Both the position numbers and the translations under genes were made by a program. The notes beneath the pieces were generated by a model. The model was not told the DNA's origin. It worked only from the letters and a program-made list of their open reading frames with translations, and ran no database searches. Below are positions 1 through 64,000 of a stretch of 64,000 nucleotides of DNA, one piece after another (within the stretch, counting starts at the first letter, position 1; the number at the start of each line of letters is the position of its first letter). The DNA is from Ricordea florida. Its lineage: Eukaryota > Cnidaria > Anthozoa > Corallimorpharia > Ricordeidae. The stretch lies in contig OX453272.1 in NCBI GenBank assembly GCA_949710005.1, positions 2,757,696-2,821,695 of the forward strand. The letters are read 5' to 3'.

Positions 1-2
1 AG

Positions 3-446
3 TTCTTGGCTCTGTTTGAAAGCAGTGTGATTGAGAACGACATATCAAGTTCAGTACAAAGGTACCAACTCGCAACTCAGGAAGCGAAGTTGAGATTGGA
101 TCTGGCAATCGCACCTGGAGTTTGGCTAATGCCCAGTAACATGATCATAAACACGGAGAGTATAGTTGGTTACAACAACAACCTAATGAAGGCCACGGGT
201 GACATGAAGTTCGGAGTCAACTCAAATGTAAACCTCGAGACCAAGACTGTAGGGATAAGCCATAACTTGGGCTCTTCGAAAGTTATGTTACCACATGCAG
301 CTACCAGAACCGAAACTGTACAGGTGAAAACACCAATCATGGATGTTAAACCTGAAATCAAAGGGCCTGAAAACACACAACATGAATATAATTTGTTTGC
401 ATTGATAATCGTAGTTGGTGGATTGGCTTGGGCTTTGTTTCGTTGA
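3..446 (+). CDS. C-terminal part of a Polinton structural-type protein, second element (5' cut by window edge)
   Basis: The frame is open from the window edge to a TGA at 444-446, so only the C-terminal ~147 codons are visible. Over about 95 residues it aligns without gaps to the 533-aa protein at 20038-21639, about 70% identical by my hand alignment; both contain APGVWL, IINTES and VGYNNNL blocks. Both end in a hydrophobic segment of about 18 residues that closes with LFR, which suggests a tail-anchored membrane protein. Its function is unknown. In the complete element the homologue sits among virion genes, so a capsid-associated or inner-membrane role is inferred. Base composition is clearly less AT-rich than in the main element, so this is a diverged lineage and not a recent duplicate. 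The reading frame has no stop or frameshift. Confidence 0.75.
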   Translation, partial: FLALFESSVIENDISSSVQRYQLATQEAKLRLDLAIAPGVWLMPSNMIINTESIVGYNNNLMKATGDMKFGVNSNVNLETKTVGISHNLGSSKVMLPHAATRTETVQVKTPIMDVKPEIKGPENTQHEYNLFALIIVVGGLAWALFR

Positions 447-462
447 TGGACTAGATATGATT

Positions 463-487
463 TTTGTAACGTGGTTCGCGTTACAAA
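463..487. terminator. Hairpin between convergent genes, second element
   Basis: The arms TTTGTAACG and CGTTACAAA are perfectly complementary around a short loop. It lies in the 54-bp gap between two converging genes. It resembles the hairpins at 17038-17068 and 22341-22370 of the main element in position and in its GTAAC/GTTAC core, which suggests a shared bidirectional 3'-end signal. The terminator role is inferred. Confidence 0.5.
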
Positions 488-500
488 GATGCACACTATA

Positions 501-914
501 TTACTCTGACTTCATAAGATCGAGGCAATCTTTACAACGATCTTTACGTTTGTGATGAACGCATATGCCCTTTCCCCCACAGTCTTTACATCTGTACCTA
601 GTTCTACCATGAGAACATACTTGGGAACCACCACAATCTTTGCAAGAGTACTTTACTCTACCATGAGTACATATACCCTTACCACCACATTCTTTGCAAC
701 ATGCTTTCTGTCTTAGATGAGGGCATATTTGTGATCCCATACAATCCTTACACTGAACCTCACGCCTGCCATGGTTACATTTTCCACCACTAGGTACCTC
801 TTCCATCCCCAGCGCCTCCAGTAGCTCTCCCCGACGCATCGTATAATATTTAGCAATCTTGCGATCCTTGGCAATGGCGCGGAGCTCTTTGACGGTTTGA
901 CGTTGATTGGGCAT
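501..914 (-). CDS. Zinc-binding repeat protein with Rho_N/SAP-like N-terminus, second element
   Basis: This is a 137-aa protein when started at the ATG at 914. The frame also runs open upstream to 1001, but the 914 start matches the N-terminus of the homologue at 22927-23310 and leaves a TCTTAAAG motif 37 nt upstream. Residues ~5-35 resemble a small SAP or Rho_N helix pair (ELRAIAKD...). The rest is four to five repeats of the pattern C-x-H-G-R-x5-C-K-D-C-G-G, each with enough Cys/His to bind one zinc. Repeats of this kind occur in giant-virus and algal proteins of unknown role. It sits tail-to-tail with the preceding gene, the same relation as right-end genes of the main element, although two intervening genes are absent here. 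Nucleic-acid binding is inferred. Confidence 0.65.
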   Translation of the reverse strand: MPNQRQTVKELRAIAKDRKIAKYYTMRRGELLEALGMEEVPSGGKCNHGRREVQCKDCMGSQICPHLRQKACCKECGGKGICTHGRVKYSCKDCGGSQVCSHGRTRYRCKDCGGKGICVHHKRKDRCKDCLDLMKSE

Positions 915-1869
915 GATGAGTGTTTGGATGTGCAAGGTCATTACTTTAAGACGATTTAGTTTCAAAATCGATCCTGCACGCGTGCAGGGTTTTTTGGCCA
1001 CGCCCTTGCGCCAGAACTGTCATTTTCCCTCTACTATAATCAAACCTTCGTGTTCTCGTATTACAGCAGATTCACAGCTAGGACAGGATCGTGCAATCTA
1101 TGCTTATTTACGTCCGCCTTTCGTCGCCGTGAATTATACATTTTTCATCACAAACGAAAATATATGTTTAGGAGAATTCCTCATGCTTCAAATGGCAGTT
1201 TCAATCCCTATATAATTACAAAGAAGGAAGCCCATATGGGTAATGGAAATCCAGCAGGATCAAAGAAATCCAACGGCCATAAAACTTCACCAAACAAACC
1301 GTATCAAGAAATGGTCTATTGTTCCGGCCCAACATCACGGATTAAGTATTACACAATAGGCGTTTTGTTGTTGGTAGCGCTGAGGGACTTTTGCCGAAGC
1401 TTAACGAAAACCTCGCGACCTATCGGCATGACAATTTGGCTACATTGTGGGGAGTGAGGAGCGTAAATTTGCACTCAAAAGATAAATTACCACTGGGGTA
1501 CCCTAGAGAACGATTGGCGTTTGTAGTGCGCACGGGTCGGTTGTTTTATATTATACCACCTTCTTAATTTTAGATTTAATCTGCCTGGCTTAATTAATAT
1601 CCATACTTTGCATGGTGTTTGGCGTAATCGAAAGCCTTCTGAAGAACAGTTGAAAAAAAAAAAGGTTTGCCCTCACGGCTGTTCTAGCAAACATTGTAAC
1701 TGATCACTGTTCACGATTCCCGCTTTTCGCCTCCACAAACAATGGAAGGCTAGTCACTGTAATTAAGAATTATAGTGGCGTGTGCCTCTCGTGAATGGTC
1801 TCCGAAATAGAATTTTATTTTCGTGATCACTGGCGCTGCATGCTACATTTCAACGATTATCGCAATCGC
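915..1869. other. No gene recognised; probable outer end of the second element
   Basis: By analogy with the main element, the terminal inverted repeat of the second element should begin just beyond 914. I see no similarity here to the 370-bp repeat at 7424/23676, and the partner repeat would lie outside the window. A short open frame around 1236-1457 has no recognisable features. Confidence 0.35.
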
Positions 1870-2155
1870 TGTAACCAGGAGCCCATCACCCGGAGCCTCC
1901 ATACACACTATATCCTTGAGTCAACCTTTGCTCGTATCTTTTTATTTTTAGAGCAGTCTCAAGAGAATATTTTGTGAGACGCTATCACTCAGGGTTTGTG
2001 ACTGCGTGTGACGTAAAAGAACAACTTTGTTCTGATTGGACGGTACAATGCATTCGTGGGAATTCGAACGACTAAAAATAGAAAGATACGGGCAAAGGTT
2101 GTCTCCTAGGGTTTATGAGGGACATGGAGGCTCCGGGTGATGGGCTCCTGCTGTA
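1870..2155. repeat. MITE-like inverted repeat
   Basis: About 80 bp at 1870-1951 is repeated in inverted orientation at about 2076-2155 with scattered mismatches. The shared blocks include GGAGCCCATCACCCGGAGCC and its complement. The arms are separated by about 125 bp. There is no coding capacity, so it is a non-autonomous DNA element. Confidence 0.65.
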
Positions 2156-3296
2156 ACACATTAGTCATATCGACCGCGTGCTAACTACCTTGAGAGTACA
2201 GTATGATCACGATGATTTTCAGCTTCAATACGAAAAACCTTTCAAAGCCTTTGTTTAAACAAAAGCAGTATTTAAATAACAATCTACTGACGCGGGGTAA
2301 TACAAATCTTTGCCGCTTCAATAGAATCACTTTCGACTAAATCACGCGCTTACAGTATCTGCGACCACTGAGTACTCGAAATGGCTTCCTTAAAAGAACT
2401 GCAGCGCATTGATTGGGAGCTCCTTGTTAGACTGTGAGAAGACTTCGAACGGGCCATGTTGATCAGGTCGTCAACACTTGGGCATACATTCTTGTTGAAA
2501 ACCGCTTGGCAGAAAATGAAGGCCTTGTCATGTTATGAACTATGGGCTCTGGAAACAAAGTTTTCTAAGTGATGTACAAGGGCAAACTAAAACTAATACT
2601 AAACTAAAACTAAACTATTGCTTGTAAGTAGCTTTAAAGAACTGAATTGATGAGTTTTAAACTTGTCTTTTATGTGTTTTAATCAATTGAAGCGGATCGA
2701 AGTTTGAATAATTATCTCACACAATTGTTCCTTCATGCCTTTGAAAAGACGCCGCTTGCCTTTTACGTTTTAACCGACCCGGGATTTCAGAGGGAAATGT
2801 CATATACCAAGAGATAATAACTATTCTCTCTAGCATTTACTTCACTTCACTTCCATCGTCAACCGTAGTCAATGGAGTGTAAATGACTCCAAGTTTTGTA
2901 AAGCAACGCTATTGTTGCTATTCATTTGAATGATGTTAGTTTGCTTTCGAACGCAAGAAACAATCTGGGTTGTTACTCTCTCTCTCTCTCTCTCTCTCTG
3001 CAAATGCTGTAGCCTTCATCCGTTTCATAGATATAAAAACATATAAAAAGAAACCAATTAAAGCCAAGATTTTTTTACTGGTCTTCCAAGAGCGCACCCT
3101 TTTATGTTTTCATTAAGGGAGGAGTTTATTTAGCTTATAATTGCAGACTAAGTTCTTAACACAATGGCTGGAGGAGTTTGTAAACTATTCGCTGTTTCAA
3201 AGGAGGTTTTCATAGCGCGCGTGCACTATTTACTGTTTGCAGGAGTTGAAAGTTACAAACTAAGATCTTAAGAGCCAATGTCGGAAAATATCGAGA
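2156..3296. other. No gene seen; contains a (TC)n microsatellite
   Basis: No open frame or homology is supportable. A pure TC dinucleotide run lies at 2976-2999. Confidence 0.5.
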
Positions 3297-4455
3297 ATCT
3301 CAAATCAGTTCCAAAAATTCGAATTTTGGCTGATACCACCCAAACATCCCTTTGGGGGAACTATTTCAAGAAACGATATTAAGAAATCCCCAAGCGCTTT
3401 ACATTTTGAGAATTTTAGAAAAGTTCCAAAATTCGCAAAAAATACATTTTTTAATTCGGGAAACGGGTGCAAATTTAAACATATTTCAACAAAACAGCAC
3501 AAGCGCGCAAAAGCTCCTTTTCACTTGATATTACTCATGTATTTAGCAGACATCCACGGCTTTAAGACCCCGTAAAAAGGTTTTGCGAAATAAGTATTTT
3601 AATATAGTTTCTGGCTTTTATTGTGTGCGCTCTGATTGTGTGTTGTTTTGGTAGTCAAAATAACGCCCAACTTCAACCGTCAAAAGTCGATCCTGGTATG
3701 TCACAAATTGAAGAAACTACTATGCCAAACGAAAGACCTGTTATTTTTTTAATTACACCTGAAGTTTTAGCTCTGCGAATTTAAACACGTGCGAGTAATA
3801 AAATTTCAACTTGTGCCCCCAAGTCGCCTGTCCGCGACAAGAACGGGAATGTAAACAAAGGAAAACATATGCAAATCGAGGAGAAAATCATGCGGAAGTT
3901 ATGACTTACCCCTCAAAGCGCAAAAAATTGATGGAATTCTGTTACCTTAACAGGTATTTCTATCTGAGAGACTACTGACAGATGAGGGCCGGCCATCGAC
4001 AGTTCCATTTTAAATGGTCCGTCCCTTGGCTATCGTACTCAATGTTAAGTCCAAAAAACCGAAACAAGATTCAACAAAATAAAACATATATTACAATAAT
4101 CTTTAAAAAGTATAATGCTAACTTGAGAATTAGATTTCCCGCATCGCAAAGTTTTAGTTATGTAAATATCAGGAATGTTTACTTACTGATCTTATGTCGT
4201 GTTACATGCTCCAAGTTCCACAGGAGAAGAGTAAAACCCTCCGAAAGAAGAGGAAACCACGCAAGAGTCATGAAAGCTTTGGTGATATCTTTCAATGACC
4301 CTTAAGGGTATTAATTCTAAAAAGTGTTTGACACCAGTTGAAGAGGGCCCATGTAGAGTACCTCTTCGGGTGTGTGGTAAATCTCTGCCACGCACTGCTC
4401 CATTTTTATAAGGAAAGGGACGGTCATTAAAAAAGTTCTGGAGTCGGGGAAAGAA

Positions 4456-4821
4456 TTACAAAAATATATTTAATTGCCCTGAGGCTACAAGACTTGCGTC
4501 GACTTTCCGTCCAGTGGACTGACCAATGTTGAATTTAGCAGTGAGGTAGGCCTTCTGCTTTTCACTAAAACCGTACGCCTTCTTAGCTGGTCGCAACGCC
4601 CATCCCTCTGTTAAACGTTCTCTGGATTGTTTGTTTGCAACGCTGGTTGTTCTTAAGGTTGGCAAGACACCGACACCCTTTTCTAAAACCTGCTGATAGC
4701 CAAGTTTTGCAAGATCCATAAGAGTGTGTTTTTCCAAGGACCGTATGCATTTCTCAGAGGATAGATGTTTCGTTAATGCCGAGATTTGGATCTGTGATAC
4801 CGCGGGAAATTCTGAATACAA
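4456..4821 (-). pseudogene. Fragment of a cnidarian repeat-associated protein domain in the fold-back loop
   Basis: This is a 121-aa open frame. Its C-terminal half has a pattern (GWAL, then FSEKQKAYLTAKF, then a TGRKVD motif) that I associate with a domain repeated in many cnidarian predicted proteins, often near transposons. No start context or partner exon is visible, so it is probably a captured C-terminal exon. The function is unknown. Confidence 0.35.
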
Positions 4822-5441
4822 TAAGATGATGTTTTTGTTAATGAAAATTTAAACGGAGATGGCTTGTGTGCTCCAGGAGATTCTGTTAGGTTTGATTGCA
4901 CAGTCCTTCTTTATTCATTGACAATTGTGCGATGTTTTGCAGGTGACTACCTTAAAAGAAATAACTAAATAATATGTTTTGTATTTCATTTTCACAAACC
5001 GTGTACAGCAAAACACGTGACTTGAAAAATGTGACAGGTAACACAACACCAACAAACGAGATGAATTTGGCTTCTTCGTTTTCTGTGTTTATGGGAGGAT
5101 TATTAACTCCCTATCTATATATAGTTCTAGTAAACAAATAAGTTAGTCTTTTTTTATGAAATGTATAAACAAGACGGAGGGTTTTACTCTTCTCCTGTGG
5201 AACTTGGAGCATGTAACACGACATAAGATCAGTAAGTAAACATTCCTGATATTTACATAACTAAAACTTTGCGATGCGGGAAATCTAATTCTCAAGTTAG
5301 CATTATACTTTTTAAAGATTATTGTAATATATGTTTTATTTTGTTGAATCTTGTTTCGGTTTTTTGGACTTAACATTGAGTACGATAGCCAAGGGACGGA
5401 CCATTTAAAATGGAACTGTCGATGGCCGGCCCTCATCTGTC

Positions 5442-5697
5442 ATTTTATTTAATTTTAAAGGTCACTTGTAAAAATAAACTTACAATGGTTCATTTCTATC
5501 ATACCTCAAAATATCAGTCTATTTTTACTGACATTGTTTGCTTGCTCCATGGTGCATTTTGAAAGCTTCTTTAGAAGCTTTTTTACCTCTGGAACCATAC
5601 ACACGAGTTCCGATGCATCCGAGGCGACTTCATGACACTAGCCCTCCAGCCCTTTTTATAGCTTTTTTATTATTATTGGACGGATAATTTCGTTTTA
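5442..5697. repeat. Insertion private to the right arm of the fold-back
   Basis: The left arm reads straight through GACAGATGAGGGCC, while the right arm is interrupted by about 256 bp of AT-rich sequence. The insertion therefore postdates arm duplication. No clear terminal repeats were identified. Confidence 0.5.
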
Positions 5698-6377
5698 TTA
5701 GTCTCTCAGATAGAAATACCTGTTAAGGTAACAGAATTCCATCAATTTTTTGCGCTTTGAGGGGTAAGTCATAACTTCCGCATGATTTTCTCCTCGATTT
5801 GCATATGTTTTCCTTTGTTTACATTCCCGTTCTTGTCGCGGACAGGCGACTTGGGGGGCACAAGTTGAAATTTTATTACTCGCACGTGTTTAAATTCGCA
5901 GAGCTAAAACTTCAGGTGTAATTAAAAAAATAACAGGTCTTTTGTTTGGCATAGTAGTTTCTTCAATTTGTGACATACCAGGATCGACTTTTGACGGTTG
6001 AAGTTGGGCGTTATTTTGACTACCAAAACAACACACAATCAGAGCGCACACAATAAAAGCCAGAAACTATATTAAAATACTTATTTCGCAAAACCTTTTT
6101 ACGGGGTCTTAAAGCCGTGGATGTCTGCTAAATACATGAGTAATATCAAGTCAATAGGAGCTTTTGCGCGCTTGTACTGTTTCATTGAAATATGTTGAAA
6201 TTTGCACCCGTTTCCCGAATTAAAAAATGTATTTTTTGCGAATTTTGGAACTTTTCTAAAATTCTCAAAATGTAAAGCGCTTGGGGATTTCTTAATATCG
6301 TTTCTTGAAATAGTTCCCCCAAAGGGATGTTTGGGTGGTATCAGCCAAAATTCGAATTTTTGGAACTGATTTGAGAT

Positions 6378-7289
6378 CACGCCGGGCCCACAGATGACAA
6401 AAAGCTGCATTGTGATGTCTTCAAAAATGGCGCTGGAAATCAAGGCGTTCGAGAAGAGACTGGGGCAGAGTTATGTAGCCTATAAATAATGGGCCCTCCT
6501 GCATTCTGGGAGATCTGTGGTGCTTCATTCAGCTAAAAAGATGGCAGCTTGTTTCCTGAGCTTTCCGCACATACCAAATATGCCATGCTTTTTATTAGAA
6601 AACTCGCTCCACCAAAGCGCATTCTTCGAGGTCTAATGGCGTCGTGTTTGCCGGCGTTGTAAAGCGAAGTTTTCGGCTTGGAAAGAATTTAACAGTGTGC
6701 AAAATAACACCACTTCAAAACGAAATTTTACATCTCTGACATCTGGGTAAGAATCGTATCGTTTTTGTTTTGCTGAATTTTTGTTTCTATGGCTGTTATA
6801 TCATATTGAAGTTGGCTCGAATATTGCAGGAGAAGTCCACGTCTGGGTGTTGGGAATTTTGCCCTTTTGGAAAGAAAAGTCGACAAAGTATTATCCTCAT
6901 AGGCGACTCGATCAGTCCTCGCATGACAGCCTGCAATCCTTGGACTGTGCAAGTAATAATAGATTCTCCTGCAGACGTTTTGAGCTGGCAGCTTCACGCC
7001 ACACACCAAGAACAGACGATTCGATGTTAATGCCTTTATGAAGGCCCGAAAGGAAGCGAGGGAGGTGGCAGTACAAGAGTGTAGAAGTTTGCAAGGAGAA
7101 ATTAACAGAAACACGAGGAAAATTAGTAGACTAAAATCGAAGGTTTGTGGAATGTTTGCATTTATGTTTTTAACAGTTGCACTGCAATGCACTTTGTTTA
7201 AACTTAAATTACTTTTTTAAGCAAACTATAAGGTATGCGGTGAAGACACACATGCAATTAATGATAAATATTTCTATAAATGCTATACA
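6378..7289. other. Unclassified repeat-derived segment with coding-like pieces
   Basis: About 60 bp near 6898-6956 (blocks AGTCCTCGCATGACAGCC and CCTTGGACTG) recurs in reverse complement near 25136-25185, so both flanks of the Polinton carry pieces of one repeat family. A short open stretch at 7038-7140 (lysine/arginine-rich) may be an exon remnant. No known domain was recognised. Confidence 0.3.
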
Positions 7290-7423
7290 TCAACTGCCAC
7301 TGCATTCATGAGCAAAACAGCCCCCATGACTATTCTCAGGAACCAAATTCCAGTCCCAACAACTAGATTTTTCTACAAATGTGTTCTTTTTGTTTTTTGT
7401 TGGAATGCTAGCTAGTTTCCTGT
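7290..7423 (-). pseudogene. Penelope-like RT fragment, part downstream of the Polinton insertion
   Basis: Read on the minus strand, this continues the frame of the fragment at 23682-24030 once one copy of the CCTGT target duplication is removed. The codons across the junction read ...EDR|KLA..., which fits the conserved end region of Penelope-like reverse transcriptases. The open frame continues about 130 bp and then stops. The Polinton therefore inserted into an already decayed retroelement. Confidence 0.45.
7419..7423. repeat. Target-site duplication CCTGT, left copy
   Basis: It directly abuts the left terminal inverted repeat and is identical to 23677-23681. A 5-bp duplication fits a retroviral-type integrase; Polintons usually make 6 bp. 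Confidence 0.85.
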
Positions 7424-7462
7424 ACTACTATATAAGCGTGTTTATAATACCGTTTTTAGGTT

Positions 7463-7593
7463 ATTTTCAAATTTGACTGAAAATCCTTGAGCTTTTTTAG
7501 CTTAAGGGGTTTTGCAAAAGTCTTAAGCTCATTTTCAAATTTGTCTGACAATCCTTGAGCTTTTTTAGCTTAAGGGAGGTTTTGCAAAGTCTT
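7463..7593. repeat. Direct repeat inside the terminal repeat
   Basis: Two copies of about 62 bp (7463-7524, 7531-7593) share ATTTTCAAATTTG and CCTTGAGCTTTTTTAGCTTA. GAGCTTTTTTAGCTTAAG is itself partly palindromic. A mirrored pair lies in the right repeat. Tandem blocks near termini could bind replication or integration proteins; this is inferred. Confidence 0.75.
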
Positions 7594-7751
7594 GGCCAAG
7601 TTAGGGGCCGACAGGCGGAGCGAGCAGAGCGAGCGGAGGGCGAGACTGGACAGGGGCAAAGTCTATGCAAAGTTCATGAGTACGTTTTGGGTTTGAGGAA
7701 GGTTTCAAGTTCTGCAAATTTATAAGTTCGGTTTTTTTCAGACTACAAAAA

Positions 7752-7764
7752 TTTGATTTAAAGG
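7752..7764 (+). promoter_or_regulatory. Promoter motif TTTGATTTAAAGG for DNA polymerase
   Basis: ATTTAAAGG begins 34 nt before the ATG. The TTGATTTAAAG form with the TTG prefix is shared with four other replication or accessory genes of the element. Confidence 0.55.
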
Positions 7765-7789
7765 ATAGGAAATCTACATAAGATTAGTT

Positions 7790-10700
7790 ATGGTTCAAAA
7801 TAAAAATTCTGAAGAAAAGCCAGGAAAAAATGGCAAAACAATAAGAAGTTTAATAATTGAACGGTTGGAAAAAATTATCAAGAAAAAGGGTAAATTTTTA
7901 CCAAAAAATGTGGTTATTAAAAAGTTGCGGAAAAATCCAAAAATTGATAGGTTTTTCGATAAATATCCAGATCAATTACAAAAAATATTTCGCGAAAAAC
8001 CAAGAAGAAGGAAATTAGCGCCAACTTTTATAAAACCGCAAAAATTAATTCGGGAAATACCAAGAATGAGGAAACTAGCACCAACTTTTATAAAACCTCA
8101 AAAACCAATTCTTGATGAGCTGGTACCTGAAATTAATGTTCCAATTCTCAAACCAATAAATAAAAGGCTTGAGGATTTGATGAATGAAAATATTATAAAA
8201 CTTACTAATAGTAAAAAATCTCAATCTAAAAAGAAAGGTAAAAATTTTTCTGATAGTGTGAGAGATGAATTGAAGGAAAAAACTAAAAAGAAAAGAACAA
8301 TAGTTCTTAAAATTATTTCACTAAATCCGTATGAAGAGGATCCTTTACTTCCAGATAATCGGAATGATATTATTAGAATTTGGAGGGATCTAAATAATGA
8401 TTTGACAGAAACAATTTTCAATCAGTTGGAACCCCAAATAGATATGGGAGTAAGAATTGTTTTCAGTTTTACTGCTTTAATTCAAAGAGGAAATGGAGAA
8501 ATAGCTTATCATTTTCATACATTTAGAAGCGGAGGAACTTTTAATTCCCTTTCAGAAATAAAAAAATATATAGAGAGGTGTGAGGGAGAGAGATTAAGCT
8601 TAGAAGGAGATGCTTGGATGAGAGCGTATTTACCTCCAGAAAAGAAGATTAATAAACCAGGTGTGAATGAGGCTGGAGTTGAGTTTACAGAAGTACAAAT
8701 AAAAGTTATTAATACTAGACAGCCTTTGGTTGGGTGTGGAAGATTACCCGATGAATTACGAAAGAAAAGATGTATTTACTCTGTAGATGATAAAGATGAT
8801 AATCTCTGTGTATGGAGGTGTTTGGCTATTCTAATGAATATTTGTGATGGTAAACAAAATCCCCAAAAAATTAAGAAAAATCCTGAAAAAAGAATAGAGA
8901 AAAGAGCATTATATTTAGCTAGAACTTTTTATGGTAAGAAAAAACTAAAAAAAGAAGATGTTAGATCAACAAAATTGGTTGATTTTGAGAAAATTTCAAA
9001 AACTTTTTCCATAAATATCAGGGCTTACGAGCAGAAAGATATATCAAATTTTAAAGTTTGGAAATTGGTGTTTGGGAAAAATAATTTCAAAGATAATTTA
9101 CCAACTTTAAATTTGGGTCTTTATAATAATCATTGTTTTTTCATTAAGGATCTAGATCTTCTTGCTAAAAACTGGGTATGTCAAGGATGTAAACAAAAAT
9201 TTACCAGACATGAAGATTTGAAAAGGCATTTTTCCGATGAAACATGCACAGGAGGAAAGACAAAAATAGTATGCACGGGAGAAAAGATAAAACACATAAT
9301 GAATGAATCTGACAAAGTTTTTTACGGGGGTAAAATAAATTTTAGTTATAAAGCATGCAGGTGGATAGAGCACCAATCTAAAATTATAGGAAAACATATT
9401 CATCATGGGCTTTGCGGACATGGTGGGGAAAGGTGTTATAGGGATGAGGAGGGGAATGAGATTTTGTTTGACGGATACGAACCCGAGACAAAAACTGTTT
9501 TTGAGTTTTATGGTTGTAAATGGCATGGGTGTCCTTGTTCAGCAACCGACAAGATTAAATATAATAAAACTATTGAAAGAGAGAATATGATAAAAATCTT
9601 AGGTTATAATTTAGTATCGGTTTGGGAGTGTGAAAATCCTGAATTACCTAATATCTGGTTCAAAAAGAAATTTAATCCATATCCCTATTTTATTGATTAC
9701 GATTTTGAGGGATTATTACAAAAAGAAGATAAACAGATTACCGATGATTTAATTTTCACTCACACGCACATTCCAGTTAGTGTCGCAATAATCGATAATT
9801 TAACAAAAAAACCCGTTTTTCTTTACAACCAAAATCCTGATCTCCTGATAAAAGAATTCGTTGAAAAATTTGAGGAAATAAGAAAAATTATAGTAGAAAA
9901 GGTTAGAGAAGAATATCCTCTACCTGATCAAGATTCCTTGCAAAAAAATGTCTTGCAAAAATATGAAGAATGGTGTAATCAAGTACCTGTTTTTGGGTTT
10001 AATAGTGGAAAATACGATATAAATTTGGTTAAAAAACATTTTATAAAACACATGACCGATAAAACAAGGGATATTTTTATTGCAAAGAAACAGAATAGGT
10101 ATATGTTTTTAACAACACCGAATTTCAAATTCTTGGATATAATGTCCTATCTTGCGCCTGGAGTTTCTTTTGATTCTTGGTGTAAAGCAAATAATTGTGA
10201 AGCCAAAAAACTTGTTCTACCTTATGAAAAATTGGACGGATATGATAAGCTTTCCTTAGTTGGGCCCGTGAAACATGAAGATTTTTACTCTTCATTGAAA
10301 AAGAAAAATATTTCTAAAGAAGAATATGAAGAATATTTGTTAGAATTCGAAAAGAGGGGTTGTGTTACAATGTTAGATTGGTTGAAAGAGTATAATTTGA
10401 ATGATGTTATTCCCTTTCTGGAAGCCCTTGAAAAAACAAGGAGTTTATATTATCCAGATGAAATTGATATATCAAAAGATGCTGTTTCCATTCCGGGGGT
10501 ATCAATGAGGGCGGTTCTAAATAAATATCAAAAAATGAAGAAGAAAGGTGATCCTGAATTGTACGCTCCAGGCCAATATTGCATTCATAGATGTAATAAA
10601 ATTTGTAATGATGAGTTTTGCAAAAAATGTTACAAAATAAGAAAAGATTGTAAAATATGCGACAAAAATAAGATTTATAAATTATTGAAAACGGGTATGG

Positions 10701-12214
10701 TTGGAGGCCCCAGTATTATATTTATGAGATATGCGGAGGCAGAAAAAACAATGATTCGCTCTCATAAATATAAAAATCCGGAAAATTGTGTGCGAATTGT
10801 TGGTTATGACGCAAATGGGTTATATCTATCCTGTTCTGGACAAGAAATGCCATGCGGGAAAGAAGAATGCATTGCTATTGAAAATCCATCGGATCCTGAA
10901 TTTATTAAGAAGATTTGCAAAGATATTCTTACTGGAAATCTTTTCGGATTTTGTCAAGTTGATATCCATGTCCCCGTTCATCTAAAAGAAAAGTTTGAAG
11001 AATTTTCTCCCTTATTCATTGTAGATGAAGTTCCTGAATATTTAGTACCAGAGCACATGAAAGAATATCAATTAGCGACAGGTAGAAAACATCTAAAAGA
11101 CAATAAAAAATTGCTTGGTGTCAACAAGGCAAAAAAGATATTTTTATATACACCTATGATAAAATGGTATCTTAATCATGGTTTGGAGATTACCGCAATC
11201 CATAATATTTTAAAGTATAAATCAGGGAGGCCCTTTGGATTTTTCCCAAAAGAGGTGGCAGACGCAAGAAGAAATGGAGATATTGAGGTTTTATTGGAAA
11301 AACTAAGTAAAGCCTTTGATGAAAACAAGATTGATGATGTGGTAAAAATTACCAATGAATTAAACCAATTCCCTGATATATTTAAAGTTATTGAAGAAAA
11401 TAAAGATATAAAAGTACTGATTGAAAAACTAAAACCAAAGTACAAAGGCTGTAAAGAATTAGCAGACACAAATAAACTTAGGGGAAATTCTTTCTACGGA
11501 AAAATGATAGAAGATAAAGAAAAACATAATATCACAAGGTATACTCAGGATGAGGAAGAGGTTGAAAAAGCCCTAAGATCTGCTTTCTTCGAGGATCTTA
11601 ATGAAATAAATGACACATATGAAATAATAAAACGAAAAAGATTAATAAAAATAGACAGACCCTATCAATGCGGAATCGCGGTTTATCAGCTGGCAAAATT
11701 AAGAATGCTGGAATTCTATTACGATTTTCTGGATAAATATCTAGATAGAAAGGATTTTGAGTTGATTCAAATGGATACAGATTCAATGTACATAGCAATT
11801 TCATCAGAAAATTTGGATGATATTATAAAAACCGAAATGAGAGAAGAATACTTTAGTGGTGGGAAAGAAAAATTCTTATCGACTTCTAAATATCATGATA
11901 AGACTCCGGGGTTGTTCAAAAAAGAGTTTGACGGGATTAGAATGATTGCAATTTCTTCAAAATGTTATTACGCGGAGGATGAGAAAGGAAAGGCAAAGTA
12001 TAGTTGTAAAGGTACAATTCATAGACAAAACGAAATGAACTGGGATAGATACATGTCAGCTTTGAAAGGGTCAATTGATATGTCACAAAATACAGGTTTT
12101 AGAATCAATGATAACCAAATTGTGACATATACACAAATTAAAAAAGGATTGAATGCTTATTACGATAAAAGATGGGTTTATGAGGATGGAATTCACACAA
12201 AACCATTATATTAG
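7790..12214 (+). CDS. Protein-primed family B DNA polymerase with OTU-like, zinc-finger and endonuclease-like N-terminal modules
   Basis: This 1474-aa protein replicates the element by protein priming. Exonuclease motifs: ExoI D638-x-E640, ExoII around N738...YD743, ExoIII Y868-x3-D872. Polymerase motifs: A at D1007-x3-LY (DANGLYL), B at NSFYG (1233-1237), C at D1329-T-D1331 and KxY at 1391-1393; all catalytic residues are present. The N-terminus (1-300) is very lysine-rich and has a 20-residue tandem repeat at 68-107. Cys340 in DNLCVWRC and His448 in NNHCFFIKDLD form an OTU-type cysteine peptidase-like pattern. A C2H2/C2HC finger lies at 464-485. A VSR/restriction-like segment with FDGYEP...EFYGCKWHGCPC lies at 560-583. 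The ATG lies inside the terminal repeat. The 3' end overlaps the convergent integrase gene by 9 bp. Confidence 0.95.
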   Translation: MVQNKNSEEKPGKNGKTIRSLIIERLEKIIKKKGKFLPKNVVIKKLRKNPKIDRFFDKYPDQLQKIFREKPRRRKLAPTFIKPQKLIREIPRMRKLAPTFIKPQKPILDELVPEINVPILKPINKRLEDLMNENIIKLTNSKKSQSKKKGKNFSDSVRDELKEKTKKKRTIVLKIISLNPYEEDPLLPDNRNDIIRIWRDLNNDLTETIFNQLEPQIDMGVRIVFSFTALIQRGNGEIAYHFHTFRSGGTFNSLSEIKKYIERCEGERLSLEGDAWMRAYLPPEKKINKPGVNEAGVEFTEVQIKVINTRQPLVGCGRLPDELRKKRCIYSVDDKDDNLCVWRCLAILMNICDGKQNPQKIKKNPEKRIEKRALYLARTFYGKKKLKKEDVRSTKLVDFEKISKTFSINIRAYEQKDISNFKVWKLVFGKNNFKDNLPTLNLGLYNNHCFFIKDLDLLAKNWVCQGCKQKFTRHEDLKRHFSDETCTGGKTKIVCTGEKIKHIMNESDKVFYGGKINFSYKACRWIEHQSKIIGKHIHHGLCGHGGERCYRDEEGNEILFDGYEPETKTVFEFYGCKWHGCPCSATDKIKYNKTIERENMIKILGYNLVSVWECENPELPNIWFKKKFNPYPYFIDYDFEGLLQKEDKQITDDLIFTHTHIPVSVAIIDNLTKKPVFLYNQNPDLLIKEFVEKFEEIRKIIVEKVREEYPLPDQDSLQKNVLQKYEEWCNQVPVFGFNSGKYDINLVKKHFIKHMTDKTRDIFIAKKQNRYMFLTTPNFKFLDIMSYLAPGVSFDSWCKANNCEAKKLVLPYEKLDGYDKLSLVGPVKHEDFYSSLKKKNISKEEYEEYLLEFEKRGCVTMLDWLKEYNLNDVIPFLEALEKTRSLYYPDEIDISKDAVSIPGVSMRAVLNKYQKMKKKGDPELYAPGQYCIHRCNKICNDEFCKKCYKIRKDCKICDKNKIYKLLKTGMVGGPSIIFMRYAEAEKTMIRSHKYKNPENCVRIVGYDANGLYLSCSGQEMPCGKEECIAIENPSDPEFIKKICKDILTGNLFGFCQVDIHVPVHLKEKFEEFSPLFIVDEVPEYLVPEHMKEYQLATGRKHLKDNKKLLGVNKAKKIFLYTPMIKWYLNHGLEITAIHNILKYKSGRPFGFFPKEVADARRNGDIEVLLEKLSKAFDENKIDDVVKITNELNQFPDIFKVIEENKDIKVLIEKLKPKYKGCKELADTNKLRGNSFYGKMIEDKEKHNITRYTQDEEEVEKALRSAFFEDLNEINDTYEIIKRKRLIKIDRPYQCGIAVYQLAKLRMLEFYYDFLDKYLDRKDFELIQMDTDSMYIAISSENLDDIIKTEMREEYFSGGKEKFLSTSKYHDKTPGLFKKEFDGIRMIAISSKCYYAEDEKGKAKYSCKGTIHRQNEMNWDRYMSALKGSIDMSQNTGFRINDNQIVTYTQIKKGLNAYYDKRWVYEDGIHTKPLY

Positions 12215-13195
12215 AACAGAATTAGGGGGTAACTCTGTATCATCCGGAATAACCTGTAATTCTTCACGAACAAAACCTCTTCTTGGGCCGTCCTCTAAAA
12301 AGTATAAAACAGGCTGATTGGGAGAAATTCTACTTCCAGAAATATAATAAACTTTTATACTCCAAATGGGATCTGTGGCTCTTCTTCTTTCTCCACCCTC
12401 AAGTTCGCCCGGAGATAATAAATATCTAACCGTAACTTCAGTTGGTAGTCTAACCTCATCAAGACCCACCACACGTTTGTAATTTTTGGGTTCAATATCA
12501 ATCTCTTTCATTTTTATAGCCTCATCTGGCTCTTTACCTGTTATTCTGTTTTTCGTATTATTCAAAGTTTTTAGAATATCTGGTAATCTTTTCACCCATA
12601 CCCTTGATCGATCATTACTAATCATTTCTTGCGCATATTGATGACTAAATAATCTTTCTCCTAATATTCTGTTTGCGTTTTCCACAAATGCTTGTGCTCT
12701 ATGATTACCAGCTTCACTTCTTTGCATTTTCACATTATGGTAATTCATGAGTTTACTAACTTCTCCCATAAATTCTTTACCAGGATCAACCATTAATGTT
12801 TTTGGGAATTTCAATCTTCTAGAATATATTTTCTTAAAAGCTTCTGATATCTCTCGACTTTCTTTTGAGGTTAATGGCTCAGCATCTTTATATCTCGAGG
12901 CGATATCAATCACAACTAACGCATATTTATATGTTTTTCTTCTAACTTTATCATGCGGTAAAAATAATAAATCTGCTTGGTGAATCTGGTTGGGTTGATC
13001 CACAGTCCAGTGAGGTCTAGGTATATATTTAGGAGCAGGTAGATAGATTTGCCATATTGCTTGTTTCTCTAACCACCGTTTTGTCTCATTTTCATTTACT
13101 CTAGCCTTCTCTGCCAATTTAGTAATTGCAGAATATCCTTTCCAATACCCTTCGGCCGAATAATATATTTTTGTGAGAATATTTTCGTTGCTCAT
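12206..13195 (-). CDS. Retroviral-type DDE integrase of the Polinton
   Basis: This 329-aa protein should insert the element with a short target duplication. Residues ~10-52 form an HTH-like N-terminal region ending in a WLEKQ motif. The RNase H-fold core (rve family) has D75 (HQADLLFLP), D137 (MVDPGKEF) and E172 (AFVENANR), a D,D-34-E triad. The C-terminal third (~275-318) has the Tudor/SH3-like pattern ending in a GFVREELQV block that is usual in Polinton integrases. It is divergent from the small gene at 13226 and shares a 31-bp promoter region with it. All catalytic residues are intact, which agrees with the clean 5-bp duplication at the ends. Confidence 0.92.
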   Translation of the reverse strand: MSNENILTKIYYSAEGYWKGYSAITKLAEKARVNENETKRWLEKQAIWQIYLPAPKYIPRPHWTVDQPNQIHQADLLFLPHDKVRRKTYKYALVVIDIASRYKDAEPLTSKESREISEAFKKIYSRRLKFPKTLMVDPGKEFMGEVSKLMNYHNVKMQRSEAGNHRAQAFVENANRILGERLFSHQYAQEMISNDRSRVWVKRLPDILKTLNNTKNRITGKEPDEAIKMKEIDIEPKNYKRVVGLDEVRLPTEVTVRYLLSPGELEGGERRRATDPIWSIKVYYISGSRISPNQPVLYFLEDGPRRGFVREELQVIPDDTELPPNSVLI

Positions 13196-13222
13196 TTAAA
13201 AATAAACAAGTATCTTATAAAT
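13194..13222. promoter_or_regulatory. Divergent promoter between integrase and the small gene
   Basis: On the plus strand ATTTAAAAATA begins 32 nt before the ATG at 13226. On the minus strand ATTTATAAG begins 27 nt before the integrase ATG at 13195. AGTATCTTATAAAT (13209-13222) is repeated before the capsid gene at 13428-13441. Confidence 0.45.
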
Positions 13223-13225
13223 CAA

Positions 13226-13417
13226 ATGGTGTCGGAGGAAGAAAAAATAAAATTTACCGAATACCAAATTAATATTATGAAAAAAATTATCAGAAAAAAA
13301 ATTTTATATATGCAAGATGGCGACCAAATTTTTAATGTTTTAATTTTAATTCCTGAGGCGAGAGAAGGTTTATTAAAACATATCGATAGGTTAGAAAATA
13401 GAGCAACACAGGTTTAA
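13226..13417 (+). CDS. Small charged protein of unknown function
   Basis: This 63-aa protein is lysine- and glutamate-rich with a likely helix at residues 10-28. No known domain was recognised. It starts just after the TATCTTATAAAT motif that also precedes the capsid gene, in head-to-head orientation with the integrase. Its stop is 29 bp before the ATG of the capsid gene. The promoter-like sequence and position in the structural block support a real gene, but its small size leaves doubt. Confidence 0.55.
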   Translation: MVSEEEKIKFTEYQINIMKKIIRKKILYMQDGDQIFNVLILIPEAREGLLKHIDRLENRATQV

Positions 13418-13446
13418 AGGTTAACCAAAGTATCTTATAAATTACA
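13412..13446 (+). promoter_or_regulatory. Promoter region of the major capsid gene
   Basis: GTTTAAAGG begins 35 nt before the ATG and is followed by AAAGTATCTTATAAATTACA directly against the start codon. Confidence 0.5.
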
Positions 13447-14685
13447 ATGACGTCTGAAAAAATTAATCCAAACAGAATTCCCAAGGAACCATTTGGTTTG
13501 AAAGCAGAATCAACACTGAATAGAATTACTCTAAATCCATCCACAGCCAGTCCGGGAGAAACATTATACATAAATATTCCAAAACTCGCCGAGAATTTGG
13601 TGATTGTGCCGGGAAGTGTATCTCTTCTATTTGATTTAGATGTTGAGGGTCATGCGAATAATACAGTTGTGAATAATGTGGGTCGTAATCTTGTAACCAG
13701 ACTGAAAGTTCTTTTTGGAGGAGAAACATTGCAAGATACCCAAAGATATGATTTATTTCAAACATATCATGATTTATTCTTAACTGAAGAAGAGCGTGAG
13801 GATAGATTAAAACAAGGTATTTCTTCGTTAAATATTAGAAAACTTAGAACAAAATCTGGAGATGTGAAAACACAAGATACAAAAGAAGTTGCTCTCGCTA
13901 ATGTTCATGGTTCAAAGTACAGAATACCAATAAATCATCCTATTCTAAACGATCATGGCGTTTTTTATCCAAAAGCGCTGGAAAATCATCTTATATTTGA
14001 GATTACACTTGCCCCAATCGCTAATATTCTTATTTATTCTGACACAACTAAAGCACCATCTTATTCAATCAAAAACTTAGAGTTAGAATATTCTTCAATT
14101 TCTAGTGAATACTTAGCCCGTGAGGCTCAAGCAGCTTATCAAGTTGGTAAAGGATTCTTTTATGAAAATATTACCTTGCACAAAACTTTTACATTTTCCA
14201 TTGGCGGGGATGGCGTTATTAATCAGCATATTAATTTACCGAGAAGATCAATGACTGGGGTATTATTTTTGTTTTTAATGCCTCAAGCTGCAGGAGCAAG
14301 GGATTCTGAAAATTTTTATAATCCTGGTATATCTTCCGTTGAAATTGATGTTGATGGCGTACCAAATAGAATATACTCTAGGGGAATGATTCCGTCCGAT
14401 CTTTGGGAATCCGTGAAGAAACGATTCCGGCCAACGGGAGAACAAATTTCATTGAAAGAAAAAGAATTTTACGCGGATAAGTTTGCTCTTTGGGTTGATA
14501 CTAGAACTCATCCAGATAATGGTATTCATGGCGGCGGACTTGCTCTAAATAATACCCACGATGGTGTAAAAATAGAAATTAAACGAAAACAGAGCGGATC
14601 TGGAACCGTAACTTGTCATATGTTTGTTGTAGCGGATGCAATGATGGAGATTATGAATTCAAGTTTGAGAGCAATTAAGTACTGA
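13447..14685 (+). CDS. Major capsid protein-like, double jelly-roll (hexon) type
   Basis: This 412-aa protein has no signal peptide or membrane segment and is rich in predicted beta strands. The N-terminal half carries a pattern I associate with cnidarian Polinton/adintovirus capsid genes: a leading LNRITLNPST segment, LVIVPGSVSLLFDLDVEG, RNLVTRLKVLFGGETLQ and YDLFQTYHDLFLTEEER. The second half ends with KIEIKRKQSGSGTVTCHMFV. It lies just upstream of the packaging ATPase, the normal position of an MCP in this lineage. At 412 aa it is shorter than many Polinton MCPs, so structure prediction would be needed to confirm two jelly rolls. Trimeric capsomers are inferred from family knowledge. Confidence 0.7.
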   Translation: MTSEKINPNRIPKEPFGLKAESTLNRITLNPSTASPGETLYINIPKLAENLVIVPGSVSLLFDLDVEGHANNTVVNNVGRNLVTRLKVLFGGETLQDTQRYDLFQTYHDLFLTEEEREDRLKQGISSLNIRKLRTKSGDVKTQDTKEVALANVHGSKYRIPINHPILNDHGVFYPKALENHLIFEITLAPIANILIYSDTTKAPSYSIKNLELEYSSISSEYLAREAQAAYQVGKGFFYENITLHKTFTFSIGGDGVINQHINLPRRSMTGVLFLFLMPQAAGARDSENFYNPGISSVEIDVDGVPNRIYSRGMIPSDLWESVKKRFRPTGEQISLKEKEFYADKFALWVDTRTHPDNGIHGGGLALNNTHDGVKIEIKRKQSGSGTVTCHMFVVADAMMEIMNSSLRAIKY

Positions 14686-14698
14686 CCAAAGGGAAGAA

Positions 14699-14707
14699 TC
14701 TAAAAAC
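14699..14707 (+). promoter_or_regulatory. Promoter motif TCTAAAAAC for the packaging ATPase
   Basis: It begins 33 nt before the ATG at 14732; the same 9-mer precedes the 139-aa gene at the same spacing. Confidence 0.5.
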
Positions 14708-14731
14708 ATAATGTTATGATACAAAAAAATC

Positions 14732-15358
14732 ATGGAAGATTTGCGAGATAAAATACCATTCCATTGTATTATAACAGGACCCACAAATTGCGGAAAAACA
14801 AAGTACTTAATTGAACAGCTCCGTGGCCCATTCCGGAAAGTTTTTGAATATATTGTGTTAATTTGTCCAACCTATTCTAAAAATAAAACCTATAATAATT
14901 TTGCCCGAGGAGATAAACATTTCTATGTATTATCGCCGGATGCAAGTAATTCAGATGAGATCAATGAATTGTTAAATGATTGCCAAATTTTATTCTCCGG
15001 TACGAATACATTAATAATTCTAGATGATTGCGCTGTTTCCTCCGATCTGAAGAAAAGATCGAATAAGTTTATAGATTTAGCATTCTCCGGAAGGCATCAT
15101 GGATTATCAATGTGGGTTTTAACTCAGCAATTGACATCGATAGCAAAACCATTCCGAGAAAATGTAGCCTGCGTTGTTACTTTTCATAATCCTTCCCAGA
15201 AAGGGATGAAAATGTTTTTTGAAGATTATGGCGGCGATTTGGATTATGAATTAGGGAAAAAGTTTGTACAACTACTAAAAACCGAAAAATATTCTAGACT
15301 TTGTTTGAGTTTGCGTTACCCATTTAATTGCTATTTAGAGATTCCCGAAGTGATTTAA
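14732..15358 (+). CDS. FtsK/A32-type genome-packaging ATPase
   Basis: This 208-aa P-loop ATPase is predicted to pump DNA into preformed capsids. Walker A is GPTNCGKT (16-23), Walker B is LIILDD (94-99), and a sensor-like TQQL motif lies at 131-134. SGRHHGLSMW (119-128) is typical of the A32/HerA-FtsK packaging family of Polintons, adintoviruses, virophages and NCLDVs. Length fits the family's usual 200-260 aa. It follows the capsid gene by 46 bp and is followed after 5 bp by the next ORF, so the structural genes form a tight plus-strand array. Confidence 0.92.
   Translation: MEDLRDKIPFHCIITGPTNCGKTKYLIEQLRGPFRKVFEYIVLICPTYSKNKTYNNFARGDKHFYVLSPDASNSDEINELLNDCQILFSGTNTLIILDDCAVSSDLKKRSNKFIDLAFSGRHHGLSMWVLTQQLTSIAKPFRENVACVVTFHNPSQKGMKMFFEDYGGDLDYELGKKFVQLLKTEKYSRLCLSLRYPFNCYLEIPEVI
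15334..15343 (+). promoter_or_regulatory. Promoter motif ATTTAGAGAT for the 182-aa gene
   Basis: It begins 30 nt before the ATG at 15364 and lies inside the 3' end of the ATPase gene, so the motif is embedded in coding sequence. This supports the 15364 start over an upstream ATG at 15328. Confidence 0.4.
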
Positions 15359-15363
15359 CAAAT

Positions 15364-15912
15364 ATGACAAACGTAGAAGATTATATTAAAGAAAATACCG
15401 ACCGACCTAATGGAGAAACGGTAAAGGATGATAATGAACTTGAAATAAAACAAGAATCACTTGCCATTCTCGCAGCCTTGGGAACAACAAAGGAATATTT
15501 GGGGGCTGAAATGAGCCTGGGCGATATAAAGAAATTATCTGCAAAAGATGTTGAAAAGTATTTTAATCGTTATCAAGCGGTAATGGGCAAGAAAATTAAT
15601 GGGGGATTAGTAGATTCATCCCTGCAATTGGTTTCCAAACTTATTTCATATTTAGTTCCGGTTGATGATATAGAATCTCTTTACAAAGATCTGAAGAATG
15701 ATGATTTGGTAAATCGCGAACTAACAAACATTGTTGGGTTATTAGCATTGAAAGCAGGAAGATTGGCAGCACTTGCTAGCGGACTATTTCAAGTAGCTAA
15801 ACACGTAAAATTCAACAAAAATCAGCAATTTTCAAGAGAAGAACCAGTTAGTGGTGGCGCAACTAATCAGGAAACTAAGCAATCTGCTGAAGGTGTTGAT
15901 ACAGTATATTAA
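15364..15912 (+). CDS. Unrecognised structural-block protein, 182 aa
   Basis: The frame extends upstream to an ATG at 15328 inside the ATPase gene. I prefer the ATG at 15364 because it clears the ATPase stop and has the motif at -30. The protein is acidic at the N-terminus and then helical, with LAKDVEKYFNRY-like heptads. A moderately hydrophobic alanine/leucine-rich helix (about 118-140, LLALKAGRLAALASGLF) could associate with a membrane or core. It has a polar, glycine-poor C-terminal tail. No known family was recognised. Position next to the MCP and ATPase suggests a minor virion protein. Confidence 0.65.
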   Translation: MTNVEDYIKENTDRPNGETVKDDNELEIKQESLAILAALGTTKEYLGAEMSLGDIKKLSAKDVEKYFNRYQAVMGKKINGGLVDSSLQLVSKLISYLVPVDDIESLYKDLKNDDLVNRELTNIVGLLALKAGRLAALASGLFQVAKHVKFNKNQQFSREEPVSGGATNQETKQSAEGVDTVY

Positions 15913-15917
15913 ACAGA

Positions 15918-15926
15918 TCTAAAAAC
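15918..15926 (+). promoter_or_regulatory. Promoter motif TCTAAAAAC for the 139-aa gene
   Basis: It begins 32 nt before the ATG at 15950. Confidence 0.5.
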
Positions 15927-15949
15927 TTATTTGTAGCATCTAAATAACA

Positions 15950-16369
15950 ATGTCTGAACAAAGTGTAGGAGGAGATGCGGAGCAAATTACTACTGATCCC
16001 AAACCAGATACTAAAAAGAGGGAGAAAGATCCAAAAAAAGTCGCAGCTGGTAAGAAATTAGCTGAATATAATAAAAAAGCAAAAGAAGCATTAGCTAGGG
16101 AGATTAAACGTGAGACGCAAAACGAAAATGAAGATAATCAAGAAAAGACAAATAATGATTATAAATCGTGGCTTCCAGAGTTATCTTTTACTACTGTTTT
16201 ATCTGTTGTTGGATTGGGGTTTACAGCATTCGATCTTTTTATGAGATATAAGGAAAAAGCAAGAGATGAATATTCCAATAGGATAGCTGATTTATCGCAA
16301 GTTCCTCAATTACCACAACCAAAAAAGATACCATTTTCTGTAGCTCCAAAATCTTTAGGAATGGAATAA
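15950..16369 (+). CDS. Basic single-pass membrane protein, possible core protein
   Basis: This is a 139-aa protein. Residues 20-57 are strongly basic and helical (DPKKVAAGKKLAEYNKKAKE), followed by an acidic/asparagine stretch. One membrane segment lies at ~79-98 (FTTVLSVVGLGFTAFDLF), and a proline-rich tail ends PKSLGME. The basic part suits DNA binding and the membrane segment suits an internal lipid layer or a membrane-active virion component; both are inferences. The DPKKVAAGKKLA pattern recurs, in my memory, in cnidarian Polinton-type predicted proteins, but no characterised family is known to me. Confidence 0.65.
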   Translation: MSEQSVGGDAEQITTDPKPDTKKREKDPKKVAAGKKLAEYNKKAKEALAREIKRETQNENEDNQEKTNNDYKSWLPELSFTTVLSVVGLGFTAFDLFMRYKEKARDEYSNRIADLSQVPQLPQPKKIPFSVAPKSLGME

Positions 16370-16380
16370 TCTCAAAAGTC

Positions 16381-16390
16381 ATTTAAAAGT
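16381..16390 (+). promoter_or_regulatory. Promoter motif ATTTAAAAGT for the 72-aa gene
   Basis: It begins 33 nt before the ATG at 16414. Confidence 0.5.
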
Positions 16391-16413
16391 TTCTCAATGA
16401 TACAGTAAAAATT

Positions 16414-16632
16414 ATGTCAACCGAAAACAAACTTGTGAAAACTGTAACTGATTCGGCGGTACTTATCGGATTAGGAGCTGGAGTTGGTTATGTGGCTAAA
16501 AAGGTAATGAAAGAATCATTTTTGAGTGACCCATCCTCTAGTATTACAAATTATGCAAAATGGGTTGCAGTATTATCCGGAAGTATGTATCTAAAAACAT
16601 ATTTAGAGGATCAGAAGATTTTACCAAAATAA
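16414..16632 (+). CDS. Small two-pass membrane protein, 72 aa
   Basis: Two hydrophobic segments (about 14-30, glycine-rich IGLGAGVGYVA, and 46-62) flank a short polar loop, with lysine at both ends. It ends one base before the ATG of the next gene. Together with the following 130-aa protein it forms a pair of compact membrane genes. Function is unknown; a virion membrane or lysis-type role is possible but unsupported. Confidence 0.6.
   Translation: MSTENKLVKTVTDSAVLIGLGAGVGYVAKKVMKESFLSDPSSSITNYAKWVAVLSGSMYLKTYLEDQKILPK
16601..16610 (+). promoter_or_regulatory. Promoter motif ATTTAGAGGA for the 130-aa gene
   Basis: It begins 33 nt before the ATG at 16634 and lies inside the preceding coding sequence. 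Confidence 0.35.
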
Positions 16633-16633
16633 A

Positions 16634-17026
16634 ATGGCGACAATATTAATGATGGGGATAGGAGCAATATTGAATGCAACGGCATTTACCGGAGGAAATA
16701 TTCTTGCAAAATATTTATCTGGACGCAATGTGGATACGGAAAAAATACGACACGATAAAGCAATGGAAAAATATCAAAGAGATTACGAAGCATATCAGGA
16801 AAAAAGACAAAAAATGCTTGATTGGAAAATGAAGAAAAAAGATGAAAAATATCAAGCAGCAAAAAATATTTCTACTACAAATCAGGCTTTTGAATTGTAC
16901 GGTCAAATGACTGAACCCAAATTCTCTGATTATTACAAACCAAACGATGACCAAAAGACTGGGGAAATGGTATATGTCGGAGCCGGAATGTTAGGTTTGG
17001 GGTATGCGGTAAGTAAAATATTATAA
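16634..17026 (+). CDS. Hairpin-topology membrane protein with central coiled coil, 130 aa
   Basis: An N-terminal hydrophobic segment (1-27) and a C-terminal one (~112-130, glycine-rich) bracket a highly charged central helix (about 35-80) with heptad character (EKYQRDYEAYQEKRQKM). Proteins with this layout appear in my memory of cnidarian virus-like elements but have no assigned function. It is the last plus-strand gene before the hairpin at 17038-17068 and converges on the SSB-like gene. Confidence 0.62.
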   Translation: MATILMMGIGAILNATAFTGGNILAKYLSGRNVDTEKIRHDKAMEKYQRDYEAYQEKRQKMLDWKMKKKDEKYQAAKNISTTNQAFELYGQMTEPKFSDYYKPNDDQKTGEMVYVGAGMLGLGYAVSKIL

Positions 17027-17037
17027 ATTATTATTTT

Positions 17038-17068
17038 GTTATGTAACCCAGTAATTGGGTTATATAAC
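17038..17068. terminator. Hairpin in convergent junction (130-aa gene / SSB-like gene)
   Basis: GTTATGTAACCCA pairs with TGGGTTATATAAC (12 of 13 positions) around a 5-nt loop. It lies in the 56-bp gap between converging stops. A sister hairpin with the same outer sequence lies at 22341-22370. Confidence 0.6.
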
Positions 17069-17082
17069 ACAAGGTATTATGA

Positions 17083-17946
17083 TTAGTTCTCCACTAAATC
17101 AAAACTCCTCCCGCGGGTTCGGGGGCTAAAATGTCTATATTCACTTTCACTTTCATCGTCATAACCAATATAGGAAGAAGCAGATTCTCCGTCAGAAATA
17201 ATTACTTCGGGGTTATATTTTCTGCGGGGAGCCAATCTTTTAATTTCTTTTTTCGTTTCGACAAGGGCATCATAAAGTTTTACCTGTAAAGAAATACATC
17301 TTCCAATAAATATTGATTCAATTTTAATAGAACACTCTGCGTAGCAACCTTTATTGATTAAATCTTGGGGGATTATTGTTCCATTGCAATCCTCACTTCT
17401 AATATCATAAAATTTCGTAAGAAATTCTCCTTGTTTGTAGGAAATTAATTTGGGGTATAATGTTGGTCCCCTATCTGGAACTCTTTGCATATAAGGTTTA
17501 TTTTTACCATCTTCAATTTTTTCCATTTTCCAATAGAGAGGATTTAAACCTCCCTTTGATCTGGTGAGATCAGATCTTTCCAACTCAAATCTATCAATTT
17601 CTTCTTTATTTTCTAAAATATGATCAATGCAACAATCTACTATTTCATTAAATTTTTCTACCCATTCTTCTTCTTCATCGGTAGGTCTATTTCCGCTCCA
17701 TAAGCATAAAGGAAAAGAATAAGTTGAGAAACTTTCAGAAACTCCGAATGAATATAAGCGACCAGTTTTAATAACTAATTGTCCTTTAGTTCCATCATTA
17801 TTCCTTGAAAAAATTTTAATTCGTCTAAATTCTACCTTTGGTTTGCTACCAGGAACTTCTTGTAAAATTGGTTTAGAAAAAATCATACTTTCTTTTGGAT
17901 TATAATTCTTAATATCTTCTATTAGTTGAGTATTTTCGTTCATCAT
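17083..17946 (-). CDS. Probable ssDNA-binding protein (NCLDV I3/DUF5871-like)
   Basis: This is a 287-aa soluble protein. Residues ~55-100 (GQLVIKTGRLYSFGV, then SFPLCLWSGNRPTDEEEEWV) match a pattern I associate with a predicted OB-fold SSB family of large DNA viruses, related to poxvirus I3. The C-terminal ~35 residues are acidic and serine-rich, as in many SSBs. It is transcribed opposite to the virion genes and has the TTGATTTAAAAG promoter form shared with the polymerase. An SSB would suit protein-primed strand-displacement replication. The family assignment is from memory and needs a profile or structure search. Two adjacent ATGs (17946, 17943) are possible starts. Confidence 0.55.
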   Translation of the reverse strand: MMNENTQLIEDIKNYNPKESMIFSKPILQEVPGSKPKVEFRRIKIFSRNNDGTKGQLVIKTGRLYSFGVSESFSTYSFPLCLWSGNRPTDEEEEWVEKFNEIVDCCIDHILENKEEIDRFELERSDLTRSKGGLNPLYWKMEKIEDGKNKPYMQRVPDRGPTLYPKLISYKQGEFLTKFYDIRSEDCNGTIIPQDLINKGCYAECSIKIESIFIGRCISLQVKLYDALVETKKEIKRLAPRRKYNPEVIISDGESASSYIGYDDESESEYRHFSPRTRGRSFDLVEN

Positions 17947-17973
17947 TTTATTTCTTTCATTTATTCCTCTTTT

Positions 17974-17985
17974 CTTTTAAATCAA
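17974..17985 (-). promoter_or_regulatory. Promoter motif TTGATTTAAAAG for the SSB-like gene
   Basis: ATTTAAAAG begins 36 nt before the ATG at 17946; the TTG prefix matches the polymerase promoter. Confidence 0.5.
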
Positions 17986-18013
17986 TTTTGATTTTATTTC
18001 CGGCTCAAGTTAG

Positions 18014-18022
18014 TCTAAAGAT
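18014..18022 (+). promoter_or_regulatory. Promoter motif TCTAAAGAT for the 406-aa gene
   Basis: It begins 32 nt before the ATG at 18046. Confidence 0.5.
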
Positions 18023-18045
18023 TTATTACTGATGAGTAAAAAATC

Positions 18046-19266
18046 ATGTCAGAAGAAATACCAATGGAAGATTTTTCAAGAGATAATGATGATGATGATG
18101 ATAATTATGATTGGGATGATACAACTTTCCAAACCACAAACACATCTACATCCCTTGAACAAGGTTATCTTGGTTATGATGATTATAACCAATCAAGAGA
18201 TAGGGAACAATGGGAAAAACCACCAGAAAGAATTAACCCGGGGGAAAGAGATTGGGGATATGATAAAATGAGAGAAGCTAGGCAAGAACTCAAAAGATAT
18301 TTCCCAGATTACGAGCCAAATGAAAGCCCATTTAATGTCCGATTTGGAGAAAATAATATCATAGAAGGACAATTAAGTACATCCAGAAATAATGTTTGGC
18401 ACACAATAGTTGATGAAAATGGGGTTCTTAATATAGAAAATTTACCAAAAACATTTAGAAAAGCTCTAGGTGCTGATTACGAAACCATTTTGGAAAAATA
18501 TAATAATTCCCAGTTAGAATTGAATGAAGAAAAACAAAAACATAATGAATTACGTTCTGCAGTACAAGGAATAGATTCACTTTTAGCAACGCGCACGGAG
18601 GAGATGAGTGGATATGCCCAAAGAGAAAAAGAACTAAGACAATTCATTGAAAAAATACAAGTACAGAAAGCTGAAAATAAAAGTCTCTTAGATCAAACCG
18701 TTAAACAGAATGTAGAATTAAAAATACAAGCAGAAAAACTTTTGGAAGAGGTAAAATTATACAAAGAAGAAATAGATAAATATAAGAAGGGCGAATCCAA
18801 TTTAACAAAGTTAGAACAGAGCAAAGAAAGATTAAAAGCTGAGAATGATAAATTAAAAGAACAACTTAGAAATAAAACAATTTCATTAGAAGAACAATTA
18901 TCAGTTATAGATAGTAAAAAAGATGAAATACTTAAAAATTTACCATTACGAGAGCGGTTAAAGTATATCTTCAAAAAGTATGGCTTTACAGTTTTTGCTA
19001 TTCTAAGTGCTGTGGGTGTCGTCATTGGTGTTATAGTTTCTAGTCTTTCAAAGGGTTTATCCTCTTTGGGGAGAGGAGTTGGAAATGGTTTGAAAACTCT
19101 TGGGAAAAAACTAGGCGAAATATTGCCAGGAATGGTTGGGGCAATAGTTAGCTTTCTTTTCAAAACGGCTGGTGAAGTAATTGGATTTTTGGGAAAGAAT
19201 GCTTGGCTTTTGATAATGGCTGTAGTTCTATATTTTGTGGAACAAATGAAGAACAAGAAAAAGTAA
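18046..19266 (+). CDS. Long coiled-coil protein with C-terminal hydrophobic region, 406 aa
   Basis: The N-terminus is acidic (DNDDDDDNYDWDD). A soluble domain spans about 70-145. A long coiled coil runs from about 150 to 300 (glutamate/lysine/leucine heptads). The last ~95 residues contain three hydrophobic stretches separated by glycine/lysine-rich amphipathic sequence (GLSSLGRGVGNGLKTLGKKLG). The protein ends in a membrane anchor followed by basic residues. A coiled coil plus membrane-inserting end suits a virion fibre, scaffold or membrane-fusion role; none is established. Length and layout match no characterised Polinton protein that I know. Confidence 0.68.
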   Translation: MSEEIPMEDFSRDNDDDDDNYDWDDTTFQTTNTSTSLEQGYLGYDDYNQSRDREQWEKPPERINPGERDWGYDKMREARQELKRYFPDYEPNESPFNVRFGENNIIEGQLSTSRNNVWHTIVDENGVLNIENLPKTFRKALGADYETILEKYNNSQLELNEEKQKHNELRSAVQGIDSLLATRTEEMSGYAQREKELRQFIEKIQVQKAENKSLLDQTVKQNVELKIQAEKLLEEVKLYKEEIDKYKKGESNLTKLEQSKERLKAENDKLKEQLRNKTISLEEQLSVIDSKKDEILKNLPLRERLKYIFKKYGFTVFAILSAVGVVIGVIVSSLSKGLSSLGRGVGNGLKTLGKKLGEILPGMVGAIVSFLFKTAGEVIGFLGKNAWLLIMAVVLYFVEQMKNKKK

Positions 19267-19268
19267 CA

Positions 19269-19278
19269 ATTTAAAGAT
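19269..19278 (+). promoter_or_regulatory. Promoter motif ATTTAAAGAT for the 205-aa gene
   Basis: It begins 36 nt before the ATG at 19305. The same 10-mer precedes the 211-aa gene. Confidence 0.55.
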
Positions 19279-19304
19279 AACATACCGTTCAGTAAAAACA
19301 CAAT

Positions 19305-19922
19305 ATGGGTGACTACAATGGAATTTATCCTCAAATACCTAATAATTTCCAAACACAAAGCGGAGATAGTACAATTAATTTCAGATTACAGAAATCAAGT
19401 GAAGTATTGCAAAATCTCGAGAAGGAAATTAAACATTACGAAGAAGTAAGAAAAAAATATAATAGAGCAAGAGGAATATGCACAAAAATTAGTGTTTCTG
19501 GTGGATTTGTTTCAGTTCTTCTATCAGCAAGTGGATTAGGAACTTCTCTCACGGGTTTCGGGGCTATAGTTGGAGTTCCTTTGGGTGTGGTCGGTGGAGT
19601 TTTTGGGGTTTTCTCAATTGTATTTGGTTTTGCCTCCAAAAATCTTTCCGGAAAAGTTAGTAAACATGAACAAACCGTAGCCATTGCAAAATCAAAATTA
19701 AACACCATTAACGATTTGGTCTCAAAAGCTTTGAAAGATAATGTTATATCCGATCAAGAATTTTCCATAATTTTGGCGGAGTTGGAAAAGTTTCAAAAAC
19801 TGAAACAAGAAATACGACAAAAATTCAGAAAAGATTCAGAAAAAAACTTCGACATGAGTATGATAAGGAAGAAAGTTCGAGAAGATCTATTAAAAGAACT
19901 TGTCGGAGAGAAAGGACATTAA
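19305..19922 (+). CDS. Glycine-zipper membrane protein with flanking helices, 205 aa
   Basis: A helix at ~25-50 leads into a long glycine-rich hydrophobic region at about 57-105 (SGLGTSLTGFGAIVGVPLGVVGGVFGVFSIVFGFAS). Charged helices follow from 110 to 200. A helical-hairpin glycine zipper framed by coiled coils resembles pore- or membrane-inserting proteins in general layout (ApoL-like), but no homology is claimed. It follows the 406-aa membrane protein by 38 bp, and both may act in the same membrane step. The function is unknown. Confidence 0.65.
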   Translation: MGDYNGIYPQIPNNFQTQSGDSTINFRLQKSSEVLQNLEKEIKHYEEVRKKYNRARGICTKISVSGGFVSVLLSASGLGTSLTGFGAIVGVPLGVVGGVFGVFSIVFGFASKNLSGKVSKHEQTVAIAKSKLNTINDLVSKALKDNVISDQEFSIILAELEKFQKLKQEIRQKFRKDSEKNFDMSMIRKKVREDLLKELVGEKGH

Positions 19923-19993
19923 AACTTGTATATGAGAAAACTGAAGTTGGTTGTAATTGTTTTGCGGGGGTTAATTAAATTTACATCTTATTC

Positions 19994-20010
19994 TTTAAAG
20001 ATCTAAAGAT
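19994..20010 (+). promoter_or_regulatory. Double promoter motif for the 533-aa gene
   Basis: TTTAAAGAT and TCTAAAGAT are adjacent; the second begins 36 nt before the ATG at 20038. Confidence 0.5.
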
Positions 20011-20037
20011 CAGAAAAATTGGAAAACAAAGAATAAG

Positions 20038-21639
20038 ATGTTATTGGACAATTTCAAAACTAGGTACCCAAAAGCTAACTTGGAAAAATTTACATTTGTT
20101 AATGACTCATTCGGAGGATATATCGAATGGAAAGTTAATGGGACAACAATTATGTCAAATGACGATCCTTCGGGAAAAACCTGGACTGAAAATCTTTCTA
20201 ATAATTTGAAAACATTATTATGGGAAGATTTAGGGGTCGAAAATAAAGTTAGGTCAAGTTCATTTCCCAAAAGTTTAACATTTACAAAACAAACATATCC
20301 AATACCTGGGGTTAAATTTAATGAGTTTGCTGATAATGTAACAATGATGTTAACTAATTTAGAAATATATGTTTCAGAAAAAGATTATTTCACTTCGGCA
20401 ATGAAAAATGTTTTTAAAAATCAGACTGTAGAACTTAATAGCGGAAAAGAAGCTAGAGCTTGGTTGAGTAAACCAAATATTAACCAGTGGCCTCAACAGT
20501 TAAACATGGCGGTTTGGTGCGCAACATCTGGATGCGGGGTAAGTTTAAGTGATATTTTTAGTTACCCTAAGGTTATTAAAAGTTTTTTTGTATTTCACAT
20601 ATACTTTACAATAAGAAGAATATTAGAAGAATTAAAAGTGGTAAAACCCGACGAAGAAACTTTTTCCGTAAAAAATAATCAATATAACAAAAATGCTTAT
20701 AATAGATTGTGCGCAGAATTTGGGTTAAGTAATAATCAAGATTTTAAGGGATGGAACAAACCTTTAGCTGATTTCAGATTCAAGGGAGGAGCAAACCATG
20801 GAGCTGGAGATGTATTCATAGATTATGGGAAAGGATACATACCCCCCGGAAAAACCAGTTCACAAGCAATAGGCGGAGGAAAACAAAATGTCAGAATTGT
20901 AAGAAATTACGATCCAGACGCAAATATTTGGCCAAGCAGTTCAGCTAAATTTTCAGATTATGGAGGAAAGGCAATAGAAGGAAATTTAATATCTATGCTC
21001 AGAAATGATCATTTTGTTGATTTTCAATATGCTTGGTTCATACCAGAATCTGGACATGGATTAACCAAAGCAGGATTGGGTAGAATAAATAGATCAGTTG
21101 AAGCTTTTGTTTATTGTATATTAGGAGCACAAGTTAATACTAGAAATTCTATTGTGGGTAATGGCGGAGGAGCAATCGAAACGCAAGATGAATTCAAAGC
21201 ATTATTTGAAAGTAGTGTTTTAGAAAATGATATTTCCAAATCCGTCCAAAATTACCAAAAATCTGTACAGGAAACTAAATTAAGGCTTGATTTAGCTGTA
21301 GCACCAGGTGTTTGGTTGATCCCAAGTAATTTAATTATAAATACAGAAAGTGTGGTCGGGTACAATAATAATCTGAAAATAGCTACAGAAGATATGAAAT
21401 TCGGTAAAAATAATTCAATAAATGTCGAAACAAAAAATGTCGGAATCCCAAATAGTTTAGGAACAACAAAAGTTTTATTAAATACTAATCCACAACCAAT
21501 GAAACCAAAATTAAATGAAAAAGATAAATCAGACAATGAGGAGGAAGAAGTTAAGAATATAGAAACATCTTCTCACCAAAATAATCTTGCGGTTTTAATG
21601 ATTGGAGTAGGATTATTATCCTGGTTTTTATTTCGCTAA
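20038..21639 (+). CDS. Tail-anchored structural-type protein, 533 aa
   Basis: This is the largest protein without a recognised family in the element. It is mainly soluble, with glycine-rich loops at about 245-300 (KGGANHGAGDVFIDYGKGY) and 365-380. A helical region spans 390-420. A charged linker (about 485-510) precedes a single C-terminal membrane segment that ends in LFR. The C-terminal quarter is conserved (~70% by hand) in the second element at 3-446, so it is under constraint across divergent relatives. It follows membrane-protein genes and precedes the penton-like gene, so a vertex, entry or membrane-associated virion protein is likely. Aspartate-, cysteine- or serine-protease motifs were looked for and not found. 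Confidence 0.72.
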   Translation: MLLDNFKTRYPKANLEKFTFVNDSFGGYIEWKVNGTTIMSNDDPSGKTWTENLSNNLKTLLWEDLGVENKVRSSSFPKSLTFTKQTYPIPGVKFNEFADNVTMMLTNLEIYVSEKDYFTSAMKNVFKNQTVELNSGKEARAWLSKPNINQWPQQLNMAVWCATSGCGVSLSDIFSYPKVIKSFFVFHIYFTIRRILEELKVVKPDEETFSVKNNQYNKNAYNRLCAEFGLSNNQDFKGWNKPLADFRFKGGANHGAGDVFIDYGKGYIPPGKTSSQAIGGGKQNVRIVRNYDPDANIWPSSSAKFSDYGGKAIEGNLISMLRNDHFVDFQYAWFIPESGHGLTKAGLGRINRSVEAFVYCILGAQVNTRNSIVGNGGGAIETQDEFKALFESSVLENDISKSVQNYQKSVQETKLRLDLAVAPGVWLIPSNLIINTESVVGYNNNLKIATEDMKFGKNNSINVETKNVGIPNSLGTTKVLLNTNPQPMKPKLNEKDKSDNEEEEVKNIETSSHQNNLAVLMIGVGLLSWFLFR

Positions 21640-21664
21640 TGTTTTGATTATCCAAGATAGCTCA

Positions 21665-21674
21665 ATTTAAAGAT
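21665..21674 (+). promoter_or_regulatory. Promoter motif ATTTAAAGAT for the penton-like gene
   Basis: It begins 34 nt before the ATG at 21699. Confidence 0.55.
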
Positions 21675-21698
21675 GAGTTTAATATAATCAAAACAAAA

Positions 21699-22334
21699 AT
21701 GTTGAGTATTACAATGTATGATTCAGAAACCAGGATTTATTTTGATCCTCCGCTGAAAAATCTTCGAGAGATACAGCTCCTGGATTGTAATATACAAACC
21801 AAAAGATTGATTAATTTCAAGGATCAACAGATATTATTCAATGATAATAATCAACCCCAAATAATAATACAACCTGGTACATATTCGTTGCGTAATATTC
21901 AATCAATCTTTCTTAATGATTCTAATAGGGAAAAGATAACAATCATTGAGACAGACGCTGTTGACTATCTTTATTCAAATAAGAACTTCAAAATAAAACT
22001 TACGAGAGGGTTAGCGATTGGTTTAGGAGTGCCTGAAGTTATAAATCCTGGTAAATTATACCCCATAAATATTCAGATTAGGGAACCTTTGAGACTTATG
22101 TGTAGTATAGTGGATAATAAATCGTCATATATGAATAACACCAAATATGGAGAACTTGTGAAACTCGCGCCATCAAACCTAATTGCAAACATACCCTCAA
22201 AGGATTATCCGACAATTCCGATTCAAAAATATGAGAGCCCCATAAACCACTTCGATTTAACTATCTTAGACAATAAATGGAAAAAACTTGATTTAGGGGG
22301 ATTGCCAATAACTTTTAGTTTAAGATTTAGATAA
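21699..22334 (+). CDS. Probable penton/minor capsid protein (single jelly-roll type)
   Basis: This 211-aa protein is rich in beta strands and has no membrane segment. The N-terminal IIIQPGTYSLRNIQSIF and the C-terminal ...FDLTILDNKWKKLDLGGLPITFSLRF patterns match, in my memory, small capsid-type proteins annotated as penton in cnidarian Polinton/adintovirus genomes. The central LRLMCSIVD segment is also typical. Size suits a single jelly roll. No sequence family search could be run, so it is given as probable. It converges on the 176-aa gene with a hairpin in the 37-bp gap. Confidence 0.55.
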   Translation: MLSITMYDSETRIYFDPPLKNLREIQLLDCNIQTKRLINFKDQQILFNDNNQPQIIIQPGTYSLRNIQSIFLNDSNREKITIIETDAVDYLYSNKNFKIKLTRGLAIGLGVPEVINPGKLYPINIQIREPLRLMCSIVDNKSSYMNNTKYGELVKLAPSNLIANIPSKDYPTIPIQKYESPINHFDLTILDNKWKKLDLGGLPITFSLRFR

Positions 22335-22340
22335 ATTTTT

Positions 22341-22370
22341 GTTATGTAACTATTACTTTAGTTATATAAC
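22341..22370. terminator. Hairpin in convergent junction (penton-like / 176-aa gene)
   Basis: GTTATGTAACTA pairs with TAGTTATATAAC (11 of 12) around a small loop. The outer GTTATGTAAC and GTTATATAAC match the hairpin at 17038-17068 exactly. Confidence 0.6.
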
Positions 22371-22371
22371 A

Positions 22372-22902
22372 TTAATCTTCTTCACAAAAAACCTCTTCTT
22401 CCAAAAACCTTAACTCTTCAAAATCAACACACCAATCTAAATATCTAGATGGATGCCATGTTACAACCATTAATTCATCATATAAAGATTCATAAATATT
22501 CTCTTTATAAAATATCTTATATGGGTCAACTTCTATTTTTAAAGTAAAAGAATCATGAATAATTTTCTTTTTCATCTCACTCCCATGCCAATATGTAAAA
22601 GTGCCATCCATTGCTTTTATTAATTCTGAAACAAGCTCTTCATCAGTAAAGTTTTTACAAAAACTAAAAACAAAAAAAATATCCTTTAATCCGTAACAAA
22701 TAGTACACCCAAAATCTTTATTTTCTTCAAAACCTCGATTTTTTATCATTATTGTTCTTTTTTCCCTCATAAAAAACCTATATTTTGGGATGTCTTCCAT
22801 TAAATATTCCTTTAATACAGTAATAAAAGTATATATATCTAATCTTTCTTCATTAATATATTCAATAGTAATATTTTCTTCTTCTGCATCTTTTCTATCC
22901 AT
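22372..22902 (-). CDS. Accessory protein with C-terminal WHPSRYLDWC motif, 176 aa
   Basis: This is an acidic, soluble protein of unknown function. The C-terminal TWHPSRYLDWC followed by an acidic tail (ending EEVFCEED) resembles a short C-terminal signature I recall from several giant-virus hypothetical proteins (W-x-P-x-R-x2-DWC-x2-E/D). It is transcribed with the zinc-repeat gene on the minus strand and has the TTGATTTAAAG promoter form, so it is likely expressed with the polymerase. No equivalent lies between the two genes retained in the second element, so it appears dispensable. Confidence 0.6.
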   Translation of the reverse strand: MDRKDAEEENITIEYINEERLDIYTFITVLKEYLMEDIPKYRFFMREKRTIMIKNRGFEENKDFGCTICYGLKDIFFVFSFCKNFTDEELVSELIKAMDGTFTYWHGSEMKKKIIHDSFTLKIEVDPYKIFYKENIYESLYDELMVVTWHPSRYLDWCVDFEELRFLEEEVFCEED

Positions 22903-22924
22903 TTTATTTTATTATATTTTTTTT

Positions 22925-22935
22925 CTTTAAATCAA
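22925..22935 (-). promoter_or_regulatory. Promoter motif TTGATTTAAAG for the 176-aa gene
   Basis: ATTTAAAG begins 30 nt before the ATG at 22902; the full 11-mer is also in the polymerase promoter. Confidence 0.5.
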
Positions 22936-23310
22936 TTTTCTACAATCTTTACAAGAAGCTTTTTGTTTACCGTGTTCGCATATTTGTTTTCCGCCACATT
23001 CTTTGCATTGTTGTTTTTGATTATTATGTTCGCATATTTGAGATCCTCTGCATTCTTTGCACCTATATTTATATTTATTATGCTCACAATTATACCCATT
23101 ACATTCGCTACAAAATTTTTTTATTTTCCCATGAACACAAATAATTCTAATGCGGAAAACTTTTTCAATCAAATCAGTAATTTCCTCATCTTTAAATTTT
23201 GTAATTTCATCAATTAGTTTTTGCTTACTCATTTTTGCTCTTCCTTTAATTTCAAGATCTTTCGCTATTATTCTTAGTTCAAAAATATATAAATTTCTTA
23301 ACTTTTCCAT
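22927..23310 (-). CDS. Zinc-binding repeat protein with Rho_N/SAP-like N-terminus
   Basis: This is a 127-aa protein. Residues 1-40 resemble a Rho_N/SAP-type helical motif (ELRIIAKDLEIKG...KQKLIDEI). From ~60 to the end there are four to five repeats of C-x-H-x5-8-C-x2-C-x-G, each with a Cys3His-type set. It is the rightmost gene, and its first four bases (ATGG) are the end of the right terminal repeat, so its promoter is the same sequence as the polymerase promoter. A homologue is kept in the second element at 501-914. A DNA-binding or regulatory role is inferred. Confidence 0.75.
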   Translation of the reverse strand: MEKLRNLYIFELRIIAKDLEIKGRAKMSKQKLIDEITKFKDEEITDLIEKVFRIRIICVHGKIKKFCSECNGYNCEHNKYKYRCKECRGSQICEHNNQKQQCKECGGKQICEHGKQKASCKDCRKLI

Positions 23311-23676
23311 AACTAATCTTATGTAGATTTCCTATCCTTTAAATCAAATTTTTGTTGTCTGAAAAAAACCGAACTTATAAATTTGCAGAACTTGAAACCT
23401 TCCTCAAACCCAAAACGTACTCATGAACTTTGCATAGACTTTGCCCCTGTCCAGTCTCGCCCTCCACTCGCTCTGCTCGCTCCGCCTGTCGGCCCCTAAC
23501 TTGGCCAAGACTTTGCAAAACCTCCCTTAAGCTAAAAAAGCTCAAGGATTGTCAGACAAATTTGAAAATGAGCTTAAGACTTTTGCAAAACCCCTTAAGC
23601 TAAAAAAGCTCAAGGATTTTCAGTCAAATTTGAAAATAACCTAAAAACGGTATTATAAACACGCTTATATAGTAGT
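23307..23676 (-). repeat. Right terminal inverted repeat (370 bp)
   Basis: It is the reverse complement of 7424-7793 with two differences that I found (one near 23353, one in the GC-rich block near 23467). It carries the promoter and start codon of the zinc-repeat gene, including the mirrored TTTGATTTAAAGG at 23336-23348. Confidence 0.93.
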
Positions 23677-23681
23677 CCTGT
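23677..23681. repeat. Target-site duplication CCTGT, right copy
   Basis: It abuts the right terminal repeat and is identical to 7419-7423. Confidence 0.85.
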
Positions 23682-24030
23682 CTTCAGAATGCACTTTCGA
23701 GGGGGCTTCCTGGATAAAATTCTCAGGGTACCCTGTGATGAGGAGGTGTGTTTTGAAGACAGATATCAGTGTTAATTCTTTCTTTAAATAATGTTCTGGA
23801 AGAGTTAAGTTCAGAGAAGTCTTAGGGCCTCTCCTTTGTTAAAGCCTTGTATTATTCCTGATGGGTGGCACATGGAAAAGATCTTGTACTGAAAAGCTTC
23901 ACTTGGCTTGGAGTGAGTGTACACATCAAGCACATACTCAGTAAGAAATCTCTCGCCTTTGTAAACAGCAGTATTGAAGAAATTGGTCTCTGTTTCAGAT
24001 ATTTCAGATGCTAGGTGGACCCAGGGCACA
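23682..24030 (-). pseudogene. Penelope-like reverse transcriptase fragment, part upstream of the Polinton insertion
   Basis: On the minus strand, a motif run including CHPSGIIQGFNKGEALRLL and then, after a frameshift near 23811, FKTHLLITGYPENF and EDR matches the thumb-side end region I recall for Penelope-like RTs (SCHPPG..KG...LRL; FK..L..RGYP). An in-frame stop at 23811 and the shift show decay. The Polinton splits it; the remainder is at 7290-7423. No catalytic RT motif is retained. Confidence 0.5.
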
Positions 24031-24855
24031 TGGTGACTAATGTCAACCTTTTTTGGCATGCATTCCTCTTTAAATAAAAGCAAAATCCCCCATGTTGACA
24101 TTGTGAAACATGTCAATCTATTGTTTTCAATCTTGGAGCAATTGAAGGCTATCCAGCCCACTTCTTTGGATGTGTTGGCTGAGGAATAACACAGTAGGAG
24201 CTATTATTTTCAGTGAAAACAAATACATGTAAGTGGGCCAGGTATTCTGCAATTTAGCTGGAATTTCTTTTGAAAATGTTTTGCTATAAAGAACAGCCTG
24301 TTAATAATATTCAGAAGTTACCACATTTGCATTTAAGAAATTTTATTAGAAAATTATATATTTCAAAATGTTTTTGTGAGAAATGTTATTCAAAAGTTAG
24401 CTTAATAATATTGAAAAGTGAGCACATTTGTATTTTAGGAATGTTATTGGAAAATATATTTGAAAATGTTTGCTGGAAATTATATTCAAGAGTTAGCACA
24501 TTTGTATTTATGACGAACCATAATGTGCATGTTTGTAAAACTATTGCAATAAACGTTAAACTTGGTTTAAACTTATGCATCGACTGTAGTCTGATTCCTG
24601 CCATCGCACAACAATAACAATGCCCAGGGTGGGGACTTTCATATAAAAGTGACAGGGGGTGCTTGACTTACATCTCAGGGGTCAAAAATGCGGTTTTGAT
24701 ACCTATTAAGGTGTTCAGTTTCAAAAGGTCCCAAGTTGTGGCTTTCACGGTACGGGCGAGAGTAGACATGAAAAGTTTCACAACACTGTATTTTAACTTT
24801 CAAAAGTGTATCCATACACATTTGTAAACTTGTAGTAGCACTTCAGCAACACGTG
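24031..24855. other. No gene; degenerate AT-rich internal repeats
   Basis: Between about 24296 and 24515 a loosely repeated AT-rich unit occurs three times (ATTCA.AAGTTA followed by CACATTTGTATTT or close variants). No coding region is supportable. Confidence 0.35.
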
Positions 24856-25410
24856 TCATTTCCTGAAGTAAGACACTGTAAACGGCTTTTGGGCAGTCAC
24901 AATAACCCTTGCGTTTCCTTTCCTGGGGCCTTTGCTTTTCTTTGAAAAATACTCAAGAACTGATTCTCTGGGGATGTGGCAAAGTCGATACAAATCTCTC
25001 ACGACTCGATTGTCCTGCGTGTAAACAATACAATCTACGGGTCGGCTTTCTGAATAGGTGTCACCATACCGTGAGGATGCCTTCTTAACACTCTCCAATA
25101 TGAAACAAAAAACTTCCGCAGGCAAATCTCTTGTAACTTACTCAGTCCAAGGATCACGGGCTGTCATGCGAGGACTGAGTCGCCTATGCAACTTTTTAAG
25201 CCAGAGGTTGACTTTTCCTGGGATAATCGAGCCAACTTCAATTATCGAATGTCGAACTCTTTCAATCGGATTTTGATCACTTCGATGCTTTTCGAATAAC
25301 GTGGATAACACTTCCTCGACTTCTATTTCAAAAAGGACAAAAGTTCTAACATGATCACGCAGAGGAATTAGAGCTCTCGTGGCTGCACGGATTTCTTCCT
25401 TGGCCGCCAT
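24856..25410 (-). other. Coding-like segment of an unrecognised repeated gene
   Basis: Two adjoining minus-strand open stretches (25138-25410 and 24856-25125) lie in different frames around a TGAGTAAGT-like site at the end of the first. This looks like an exon, a splice donor and the next open stretch. The peptides have no domain that I recognise. A related piece in opposite orientation lies near 6898-7030, so this is more likely part of a repeat family than a single-copy host gene. Confidence 0.3.
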
Positions 25411-26352
25411 TTTGAAAATCTATACTTTTGCAACTCATACCGCTGGCTAAATAGGAACTACATGCGGGCGCCAAAGTGCAGTTTGGAGGCGTGCGCTGGC
25501 CCAGCGTGGATTCTCGATATTTTCGGACATTGGCTCTTAAGCTGTTTATGGGGCGAAATTGGAACGCTCTAAAATTTGGTTCTGCTTCAGTTTCAAGCAA
25601 CAACTAATCAAACATTGTCGATCAACCGTTAATGAGAGCTACCATGGTCCCTACCGGGCATCCCACGGTAGCCACTTGCAACGGAAAAATCTTGCATTGC
25701 CACCTCCCCTGGGGAAAATTTGTCTTAAGTTCAGTCTTTCCGATGATTTGAATTTCCCGCTCGTATGTTGATCGGAAAGTTCATAAGCTCCCCAAGGCAT
25801 TTTGAAGCTGTTGCCGCCATTGTCAAAAATCACCATATAAGGTCAAAATTATCACTGAACTAATCACTTAGTAGTCCGCTTTTCTACAATTTCAGAAATA
25901 TTTTACTAAAGAATTATCGGAACCATTGTGTATTCAAACCTCCCAGCAGTGCAAATGCATTTCAAGAATTACTGCTTAGATTTTCCAGGAAAGTTCTCCT
26001 GTGTAATTGACTGTTTTATGGAATTGAGCTGTTACATTTTTAAGAATGCAATTGCCTACGTGGAACGTAATGAAGTTTTTGAAATGCTATATACAGCATG
26101 TGTGCACACAAAGAAATCAATATACCCTCTGTGTAATGTTCCAAAATCTACAAAACACAAAACTAGCTTTCCACACGTTCCATAGAAAGGAAATTTTTTC
26201 ACCTCGTTGGCACTTACCGAGAGGTACATCTAGTTTTAGCCAAGAATGTGAACGTTATAAGTCTGCACAAACTTGCGATTCTCTGTGCCACACCTTACTG
26301 CCTCAGAAAAACACTTTTCTAGTGTCATTGAAAATTCCCGCATGCTTATTTT
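25411..26352. other. No gene recognised
   Basis: Only short frames without recognisable features occur. Confidence 0.35.
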
Positions 26353-26457
26353 AACAATTATTCGCCGAAGGCGAAGTTATTATCGATGGATATTCACCGA
26401 GACGAAGTCGAGGTTAATATTCACCGATAACCACTGAGCCTGAGGCGAATAATTGTT
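26353..26457. repeat. Small palindromic MITE
   Basis: AACAATTATTCGCC at the left returns as GGCGAATAATTGTTT at the right, with an internal palindrome rich in CGAAG/CTTCG-like steps. This kind of repeat is common in coral genomes as I remember them. Confidence 0.55.
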
Positions 26458-27062
26458 TTGGTATAAATGCACATGTGATTATTTCAAAACAAAAAGAAAA
26501 GAAAAAGCATTGTACAACACGAAAAAATTTTATTTCATCAAAAGCGCGCGAACGACTGGCAGCCATTTTGTTCGTCCAGGTGATTATCTGCTGATAATCT
26601 GAGATAGCGAACCAATCAGAGCGCGCGATTTTGTATATTCACCTGAGTATTTATACTAAAACTCGATAAAGCACTCGGCGCGTTTTTGTTTTTATTTCTT
26701 TATTATTCCTACCAATTGGAAAATATAATCTAATGCTACTGACTCGCCATTTTTGGCTAATGTTGAAGACGAAAACCTGCACAACACCGAAGTTCTGAAG
26801 GTGGCAAGATGCATAACAACGAGAAAAAATTTGCGGGTACGTCTTTTTCTTGATATCCAGTTCATCATCGCGGTTTGTATTGAACCTTCTTCATCGATCT
26901 TTCACATTGTTATCTCTATGGCAAGAGAAAAAGATGATTCAAAACTGGTTTTAAGCTTTGGAATTCGTTTTCTTTCCATGGTGAATGTTGCACAAGCGAC
27001 ACAATGATAAGCAATAATAACTGATAACAAGTTAAGAATGTTGCTATTTTGAATTTCTCTAG
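26458..27062. other. No supportable exon
   Basis: The missing upstream PLC exon, which should end in ...SSHNT with a phase-2 donor, was looked for here and not found. Confidence 0.35.
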
Positions 27063-30000
27063 CTACTTGCTGGGAGATCAGCTAACTTCCAATTCAAGTA
27101 TGGACATGTACGTAAGGGTTCTTCAAGCAGGATGTCGTTGTATTGAGCGTGAGTAAGCATTGCTTTATCAATAGACAATTTATACAAAAAAATTAAATAA
27201 TTTAATTAATTAATTTAATTTAATTCAAGTATGGACATGTACGTAAGGGTTCTTCAAGCAGGATGTCGTTGTATTGAGCGTGAGTAAGCATTGCTTTATC
27301 AATAGACAATTTATACAAAAAAATTAAATAATTTAATTAATTAATTTAATTTAATTCAAGTATGGACATGTACGTAAGGGTTCTTCAAGCAGGATGTCGT
27401 TGTATTGAGCGTGAGTAAGCATTGCTTTATCAATAGACAATTTATACAAAAAAAATTAAATAATTTAATTAATTAATTTAATTTAATTTTTATTAAATTA
27501 AATTTTTGTTAGGTTCTGCTGTTGCTAACTCCATAAAGGTGCTTCTGAACTAGAAACAAATTAATTATTTCGAATGATACATCTTCTTCAACTCATGTTT
27601 TTTAATTTTGGCACAATTTTCGACGTTGAGCAGAATATTTAATCTGTTCACTTATTATTATTGATATATACTACGACAATTATCAATAATGACGTAGTGC
27701 TTCAAACCACTGGCACGCATTGTCAGTTATTAGCAACCAACAGCATGAAACAAAGTATGAAATCTCTACACATTTTTCCTAATATCATTTACGATATTTA
27801 TTTATAACAGCAATCTCCTTCATAATGTATGTTTGTACGAACTATTCCATATGACTCCAATGACTGAATATCTGCTTTATTGCACAGTCGACTGCTGGGA
27901 TGGAAAGGATGAAGAACCTGTGGTCTATCACGGCTACACCATGACGTCCAAAGTGAAATTCCGTTACGTCATTCTCAACATTAACGACTTTGCATTTCTG
28001 AACAACAAGTAAGACCATCTTTCCAAGTTCTTGTTTTCTGGCTAGTTCGGCAAGCGAGGAAAATGAGACGAATATTGAATTCTGATTGGCTACCCGAACG
28101 CGAACGGGCAAGATGGGATTATCTTGCCCACTTTGTTCCCCAAGCTTAAAACTGAGGTAAAACAAAACAAAATTCTTGAAGCCGGCTTTTATAATTCCAT
28201 CAACAACTTTTTCTTTTTTACGAGAAAGCAAAGGTCGTTTCCCACAGCCTTCAAAGTAATCGCGTCGCAAAACCATCAATTTTCCCGGTGTTTGAAAGTA
28301 AGAAAGTCATTTTTATCTAAATGGTGCAATATTTTGCCCATATGGCAAACTTTCTACATTTTGTACATTTATTGACCAAGCTTGTTCGGGAAACATCGAT
28401 ATACCCAAAGCCTTGTTCAAAATTTACGCAACACTTGTTTTTATGTTACTTTCTCGCCTTTCAGCGCGTTTCTTTCACTATTTCAAAGACAGGCCGGAAT
28501 AAGGATGAAGGGGTATGGAGTAGAGCAGGGGCTAATGCGCGCAAAATTTACGTGGTTCGTAATATCTCTGTGCTTCAATACGATTTTCGAATGGGTCAGA
28601 GTAACCTATGGAAAATAATAATAATAATAGTATAATGATAATAATGATATAAATAATAATAACTTTTAGTTGAGTGTCAACTGTACATGTATCTAACATC
28701 GACTTACTAATTGGGGACACTGTGCATGGACAAAGCTTCTCGAAGCAGAGTAGAGAACCATAAAACGCATTCCACATATGAAACAGGGGCCGGGAATCGA
28801 ACCCGCGCCACACTGACGGAAGGCGAGCGCTCTCACCACTGCGCCAACCCCACTCTCACTGAGTTAAATATACTTTTTTATACACTGATTTACCTTTTTT
28901 ACTTTTTTTACAGATACCCCGTTATACTTTCTTTAGAAAACCACTGCAGCATCAGCCAGCAGAAAATAATGGCTAAACAAATGCGAGACGTTTTTAAAGA
29001 TATCCTTTTTTACGTGCCTTTGCTTCACGTCAATGTAAATCAACTAACCGATTGTAGTATTAGCAATGGTACATGTAATCATACGGCTTCGAGTTCAATT
29101 GCGGTTTATTTACACAAGCTGGTGATTTATGCAAAGACCTCAAATTAAGAGCTTATTGAAAAACTCACGAGTGCATAGAAATCAGAATTTCAATGAGAAA
29201 ACCGCATAATAATAATTAAATTTTGATTTGTAGTTTGCACTGGTGTTACACTTGAACTGCACAACTCTTAGCCAATCACAATCGAGATATCTTAATACAG
29301 GGTTTAGTGTTTAACTATCGAAAAAAAATGCAGTATCGGCATTAAAGGAAATTGTTTCAATTCGGCCTAGCAGCACTGTTTGTGATTGTACTTTTGATTA
29401 TGACCCTCCCTTATATAATTATACGAAATTGGCTTGTCTGGCTCATGTAATCACAGTGAGGCTGTCAATAGATAAGCTCCAAGACTGTCACGCCAGCTCT
29501 GCTTGATTCCTCACTGCATTGAACAAGTCTTTTGTAAAGGTATTCCGCGCGGTTTACAGGAAAATCGTTATATGTTCGTGGAAGGCTTCTACTCCTTGAC
29601 TCAGTTTTCACATAAACTGATATATCAAGATGACTTTGACGCCAAAGAAATTCCTTCACCCCAGAGCCTGATGGGAAAAATACTGATTAAGGTGAAGCGT
29701 ACGCAAAGAATGACTGTTCTTATTCATATGCATGCCTGTGTATTTGATATAATTTTTTGATTGTTCAATGTATTGATGCATGTTTTCGTATTTGACATAT
29801 TTTTGATTGTCTGGTTGATTGATGTTTGAGTATATGCCATATACTTTTGATTGTTTAATTTATTGATGTTGGTTATCTGGTTCATTGATGTTTGTGTGTT
29901 TTATAGACTGTTTGATTGTCTGTTGCCTTGGTTGGTCGATGATCATGTTTGATTGACTGACCAGTTGATAGATATATAGATAGACAGACAGACAGACAGA

Positions 30001-30111
30001 CAGATAGAAAGAGAGATAGATAGAGAGAGAGAAAAATAGATACATAAATAGATAGATAGATAGATAGATAGAAAGATACATAAATAGATAGATAGATAGA
30101 TAAATAAATAA

Positions 30112-30163
<52 letters not shown>

Positions 30164-33100
30164 ATAGATAGCTATAGATTATTTCTAAATATCCTTTGCC
30201 CGCTATTATGCCATATTGTTTAGGCCAAGAAGTTACCGACGACTTTTGATGACGAGTTAGAAGAAGGAGAAGTAACCGAAGAAGATTCCGCTGACGAAAT
30301 GGACGAATGTTTCAAATTCAAAAATAGCGAGGTGAGAGTTGTTTCATCTTAATTCTCACTAAGTCTGAAGGGTTATATCAACCCAGAAGTCCATTAAGCC
30401 AAATATATTTTGGAGTAACCTAACTTGACATGCCAAGACTAACTGATTTCTTTTTTGGAGCTTCTGTGAATGAGTGACCCTGCCTACTAGACAATTATTT
30501 GAATATTTCATTTAAATATTGTTACCAGGTGAAACAATAATTAGCAAAAAAGTAGTCTCCATGAGGCGTCGAAACAAGACGATGGAAACTGCATGCTACC
30601 TTAACGTTGTGTACTTGAGAGAAGCTAGAAACATTGACACTTTTAAGCATTCAGTCAAAACTTTCTTAGGGCTGGTTCACACTTTGACATAAGCATAAGC
30701 ATAAGCATAAACATAAGCATAAGAAAAATATGTGTGAACCGGGGTTACATAAGCATAAGCAGAAGCATAAGAAAATGGAAAAAGTTCCATTCCTTGTGCT
30801 TATGCTTATGCTTATGCTTATGTAACCCCGGTTCACACATATTTTTCTTATGCTTATGTTTATGCTTATGCTTATGCTTATGTCAAAGTGTGAACCAGCC
30901 CTTACATATTGTTTCATATGCCTTTTGTCAAAATTTTAAACGCAAGGTTTTCATTTCATAGTTTATTAATTATGACAATATTTTGCTCTAATTATTTAAT
31001 TGTGGGAGCCCATTCCTTATAAGCACGGAAGCTTCTTTTGGGCTTCCTCGCCATGAGAGAATTAAATATTTAGATCTTCCTGCTTTGTATAACTTTTGGC
31101 AAAACAACTAACTGAAACTATTAAATTTTCAATCTCGAATATTGCATTTCTAGCCATCTGATTGGCTCGTTCAATTTCTGTTATTAGCACATATACATCG
31201 TTTTGGCCATATATGGAAAACCATTGCGCCAAGTGATGCTTAGCTGAAAAATCTGGCGAAAATGGAGGAAGAAATGTAGCTTTATAAGCTTTCGACCGAA
31301 GAAATGCTATAGCAAATAGAAAATACTTTACCCAGGAACGTCCAAGAAAGCTTAAAACTTCGATTGAAGGATATTTCGGGCTACTTTCATATCTGAAGTT
31401 TTCTAACAAATAAAGAAAAGAATTGTAACTCTTCCGTACGTCGAAATGTTCAATCCTCAGAATCACTGATAATTACACAACAAAAAGTTTACCTCTAAAA
31501 TTCTCAAAATGGCCTGAAGTCCGTGTAAGTGTAAGTTTTTGGCAAAAGCGAGTGAATAAATGAGCAAAGAATAACTTAGTTAAAGCCTCATGCAAGAATT
31601 TTTACACATCGCTAACGAAAAGCGACTGCGGATGTTTCACCAAGGGTACTTCAATTACAACGGCAAAGTACAGGGGCGCAATTATTGAACTGCTCGACTT
31701 GTCAAACCTTAAAAACATTTTGAAAATTCCCCACCGCGGATTTAGCTCTTTCTTTAAGTCTACATTCCATTAACAATAAATGACTCTAATTACTGTGTGC
31801 TGCAGTGTGTTTTGCTTGAAATCGTTTCATTCAGCGAATTTTGCAAACGGAGCGCATGTCATGTTATTTCCTGTGGTCTTGTTGCTGTTTTTGTAATAAC
31901 TACTTCCGGTAGTTTTGTAAAATTAAAACAGAATTCAATGAAATTTAGCTCAATCCTCAACGATCAAAACGTCTAGAACTCAATAAAACTTAACAAAACA
32001 ATTATTCCATTCGCGCTTGTTGGATATATGATGATATGATAGCCAAAGAGGCGCTACGCGACTAGTTGCCTACGCACCATCTCATATCATCTTACATACG
32101 CGCGCTCTTTGAAAAATTGTTTAATGTTATGCTGATTAATTTCTACAGATTAATCGGTCGTTTTATTATCAGTTTGTGAAACTTTATAATATGAATTGCA
32201 ATACGCTTTAATTTCACTTTTTGATAGAAAAGGTGAAATATAAATAATACAACATTGCCTTTGTGTTATTAGTAATAGTGGTTACGGATTATTATCATTA
32301 TTATTATTATTATTGTAATCATCAATATGTTATGTAAGGTTCTTGGTTTCATTTCACAGAATACTGTGGAGCAGAAAGCAAAGGAGCGCAAATGGAAACG
32401 AACATTGGCGTCTTTGCATCGATTACGCTTGAACAAAGACGAGGATGAAAACGATGCTCGAGGTGATCTCAGCTCCGCCATTGTGACGTCAGTGGCTACC
32501 GAACAACCGCAAACTTCTGTTAGTCAAAATCGAGTAAGTTACTTAAGGATGTATAACACAAACCAAGCAATGCAAGTTGTATTCTCTAACTATGGTACTG
32601 TTAAAAATGCTTTGTTGGAATGAACTACAATCCCAGTCAACAGCAGCACTACTACAAACAACTTAAACACAATAAGAGCAACAACCACGTTTTGACACTT
32701 CAACCAAAATATCCAAGCGAAAACTGATTTATTATATAAACACCAATGAAGTAACAGCCAAGCCTTCGCGGGAAAACATAAAATCTTCAGACATTTGGAA
32801 ACTTCTCTCACAAGTGAGACTATCCGACGCTAGGGTAACAATAAATCAGGCCTTAAATTGGTTAAGTGAAATGGTTGGGTATTGCATTCATTCGTTGAAT
32901 ATTGAGGAGAAGTTTCTTATTTCCGTGCAGCCAGCAACAGTGTCCTTTATGTATGTATTTCGGCCATTATGGGATTTCTTTTTTTATCATTTTTTACATA
33001 TACATGTTTTTTCATATGAAAAAGGAGCAATAAATCCAGAACTTGTTAGCCCCTGTCCGAAACCCGCAACAAATTAAATGCATCACAATATTGATTATAG

Positions 33101-36100
33101 TTTCCACAGGAAATATATTCGTGGGTAGGTGCAGTTCCTATAAATTTTACCTCGCTGACAAACAGTTTATTTTTTAAAATCTTTTAGCTTGGACGCTCCC
33201 TCTCTGCAAAATACATCACCCACCAACGTCCCCACCCTGGTGAATTGCGAAAAGTACAAAGTTTTAGCGAAAAAGACAAGGTATTGTAACTGCAAATACT
33301 TATTTTTGAATTAATACTGACGTGTGTCAGTCCAATACAGTCTCACCATAAGACTGTCCGAATCTTTGGCTGATTGATTTGTCACTCTGATTTGCATAGG
33401 TAAGCAAATGATTTGTATAGGTAAGCAAATGATTTCGAGTGCATTTCGAAATAAATGAGCACAAGTTAATTTTTCGAAGACCGCAAGAATTGCACAAACC
33501 TGTAGCACGAGTGCAATTTGTTGTCTCAAACATTTACGAGTGCTTTTATATTTATACGAAATTGCACTCAAAAGTATTTGATTACTTGTTAATAATATAC
33601 ATAATAATATATAAATTCAAATTTCTGCACCTAACTTCAACTTTCTGTACTGTTAGGAATTAATTGACTTGCTCTCAGCCAATAAGCGCGTTGCATTGCA
33701 TGTATATCATTAAGGCGATTGTCAGAAGCTTGAAACGTCGGCATAATTAACAAGCCTAGATTGCATTCCATTGAAAAATCAATGCTTCACTTTGATAGAT
33801 TAGCTAAATCTCCCATTTTCTTTTTTCTCGTGACTTCAGAAGGTCAAGAAACGAAGCAAGAGGCGTCAGTCATCAAAAAAAGAGGTAAACTGAGTGTAAT
33901 GTTATTTAATCATATGCAGACGTCTTTGGATAAAACGAGCACGAACCATGAGTTAGCAAAAAAACCTCTTGTTCATTTAGCTTTTACATACGTTAGGCAG
34001 TAGCGCTTTACAGGAATAATAAAAACCCAAAAATATATTATGCTACGGTGCCTATGTACAAAGAACTTGCTACAATCAATGAAAAATAAAGACAACAAAT
34101 ATATTAAAATTATCATTAAATACGAGATAAATTAAAAGTAAAATAGGAAAGATCAAGAAATTTATGGTGAATGAATCAGGGCTATTTCACTAGTAAATTG
34201 AATCGCAATTAGTAGATCTGGTATATCTAGTATACATCTACTCGTATAACATACTAGTAGACCTAGTATATTTATTCTATATATATCTGGTAGATCTAGT
34301 ATATTTGGTATATATCTAATAGTATAACATACTAGTAGATCTATTATATCTGGTAGTATATCTACTAGTATAAAATACTAATAGATCTAGTATATCTATT
34401 ATATATCTATCTATCGTCGTACATGAACTATAGCCAACTCGGCGCTATGCGCCTCGTTGGCTATTCGCTCATATACGACTCGATTTCGTGGAAAAATTGT
34501 CAAGTATAACATACTGGTAGATCTAGTATATCTAGTATATATCTAATAGTATAGCATACTAGTAGATCTAGTAGATCTAGTATGTATCTACTAGTATAAC
34601 ATACTAGTAGATCTAGTATATATCTGGTATATGTCTAATAGTATAAAATACTAACAGATCTAGTATATCTGATCTAGTATATACCTACTAGTATAACATA
34701 CTAGTAGATCTAGTAATCTGGTATATATCTAATAGTATAACGTACTAGTAGATCTAGTATATCTGGTAATGATATATCTATTAGTATAACATACTAGTAT
34801 ATCTGGTATATATCTAATAGTATAACACACTAGTAGGTCTAGTATATCGCAATCCTTTTTTCTGTCTTTATTGAGGATGAATTCAAGAGGACAATCAAAC
34901 TAAGCAGACATCTTTCTGATCTAGTCGCTTACACAAGATCAACAGCGTTTAAAGGACTTGACTTGAATCAAAACGGTAAGTAAGGCGAAACAGGAAGTTG
35001 ATTTTGACAAAGGGACTTCAGAAATAAAGATGGTAGCCTAGGTACAAATACAATGGATAACACATTGTTTTAAACAAATATTTTCAGTCAGTTAACCAGA
35101 GCCTTAAATTCATTATAACCGTCTTTATCACCTGTATCATAAACTTAAGTACAATTTGTACCTAAGGAAGCCTTTAAGCATGACCTATAAATCAACTATG
35201 TAGTAAAGAAAAAAAAAAGAATGAAGGAGGGCTTATTTACTTTATATTCAGAAATTTAAGGAAAAGCTTTAATTTTAAGTATCACTTCTCGAGGCCATTA
35301 ACCTTCAGTTTAAAGTTTTGAGTTTACCATGTATGTGCACCTTGAATTATTCTAAAAAAAAACTATATGGGACCAAATGTCCATTGATTCTGTGGTATCC
35401 TTTGTTAAGCAAGGGACTATGGGACTATAATATTGGTTACGCCTACATCACCCTTTGCTTTCACCCAGCCAGTGTGAAAAACATTGGAAAATTGAAAAAA
35501 TAAAAGTATATTTACAATACTTCTTTAACTGCCGTAATAACAATGAGCAATACCTTTATTGCAGGTAAAACAGATAGCATTGCTTACCAATAATAGCCCT
35601 TTCACTGTGGCATTTAAATCCTTGCAGTATGCAGGATGTTTGTCGGACGAACCTAGTTTTAATTAATGGCCAGGCTTACTCCCACGAGTCTCCTATAACT
35701 CAATGATAGAGCGTCTAAACTAGTAATCGAAAGATCATTGTTTCGAGTCGTATTGGAACAACTTGGAATTTTCCGAGTTAGCCTGACAGTGCTAAAATGT
35801 ACATCTTCCACATCGCTTACCAATGTTTGTCGTATGTTTATAGAGACATTTGGCGAGGTAATCTCTGTGCCAGAGTCCAAGGCCTACAGATATGTTGACA
35901 CCAAAGGAGAACAGTTTGTGAGATACACGAGGTTTAAGCTGTGTAGAATTTACCCAGCAGGCTATAGGATCGACTCAAGCAACCCAAACCCTCAAGCATT
36001 TTGGAACTGTGGTTGTCAGTTAGGTAAAGGTGTATTTTGCAACATTCGAGGACAACGATTACGAGCTATGAAAGTAAAGTGTGGGTTTTGCTAAAAAACC

Positions 36101-39100
36101 TATTGAATATTAATATTAACATGTCTCATCACAGTTTCAATTACGTTTTTCATCTCTTTTTTTTTTGTATAGTATATGATACATTTCCACCCATTGCATT
36201 TCATGTCATTTTTTATAAAACTTATTCAAACATTTCCATTCTAGTTTTGAAAAGAGCAGTTTTGCTACCTGTAATTGTTGCTGTTTGCATTCGATAAACG
36301 TTCTATTTGGCTTGTGAAAGAAAGAGAAAAGGAACGAGAGTCTATTTCACACAAGCTTGCAACCCGTGGGTTGAACAACGCGTATTTACAGGCGTAAGTT
36401 AAAAGGTAGAAAAAATGAGAAATAATTGCAAGAAATCGCTACATGATAAACCTAAATTTATAAAAGCGAAATATTCTTAAAATACTATAAACCTTAATAA
36501 GAGTGCAGTAATTCTTAAAAAAAAATATTTTAAAACTAAAAAATCTAATAACAGGCAACACTTATGAAATACTTCAAACTGATATCATCGTAATTTCTGA
36601 ATAACAAGAAAAGACTAGTACTAGTACTAAACATCAGAATTAGATCCTGACAACGATATATATATATATGCCTTATTCCAAAATGGCCGCCTTTTATATA
36701 TTCTTTCGTTTTTATTTAAATTAGAGCTTGATGTCTCGTTCAAGGTAAAATATTCTTTTGAATTTTAGCTTAAAAACGAGGCATCAAGGGATAATTTGAA
36801 TAAAAACAAAAGAGTATTCAAATAGTGGCCATTTTGGAATAAGGTGTATCGCTACATTGCTTCTTCTTTCATACAGCAGAGGCCTGGAAACAATATGAAT
36901 TCCTCAGACAGGAAATCAAAAAGAAATATGCGTTATTAGGCAAGAGTGAGGTTAAGATGGCCGCATAGTGGCCAAGTTCTTTCTTTGCGTTTTTATTGAC
37001 CGAAACGTTGTCGGGGTCAATATGCAGCCATCATGACCGAACAAGCTTGGTCAATAAAGAATATATTATGTGTCCATTGTGTTTTGTTTTGTTACGCAGG
37101 ACAACGCTGAAGGGGGCAAGATGGACCTATTTTGCCGGCTGGAAACTTGAACCCACCTCATCTTGCCTTCTTACTGAACCAGCCATATGATAAACCTTGT
37201 TACAATAATATATACATATCACGACAGTGAGTATTCAAACACTCTTGTACATTTACCTCCACAGTTGCTCTGAATTATCAAACAGAAGGACGCATGCTAC
37301 AAGTATACAAAGGAAAGTTCAAAGCTAACGGGAATTGTGGCTATGTGTTGAAGCCTGATTTAATGTGTGAAGGTAAATGACTATAACCTTTATTAGCGCT
37401 TGGGAGAAGAAAATGTATTTTTCAGGGGTAACTATTAGTATAAAATGGACGGTTGTGTTTTAATTAGTTTCTACTGAAACAATTACACTGGTTTGTTCTT
37501 GTTCTCTATGAGTTATATTTAATTATAAAATAACTCAGATACTACGTGCGCGCTGATTGGTTGAAAACCTATGGGTTATTGTGCCGGTAAACCCATAGAA
37601 AAAGGCATCCGGACAACGGGCCATAAACAAAACCCGCTATTGATCTGCAAACAACGATTTTAGAAAGGCTAAAAAACAGAACAAGTTACTTACCCAGCCC
37701 TTCTTAATCTTAAAAGCGTCACAAGGGTCACAATTCGCGACTGCCATAGCTTTAGAAGTTATAAAGTACAAAGCTGGAAAGCAGTTTACATTTCACGACG
37801 ATGCCAAATCGCAGAGAAAGACAACAACTGTGTGAATTTCTGGTGTAGAAAGTCTCTAGGAAAACTTAACCAAGTGCCAACCAGCAACAAAACGGATAGT
37901 TTTAGCATTCTTGATTTATTTTATGTCAAAATTAAATTCCTTAATGAAAGAAATTGTTCCAAAAAGAGATCTCTGATCAAGATATGGTTTAAAATCGGCC
38001 GCTGTAGGTTGTAAACAAGCTGCCAACGATGATGAAAGATATCAGAGTTTCGGGCTGGTTTTTTTCCAACAATTGCACAAATTATTCCGTGATATTGATG
38101 CCATAACCTACCTCAAACCACCTGACTTCACAAATCGACAAATATTAACGCCAATATGTGGCTACGGCAAAGAAACCTTTCTTCGGCATATTTCCATCGG
38201 TCGCTGTACGAGCATGTAAGTTACATGCGACAACTTCGCAAATGCAGCCACGTCGTTACCGCAGCATTTCTTGATCACAATAAAGTCCAGAAAACAGATC
38301 TTAAACCACTGCGGCTTGTTAAAAGTGAATGAAGTCCTCCATTACAATAGCTGCCAGTTCCGTCTGTAAGCACGAAATTCTTACGGATCGACTCAACAAA
38401 ATACAGCTGCGAGGTACAATTAATTTCTACTTCTGTAGTAAACAAACCACGAACGTATTCTTTCATTGTACGTTCGCATGAATATGTGTTGACTTTTCCT
38501 GTAAAACAGCTTTCATAAGTTATCATGAAATGAGTGCAAAAACTCGTGTTTTGAAGTGCTGCTGTTTGTTGTTTGAATGAACTGAGTTTTGAGAAAGTTC
38601 AGCGCTATTAAATCGTGAGTCATGATTGGCTTATGATGACTTTAGAGAGAAGACATGACTTGATCACGGTACTAAAAGCATGCTTTTTACCTCAAAGACT
38701 CCATTCTACTAAAAGTCATTTTATAAAAGCAATAGATCACACTTTCTATGGGTTTACCGGCGTGATAACCCACTTGGGATGTTGGGAGAACACTCGAAAA
38801 GCTTGTAAATCACTTGCCTTCGGCTCGTGATTTACAAGCTCTTCTCGTGTTCTCCCAACATCCCGCGTGGGTTATCACGCCGGTAAACCCATAGAAAGTG
38901 TGATCTATTGCTTAAGTAGCCAACTCGTCGCTTAGGCCTCATTACATTGACCTGTAAGAACTCAGTCGACCACTTAATCCAATTTTAGAGTATTGTAAGA
39001 GCAATGTTAATAAGGTGTGATCCAACGTTCATTGAAACAAAAATCGATCTCAAATTGATGAAACACTCTCCAGTTTAACTAATTTTTTCGTTATGATTAT

Positions 39101-42100
39101 CTTTGCGTCAAACTTTATTTCTTTCCTCAGTCTGACGGCTGATCTGAATTATAATTAGAATGATAAATCTACCGAATTTAATCTTTTGAGTAGGAAAGTG
39201 AAGATGCTTCATATCATGTACATGTAATATTGACTGAGCAATAAACGTTTTTGCTTTGCCCTTAGATGAGCCATCTTTTGATCCCATGACAAGGAAAGAG
39301 ATCACAGGGGTGCAGAGAAAACTGTTTCAGATAAAGGTAATGAGATTCAGCACCAAATGTGTTGAATTTTGGTGGTTTGAAATGAAATGAAGTTTATAGT
39401 GTATTTGTGTCCCTGGTCATTCATTCACTTGACTGAAAGAGTCCTAGCCATTGGTTTTGTAACTGAACAACTGACTGAAGTGATTACGGTCGAAGCTTTC
39501 CTTGCGACCACTCTCGTAAGCGACCAGCTTTAGCTCACACCGCCCTTGTGAACTCCCGTTTGAACTGTCACTTAAACTCTCTAATGAAGAGCCAGTCTCA
39601 TAAGCAACCACTCCCGTAAGTCGCCATGACCATTTTCAGAATAAACAGCTGCTCTTCGTTTGTTTTTAAGTTCTTATAATCGACCTCTCAAACAGTCTGA
39701 TTCGCATAATTAACTCAGCAGTATGGATAAGCTGTACGTTTACAAACCTTTTCTTTAGCAGGTGAAAATAAATGATCTTTTGATATTCCATTTACGAAGA
39801 CTAGTAGTAGATATTTATATTGGGTTAAGTCTTTGCTAATTAGATTAAGGCTCTAATAAGCGGCCAGTTCCTTTTGTTTCATCACGCGGTCCTTTACGAG
39901 AGCGAGCTCTAAATAAGCAACCAGCTTTAGTTTTAACCTCTTTTTGGAATTCTTAAGGTGGTCTCTTACAAGAGTTTCGACTGTAGATAATGGTCTATAC
40001 TTCATGCAAGTGTGCCATATAGTCTTCCACGCCCATCACAATGGTGCGGGAGACTATATGGCATACTGGCATGAAGTGACAAAGCCTTCCACTATGCCAT
40101 ATAGTCTTCCGCACCATTGTGATGGACGCAGGAAGTATGGCATACTGCATGAAGTTTATCCCAGATGTAGAGCAACTAACAAAACCGAAAGAGCTGAACT
40201 ATTACATTCTAAGGCGATACGTGTAGCTCTCCCAACGTTCCGTATTACTTTAAATAAGCTTGTCAACAGAAAAAAGAACACATGTAGAGGACGTCAATCA
40301 ACGAAAACCAGTCCCTTAAATCTACAGCAACAGAAATGGGATGTAAAGTGGTCTAATCTAACCGAATAAAAGGCTATAAATTGCTGGATAGTATACCTGG
40401 AAGCGTAAGCCACGGTAATCCAGCTCGTTAATTGCTTTAAATTTATAAATATTTCCTTAATTCATTTTTACTTTGGTTTAAGGTGATCAGTGGTCAGCAG
40501 TTACCCAAACCAAAAGACAGCATCCTAGGAGACAGAGGCGAGGTATATAATTAACTGACGTGATGCAAATTTTTTTCAAAATTTGGTTTTCTGCTAAAAA
40601 AAATGGAACAGAGATGATTAGAAGTAGATAGAGGCAGCAAAGTCGATTGGTGTTTCCGAGCTCTTGAAGTGGGCGACAGACCATTTTGAATCCATAATTC
40701 AATCTGACTAGGAATCGTTTCTCGGTCTAACAGGGTTAAGAGTTTAATCCCATTATAACGTATTCTATATCTGAGTCTCTGCGTAGGGCATTTTATATTG
40801 CCTTTGATGGTTCACAATACCTTTAACAGAATCTCCGTGTATATGACAAAACGTAGGTACGCATTGCGTACATGTGGATAATGCTCGATTTCCAATCAAA
40901 AATGCAGTTTTGGATTTTACTGTAGTTATTGTTTCTGTTATGTACTACCTTGTATATTCCATTGAAACTTGACACAATGATTACTTTCATCTGAACAAAC
41001 AAAAACGGCAGAGATGAAACAGTTCAGTTATGCATAATATTTAGCACGATGTCAAATATGTCCCATTTTTGTCTTGTGTACTCGAATCATTCAGGTATTG
41101 TAATTGTGAGCCATCAAGCGCACTCTAAGAAATATTTATGCCAGCCTTAGAGTTGCACTAGTCAAATTGCTGGTTAAAAAGCATGTATATATAGTTCTTA
41201 GACGTTACCTACTTTGTTTGGTGACAGATAATTGATCCGTACGTAGAAATAGAAGTGATTGGGATTCCCGCTGACAGCTGCAAGCGCAGGACAAAGACTA
41301 TTATGGATAATGGTCGGTGGTATTCCTTCCTAAAATTCAGTAAAGTGCTAAGAGTGGAAATCACCCATGTATATGATCGATGAGTGTTATAACGAGTAAA
41401 AAAAATTGGTATTGTTCTTTTTGAAAGTCAAGACTTCAATCGAAAGAGTTAACCACTTCACAAAGACGTTTTGGCCTTAACTATGTTGTCGCTTTTAAAA
41501 CAACTCGGCAAGTAACGTGATAAATATCGCTTACTGTGCACTGCATATCTTACCCATCATTCTCATTCAAACTGCATTAATACAAAACAACATAACGGAC
41601 AGAGAGAGACACTCTCAGTCCATCCCATTGGATATAAAAACTTCACAAAAGTTATTTTTGGACACGGAAGTTTGTTTTCCGAGAAGTCCGCATGCCTCAC
41701 GGTGATGCTAATGGAGGCTCATAACGCACCGAGTAGCACTCTTCTTTCTAAATAATTCGGCAAGAATAATCCATAATCCTGGAGCGGTCGCTAAATACAG
41801 ATGGATAGCAGGATTGGGCTACAGTTGCTTCAAGAGGACCTTCAGTTCATATTGAATATTAGTTAATTCAAATAAACGGCTCTTGTTATCGGTTATGAAA
41901 CAATGATTCATCCATAATGTATTCATTATTATTTCTTAATTATTACTTAAGATTGATAATATAATTATTTTGGTTTCTGCTTTTCTTGTTTCAGGTTTTA
42001 ATCCAGTTTGGGATGAGACTATCACATTTGTTCTTAGTTTCCCGGACTTGGCCATAGTGCGTTTTGTCGTTTGGGATGAAGATCCAATTGGGAGAGACTT

Positions 42101-43061
42101 CATCGGTCAAGTAACCTTTCCATTTTCAAGTCTTATGCCAGGTATTCAAACGAATTATGCCATTCATTTGCCAGGTTATATGCGGTTTTTTGTCAAGAAA
42201 ACCACAGATACTTTGGAAAATAAAACCACAGTTGAGCCTTGGACTTTAATTGTTCCTAGAATAAAGGTCGAACGGCAGTATTTTACAAACCAAGTATGTG
42301 AATGTTTGATAGCTACAATCCTGGACAAAACCTTACCGGGCAGACACTTATTGCATCCTGGTGAAGAAGCGTGTTGTTTTTTTTGCAACTGTGAGAACGT
42401 CTGATAGTGTTGTTCGCGTAAGAATTATTATCTAAAGTTTTACAGTTTTACAGCGCGTTATTTTTTTCTCTTTATTTGGCCTCTCGATCATTAATACAAA
42501 ATGGTTATCCTTACTAGGATTTAGACACATTCATCTGGAAGGAGATCAGCTGTCTTCAGTGTTTGTACACGTCACAATCACAGACTATCACGGACAAAAG
42601 GTACTGCCTGCTTTACATGCTTAGTTTTATTGAAATTTTATTGAACGTTTCCGAAATAAATATGCCGCATGTGTCCTGACCACTTTCCAACACCGACAGA
42701 CTTATTGACCTGACCGACTGGCTGACTGACTGGTTGAATGAGTGACCGACTGACTGATTCCGGCTGACTGACCGACTGACTGATTCCGGCTGACTGACCA
42801 AACCTGACTCACTAGTTAGCTGACGGACTGACTGACTGTCTGACTGACTGACGGACTGACTAACGTCTCTCCCGGCGTTAAATTCAAATGCTGCCTGGAA
42901 AATATTGAACGTTTGATAGAAAATTAAGATATGTAATTCTTTACGGTGATGTTTTTTTCTTGCAGATAGGCAATAACATGGAAGTTTTCAATTCTGCGAG
43001 ACGGTATTCTGGAGGCGTCAAGTTCAAAAGAAGGCAAAGAAGGGGCACATCCGTGTTTTAA
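27063..43061 (+). CDS. PLCH: Phospholipase C-eta-like gene, 3' portion (17 exons)
   Basis: This enzyme hydrolyses PIP2 to IP3 and diacylglycerol. Exons read: 27063-27148, 27888-28008, 28914-29034, 29605-29691, 30224-30331, 32360-32533, 33188-33280, 33840-33884, 34876-34975, 35844-36023, 37265-37372, 39266-39336, 40483-40542, 41228-41312, 41995-42141, 42518-42600, 42966-43061 (stop). All have AG/GT borders and phases that join into one open frame of about 588 codons. The first four exons are the X domain ([41 protein letters not shown]). Exons 5-8 are an acidic and basic linker with [13 protein letters not shown], typical of PLC-eta. Exons 9-11 are the Y domain ([23 protein letters not shown]). 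Exons 12-16 are the C2 domain ([32 protein letters not shown]). The PH and EF-hand exons are not in view. The 28914 exon end and the last exon are the least certain. Confidence 0.88.
27091..27484. repeat. Tandem triplication of the 3' part of a PLC-eta exon
   Basis: Three 131-bp units start at 27091, 27222 and 27353, identical apart from one extra A in the last. Each has the last ~50 bp of the first visible PLC exon, its GTGAGT donor and the start of the following intron. The second and third copies therefore lie inside the intron. Confidence 0.9.
28072..28340. repeat. Dispersed repeat copy (family also at 46592-46790)
   Basis: It shares GATTGGCTACCCG-like start, GGGCAAGATGGG, a run of CAAAACAAAA and a TTCGAAxxCGGCTTT block with 46592-46790 and partly with 49553-49640. 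It lies in a PLC-eta intron. Confidence 0.5.
28613..28855 (-). mobile_element. tRNA-derived SINE with (ATT)n tail
   Basis: On the minus strand the head at about 28855-28787 has a pol III A box (TTGGCGCAGTGG) and B box (GGTTCGATTCC) and a paired acceptor-like stem. The anticodon stem does not pair, so it is not a working tRNA. The 3' end is an ATT-rich run at 28613-28665. It sits in an intron of the PLC-eta gene. Confidence 0.6.
29970..30170. repeat. GATA microsatellite
   Basis: Nearly continuous GATA/GACA/AATA tetranucleotides, including a long pure GATA run near 30113-30160. Confidence 0.9.
30669..30901. mobile_element. Palindromic PIF/Harbinger-type MITE
   Basis: A 233-bp near-perfect palindrome starts GGGCTGGTTCACA and ends with its complement. 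The arms carry an ATAAGC hexamer array. TTA flanks both ends (30666-30668, 30902-30904), as expected for the 3-bp TWA duplication of PIF/Harbinger elements. It is in a PLC-eta intron. Confidence 0.75.
34195..34855. repeat. AT-rich minisatellite array (TCTAGTATAT / ACTAGTAG units)
   Basis: Degenerate units built of TAGATCTAGTATATCT and AGTATAACATACTAG recur throughout. The array is interrupted at about 34425-34500 by a short palindromic piece related to the MITE at 46854-47110. It ends only ~20 bp before the acceptor of the PLC-eta exon at 34876. Confidence 0.8.
36671..36844. repeat. Palindromic MITE
   Basis: CCTTATTCCAAAATGGCC at the left returns as GGCCATTTTGGAATAAGG at the right; the inner arms are also complementary. 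It is in a PLC-eta intron. Confidence 0.7.
38730..38911. repeat. Long palindromic MITE
   Basis: Arms of about 85 bp (GCAATAGATCACACTTTCTA and complement) are almost perfect. Part of the same sequence recurs near 37580-37600. It is in a PLC-eta intron. Confidence 0.8.
40001..40155. repeat. Two adjacent stem-loops built from one inverted sequence
   Basis: TGCCATATAGTCTTCC occurs at about 40013 and 40095, and its complement lies between and after them. Two long stems can form, or one alternative large hairpin. It is in a PLC-eta intron. Confidence 0.65.
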
Positions 43062-45048
43062 TCACATTAAGTCGCGAACAACTGTTCTCTGGAGCCCACG
43101 ACATGGAGCGTTCCCCATCTGTATTCTCAGGCATTTTTTTTTCGCCTAGGTTCGCACATGTTGGCAAAAGCAATATGGCTGCCAATTGCAAGTAAGCTGT
43201 GGGCAAAAGAACCCTCCTCCATACTTCATTTTCCTGACTTTTCTTTGTACAGGCCATTTCTGAGTGCAATCGTGTTGTTATGCCGAACTTAAACATTCTC
43301 AGTTTTGTGAGATTCGCCTTATTAAGACTTCAAAACGAATGACGACACCATTTTCCTGGTCTCCTAACTATAATCGTAATAAATCGTTATTTCTTTATTA
43401 ATTAAGGACATTTTAAGGCCCATATGCATATTACGAAGAAAATACTGACCGCACCTTGTTGTAACAAATAAAGTCTTGAACTCTAACGTAGCAAAAAGAA
43501 TATTCTTTCAAAACTTCGCCTTGGTATTCAGAAGTAACAGTTGTTACCATTCATATTAATCTGGAAACGGTCGCTGTATTCTCATGTGTGTTCTAATGAT
43601 AATATTATTTGCGTTTTCGTGTGTACAAGAAGCAGTTGAACGTTGGCGAATGTTCAACAAAAACGTTGAACATTCGCCAGCTGATACTTTGGCCAATGAA
43701 ACCACAGTTAAGAACCTTGTTGTACAACAAACTTTGACAATGTTATGACGCAATTTATCATCAATAAGAGGACAGACGCATAAAAAACTGATGTCAATTT
43801 GTTTTTTACAATAACAAAACGCGAAAAAGGTCAAATGAAGACTTAAATGAAAAGAAAACGCAAGTAAACAGCAAGTAAACTCGAAAAATGCTGAATTTTA
43901 TTTAAATTGACGCAATCAGGGCGCAATTATTCTCAATAACTTTTCTCGCCTTCTCATTGGCTTGTGACAACACGTAATACAATTTGATTGGGTAAAAATC
44001 TGACTGTTTGACAGCTCACTTATCACGCGAAAAAACCTTGCATAAATTAAAATTTTATGTGTCTGTACTCTTATTGATGATAAAAATTAGCCAATCAGCG
44101 CGCGAGAATTCGCTCAGTTATTGTAAAAACCTTAATTGATATAACACACATAATACCAAAAACATTCTGCGACGATCAAATTTTCTGTGATGTTAACTGT
44201 GCTACCATAATACCTTCTTTTACATGTACAGTGCGTTAGGAACTGAAACCTTACATGATGCTAGTTAAATAGGCTCGTTTTATGATGAAATAAATACAAT
44301 AGTAATACTAAGTTAATTTGACTTATTGCAAAAGCTGGCTACATATTGGCCAAATTCTTTTCTGGGTATCTATTAACCGGTCAGCGGCTGTACATGGCGA
44401 CGACTTATACCGTGTTGTCTGACTCACTGGCTTCAAATCGATTGAAATTGTATTTTAGGGTCTTGTGTTTACCAGCTCTTGTCGACACGCTGAGTTCCAA
44501 ATAAACTACTATTAAGTAATGACGTACCGGGAAACCTTTGCAAACTATAGGAAAGCCCATTTTTCTTTCAAAGGAAAACCCCTGGGAACGAGTTTGGCTA
44601 AATATATTAGAAATTATTACAACAGCCGCGCTGCTTGTTGTTTACATACCAAAAACAGTTTAATCAGTTGCATAAAGTCGCTTTTTCTATGCCACACAAT
44701 TAAAGCGGAGATAACATCAGACTTAACTGAAATCCTTAAAATAATCTTTTTGAGTTCCATCTTCCGGGTGTAGTTAGTTTTGAAAAGAAACGCTGTTGAC
44801 ATTGACCGACGTTACGACAATATGAGGGAAGTCATCACAGAGACGACAAGCGATTGATCGAACTACCCTCACCAGGACGATCTAACTCAATAAACACAGG
44901 ATAATTAATATATGATTTACGGTACGTTAACCAAACTTTGCAGGACTTTGGTAACATTGCCTTGTCTCCTTCACAAATACTGTCACTATTTCAAATTTCA
45001 ACTTCCTAACTAACATTCTTTGGTATATCAGATCTTTCATTCATTTTT
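43062..45048. other. Intergenic; no gene seen
   Basis: It contains a short inverted repeat near 43643-43682 (TGGCGAATGTTCAAC and complement). No supportable coding region. Confidence 0.4.
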
Positions 45049-46193
45049 TTACCTCACAAATGAAGTTTCATGGACATTTCTGCTCAAACAAGCCACGTTT
45101 TCCTTACCGAACTGAAAACCCATATCGAAGTCTAATGTTCGCATAGTTAAAAGAGCAATGTTGGATCGACTACGATCCTTTTTCAGCGAATGAAAATTCG
45201 TTGGCCGTAGTGGTCTTTTCCTATTGCGGACCATGCTTTTTACACCGTTGCAATAATTTTCGCTGAACGCTATGCAGATTACTGGATTGCAAGCGCTGTT
45301 TGCATGGCCCATGAAAAAACGCATAAAATGCACGTCACAAGGAATTGCAATGTTCCATATCTCTTGTAAAGGCAATACCAGGAAATACAGCAGCCAACAA
45401 ACAAGAAATGCCGTTATTACAACCAAAATCATTCTAGTCACTTTCCTATTAGTCGTTAACGTGCGATTTCTCATGATATTGTCAATGAGTGCTTGCCTTC
45501 GTCTGAGAATGATGATAATGGCAGCGTACATAGTTGTAATACAGCAGAGTGGAATTGCATAGAATGCTACCAGCATAAATTTGTGATAAAATTTCAACGG
45601 CCTTGCTTCTTCGCTGCTAAAATTGAGGTGATGCAGCCAAACGCAGTTTATTTTGCCAGAGTCGAGACGAACCGTCCTAACAGCGTGCAACATGGGAGAT
45701 CTGGCGGCCAGAGAGAGCACCCATGTCTCGGAGAGCAAGGAAAGCAAAACTCGCTTGGAAATGGAGGCGCGAAGTGGAAATGCCACTGCGAGAAATCTCT
45801 CGAAGGCGATAATAACGATAGTCAAAACAGATACACAGATTGAAATCTCTTGCGATAATGATACAAGTTTACAAAGAATAAGACCGGCTGTCCCGTCCAC
45901 ATACCACTCTAGTCCAACAAAAAATCTTGAGATCATTCGAGGCATGTACAATAATGTTACCTAATAATCCGCCAAAACCATGTTCATTATACAGCGGTTT
46001 ATCGTGTTCTTCATATTCCTTCCCTTGAGGTATACCACCAATAATATGGTGTTTCCTACGATAGACAGGAGCATCACAACAGTATACGCGACGATTTTAA
46101 AAAAACCTTAGCGGCGTCTTTTGAAAGCATACACTGGGCCATTTCGCCATTTTGGTCAACGCTACTGTTTACGCTTTTGCTGAAATTATCCAT
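45049..46193 (-). pseudogene. Rhodopsin-family (class A) peptide-type GPCR, disabled
   Basis: Translated on the minus strand, it covers a whole seven-helix receptor. TM1 has a GN motif (SIVGNTIL), TM2 an LADY motif, TM3 ends in ERF in place of DRY, and TM6 has FLVCWLLYF. TM7 is NSACNPVICIAF, with NPxxY altered to NPVIC. The receptor would couple ligand binding to G proteins. Two lesions are visible: a frameshift at the homopolymer near 46101-46107 between the N-terminus and TM1, and an in-frame TAG at 45961-45963 in TM2. The open part from the ATG at 45951 lacks TM1 and most of TM2. Sequencing error at the homopolymer is possible, but two lesions favour a pseudogene. It resembles neuropeptide-type receptors; subtype is not assignable. 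Confidence 0.75.
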
Positions 46194-46853
46194 CTTGGCT
46201 AGATTAGTCTTTCAGCGACAAAAGCTGACAAACCCTAACACAAGTCAGACTTAAATGTGAATAAGATCAGGCACAATCTGCTCAGCAGGTCCAAGTATCA
46301 TGAATATTATTGAATTCTTTAGAGAGACCACCACCGTACTGACGCCATTTGGTCAAATACAGCTTTATATTCTAAGAATATGATTGAAAGGGTTCGTCGC
46401 AGAGATATATCGATCAATAATAAAATTTGACATTTGTCATAGTCTATCTCAGGCTAGTAAATTGATTCAAATTTACGATTTTGAAAGGAATTTAGCATAA
46501 TACTAATGTGCATTTTAGAAGATGCCTCGTGGATAAACCATTGACAAAAATTGTTTTACAATAAAAAACTGCTTTCTCAGTCCGAATCCTGAGTTATGAT
46601 TAGCTACCCGTGCGGGTAAACTGGGCTCATCTTGCCCGCTTTGTCTTTCGAAACAAAACAGACCAAAACCAAGGCAAAACGGAACAAAATGTTCGAATAC
46701 GGCTTTCGTAGTTCGTAACTTCTGATTTCGAGGTCAAAAAACTATTGGGCAATATGCATCCATTTTGACAACACGCTTTTCCAATGATGCATATATATTA
46801 CGTTATCGGTGTTATATTTTAGTGCAAACGAATGGATGAGTTGTCAGTAGATC
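46194..46853. other. Intergenic; contains a dispersed repeat copy
   Basis: 46592-46790 is a copy of the repeat described at 28072-28340. Nothing coding was seen. Confidence 0.45.
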
Positions 46854-47110
46854 AGCATTAGATTCCATCCACCAAAACCACCTCGACCGAGAGAGACTGA
46901 GAACACATGATGGACACTTAACAATTATTCCACGAAATCGATTCATACATGATCACATGAACTATAGCCAGTTAGGCGCTACGCGCGTCATTGGCTACTA
47001 GCTCACGTACAACTTGATTTCGTGGATCGTGGAATAATCACTTTTATTGTCCATCATGTGTTCTCAACCTCTTTCAGTCAAGGTGGTTTTGATGGATGGA
47101 ATCCAATGCT
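46854..47110. repeat. Long inverted-repeat MITE
   Basis: AGCATTAGATTCCATCCACC at the left is mirrored near 47092-47110. Inner arms with GAGAACACATGATGGAC and complement pair almost fully. A centre piece (GAACTATAGCCA...GGCTA) also occurs at 34425-34500. Confidence 0.75.
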
Positions 47111-49544
47111 AACCTTGCCAATAATCGGATCCCAATTATGCTAAAGGGATTGTGGGATCGCTAGGCGAAAAATAATATATAGCGAGTAGTTGCTTCTACG
47201 TCGAAACTTTTTTTGCTCTCACTAATAGAACAAATCGCCCCTATTTTGACAAGTCGCTAGGAAGAAAATACATAGCGATTAGTTGTTTCCACGTCGAAAA
47301 CAAAAGAGATTTTGGAGGGAGATCAACACTTTTTCGCCACTGTTTTATCACAAATGGGTCTGGGCAATGTTGATGCGTGTAATGTGAAAGGTTTTGTTTG
47401 AGCAACTGAAACACAAAAGAGACAAATAATGATATTCTCTTGTCAAAATGGGAGCGATTTGTTCTATTTGTTAGAGCAAAAAAAGTTTCGATGTGAAACT
47501 CCTTGCTGATACTTTTGGCATTAAGGGACGGACCATTAGAAAAGTGATGAGAGGGGGGGGGGGTGTGGGGAAAAAAACAAAAAAAAATTCATGCAAGGGA
47601 AAATGCCAAGAAAAAAAAATTCATGCAAGGAAGAAGGTAAAAAAATAAATTCATGCAGAAGGAAGGTCCAATTGTGACTTTTTCACACGTAGTAAAAAAA
47701 AATTCCTGCAGAGGGGTTTCTTAAGTATCTATAGAGTTTTCAATACCTGGGTAACATTTCTTTCTCAAGTGCAGTCCTTTTAAGTTCCCTGGCCTTCTAG
47801 ATAAGAATTAAGAAAACCTTTCGCAATTAAGAATGTAAGAACAATAATTAACTGTCTTGAATTGTTCATACAAATTAAAACAAAAAATATTTCTAAGCCA
47901 AAATATCACCTAGAAACAATGCTAAGTTATTGCTTGCTATAACACCATGCAACTACTGATGTTTCGATCCTTCATTCCACTCTTATGCACAGGATCCATT
48001 AATGACAAAGAAATTTAAAATTAAGTGGACTGCTGAACTTGTTGAGGAAGGGGATGCAGTTAGGAAGCATGGTTTTTGCTTTGGTTTTCTTTGTTGTTGT
48101 TGTTGTTGTTTTTTAATGAAAACTAGAAACAGAAGAAATAAAGAGCGAAAACGGAAACTAAAAACAAAATTTAAAACCTTGAAAACAAAAAATTAAATAA
48201 TGAAAAACTTGAATTAAAAAGAAAACTGAAAAAGTAAAAAGGAAAAAGTGAAAAACAAAATTCAAAAAGTATACAAGAAAAACAAAGTAAAAAAGTAAAA
48301 ATGAAAAAGTGAAAAACAAAATTCAATAACTATAAAAGAAAAACAAAATGAAAAAGTAAATGTAAATGACATCACAACAAGCCTTATTGATTCAGTAATA
48401 TGATATCTCTCGCCTTAAGCCTTTCTGATTCGCTAGTTTCATTTCCTTAGACAACGCCTATTTTTACGTAGAAAACGCATGGTTCCGTAACTTTAGTTTT
48501 AGTTGGATTTCGTCGCCTTCATGTGCACATCGTAGTCTATTTGGACTGTCCATTTCTTGGTACCTAGAGGCAATCGGGAACCGATATGTAAGTACATTTT
48601 ATCTTCTGTAGTTTTGTCTATCTGGCGACTCACAAAGTATACCTGCAAGAAGTTGTAATGCTCAGCACCTCGTACCATTACGTGACTATGCCCTTTTTGA
48701 GTTTCAAGTAGGTCTTGCTTTTAGTTCGGCGTGGAAATCTCATTTCTAGTAGTCTATTTAGTTTTTGTGCCTTTGCAAACGTTGTCCGTTCTCAGATTTA
48801 TTTTATTAGTTTCTTAGTATAGTGTTATTCTGCAGGAATCAACTATTATTGGTTTTGATAAGGTTTTTATACCTGAACAGCTACAAAAATGAAAATATGG
48901 TTGGAATGTCAGTAAATGTTATATTACCAGTTAGCTAAACTATAATTGTGATTGTACTTTAGCCTTTAATAATTATATGCTACGTTGCATCATGTTTCAG
49001 TTTACGGTTCGATTATCATCAATAAAATCACCATCAAGGACTAGCTCCTAGTTTCGTGGTCATAGTTGATTTATGATCGACCAGTAAAATATACCCGCTC
49101 ACACGGAGTTTCGCCGCCACAAATAGTTTTAGCCGCGTGACAATTGGCTTCTCCTATTATAGCAGCGTATCATCCGTAACAGTAAAAATGAAAAATGAAA
49201 AGCAAAATTCAAACAAGTATAAAAGAAAAACAAAATGAAAAAGGATTAAAGAAAAAGTTAAAAAGAAAAATTCAAAAACTATAAAAGGTCAATGCCCCCC
49301 CCCCCCCCCCGGGGCTTCCGTACTAACACCAAAGACAATTTCTCAGGGGGGTCAGGGAAAATAAATGCCCAATTTCACCAGAACTATAAAAACACAGGTA
49401 AAATTCTGAAAATTTCATGTGGAGGATGCCATTTTGTGAAATGTGACATTAATATTCTTTGGCTCAGCCCGTAATAAAATTTCTTTGGTGTTATTACAGA
49501 TAACCATTTATGCATGTTTATATATTTATTATATGACTAGCTCC
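47111..49544. other. Intergenic, purine-rich low-complexity sequence
   Basis: Short A-rich repeats around AAATTCATGCAAGG (47585-47700), a GTT run near 48090, AAAGTGAAAAACAAAATTC-type repeats (48225-48360, 49190-49280) and a poly-C tract (about 49295-49311). No gene. Confidence 0.45.
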
Positions 49545-49577
49545 GTGAGCGGGCAAGATGAACCGAATCTCGCGCTG

Positions 49578-49608
<31 letters not shown>

Positions 49609-49683
49609 TATTTTGCCCGCTCGGGATAAGGGCTTTGTCCCGCAAGGAAAATTCATCCAATAAATCCATTATTGACCAAGCTT

Positions 49684-49718
<35 letters not shown>

Positions 49719-49729
49719 TTTTTTGCGTG

Positions 49730-49772
<43 letters not shown>

Positions 49773-49835
49773 AAAGAACTTAGCCAATATCCAGCCATCT
49801 TGACCTCACGCTTGGTCAATAACCCATATATCTTG
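49545..49835. repeat. Palindromic dispersed repeat
   Basis: TTGACC...TCAAGATGGCTGGATATTGGCC (about 49670-49710) is mirrored at about 49780-49830, with an inner AAAACGCAAAAA palindrome. The left part matches the repeat at 28072 and 46592. Confidence 0.6.
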
Positions 49836-50055
49836 GAGTCACACAATTGTGGCTCAATACTTGATAGAATATGTGATACTCTCACTTACACATGTCAAAT
49901 ATGCTGACTCTGCAGGCAAGAATCATACCCTATTTGCATTGCACAAATTGTTCATTTAAACATTTTAGCTGAATGATTATATGTTTGTGTTCAATTTTAT
50001 CCTTGCTTTTTTATGTAACATTAATATGTAGTTTTTTTTCTGTTACAAAGTCACA

Positions 50056-52870
50056 TACCGACTTTGATCCACTTCCTGGGCTTAATGTTGTTGTCATATG
50101 CACACTCTCGAAAATGGTCATCAGGGTGATTCTTGTGTTTGTTGGACACATGTCGCATGAATGACTTCCACTTGGCCAATATCAAGTTTTGGAACCCAGG
50201 TTTTGTAGAGGTAGAACACCAGAATATGTGATTTTTTACTGCCTTAATCCACTCTGCAATTACTCCACAACCCTTTTGCTTGCTAGCAGCCAGAACTTTC
50301 TTTACTAATCCCTTTGCTACATGCCACTGATCAAAGTAGTGGTCAACAGAAGGTTGATTCTCTCTGATCCATTTTGCAATACCTCTGTTTCAGTCAGAAA
50401 CAAATACTTTAATTGCCAGCCCTGCAACTTTCTCTAGGTAGTAAAAACAGCCTTTGGCACCTTCAAGCTCCCTTGTAGTACTACTACCTGTCTGGTTGGC
50501 CTGCAAAAAGAAATCCATGTGATGTTCATGCATATAGACTTATACAAGAACCCAAAAAATTAGGGTTGGAAACCCCTACCCCGATTTTGAGAACCTTATG
50601 ATCAGTTCTGTGGTTGATCTTACAGGAAATCTTGAAGCATTATTGAATGAAATACTCAGTGACTATATAACTGAAAAGCCTGTTAATTTTTCTTTAGGGA
50701 CTTTGAAGTGTATTATGTATCATAATGCATGCATTGGGATAAATACTGAGTTCATACTCTGTACCTGTAATAACTCGAAGTGCACAACCTTCATCATTGG
50801 TGAGCAAAGCATTGTATACATGCCATACTTTGCTGAATGGCCCATTGAATCAAACCTGCCATCGCCTGACCAGACCACATCCTTGATATCTTTCAACTTG
50901 TTGATCAATGATGCCTGATAGGTTTCCCAGTATTTCAGAATGGTTGGGAAAAGAAATCTACTCTGATGGTAGAAAAATGTTCTTGCCTCATATACACTTA
51001 GGCCCATGTGTTTAAAAACAAGAAGTAATTTGCCAATGGAGGCACCAGCCATTAGTACAGCAAAGCTGAGAAGAACATTTCCAGCAGGGTATCTTCCCAG
51101 TATAAATGGCTGGCTCCTCCATTTGAAATTCTTCTTGCAAAATTGACATTGTTGCTTCACAGTCACCATAGTGCCACAACTTTCCATCGAAACTTCTGGA
51201 CTTTTAGCTTTGCAGATGAAGCAAAAGAGGGAAAAAAGTTTTAGCAAGGCACTAAAACACAATAAATTTTGGCTTATCTTGACATGAGGTACCAGGTGCC
51301 ACCCTACAAAAAGAACAGAAACTAGATATTGGTTGATGTCTGAACATTTACATTCACCATCTAATTTTTCAAATGAGAAAAAAAGCTACACATAAAGTTT
51401 GTATACCAAAATAATAAAGTCTCTTGAATACTACATACAGTGTATTGCAATGGGTTTCAGGGTAATTAAAGCTGGTGAGAAAGATGATGGCTAGCATAGC
51501 ATTACTTTACTGTATTTCTTGAAATGGGGTTATCTTTCTCCTCTTCGTCTCCACCATCGTCATTTTCGGAATGATTTCCGCATAGGTCCCTACTTCATTA
51601 TTCATGCGGTAGCTGTGCTGTTTCGTTCTTCGAAAACAAGACAAGTTTGCACGTGCATTACCCAACACAATCCAGCCCCAACATGCATAATGAAGTAGGG
51701 ACCTGTGCGGAAATCTTGCCTCATTTTCTGCCACCTCCTCGAAAACTTTCCAGTCTGGATCGTCACCGTCCTGATCTTCATCTTCTGTGAGTTCTTTGTT
51801 TGGGGCGTCGTCCCGGCTGTTCTCCCTTTGCTCGTCGTCTTCAGGCTTGTCCGAAATGCCTTCTTCATCTTCTTCCGAGTCCGATGGCAAGGAATCTTTT
51901 CGTAGTTGCTGTACAAGTAAAATAGAAAGTATAAAATTACAAGTAATCTAAATTAGGTAACATTAAAAATAACCTTCCAAATACCCCACTGTGATAAATG
52001 AACTACCTTACGAAGATCTTTGTTGATTTTCCTGAGATGATCAATTTCCATTTGCAAAATTGCTCGCCTCTTTTTTACTTAACTGCTCCAAGCGATTAGA
52101 GTATGCGATGCACTTTTCGCATTTTTCTGAAGATGGTGGAGTTGCACAGAGGTCAGTGGACGTGGAATCAAATTTCTTGCAAAGGAACCGGCGGTTCGAG
52201 ATGGACATCAACATCTCGATCACAATTGGCAGCGATTCTGCAATTTCTACATATGATTCTGGTGGTTCGATGTTCTCAAGTGGAAGCGTAGTCGACTCCT
52301 TAATAGCATTTCGTATAATCTAAGGGATAAAAATACAAAAACATGAAACTATACATGTTAAGCAACAAACCCAACATTATTCGACGAACAACGCGAGGCG
52401 CATATAATTTTCACACCTTTCACGAAACAAACACAAGCTTACCCTACTACGTAATCACGCGAAGAAGCAGCATTTTCCTGCTGTACCACGCAATCTTTAG
52501 AAGGCACAGCATCCTTTTTTAATCGTCGCTTTGATTGAAATGCGTAGCCTTCTCCCACATTTAGGTCGTTTCGATGTTCAAAATCCGATACTTCGAAATG
52601 TACCGAACAAAGCACAGAGGTCTTCGATGGCTGCCATTTCGCTCTATGTCTTTGGACGAAGCGAATCCATTTCTCGCGAATTGTTTCATCGCGCGGGAAC
52701 ATATGCATAGATATGCCCTCTGTCTTAGAGTTATTGGTACAACTCACATTCCCAGGACCACCAGCTACACAGTACTTGCCCAAAGACTGTTTCTTTGACC
52801 TCTTGACGTTCTGGTCACACTCCATGCTCACGCGGGGTTTGCTCTGAGTTCTTAGATGTATGCAACTCAT
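50056..52870 (-). pseudogene. Kolobok-type DNA transposon gene (THAP transposase), disabled
   Basis: On the minus strand the gene starts with a THAP C2CH zinc finger (52870-52439; YCVAGG, later HMFP and CSVHFE). A linker exon (~52320-52065) and an acidic exon (51890-51507) follow. Then come transposase exons at 51262-50740 and 50503-50056, which include GDGRFDSMGH and HYFDQWHV motifs with putative acidic catalytic residues. A TGA at 50390-50392 interrupts the transposase, one residue after a conserved VSD. A 143-bp MITE lies inside the acidic exon yet leaves its frame open. Splice sites (GCAG before 50503) suggest the intron-exon structure is native. It is a degraded autonomous element; its terminal repeats were not identified. 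Confidence 0.75.
51573..51715. repeat. 143-bp MITE, copy 1 (inside the Kolobok gene)
   Basis: Terminal inverted repeats start GATTTCCGCA.AGGTCCC and run about 30 bp (including TACTTCATTAT). A second copy of equal length lies at 55316-55458. Confidence 0.8.
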
Positions 52871-53689
52871 GACGTCACAAGGCTGATTTGGCCGCGCAAA
52901 GATGGCCGCCAGTTTCGAGTTCGAGCAGCCAGGTTAGAGTGACTGAAAAAGCATTTTCCACGTCCCGCAAATGAGAAAAAATTGGAAATTGTTTATAAGT
53001 AACGTTCATAATTTATTATTATGCAAGAATCTCCACTGCGAAAATTTCGTTTCAGTAACACTTTAAAAATGTTTAAAATATTCTGGCACAAGCTTAAGGT
53101 TTTTGTCCACTGAAAACTCAATTTCCTGATGGATTCCCTCTTAATTTCTTAAAATGATTTGCAAATAACGATAATTTATGTCAGATTATTTTTCTGAATT
53201 CCAGATGTACGAAAGAGATAACGTAATCAGGGTCTTCGATCTTTAGACAGATTTACCACTCAAAGTTGTGCTCAACTTTCCACCACAATAGTCAAAAACA
53301 ATGACCACATTAAAATTGCAAAGTCTACAGATTTATCTCAAGAATCAGATGATATTGATAAAGTATTCTCGAAACGACGCGTCATGGGCGCTTTCATTAT
53401 CGAAGAGCTGGAAGTCTGAGATTTAGCTTAGTTCAGGTAATATAATCATATTGTTCTTGCTGTCTTATGAAGTTCATGTCATGCTCAAAAGGGCCATTTA
53501 AACACTTATATACAAAAATACATCTTCTCTAAAATACTTTTTTGTGTGGCTTACACGAGGTTTGTAGCCACATTGTGGCACGATCGGATTTATTTATTTG
53601 TCTACGAGAGTCAAGCGCCTGTCACGTGGTCTAGTAAGCCACACATGTACGCATTGCGGACCTATTTTATCCTATGGAACCCACTTAAG
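52871..53689. other. Intergenic; no gene seen
   Basis: No recognisable coding region or repeat structure. Confidence 0.4.
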
Positions 53690-53832
53690 AGTGGCAAGCG
53701 CATGCGTAGCAAATGAATAAAGAGGTCTAATGACATTAATTGATCATCGCAGTTACGTAGACAACTTAAGCAGCTATAAAATTAAAGCCTGAAAGAAAAA
53801 CTCAGGCCTGAACGGGATTCGAACCCATGACC
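53690..53832 (-). mobile_element. Truncated SINE-like element with tRNA T-arm
   Basis: GGGTTCGAATCCC (minus strand, near 53810) is an intact B box preceded by nothing resembling an A box, because the element is cut at the LINE fragment border. The AAGCCTGAAAGAAAAACTCAGGCCT stem next to it is a hairpin. The sequence type is familiar from coral genomes. Confidence 0.45.
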
Positions 53833-53843
53833 TCTGTCTAAAA

Positions 53844-54426
53844 TTATTTCTGTCTAAAACTTATTTTAGCATCCTTATTCTGGGTCAGCAGCCTTATATT
53901 TTGCAAGACTTGCAAACTGGTCATTAAGGTTACATTATGTTTGTCTCCCCAAAAAATGTCTGCATAATCAAATATAGGCATGACAAATGCAAGACTATCA
54001 TGATAAAAAGGAAGGGGTGCACTAAAAGGCAGTAAATGCTTAAAGGAGACCAAGTCTTTAATTAATATTGCCAGCAATGTATTCAACATGATTTTTCCAT
54101 GTAAAATCAGATGATATAAGAATTCCAAGGTATTTAAAGCTGTTGACATTATTTACATTGAGGTCAAAGAGTGATACTGTTAGAGCCATTTTGCTTTCCA
54201 ATTTTCTATTACTACCTAGAAGAATACATTTGGTTTTCTTGAGATTCAAGGTTAGCTTGTGATCATTTAGCCATTTCTCTACGGCCAACAAGTCGCGATT
54301 TAGCTTATCACTGAGCTCCTGGGAAGATGAGCCGTAACAGTAAATAACAGTGTCGTCTGCATAGAGGGACGCACAGCAGCATTCCAGAATGTTTGGCAGA
54401 TCATTGATATAAATAAAAAACAACAA
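53844..54426 (-). pseudogene. Non-LTR retrotransposon (LINE) reverse transcriptase fragment
   Basis: The minus-strand frame at 54058-54426 holds the RT active-site region LYADDTVIY and the downstream LNLKKTKCILLG and FKYLGILIS blocks of the RT thumb. A shift near 54070 moves into the frame at 53844-54149, which continues with PIFDYADIFWG. The 5' domains are missing, as usual for 5'-truncated LINEs; the clade is probably CR1-like. Confidence 0.75.
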
Positions 54427-55315
54427 GGAGCCTAACCCCGTGAGTTACTGAGTTAAGGGTTAAATCTTACTTTATGAACTCTTTTAGTAAACCATTTTTG
54501 TGAGCTGAGATAAATTTGCCCCATGTAATATGTCGCTGCAACAAGCACAAAAAGAAAGAATAGAACAGTACCTTGCCGTAGAAAGGATAGCTTCAATTTC
54601 GTTAGACCTCAAAATGCCTTAGCTGTATTGTTTCCAGGGCTGACTTTACAGGGACATTGTTTTGTTGCCGCTAGTTCCTTTTGATCAATAATAGAGAACG
54701 TTGTACGGAATGGGTGCGGCTCTTTGATCATTAAAACAACAGAAAAAGTGCGGCTCGTTTCTGCATCCTTAATTCTCCTTTTATATATCTTGGTTTCGAG
54801 AGATATTCCACGAACTATAGATGCACTCTGTTCGGTGTTTGATAGGGACGAAGCAACTCGTAATCTGCGTGAATCTCTCGGGTTTCTTTTTTATTATTGG
54901 ACTGATCAGCTACACGAAATGCAATGTTTCATCGCATATAACCAAACGAAAGAATCGAAAAAGTGATGCCGTGTGTGGGAGTTTTTGGCGAAATTTAGAG
55001 TGACGTGATACGAGATGGAAATCCTATTTTTGAAACTATTTCATACAAGTTATTTAAAAGACAGTGGCCGAGGATGCAAAACTAAGTCACTTTCAGCTGG
55101 CTAGCAAACTCGTCGCAGTATCAGAACCCACTGAGAACTGAAACGTGAAACGCCTTTGAATGTCTATAACTACAGCTTGTCCATGTTACTGACAAATTAA
55201 AGTTGAACATTGAGTTAAATTACGTGAATTGATTTCGGGAGCTTTCGAAATCAACTGGATCGTATAAATCTGTGACTCGGTTGAAATCTGAGTTGATTGA
55301 GATAAGTTGCGGTAA
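54427..55315. other. Intergenic; no gene seen
   Basis: Only short open frames with no recognisable features. Confidence 0.4.
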
Positions 55316-55458
55316 GATTTCCGCACAGGTCCCTACTTCATTATGCATTCTGTATCTGTACTATTTCTTTCTTCGAACACAAGAAATATTTGCACGTGTA
55401 TTACACCAGACAAGACAGCTACTGCATGCATAATGAAGTAGGGACCTGTGCGGAAATC
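55316..55458. repeat. 143-bp MITE, copy 2
   Basis: It has the same length and termini as 51573-51715, with about 30-bp terminal inverted repeats; the interiors are similar but diverged. Confidence 0.8.
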
Positions 55459-56974
55459 ATTCCTAAGTTGCTTGAAAGAAGTTGGTTCGACTGGAAAAAT
55501 AAATCAAGTATATGAATGAGAAGAAGAAACGATAGCAGAAAGATATATGCCAAAACGTACTTACAAATGCTTCCCTTGCCTCGCTAGGTAGAAATGAAAG
55601 TGCTGACAAACGAAAATTGAATTTGAAATGAACTCAGGTGTCACACAAAGAAAGTGCGTGAAAATTAAAATATGAATTAATGAGTGACCGTGGAATGCAA
55701 GGATTTAACGTTTGAATCCTACAGTCCATATTCAATCTACCAAATGCCATATTTGTAAAATCAAGAGAAACTGAATGGACCAATCATATTGGCTTCAGTA
55801 GCATGACTGGGGCTAGCAGTTTCAGATATGGTACTTGGAAAATATTAAAACTGGACAAGCTGTAAACGTGAGTTACACGGTTCAATAGAAATTCTTGCAC
55901 AAAGCACTTTCCAAATAGAAGTTAGTATTCCCAAGCAAATCGTTCTTGGGCTTCAGTTCGTTGTCTATGAAAAATCTAGCTATAAGTGCTTATTGACACC
56001 AAACTGCACTAGCAATCAGTTGATTGTCCATTAACAACTGATGCACTAAAAATAGGTCCACATTGCGTACATTTGTGGTTTACTAGACCGCGTGAAAGAC
56101 ACTCAACGTTCGTGGGCAAATAAATGAAAAAAATCCGATCGTGCCATAATGTGGATACACACCTCGCGGAAGCCGTATAAAAACGGAAGACAGATAACCG
56201 AAACAGGCACAATTTTGACAGCGTGCGGTTTCATTTGTAATCCAGTCATGCACCTGATTCGCATAAACATCACAATCGTTTTTGGAACAGTGCATGTGAC
56301 CATTCTTTGCCCTGCAGCTGGGGTACTGTCTTACTTTTTTTAATTCTACCGTCTATGGCAATGCATTTGCTTCGCCTTTTTTGGTATTAACAACCGTAAA
56401 GAAACCTCTAGCGATATTACACAGAAAATACGATATTTCTCGATCAAAGGTATTTTAATCAGTGGCTGCACAAAAATAACATTTCCTCGAGCTCTAGAAA
56501 GATGACATGAAAAGACCAGCTGTAAAAACTACAGCCACGTGAAAAAATTGACAGGTAAACAGACTAACTAGAAATCCTTAAAAAGAGTCAGACGAGCTGC
56601 CAGGCAGCTTATCATTAACACTTTTCAAAAGTGCCATTGTACTGAAATGGCACAATAACACGTTAGTCTCTTGAGCTTTTCGTCACTGTGTTTCGTGGTG
56701 CTGTCCTCTCAGGGTCGGCCATAGTCAAGTCAAGCCAAGGATAACTTGTAATCAACAAATGATCTCATTAGCATTAGGTTGTCAGTTTAACAGAAAAAAT
56801 GGTTTGACAGGCGGCAAATTTACAAAGGATGCAAAGACAATTAGCTCCTTGGCAATCCGCGACTTGGTCAGCATTTCACAGGAAATTTATCTCTAAAAAG
56901 ATCTCTGAAAACACTGAACCAGTTAAAAATTAATTTCATCGACTGTCCTTCATAGTACTATAACTAAACACACA

Positions 56975-57009
<35 letters not shown>

Positions 57010-57860
57010 AACACATCTTGTCAAGATTTCCTTGGTAAAGAGGCGTGACGGACAACCTTGAATAAATCTTGCTCTCAATCCCATGTACTGTTAAGTGATT
57101 TTTGCGTTATGGCAGAAGTCGAAGGATGATCGAGGATAAAATTAGGACAAGTTCAGCTTGCAAACACATGTATTGGTCACAGTAGCATTTTAGGAGGAGT
57201 TCTTTAGACGATAGCTGTTTAAACACAGCTGCTCGTCACAAACACGGCTGCTTAAACGATGTTCAGTATGTTAAGTGGTCAATTCCAAAATAGGCAAATA
57301 AAATTGTTTAGGTGTGATAAAAACACTTTCAACAGAGAATATTCTGTTAACATCTACATGTTGAGTCCTAAACTTCGTTGCAATGGTACTGCCGTTCGTT
57401 TTGGTCTATCTGTGTCTTAAAATCGTCGCTTACGGGGCGGCCGTAGGTAGGTAAATCCTTGATTTAAGCATCGAATTTTCCAAATGGAACAAAAACTGAA
57501 ATTAGCTTAGCCTAGGATGAGAAAGTAATTCTGTTTAGATCACTCAAAGATTTTGCTTGTAGCCTTTTGCCGATTTAGAATCTTTCCTTTTTCTAAATTA
57601 AGAAACAACTTCTGTTTTCTGTGCTATAAGAGACAACTGCAGATGCATTTAAATTCACTGACAGCCATCAGTACAATAACACAATAGAAAAATTATATCA
57701 TTTCTGAGGCAACTGTGGTATTAGGATATTCAGGATTGTTTTATTCAATTTTATGTAGACAGTATCACTGTCCAAAACAGATGAATTTTTAACCCAGGTG
57801 GTTTCTGTTGACTACTATTTTCTAAATAGAATGTCTATTCCGCAGAAGTAATATATTACT
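55459..57860. other. Intergenic; (TC)n microsatellite, no gene seen
   Basis: A TC run lies near 56982-57008. No coding region is supportable. Confidence 0.4.
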
Positions 57861-58196
57861 TTGCGAAAAAGATCCTTTTTCAAGAAGTATACAACACCCA
57901 ATCAACGTAGGTCAACGAGCTCGCGTTTTCTACGTGTCAGTAGCCTAAACGAGAACGAGTCGAGTAGGCCAAATGTCTGTCTTTTATTAAGATCTTTACG
58001 GAAGGAAGGTTTCAGTCAAGGTGAATTAGACCGCCTATTTAGCACCTTGGTCCTACCCATAGATAGATGTTTTATAAGGAAATACACATTTAAAAGACTT
58101 GACATTCGAGATCTTTTAGAAAAGGCACATTGGAAGTTCTTAAAGGTAAGTTCGGTTGACCCCAACTGCCCACTCAGTAATATCATTCCGAACTGA
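57861..58196 (+). pseudogene. LINE C-terminal fragment
   Basis: A 111-aa open frame. The part DRCFIRKYTFKRLDIRDLLEK followed by DPNCPLSNIIP matches, from memory, the C-terminal end of reverse-transcriptase-encoding LINEs common in cnidarians. The upstream LFSTLVLP piece belongs to the same region but a stretch between them is missing. It is a short remnant. Confidence 0.5.
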
Positions 58197-59653
58197 GAAG
58201 AAACAAACTAAGTGTCATCTTAGGAACAGAGCTACTTTTCATCCGCAAATAAATCCTGATCGATTAATTAAGAATGTATTTGTGAATTGACTTATTTTTA
58301 AATATGATCTTCTGTTTTTTCTTTGTTGAATATTTTCTTAATTATTTCTTTTTAATGTTTTTAGACCTACATTTGGACATGTAATTTATGTCTTTTATTT
58401 TAGAAAGACTAAAGATTATTTAGTTATATTTATTTATTATTTGATACATTGTCTTCTCAGTCTAAGCGAGGCCGTTTTTAGCTTGTGGATCTCGTGAATT
58501 CACGAGGTGTTGGGGTGGCGTGTCAGAAATGTCACGAATAACGGGTAACAAACGGAGCCAATAATAACCTTGGACTTCCCATGTTACAGTTTCATTCAGT
58601 CGGTAGCCAATCACAGTCATTGTACTTATCACGTGATCAAAATATAATTATTCGCGCTCTAGAAAGATAATCAAAACCGTCAGTTGCAATAAACGCCTGC
58701 AAGACAATTGAGCACTTAATTTTTACTATACATTTCTTATTATTGCTAACAGTTTCCAGCAAACATCTTAACCACGAGCTTAGCATCAGTACCTTTGATT
58801 TGTACTCACTATCTATCACAGAATAGTTAATTAGTACGTTAGCCAAGCAGATTACCTGTGCAGAATAAGTAATAGAATGTAACTTGGTTTCCACATGTAC
58901 TAATAGAATTCATTGGTTAGAATGCTGCCAATAAGTTTGCATTAATATATAGATTTAGCCAAGCCTAAAAGCGGGGCTCCCGTTTAGTACTTTCATTTCA
59001 CTTTAAACTGTAAAAGCATTCTAAAATATTGCGAAGGAATTCACAAACGTTTTTAACTATAGTTTAGTGTCGAGGTCGGTTAACTCGCTATGATTTTTGT
59101 CTAAACTTTCGTCTGCCATTAGTACGGTCTTTCTACCTACAAAGTCATGGAGTATATTCTACAAAAAACACAAATTATCAATGTACTGTATTCTATTCCT
59201 GATGAAATTAACCATTCTATTTGCGTAAATGTATTTAGAAGATTTGTACACGCTACTGAGAAATGCAGGACACAACTCTTGTCATTTTCGTGTTAAAACG
59301 AACACCTCGATAAAATAAATGTTTACTCCAAGGTATGGTAAAATGTATGCAAAAGGGGTTTAGATATACCTATCTATATAAAAACACATTTACACAGTTC
59401 CGCTAGTATTTTTTACTTGATTTAGCTTGATATCGAGGTTCCAGTATATAGCCTGCACGGAATCGAAGCAAAATAAATGTAAATGTTTTTCTTTTTTGTT
59501 ATGTTATAATTAAATTGAGTTATGGATGCCACTCAAATTGAATTATTAAATGAAATCGTAAAATTATTAAGCACTCAAGAATCTATTACTGAACTTCAGG
59601 GTTTCCTTCAATCCTATAATTCATAATCATGGGCAAAAAGCCTCTGCTTTACC
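58197..59653. other. Intergenic; no gene seen
   Basis: AT-rich, with only short frames. Confidence 0.4.
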
Positions 59654-60049
59654 CTACGAGCCGAGGTTTCTCTCTTGCATGGCTTTTAGCAGGGTATCTC
59701 GGCGTTCTTCGCAACAATTTTGTCTGTTTTCCACAGCACGGAGTCTTTCTGCTTCTCGGCAGTCTTCGCTATAATTTTGTCTGTTTTCCACAGCATGGAG
59801 TCTTTCCGCTTCTCGGCGTTCTTCGTTAACATTTTGTCTGTTTCTCGAGCCCGGACTCTTTCTGCTTGTCGGCGTTCTTCGCTGTAATTTCGTCCTCCTT
59901 TCTCTTTCCCGAGCGCGCCTTCTTTGGCAATCTTCTTCGCTCATTCTTCCCCAGTTAATTCTTGCTCTCTTCCGCTCTCTTTCCCGTTGCTCTTCACCTG
60001 AACCCTGTGTTCTGCAAATTATATTTTCTCTGCTATTGTTTGTTGACAT
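59654..60049 (-). CDS. Arginine/glutamate-rich repeat protein fragment
   Basis: A 131-aa open frame, strongly charged. About 17-residue units of the form RQN-x3-ERREAERL-x-AVEN repeat two to three times near the C-terminus. Similar charged repeats precede Helitron or other transposon proteins in invertebrates, but no catalytic domain is present here. It may be the N-terminal exon of a transposon-derived gene or a chance frame in a simple repeat. Confidence 0.35.
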   Translation of the reverse strand: MSTNNSRENIICRTQGSGEEQRERERKRARINWGRMSEEDCQRRRARERERRTKLQRRTPTSRKSPGSRNRQNVNEERREAERLHAVENRQNYSEDCREAERLRAVENRQNCCEERRDTLLKAMQERNLGS

Positions 60050-61699
60050 AGCAATTGTTTCGTTTATCCTTTAGTAAAACTTTAACAGTGTAGCGTAATA
60101 ATATCGTCTCAAAAAGACAATGAACTGAAAACTTCTTTTTCAGTCCTCAACGCAATTTCCCGCCAAAAATACGCGGGCTACCAGAACTCGAGACTTGAGC
60201 CCACGATCTAGTAAATCAATTACTGTTCAGCGGACGACTATCCCGTTTTGACAGCTGCCAATTGACCATATTGTGAATGTCCAATATAAAAGATGTGGAT
60301 TTCCCAAGACACCCCTCCTTTTGATAGTCTCCCCCACCCTACCCGTACAATCTGTAGACGCTTACGTACGTACGTACATACGTACGGTACCTACGCTCGG
60401 TCAGTCACGTGACAATCAAACGAAAAGAGGTTGACCATATTCCATGAGTATGGGGCTCTGTCCCACGCGCGCGAAGCGCGCGTGGGAGCCCCGCTATTAC
60501 TGACTTATTTCTACAACGATGGGAGCTGCTACAAAAAAGAAAGCTGCTAAGAAAGAACCAAAACCGTGGCTTCTTTGTGCGTGACATTGTATCAGTACCA
60601 CATACAATACCTCTTGCCGCTAACGTGGTTGATAATTGAGGCAAAAAGGGTTTTGGAATCACTAAATACAATCTTGCTTTCCATCTGGCTGGACGTTCAC
60701 GCGATGATTCGTCACGGTCTGCGGTTACCATTGAAACGAAATTAACGTCAAATTTCTTTGTAGTGTATTTGTTCACAACTGCACCAGTTTCACGTCTCAA
60801 TCTTCCTTGGATTCTTGATTCGTTGACCTTACTCAGTTTAAACGATCGACCAGGAATCCGAAAATTAAGAAGGTCAATGTAGTTTAACTCATTTCATCTC
60901 TCATCTTTATTCCAACAAGCTCATGCCTTTTCATCAGAATTGGATATGAGATGTATATTAACAGAGCTACTTCAGATTCTAGATTGTGCTGCTAATTTAT
61001 GTAAGATAGAGGGGTTTAGTGACTTTATGCTTACAGCCAAGGACTTCCTTTTCGAGATCAAGCCAAAGATCAGACCGTAGCGGCATTCAATTTTTGGACT
61101 GCAACTGCACTGACAAATCGAGAATGTTTGTCGTTTGTAACTGGCGCGATTTTTTGCATTTAGGAGTCTGTAGACATTTGAAACAGCGGTAGAAAGCTAA
61201 GCGGACACAAATATGGCAGTTGTTTTGTGCAAAGAAAGCTATAGAAATTGGTTTTTCTTTGCGATTTTTCACATCCCGCAGGACATTCGCACGCCCAGAT
61301 GAAGGTTACATCCATTCGAGAAAAAGCCTCCTTTTCGTTGCCGATGGAAAGGCTTATTTTTTATTTAAGGTATTTAAAAAGATCGTAATTTGAAGAAAAA
61401 TGTGATAGTTCGGCACCGATGGAAGCATGAAACACACGAACTGCTCAAAGCTTGGAAGTCAAGGTATTTTGATCAAATGATCAAATTAATTACAAAGCAA
61501 GTACCAGGGAGCGTAAATCCATGTTATTTTGGCGTTATCATTTGTTTGGTAGCTTGAAGAATGATCGAAACAATGAAATAACCTTCGCTTCGTAGTGCAG
61601 TTGCATATTATTTATCAGCGAAAGGTCGGCACATAGAATTTAATTTATTTAAACTGCCAAAAAGGGCTGCTGATCCCATACATTTCTTGGATCATGAGT
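60050..61699. other. Intergenic; short palindromes, no gene seen
   Basis: A CGTA-rich run lies at about 60362-60390. A strong GC hairpin lies at about 60453-60495 (GGGCTC...CCCACGCGCGCGAAGCGCGCGTGGG-type). No coding region is supportable. Confidence 0.4.
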
Positions 61700-61838
61700 A
61701 ATTTGTGCACCCCTCGACCGATATATCGGTCGACACATCGACCGTCACTCCACTGATGTATCGGTCGCCATATCGACTGATCTCAACATGTCGACCGACA
61801 TATCTTGGCCGATATATCGGCCGAGGGGTGTACAAATT
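61700..61838. repeat. Palindromic element rich in ATCGACCGATATATCGG steps
   Basis: AATTTGTGCACCCCTCG at the left is mirrored by CGAGGGGTGTACAAATT at the right. The interior repeats TATCGGTCG/CGACCGATA units. Confidence 0.7.
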
Positions 61839-62270
61839 AAATACACATGATCCCATTTCTTTACAACATCGCCGGGAAAGCCTTTTTTGCAGTTCCTTGT
61901 GATTGAAGTGTGGTATTCGTGACGCAGCATGACTCGGATTTCTGGTCATTGAGAACCAGGAACTGATTGCCAAGTCCAAATAAAAAAGATCGAAAAGTAT
62001 ATATTTATAATATATCACATGATAATTCCTCGCAGAGCGAGGCCGAAGGCCGAGCATACCGAGGCTACTAATCGTCTCGCTTTTCTGTCCCAGTCTGTGC
62101 CCTTTAATTTCCTTCTCCACGGTTCTTCTCCAAGTCTCTCTTGGTCTCCAACACTCTTTTTCTAGCTTCCACCCTTTGAATTCTTATAGAGCTTAGTAAA
62201 TTTTGAAACGCAACCTGTGAGGACTCTCTGACCCTAGTACTTTCTTGTGAAAGCCATCTTTTTATTTCAG
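61839..62270. other. No gene seen; intron or intergenic sequence before the HYR exon
   Basis: It ends in a good polypyrimidine acceptor (TTTTTATTTCAG) at 62270. Confidence 0.45.
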
Positions 62271-63930
62271 ATACGATGCCACCAACCTGTTCCTACTGCC
62301 CAAGCGATATTGAAATTAAGAATGCAACCACCTTTAGCGTTAGAGTAAATTGGGACCGACCAATTTGCTCTGATGATTCTGGTTTGCCTGTCACATTCGT
62401 AAGCAACCGACTTAGCGGGAGTCTTTTTGAAGTTCCGGGAATTTACGAAGTCAACTATCAAGCGAGAGATGAGCAAGGCAACACTTATGATGGCTGCAAA
62501 TTTAGAATTGTCTTGGAAAGTAAGTATACAGCTCGAATAAATGAAAAGGGGCTGGAGCCGGGACACGAATGATAGACGGGCATTAGGACAAAAGGCTTAA
62601 TAGAAAAATACAAAAATTATTGATATTTATCTGAGCTGAATTTCCCATTTTAAGGCTGAGAGTAAAACATTGTCAAGTAGCAGAGTTTAATTGGTTAATT
62701 TAATTACTGCATTCTTTTCGCTTTTAATGCCGTAAAACAGCAGTTAGAAATTATAGCAACGTTTGCTACTGTGCTGGGGTAACAGCCTAAAAGAGAAGAG
62801 AGGCGCTAAAGGCAATTAGCTCCTCTCTGAATCTAAAGATATCAATTTGATTTAATTATTTTGTAGTCGGTTCTTTCATCAAAGTGCACGTTTTTTGCAC
62901 ATCAAGTTTTTTAAAAAAAAGAATTTACCGCCGGTCGTTTTATCAACTCTTTGAGATGGATTTTGATAAAACCTTCAATATCGCAGGGACGGCGGAGCCG
63001 GGGGGGCTGGGGGGGGGGGCTTTAGCCCCCCCACTTTTGAGGAGGATGACATTTTAATTTGTTTAAGCTACAACTTTACACAAGCCTCGTCGGAAACTTT
63101 TCGCGTTTACGTATTTTTAACATTTTCTCAGCGTGTTCTTCCTTCCCACAGACGGGAAGCTTGTATCCAAAAACCGCAGGTTAGCGTTGAAGGAAGGCTG
63201 AGAAATAACCTCCAAAATATTGCTGTAAGCATTAAAAGTACCTTTCATTTTACGCTTTATCCAGGCTAATTATTTCAAGAAGTATGTCGCGGAGAATGTT
63301 GTAAATACGATTTCCGAGACTCTAGATTTCAAAATTTTCTGGGGGAGGACCCCCCTACCAACGCGCGCCTCCGGCGCTCGTTTTCAGCCCCCCCACTTCA
63401 AAATACGTTCCGCCGGTTCGTAAACTACATCAAAAGCGAATCACAGTAAAAACAATTGTAAACTAGCTATAGGAGCTTATAAGATCGCTGCATTCACCAG
63501 TTGTCCTAGCACTAAGCCATATCCCATATTTGTAAAATAATATTCTTTCTTTTTTTCTTGTTCAGAAAAGTACTGCCCTCTATATGAACCACCAACCAAC
63601 GGGGCTTTGGCGTGCAACTTTCTTGGTTCCGACCCAGCATGCATGGTTATGTGTAAGGAGGGATACGATTTCGAGTTTAACCCATCCGAGGTTTATCATT
63701 GTTCCGCGGGAGATTGGAAATTTTTTTCCGTGTTTTCGTCATTTACTGCAACACTCCCATGGCCTGATTGCAAGAGTAAGACAGAACAGTTCCTACCTAT
63801 TTTAGATTCAAAACTATGTAACATAGGTGTCACCAGCTTTCATACGCTAAGTACGTTTTGTAAATTTAAAACAGACTGCAGTAGGGTTGGAAACCTTAGC
63901 GATTCTGTAGACAGTTTCTCGAAAGGCCCG
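62271..63930 (+). CDS. Extracellular HYR/sushi (CCP) domain gene, partial
   Basis: Exon 62271-62519 encodes one HYR domain (PPTCSYCPSDI, VNWDRPICSDDSG, VPGIYEVNYQA, CKFRIVL) of 83 codons with phase 1 at both ends. Exon 63566-63775 encodes one sushi/CCP module (KYCPLYEPPTNG, MCKEGYDF, PWPDCK), 70 codons, also phase 1-1. A further open stretch at 63806-63930 can join at phase 1 and ends at GTAAGT. Such symmetric exons are the usual units of extracellular mosaic proteins that mediate binding at the cell surface or in matrix. Exons upstream and downstream are outside view or unrecognised. The third exon is the least sure. Confidence 0.75.
62985..63425. repeat. GC-tract repeat inside the HYR/CCP intron
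   Basis: GGCGGAGCCGGGGGGG at the left and CCCCCCCACTTCAAAATACGTTCCGCC at the right are G/C-tract ends of a dispersed repeat type I recall from corals. The termini are only loosely inverted. Confidence 0.4.
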
Positions 63931-64000
63931 GTAAGTTACCTGAAAAATTTCATCCCTCCTACCACTGTCGCCTCAGTGCACATATGTGTGGCTTTAACAT

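What the first reader, a model, noticed from the sequence alone, without database searches (positions are those of the whole stretch)
7424..23676. Intact, recently inserted 16-gene Polinton/adintovirus-like element
Both ends are defined to the base: 370-bp inverted repeats with two differences found, CCTGT duplications, and all 16 frames open. Polymerase and integrase catalytic residues and ATPase Walker motifs are present. It has the gene set for replication, integration, capsid and packaging, so it may be a live provirus. About half its genes have no assigned function.
Basis: partly seen in the sequence, partly recalled or inferred. Interest (0 to 1): 0.85.

Follow-up and report, generated by a model that had tools for sequence, protein, structure and literature searches.

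The report
Intact provirus from a mosaic swarm
This stretch of an animal genome holds a complete, recently inserted DNA virus of the Polinton kind, one of a very large family in the same genome whose sampled members are mostly unbroken and swap genes with one another, which makes this animal a good place to ask whether such elements still behave as viruses.

Summary
Window 7424-23676 is a 16,253-bp element with 370-bp inverted repeats (2 mismatches), a 5-bp duplication and 16 open genes. Polymerase and integrase are Polinton-like; the coat protein models as a double jelly-roll closest to giant-virus proteins, the ATPase matches poxvirus A32, and no adenovirus-type protease was found.

The larger result lies outside the window. 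The 538-Mb host genome holds 2,861 copies of a coat-protein motif (0 in the control); 20 of 20 sampled in coordinate order on one contig are full-length open genes. All 11 elements examined have 5-bp duplications and most have near-identical paired ends, yet elements differ widely, and the two tested have no close sibling in the assembly. Coat genes are under purifying selection (median dN/dS 0.06 in the 30 closest, 0.13 in the sample). Linkage decays within about 300 bp. One coat protein 97% identical to the window's sits beside a polymerase only 22% identical (itself interrupted).

Best reading: an insertion from a recombining virus population that needs its capsid to spread. The kind is known (Polinton/"meldvirus"); I found no animal case of this scale or polymerase exchange in seven library searches. 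Virions are not shown.

The parts
7424..7793 (+). left terminal inverted repeat, begins ACTACTATATAAGCGTG, with an internal 68-bp tandem repeat
23307..23676 (-). right terminal inverted repeat
7419..7423 (.). target-site duplication CCTGT, left
23677..23681 (.). target-site duplication CCTGT, right
7790..12214 (+). family-B DNA polymerase, 1474 aa; weak C2H2 finger and Vsr-like nuclease region, then exonuclease and polymerase motifs; N-terminal OTU-like C/H motif by eye
   Evidence: motif names recalled
12206..13195 (-). rve (retroviral-type) integrase, 329 aa
   Evidence: PF00665 36.2 bits over cut-off 32.6
13226..13417 (+). 63-aa gene, kept in 28 of 30 copies at 90% coverage or more
13447..14685 (+). 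major capsid protein, double jelly-roll of giant-virus type
14732..15358 (+). packaging ATPase, A32-like, Walker A and B by reading
   Evidence: motifs read
15364..15912 (+). conserved gene of unknown function, median dN/dS 0.21 in 29 copies
15950..16369 (+). putative virion protein with one hydrophobic segment (by reading)
16414..16632 (+). 72-aa hydrophobic protein, 97-99% identical in 5 of 5 copies
16634..17026 (+). 130-aa protein with hydrophobic ends, 89-93% in 5 of 5 copies
17083..17946 (-). DUF2738 protein, strongly variable between copies (95, 61, 58%, not found in two of five pieces)
18046..19266 (+). 406-aa protein with coiled-coil and C-terminal membrane segments (by reading); match incomplete in 2 of 5 copies
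19305..19922 (+). 205-aa protein with membrane segments (by reading) and two allele classes (92-93% or 65%)
20038..21639 (+). 533-aa tail-anchored protein (by reading), more variable than the coat protein; proposed virion-surface or membrane protein (inference)
21699..22334 (+). penton (single jelly-roll) candidate, by reading only
   Evidence: no useful database match
22372..22902 (-). hypervariable 176-aa gene (29-60% between copies, three of five matches partial)
22927..23310 (-). protein with weak Rho_N match and Cys/His repeats

Best explanation
The element is an integrated provirus of a linear double-stranded DNA virus. Inferred cycle: the polymerase copies the linear genome from its inverted repeats, the coat protein, penton candidate and A32-like ATPase build and fill a capsid, and the integrase joins the ends into host DNA with a 5-bp staggered cut. 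Shown here: the ends, the 5-bp duplications, open genes, the giant-virus-type coat fold (by model), purifying selection on capsid and packaging genes, extensive recombination among elements, and lack of close siblings for the two elements tested. Inferred: that spread goes through capsids, and that insertions come from a diverse replicating pool rather than from copying within the chromosome. The variable genes (20038, 22372, 17083, 19305) are the likely surface, host-range or counter-defence part.
Against: No virion, RNA or second individual was examined. Purifying selection shows past need for the capsid, not present activity. Some genes are broken or incomplete in some copies: the 406-aa match is incomplete in 2 of 5, one of nine typed upstream polymerases is split into two open stretches (L107), and one integrase and one gene 15364 are partial (L018). 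No capsid protease was found. The top-scored lists favour intact copies, and the coordinate sample needs an intact 24-base motif and covers one contig end only. All gene-to-gene distance correlations are positive, most of them significantly so, so linkage is reduced, not absent; recurrent mutation (half of site pairs under 30 bases already show four gametes) and gene conversion between integrated copies could mimic part of the recombination signal.
Confidence: 0.78

Rival explanations
1. A self-synthesising transposon that multiplies only inside the genome; its capsid genes are passengers or serve a non-infectious role.
For: Thousands of motif copies in one genome; integrase and inverted repeats of transposon type.
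Against: Capsid and packaging genes are more constrained than the integrase. Chromosomal amplification should leave close siblings: the two elements tested have none above 94% and 89% at their ends among the 40 candidates scored in each search, and the smallest dS among 21 coat genes is 0.214. With 21 sampled this does not exclude sibling groups of a few tens.
Confidence: 0.15
2. A domesticated set kept by the host, for example as an inducible defence like virophage-type proviruses.
For: Very many copies, those sampled open in the coat gene; provirus-based defence is reported for protists (abstracts seen in the listing).
Against: The elements examined are young, mosaic and at unrelated sites with fresh duplications; no sign of a conserved locus was seen, though none was searched for in other genomes.
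Confidence: 0.05
3. Assembly or contamination artefact: viral contigs joined into host scaffolds.
For: Many near-alike 16-kb units are hard to assemble.
Against: 11 of 11 elements looked at carry matching 5-bp duplications, each in its own flank; genes with GPCR, THAP and HYR domains lie in the same window.
Confidence: 0.02

Closest known systems
Meldviruses with poxvirus-like hexon, e.g. Meld23486 (Buck et al. 2024, PMC11071296; sections 16 and 18 and the figure legends read)
Polintons/Mavericks, incl. Hydra Polinton-1 (PMC4028283, passages) and cnidarian elements whose coat genes fall outside the main Maverick-Polinton cluster (Bellas 2023, PMC10120064, passages)
   Same: Size, inverted repeats, PolB, integrase, ATPase, double jelly-roll coat protein; the Hydra element's coat protein had PBCV-1 VP54 as its only significant match.
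   Different: 5-bp duplications, ends ACTACT, no adenovirus-type protease found, Vsr-like region in the polymerase. Direct sequence comparison with those elements was not made.
Vertebrate Mavericks (Barreat and Katzourakis 2021, PMC8097293, passages)
   Same: Intact elements, inverted repeats, purifying selection on morphogenesis genes, same inference of reinfection.
   Different: 6-bp duplications and at most 38 intact copies per genome there; here 2,861 coat-motif copies, of which 20 of 20 sampled have an open coat gene.
Protist genomes with thousands of capsid genes (Trichomonas, Paulinella, Polarella; PMC10120064, passages)
   Same: 2,224-4,841 coat genes per genome; in Paulinella they are diverse rather than identical.
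   Different: Protist hosts; here the host is taken to be an animal from its flanking genes (inference).

Membership tests
Polinton/Maverick | 15-20 kb element with terminal inverted repeats | tested here: met
   16,253 bp, 370-bp repeats
Polinton/Maverick | rve integrase | tested here: met
   PF00665 E 7e-9, 36.2 bits over the 32.6 cut-off
Polinton/Maverick | family-B DNA polymerase | tested here: met
   Exo I-III, A, B, C and KxY motif residues invariant in 26 of 26 aligned relatives (motif names and assignment recalled); no Pfam polymerase match
Polinton/Maverick | protein-primed type with terminal-protein and OTU-like domains | tested here: inconclusive
   C/H motif by eye; hhalign to phi29 and PRD1 polymerases aligns motif B but at probability below 1%
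Polinton/Maverick | 6-bp target-site duplication | tested here: not met
   5 bp in 11 of 11 elements. 6 bp is from PMC8097293 for vertebrate elements; 5-6 bp for Mavericks in general is recalled
Polinton/Maverick | adenovirus-type cysteine protease | tested here: not met
   No Pfam match in the 17 element frames scanned; PF00770 found 26 times in the genome, none in this element. PMC4028283 reports it in 74% of Polintons, so not decisive; a highly diverged protease would be missed
Polinton/Maverick | double jelly-roll major capsid protein | tested here: met
Polinton/Maverick | single jelly-roll penton | tested here: inconclusive
   21699-22334 by reading only; no useful matches; not modelled
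Adintovirus (definition in PMC11071296) | hexon recognisable by BLASTP against adintovirus references | not tested
   No reference sequence was fetched; in BFVD a protein labelled 'Adintovirus sp.' is rank 10, behind named Megaviridae, ascovirus and Mimivirus coats and several unnamed entries
Adintovirus (definition in PMC11071296) | integrase with C-terminal chromodomain | tested here: inconclusive
   Only the rve core matched Pfam
Meldvirus with large-virus-type hexon | adinto-like PolB and integrase combined with D13-like coat fold | tested here: inconclusive

The most novel reading that the evidence does not exclude
An animal genome, probably of a cnidarian, is being colonised by a recombining swarm of integrating DNA viruses: roughly 2,900 mostly intact proviruses (about 8% of the genome if each is 16 kb), each from an independent insertion, sharing one giant-virus-type capsid module but carrying interchangeable replication genes with quite different polymerases. 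The Polinton virion, not observed as of the 2021 vertebrate survey (PMC8097293), should then be directly visible in this animal.
Probability: 0.45. Interest if true: 0.85.

Novelty: new variant of a known kind. Interest (0 to 1): 0.65.

Why it matters
Polintons and Mavericks were first taken for self-copying transposons and are now argued to be viruses (PMC10120064 and PMC4028283, passages), while their particles had not been seen (PMC8097293, abstract). This genome offers a natural test: fresh insertions in large number, capsid genes under selection, and polymorphic gene cassettes. A capsid shared by two very different polymerases would show replication genes being replaced within one population, a process otherwise inferred from distant comparisons.

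Tried and rejected
IMG/VR scans with the coat protein (single and alignment), the 533-aa protein alignment, the ATPase and the polymerase found no relative. Sequence searches of solved structures gave nothing for the coat protein and nothing useful for the polymerases, 533-aa, penton-candidate and ATPase proteins. The 533-aa model was poor (pLDDT 55.5), so no fold search was made with it. Clonal amplification as sole origin was set aside for lack of siblings in two tests; 'adintovirus' as family name was set aside because its hexon criterion was not tested. An empty-site search with joined flanks was sent twice and never answered. A count of the second polymerase type was sent three times and never answered. 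Counting the antisense frame 18696-19283 as a gene was rejected because it lies almost wholly inside the 406-aa gene. The host name was not established: cnidarian is an inference from PMC10120064 and from the look of the flanking genes.
Full report
What is there. Window 7424-23676 is bounded by 370-nt inverted repeats with two mismatches and by CCTGT on both sides. Inside are 16 open frames. The polymerase frame begins, and the rightmost frame (on the minus strand) begins, within the last few bases of the repeats. Pfam finds an rve integrase over its cut-off, Pox_A32 for the ATPase (E 8e-12), DUF2738 (E 5e-52), Capsid_N for the coat protein below its cut-off (E 6e-4), and a weak Rho_N. Of 60 aligned coat proteins scanned, window included, 52 match Capsid_N at E 0.1 or better.

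Polymerase. Pfam and PDB sequence searches give no polymerase family, but the exonuclease and polymerase motif residues are invariant in 26 aligned relatives (motif names recalled). A Vsr-like nuclease region is suggested by the profile (E 0.008) and a C2H2 finger weakly. hhalign to phi29 and PRD1 polymerases puts motif B in register but without significance.

Relatives in public proteins. The coat protein has 654 relatives at E 0.001 (120 listed); the best is 96% identical on a 16,053-base contig. The 533-aa protein has 1,005 (120 listed), among them one of 70% on a contig of the same length. The polymerase has 1,060 (120 listed), but the best identity is 66%. A likely reason appears below.

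The family in its own genome. The host assembly has 537.8 Mb in 48 contigs. The terminus pattern occurs 192 times on each strand and never in the reversed control. The first 100 places listed form 48 convergent pairs and 4 singles (the last of these is the end of the list); 45 of 48 pairs are 13.2-17.2 kb apart, the rest 27-40 kb, and all 48 agree at the variable base. A fully degenerate 24-base coat motif occurs 2,861 times, control 0. If each marked a 16-kb element, that would be about 46 Mb or 8.5% of the genome (inference).

Intactness. The best-scored copies are all free of stops: coat 101 of 101 (95-100% identity), polymerase 55 of 55 (94-100%), 533-aa gene 81 of 81 (90-100%), the window included in each. 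These capped lists favour intact copies. I therefore took 20 of the first 100 motif places, which are in coordinate order on contig C1, every fifth, moving one step to avoid the window itself: 20 of 20 have a full-length open coat gene at 74-98% identity. This sample still requires an intact 24-base motif and covers 12.6 Mb only. Other genes were sampled in five copies each, different copies for different gene groups: 72-, 130- and 139-aa genes and penton candidate matched over their full or nearly full length in all five; the 406-aa match incomplete in 2 of 5; DUF2738 at 95, 61 and 58% and not found in 2 pieces; the 205-aa gene either 92-93% or 65%; the 176-aa gene 29-60%, partly covered in three; the last gene 49-85%; the 533-aa gene 73-96%, its match starting inside in two, one of which (L071) is a cut made by my piece.

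Age and origin. 11 of 11 elements have 5-bp duplications at the ACTACT ends (for C3:2986534 I read AGGGT from printed flanks because the script moved the border by one chance base). Ungapped end-arm mismatches are 2/370, 0/407, 1/323, 0/180, 4/342, 0/237, 0 over at least 500, 0/238, 0/136 and 0/343; the eleventh element has 11/344 plus length changes. So insertions are recent relative to element diversity. The window's arms are 99.5% alike, but the next element in the genome is 94%; for C3:37036497 the figures are 100% and 89%; each search scored its best 40 candidates. Among 21 coat genes the smallest pairwise dS is 0.214. Chromosomal copying would be expected to leave siblings. With 21 sampled, sibling groups of a few tens are not excluded.

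Selection. In the 30 copies with the closest coat genes (window included), median dN/dS is 0.063 for coat, 0.062 for ATPase, 0.153 for integrase (29 copies), 0.258 for the 63-aa gene (28; single pairs above 1) and 0.209 for gene 15364 (29); copies with under 90% coverage were dropped. In the coordinate sample, with the window, it is 0.127 over 210 pairs, largest 0.325. Purifying selection on capsid genes is the argument used for vertebrate Mavericks (PMC8097293, passages).

Recombination and gene exchange. In 29 copies, r2 between sites falls from 0.18 under 30 bases to about 0.06 beyond 300, four-gamete pairs go from 50% to 66-71%, and gene-to-gene distance correlations (0.14-0.45) lie below the within-coat odd/even control (0.54); the two coat halves give 0.29. 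Correlations stay positive and all but one have p below 0.05, and 50% four-gamete pairs at under 30 bases show that recurrent mutation contributes. Six elements with high-ranking polymerases (e.g. C8, 99%) have coat genes of 88.6-92.4% nucleotide identity to the window's, against 91.8-95.1% for the 29 copies nearest by coat. The sharpest case: upstream of 10 of the 20 sampled coat genes, 2 have the window's polymerase type (93 and 83%), 7 have another type and 1 was undetermined. Six of the seven are 65-89% alike among themselves; the seventh, L103, holds only the N-terminal part and is placed by 46-55% matches over 69-100 residues. Where they could be compared with the window's, identity is 20-27%; for L103 and L106 the first search returned nothing, and a later one gave 25% for L106. 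One of these, L107, lies beside a coat protein 97.3% identical to the window's (L093) and is itself split into two open stretches. Integrase matches in the same pieces are 82-94% in 7 of 10, five of them beside the other polymerase type, so the integrase is shared while the polymerase is not. An Endonuclease_7 match is found in three of four other-type pieces scanned (two over the cut-off; none in the partial L107) and not in the window-type piece. The window-type motif occurs 918 times, control 0; in the first 12.6 Mb of C1, 22 of 100 coat motifs have it at the right distance and 6 of 28 window-type motifs have no coat motif. This offers a reason for the missing close polymerases.

What it is. 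A provirus of the Polinton supergroup with giant-virus-type capsid, the combination for which Buck et al. use the name meldvirus (PMC11071296, sections 16 and 18 and figure legends read). Cnidarian coat genes were the only metazoan ones outside the Maverick-Polinton cluster in Bellas et al. (PMC10120064, passages), and DUF2738 is listed 21 and 12 times in two Hydra genomes in a table of PMC7642931 (passage); both fit a cnidarian host, which is not named here. Thousands of coat genes per genome are known from protists (PMC10120064); the highest intact number in vertebrates is 38 (PMC8097293). I found no animal case of this scale or of such polymerase exchange in seven library searches, none of which was aimed at polymerase exchange itself. 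That library lacks most subscription papers, and the 2021 adintovirus paper was not held.

Limits. One assembly, no reads, no transcripts, no particles. Roles of about half the genes are inferred from reading. The 533-aa protein is proposed as a surface or membrane protein because it looks tail-anchored and varies more than the coat protein; this is untested.

Noticed in passing
window 501-1019, - strand: An open stretch of 171 aa with Rho_N and Cys/His repeats, like the element's gene at 22927-23310, lies 6.4 kb outside the element; possibly a trace of another insertion.
   Followed up: partly
window 3264-6470: The same peptides occur on both strands (3264-3575 and 6099-6470; 3979-4305 and 5143-5439), suggesting a fold-back repeat left of the element.
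   Followed up: no
G000 (C12:15288689 and 25 others): 26 matches to the adenovirus-type protease family, most in open frames of about 198 aa, suggest a second, classical Polinton/adintovirus-like family in this genome.
   Followed up: no
G000 C2:41913958-41954358, C3:1757367-1789563, C3:36328474-36355696: Three end pairs are 27-40 kb apart, perhaps elements nested in elements.
   Followed up: no
G000 C1:1-12.6 Mb: Coat motifs are denser here (7.9 per Mb) than the genome mean (5.3).
   Followed up: no
window 27091-27488: Three tandem copies of a 131-bp unit, 99% alike.
   Followed up: no
window 45052-45960, 52442-52933, 62207-62569: Host-type genes: rhodopsin-type GPCR, THAP domain, HYR domain; tRNA-Arg at 28780-28855.
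   Followed up: no
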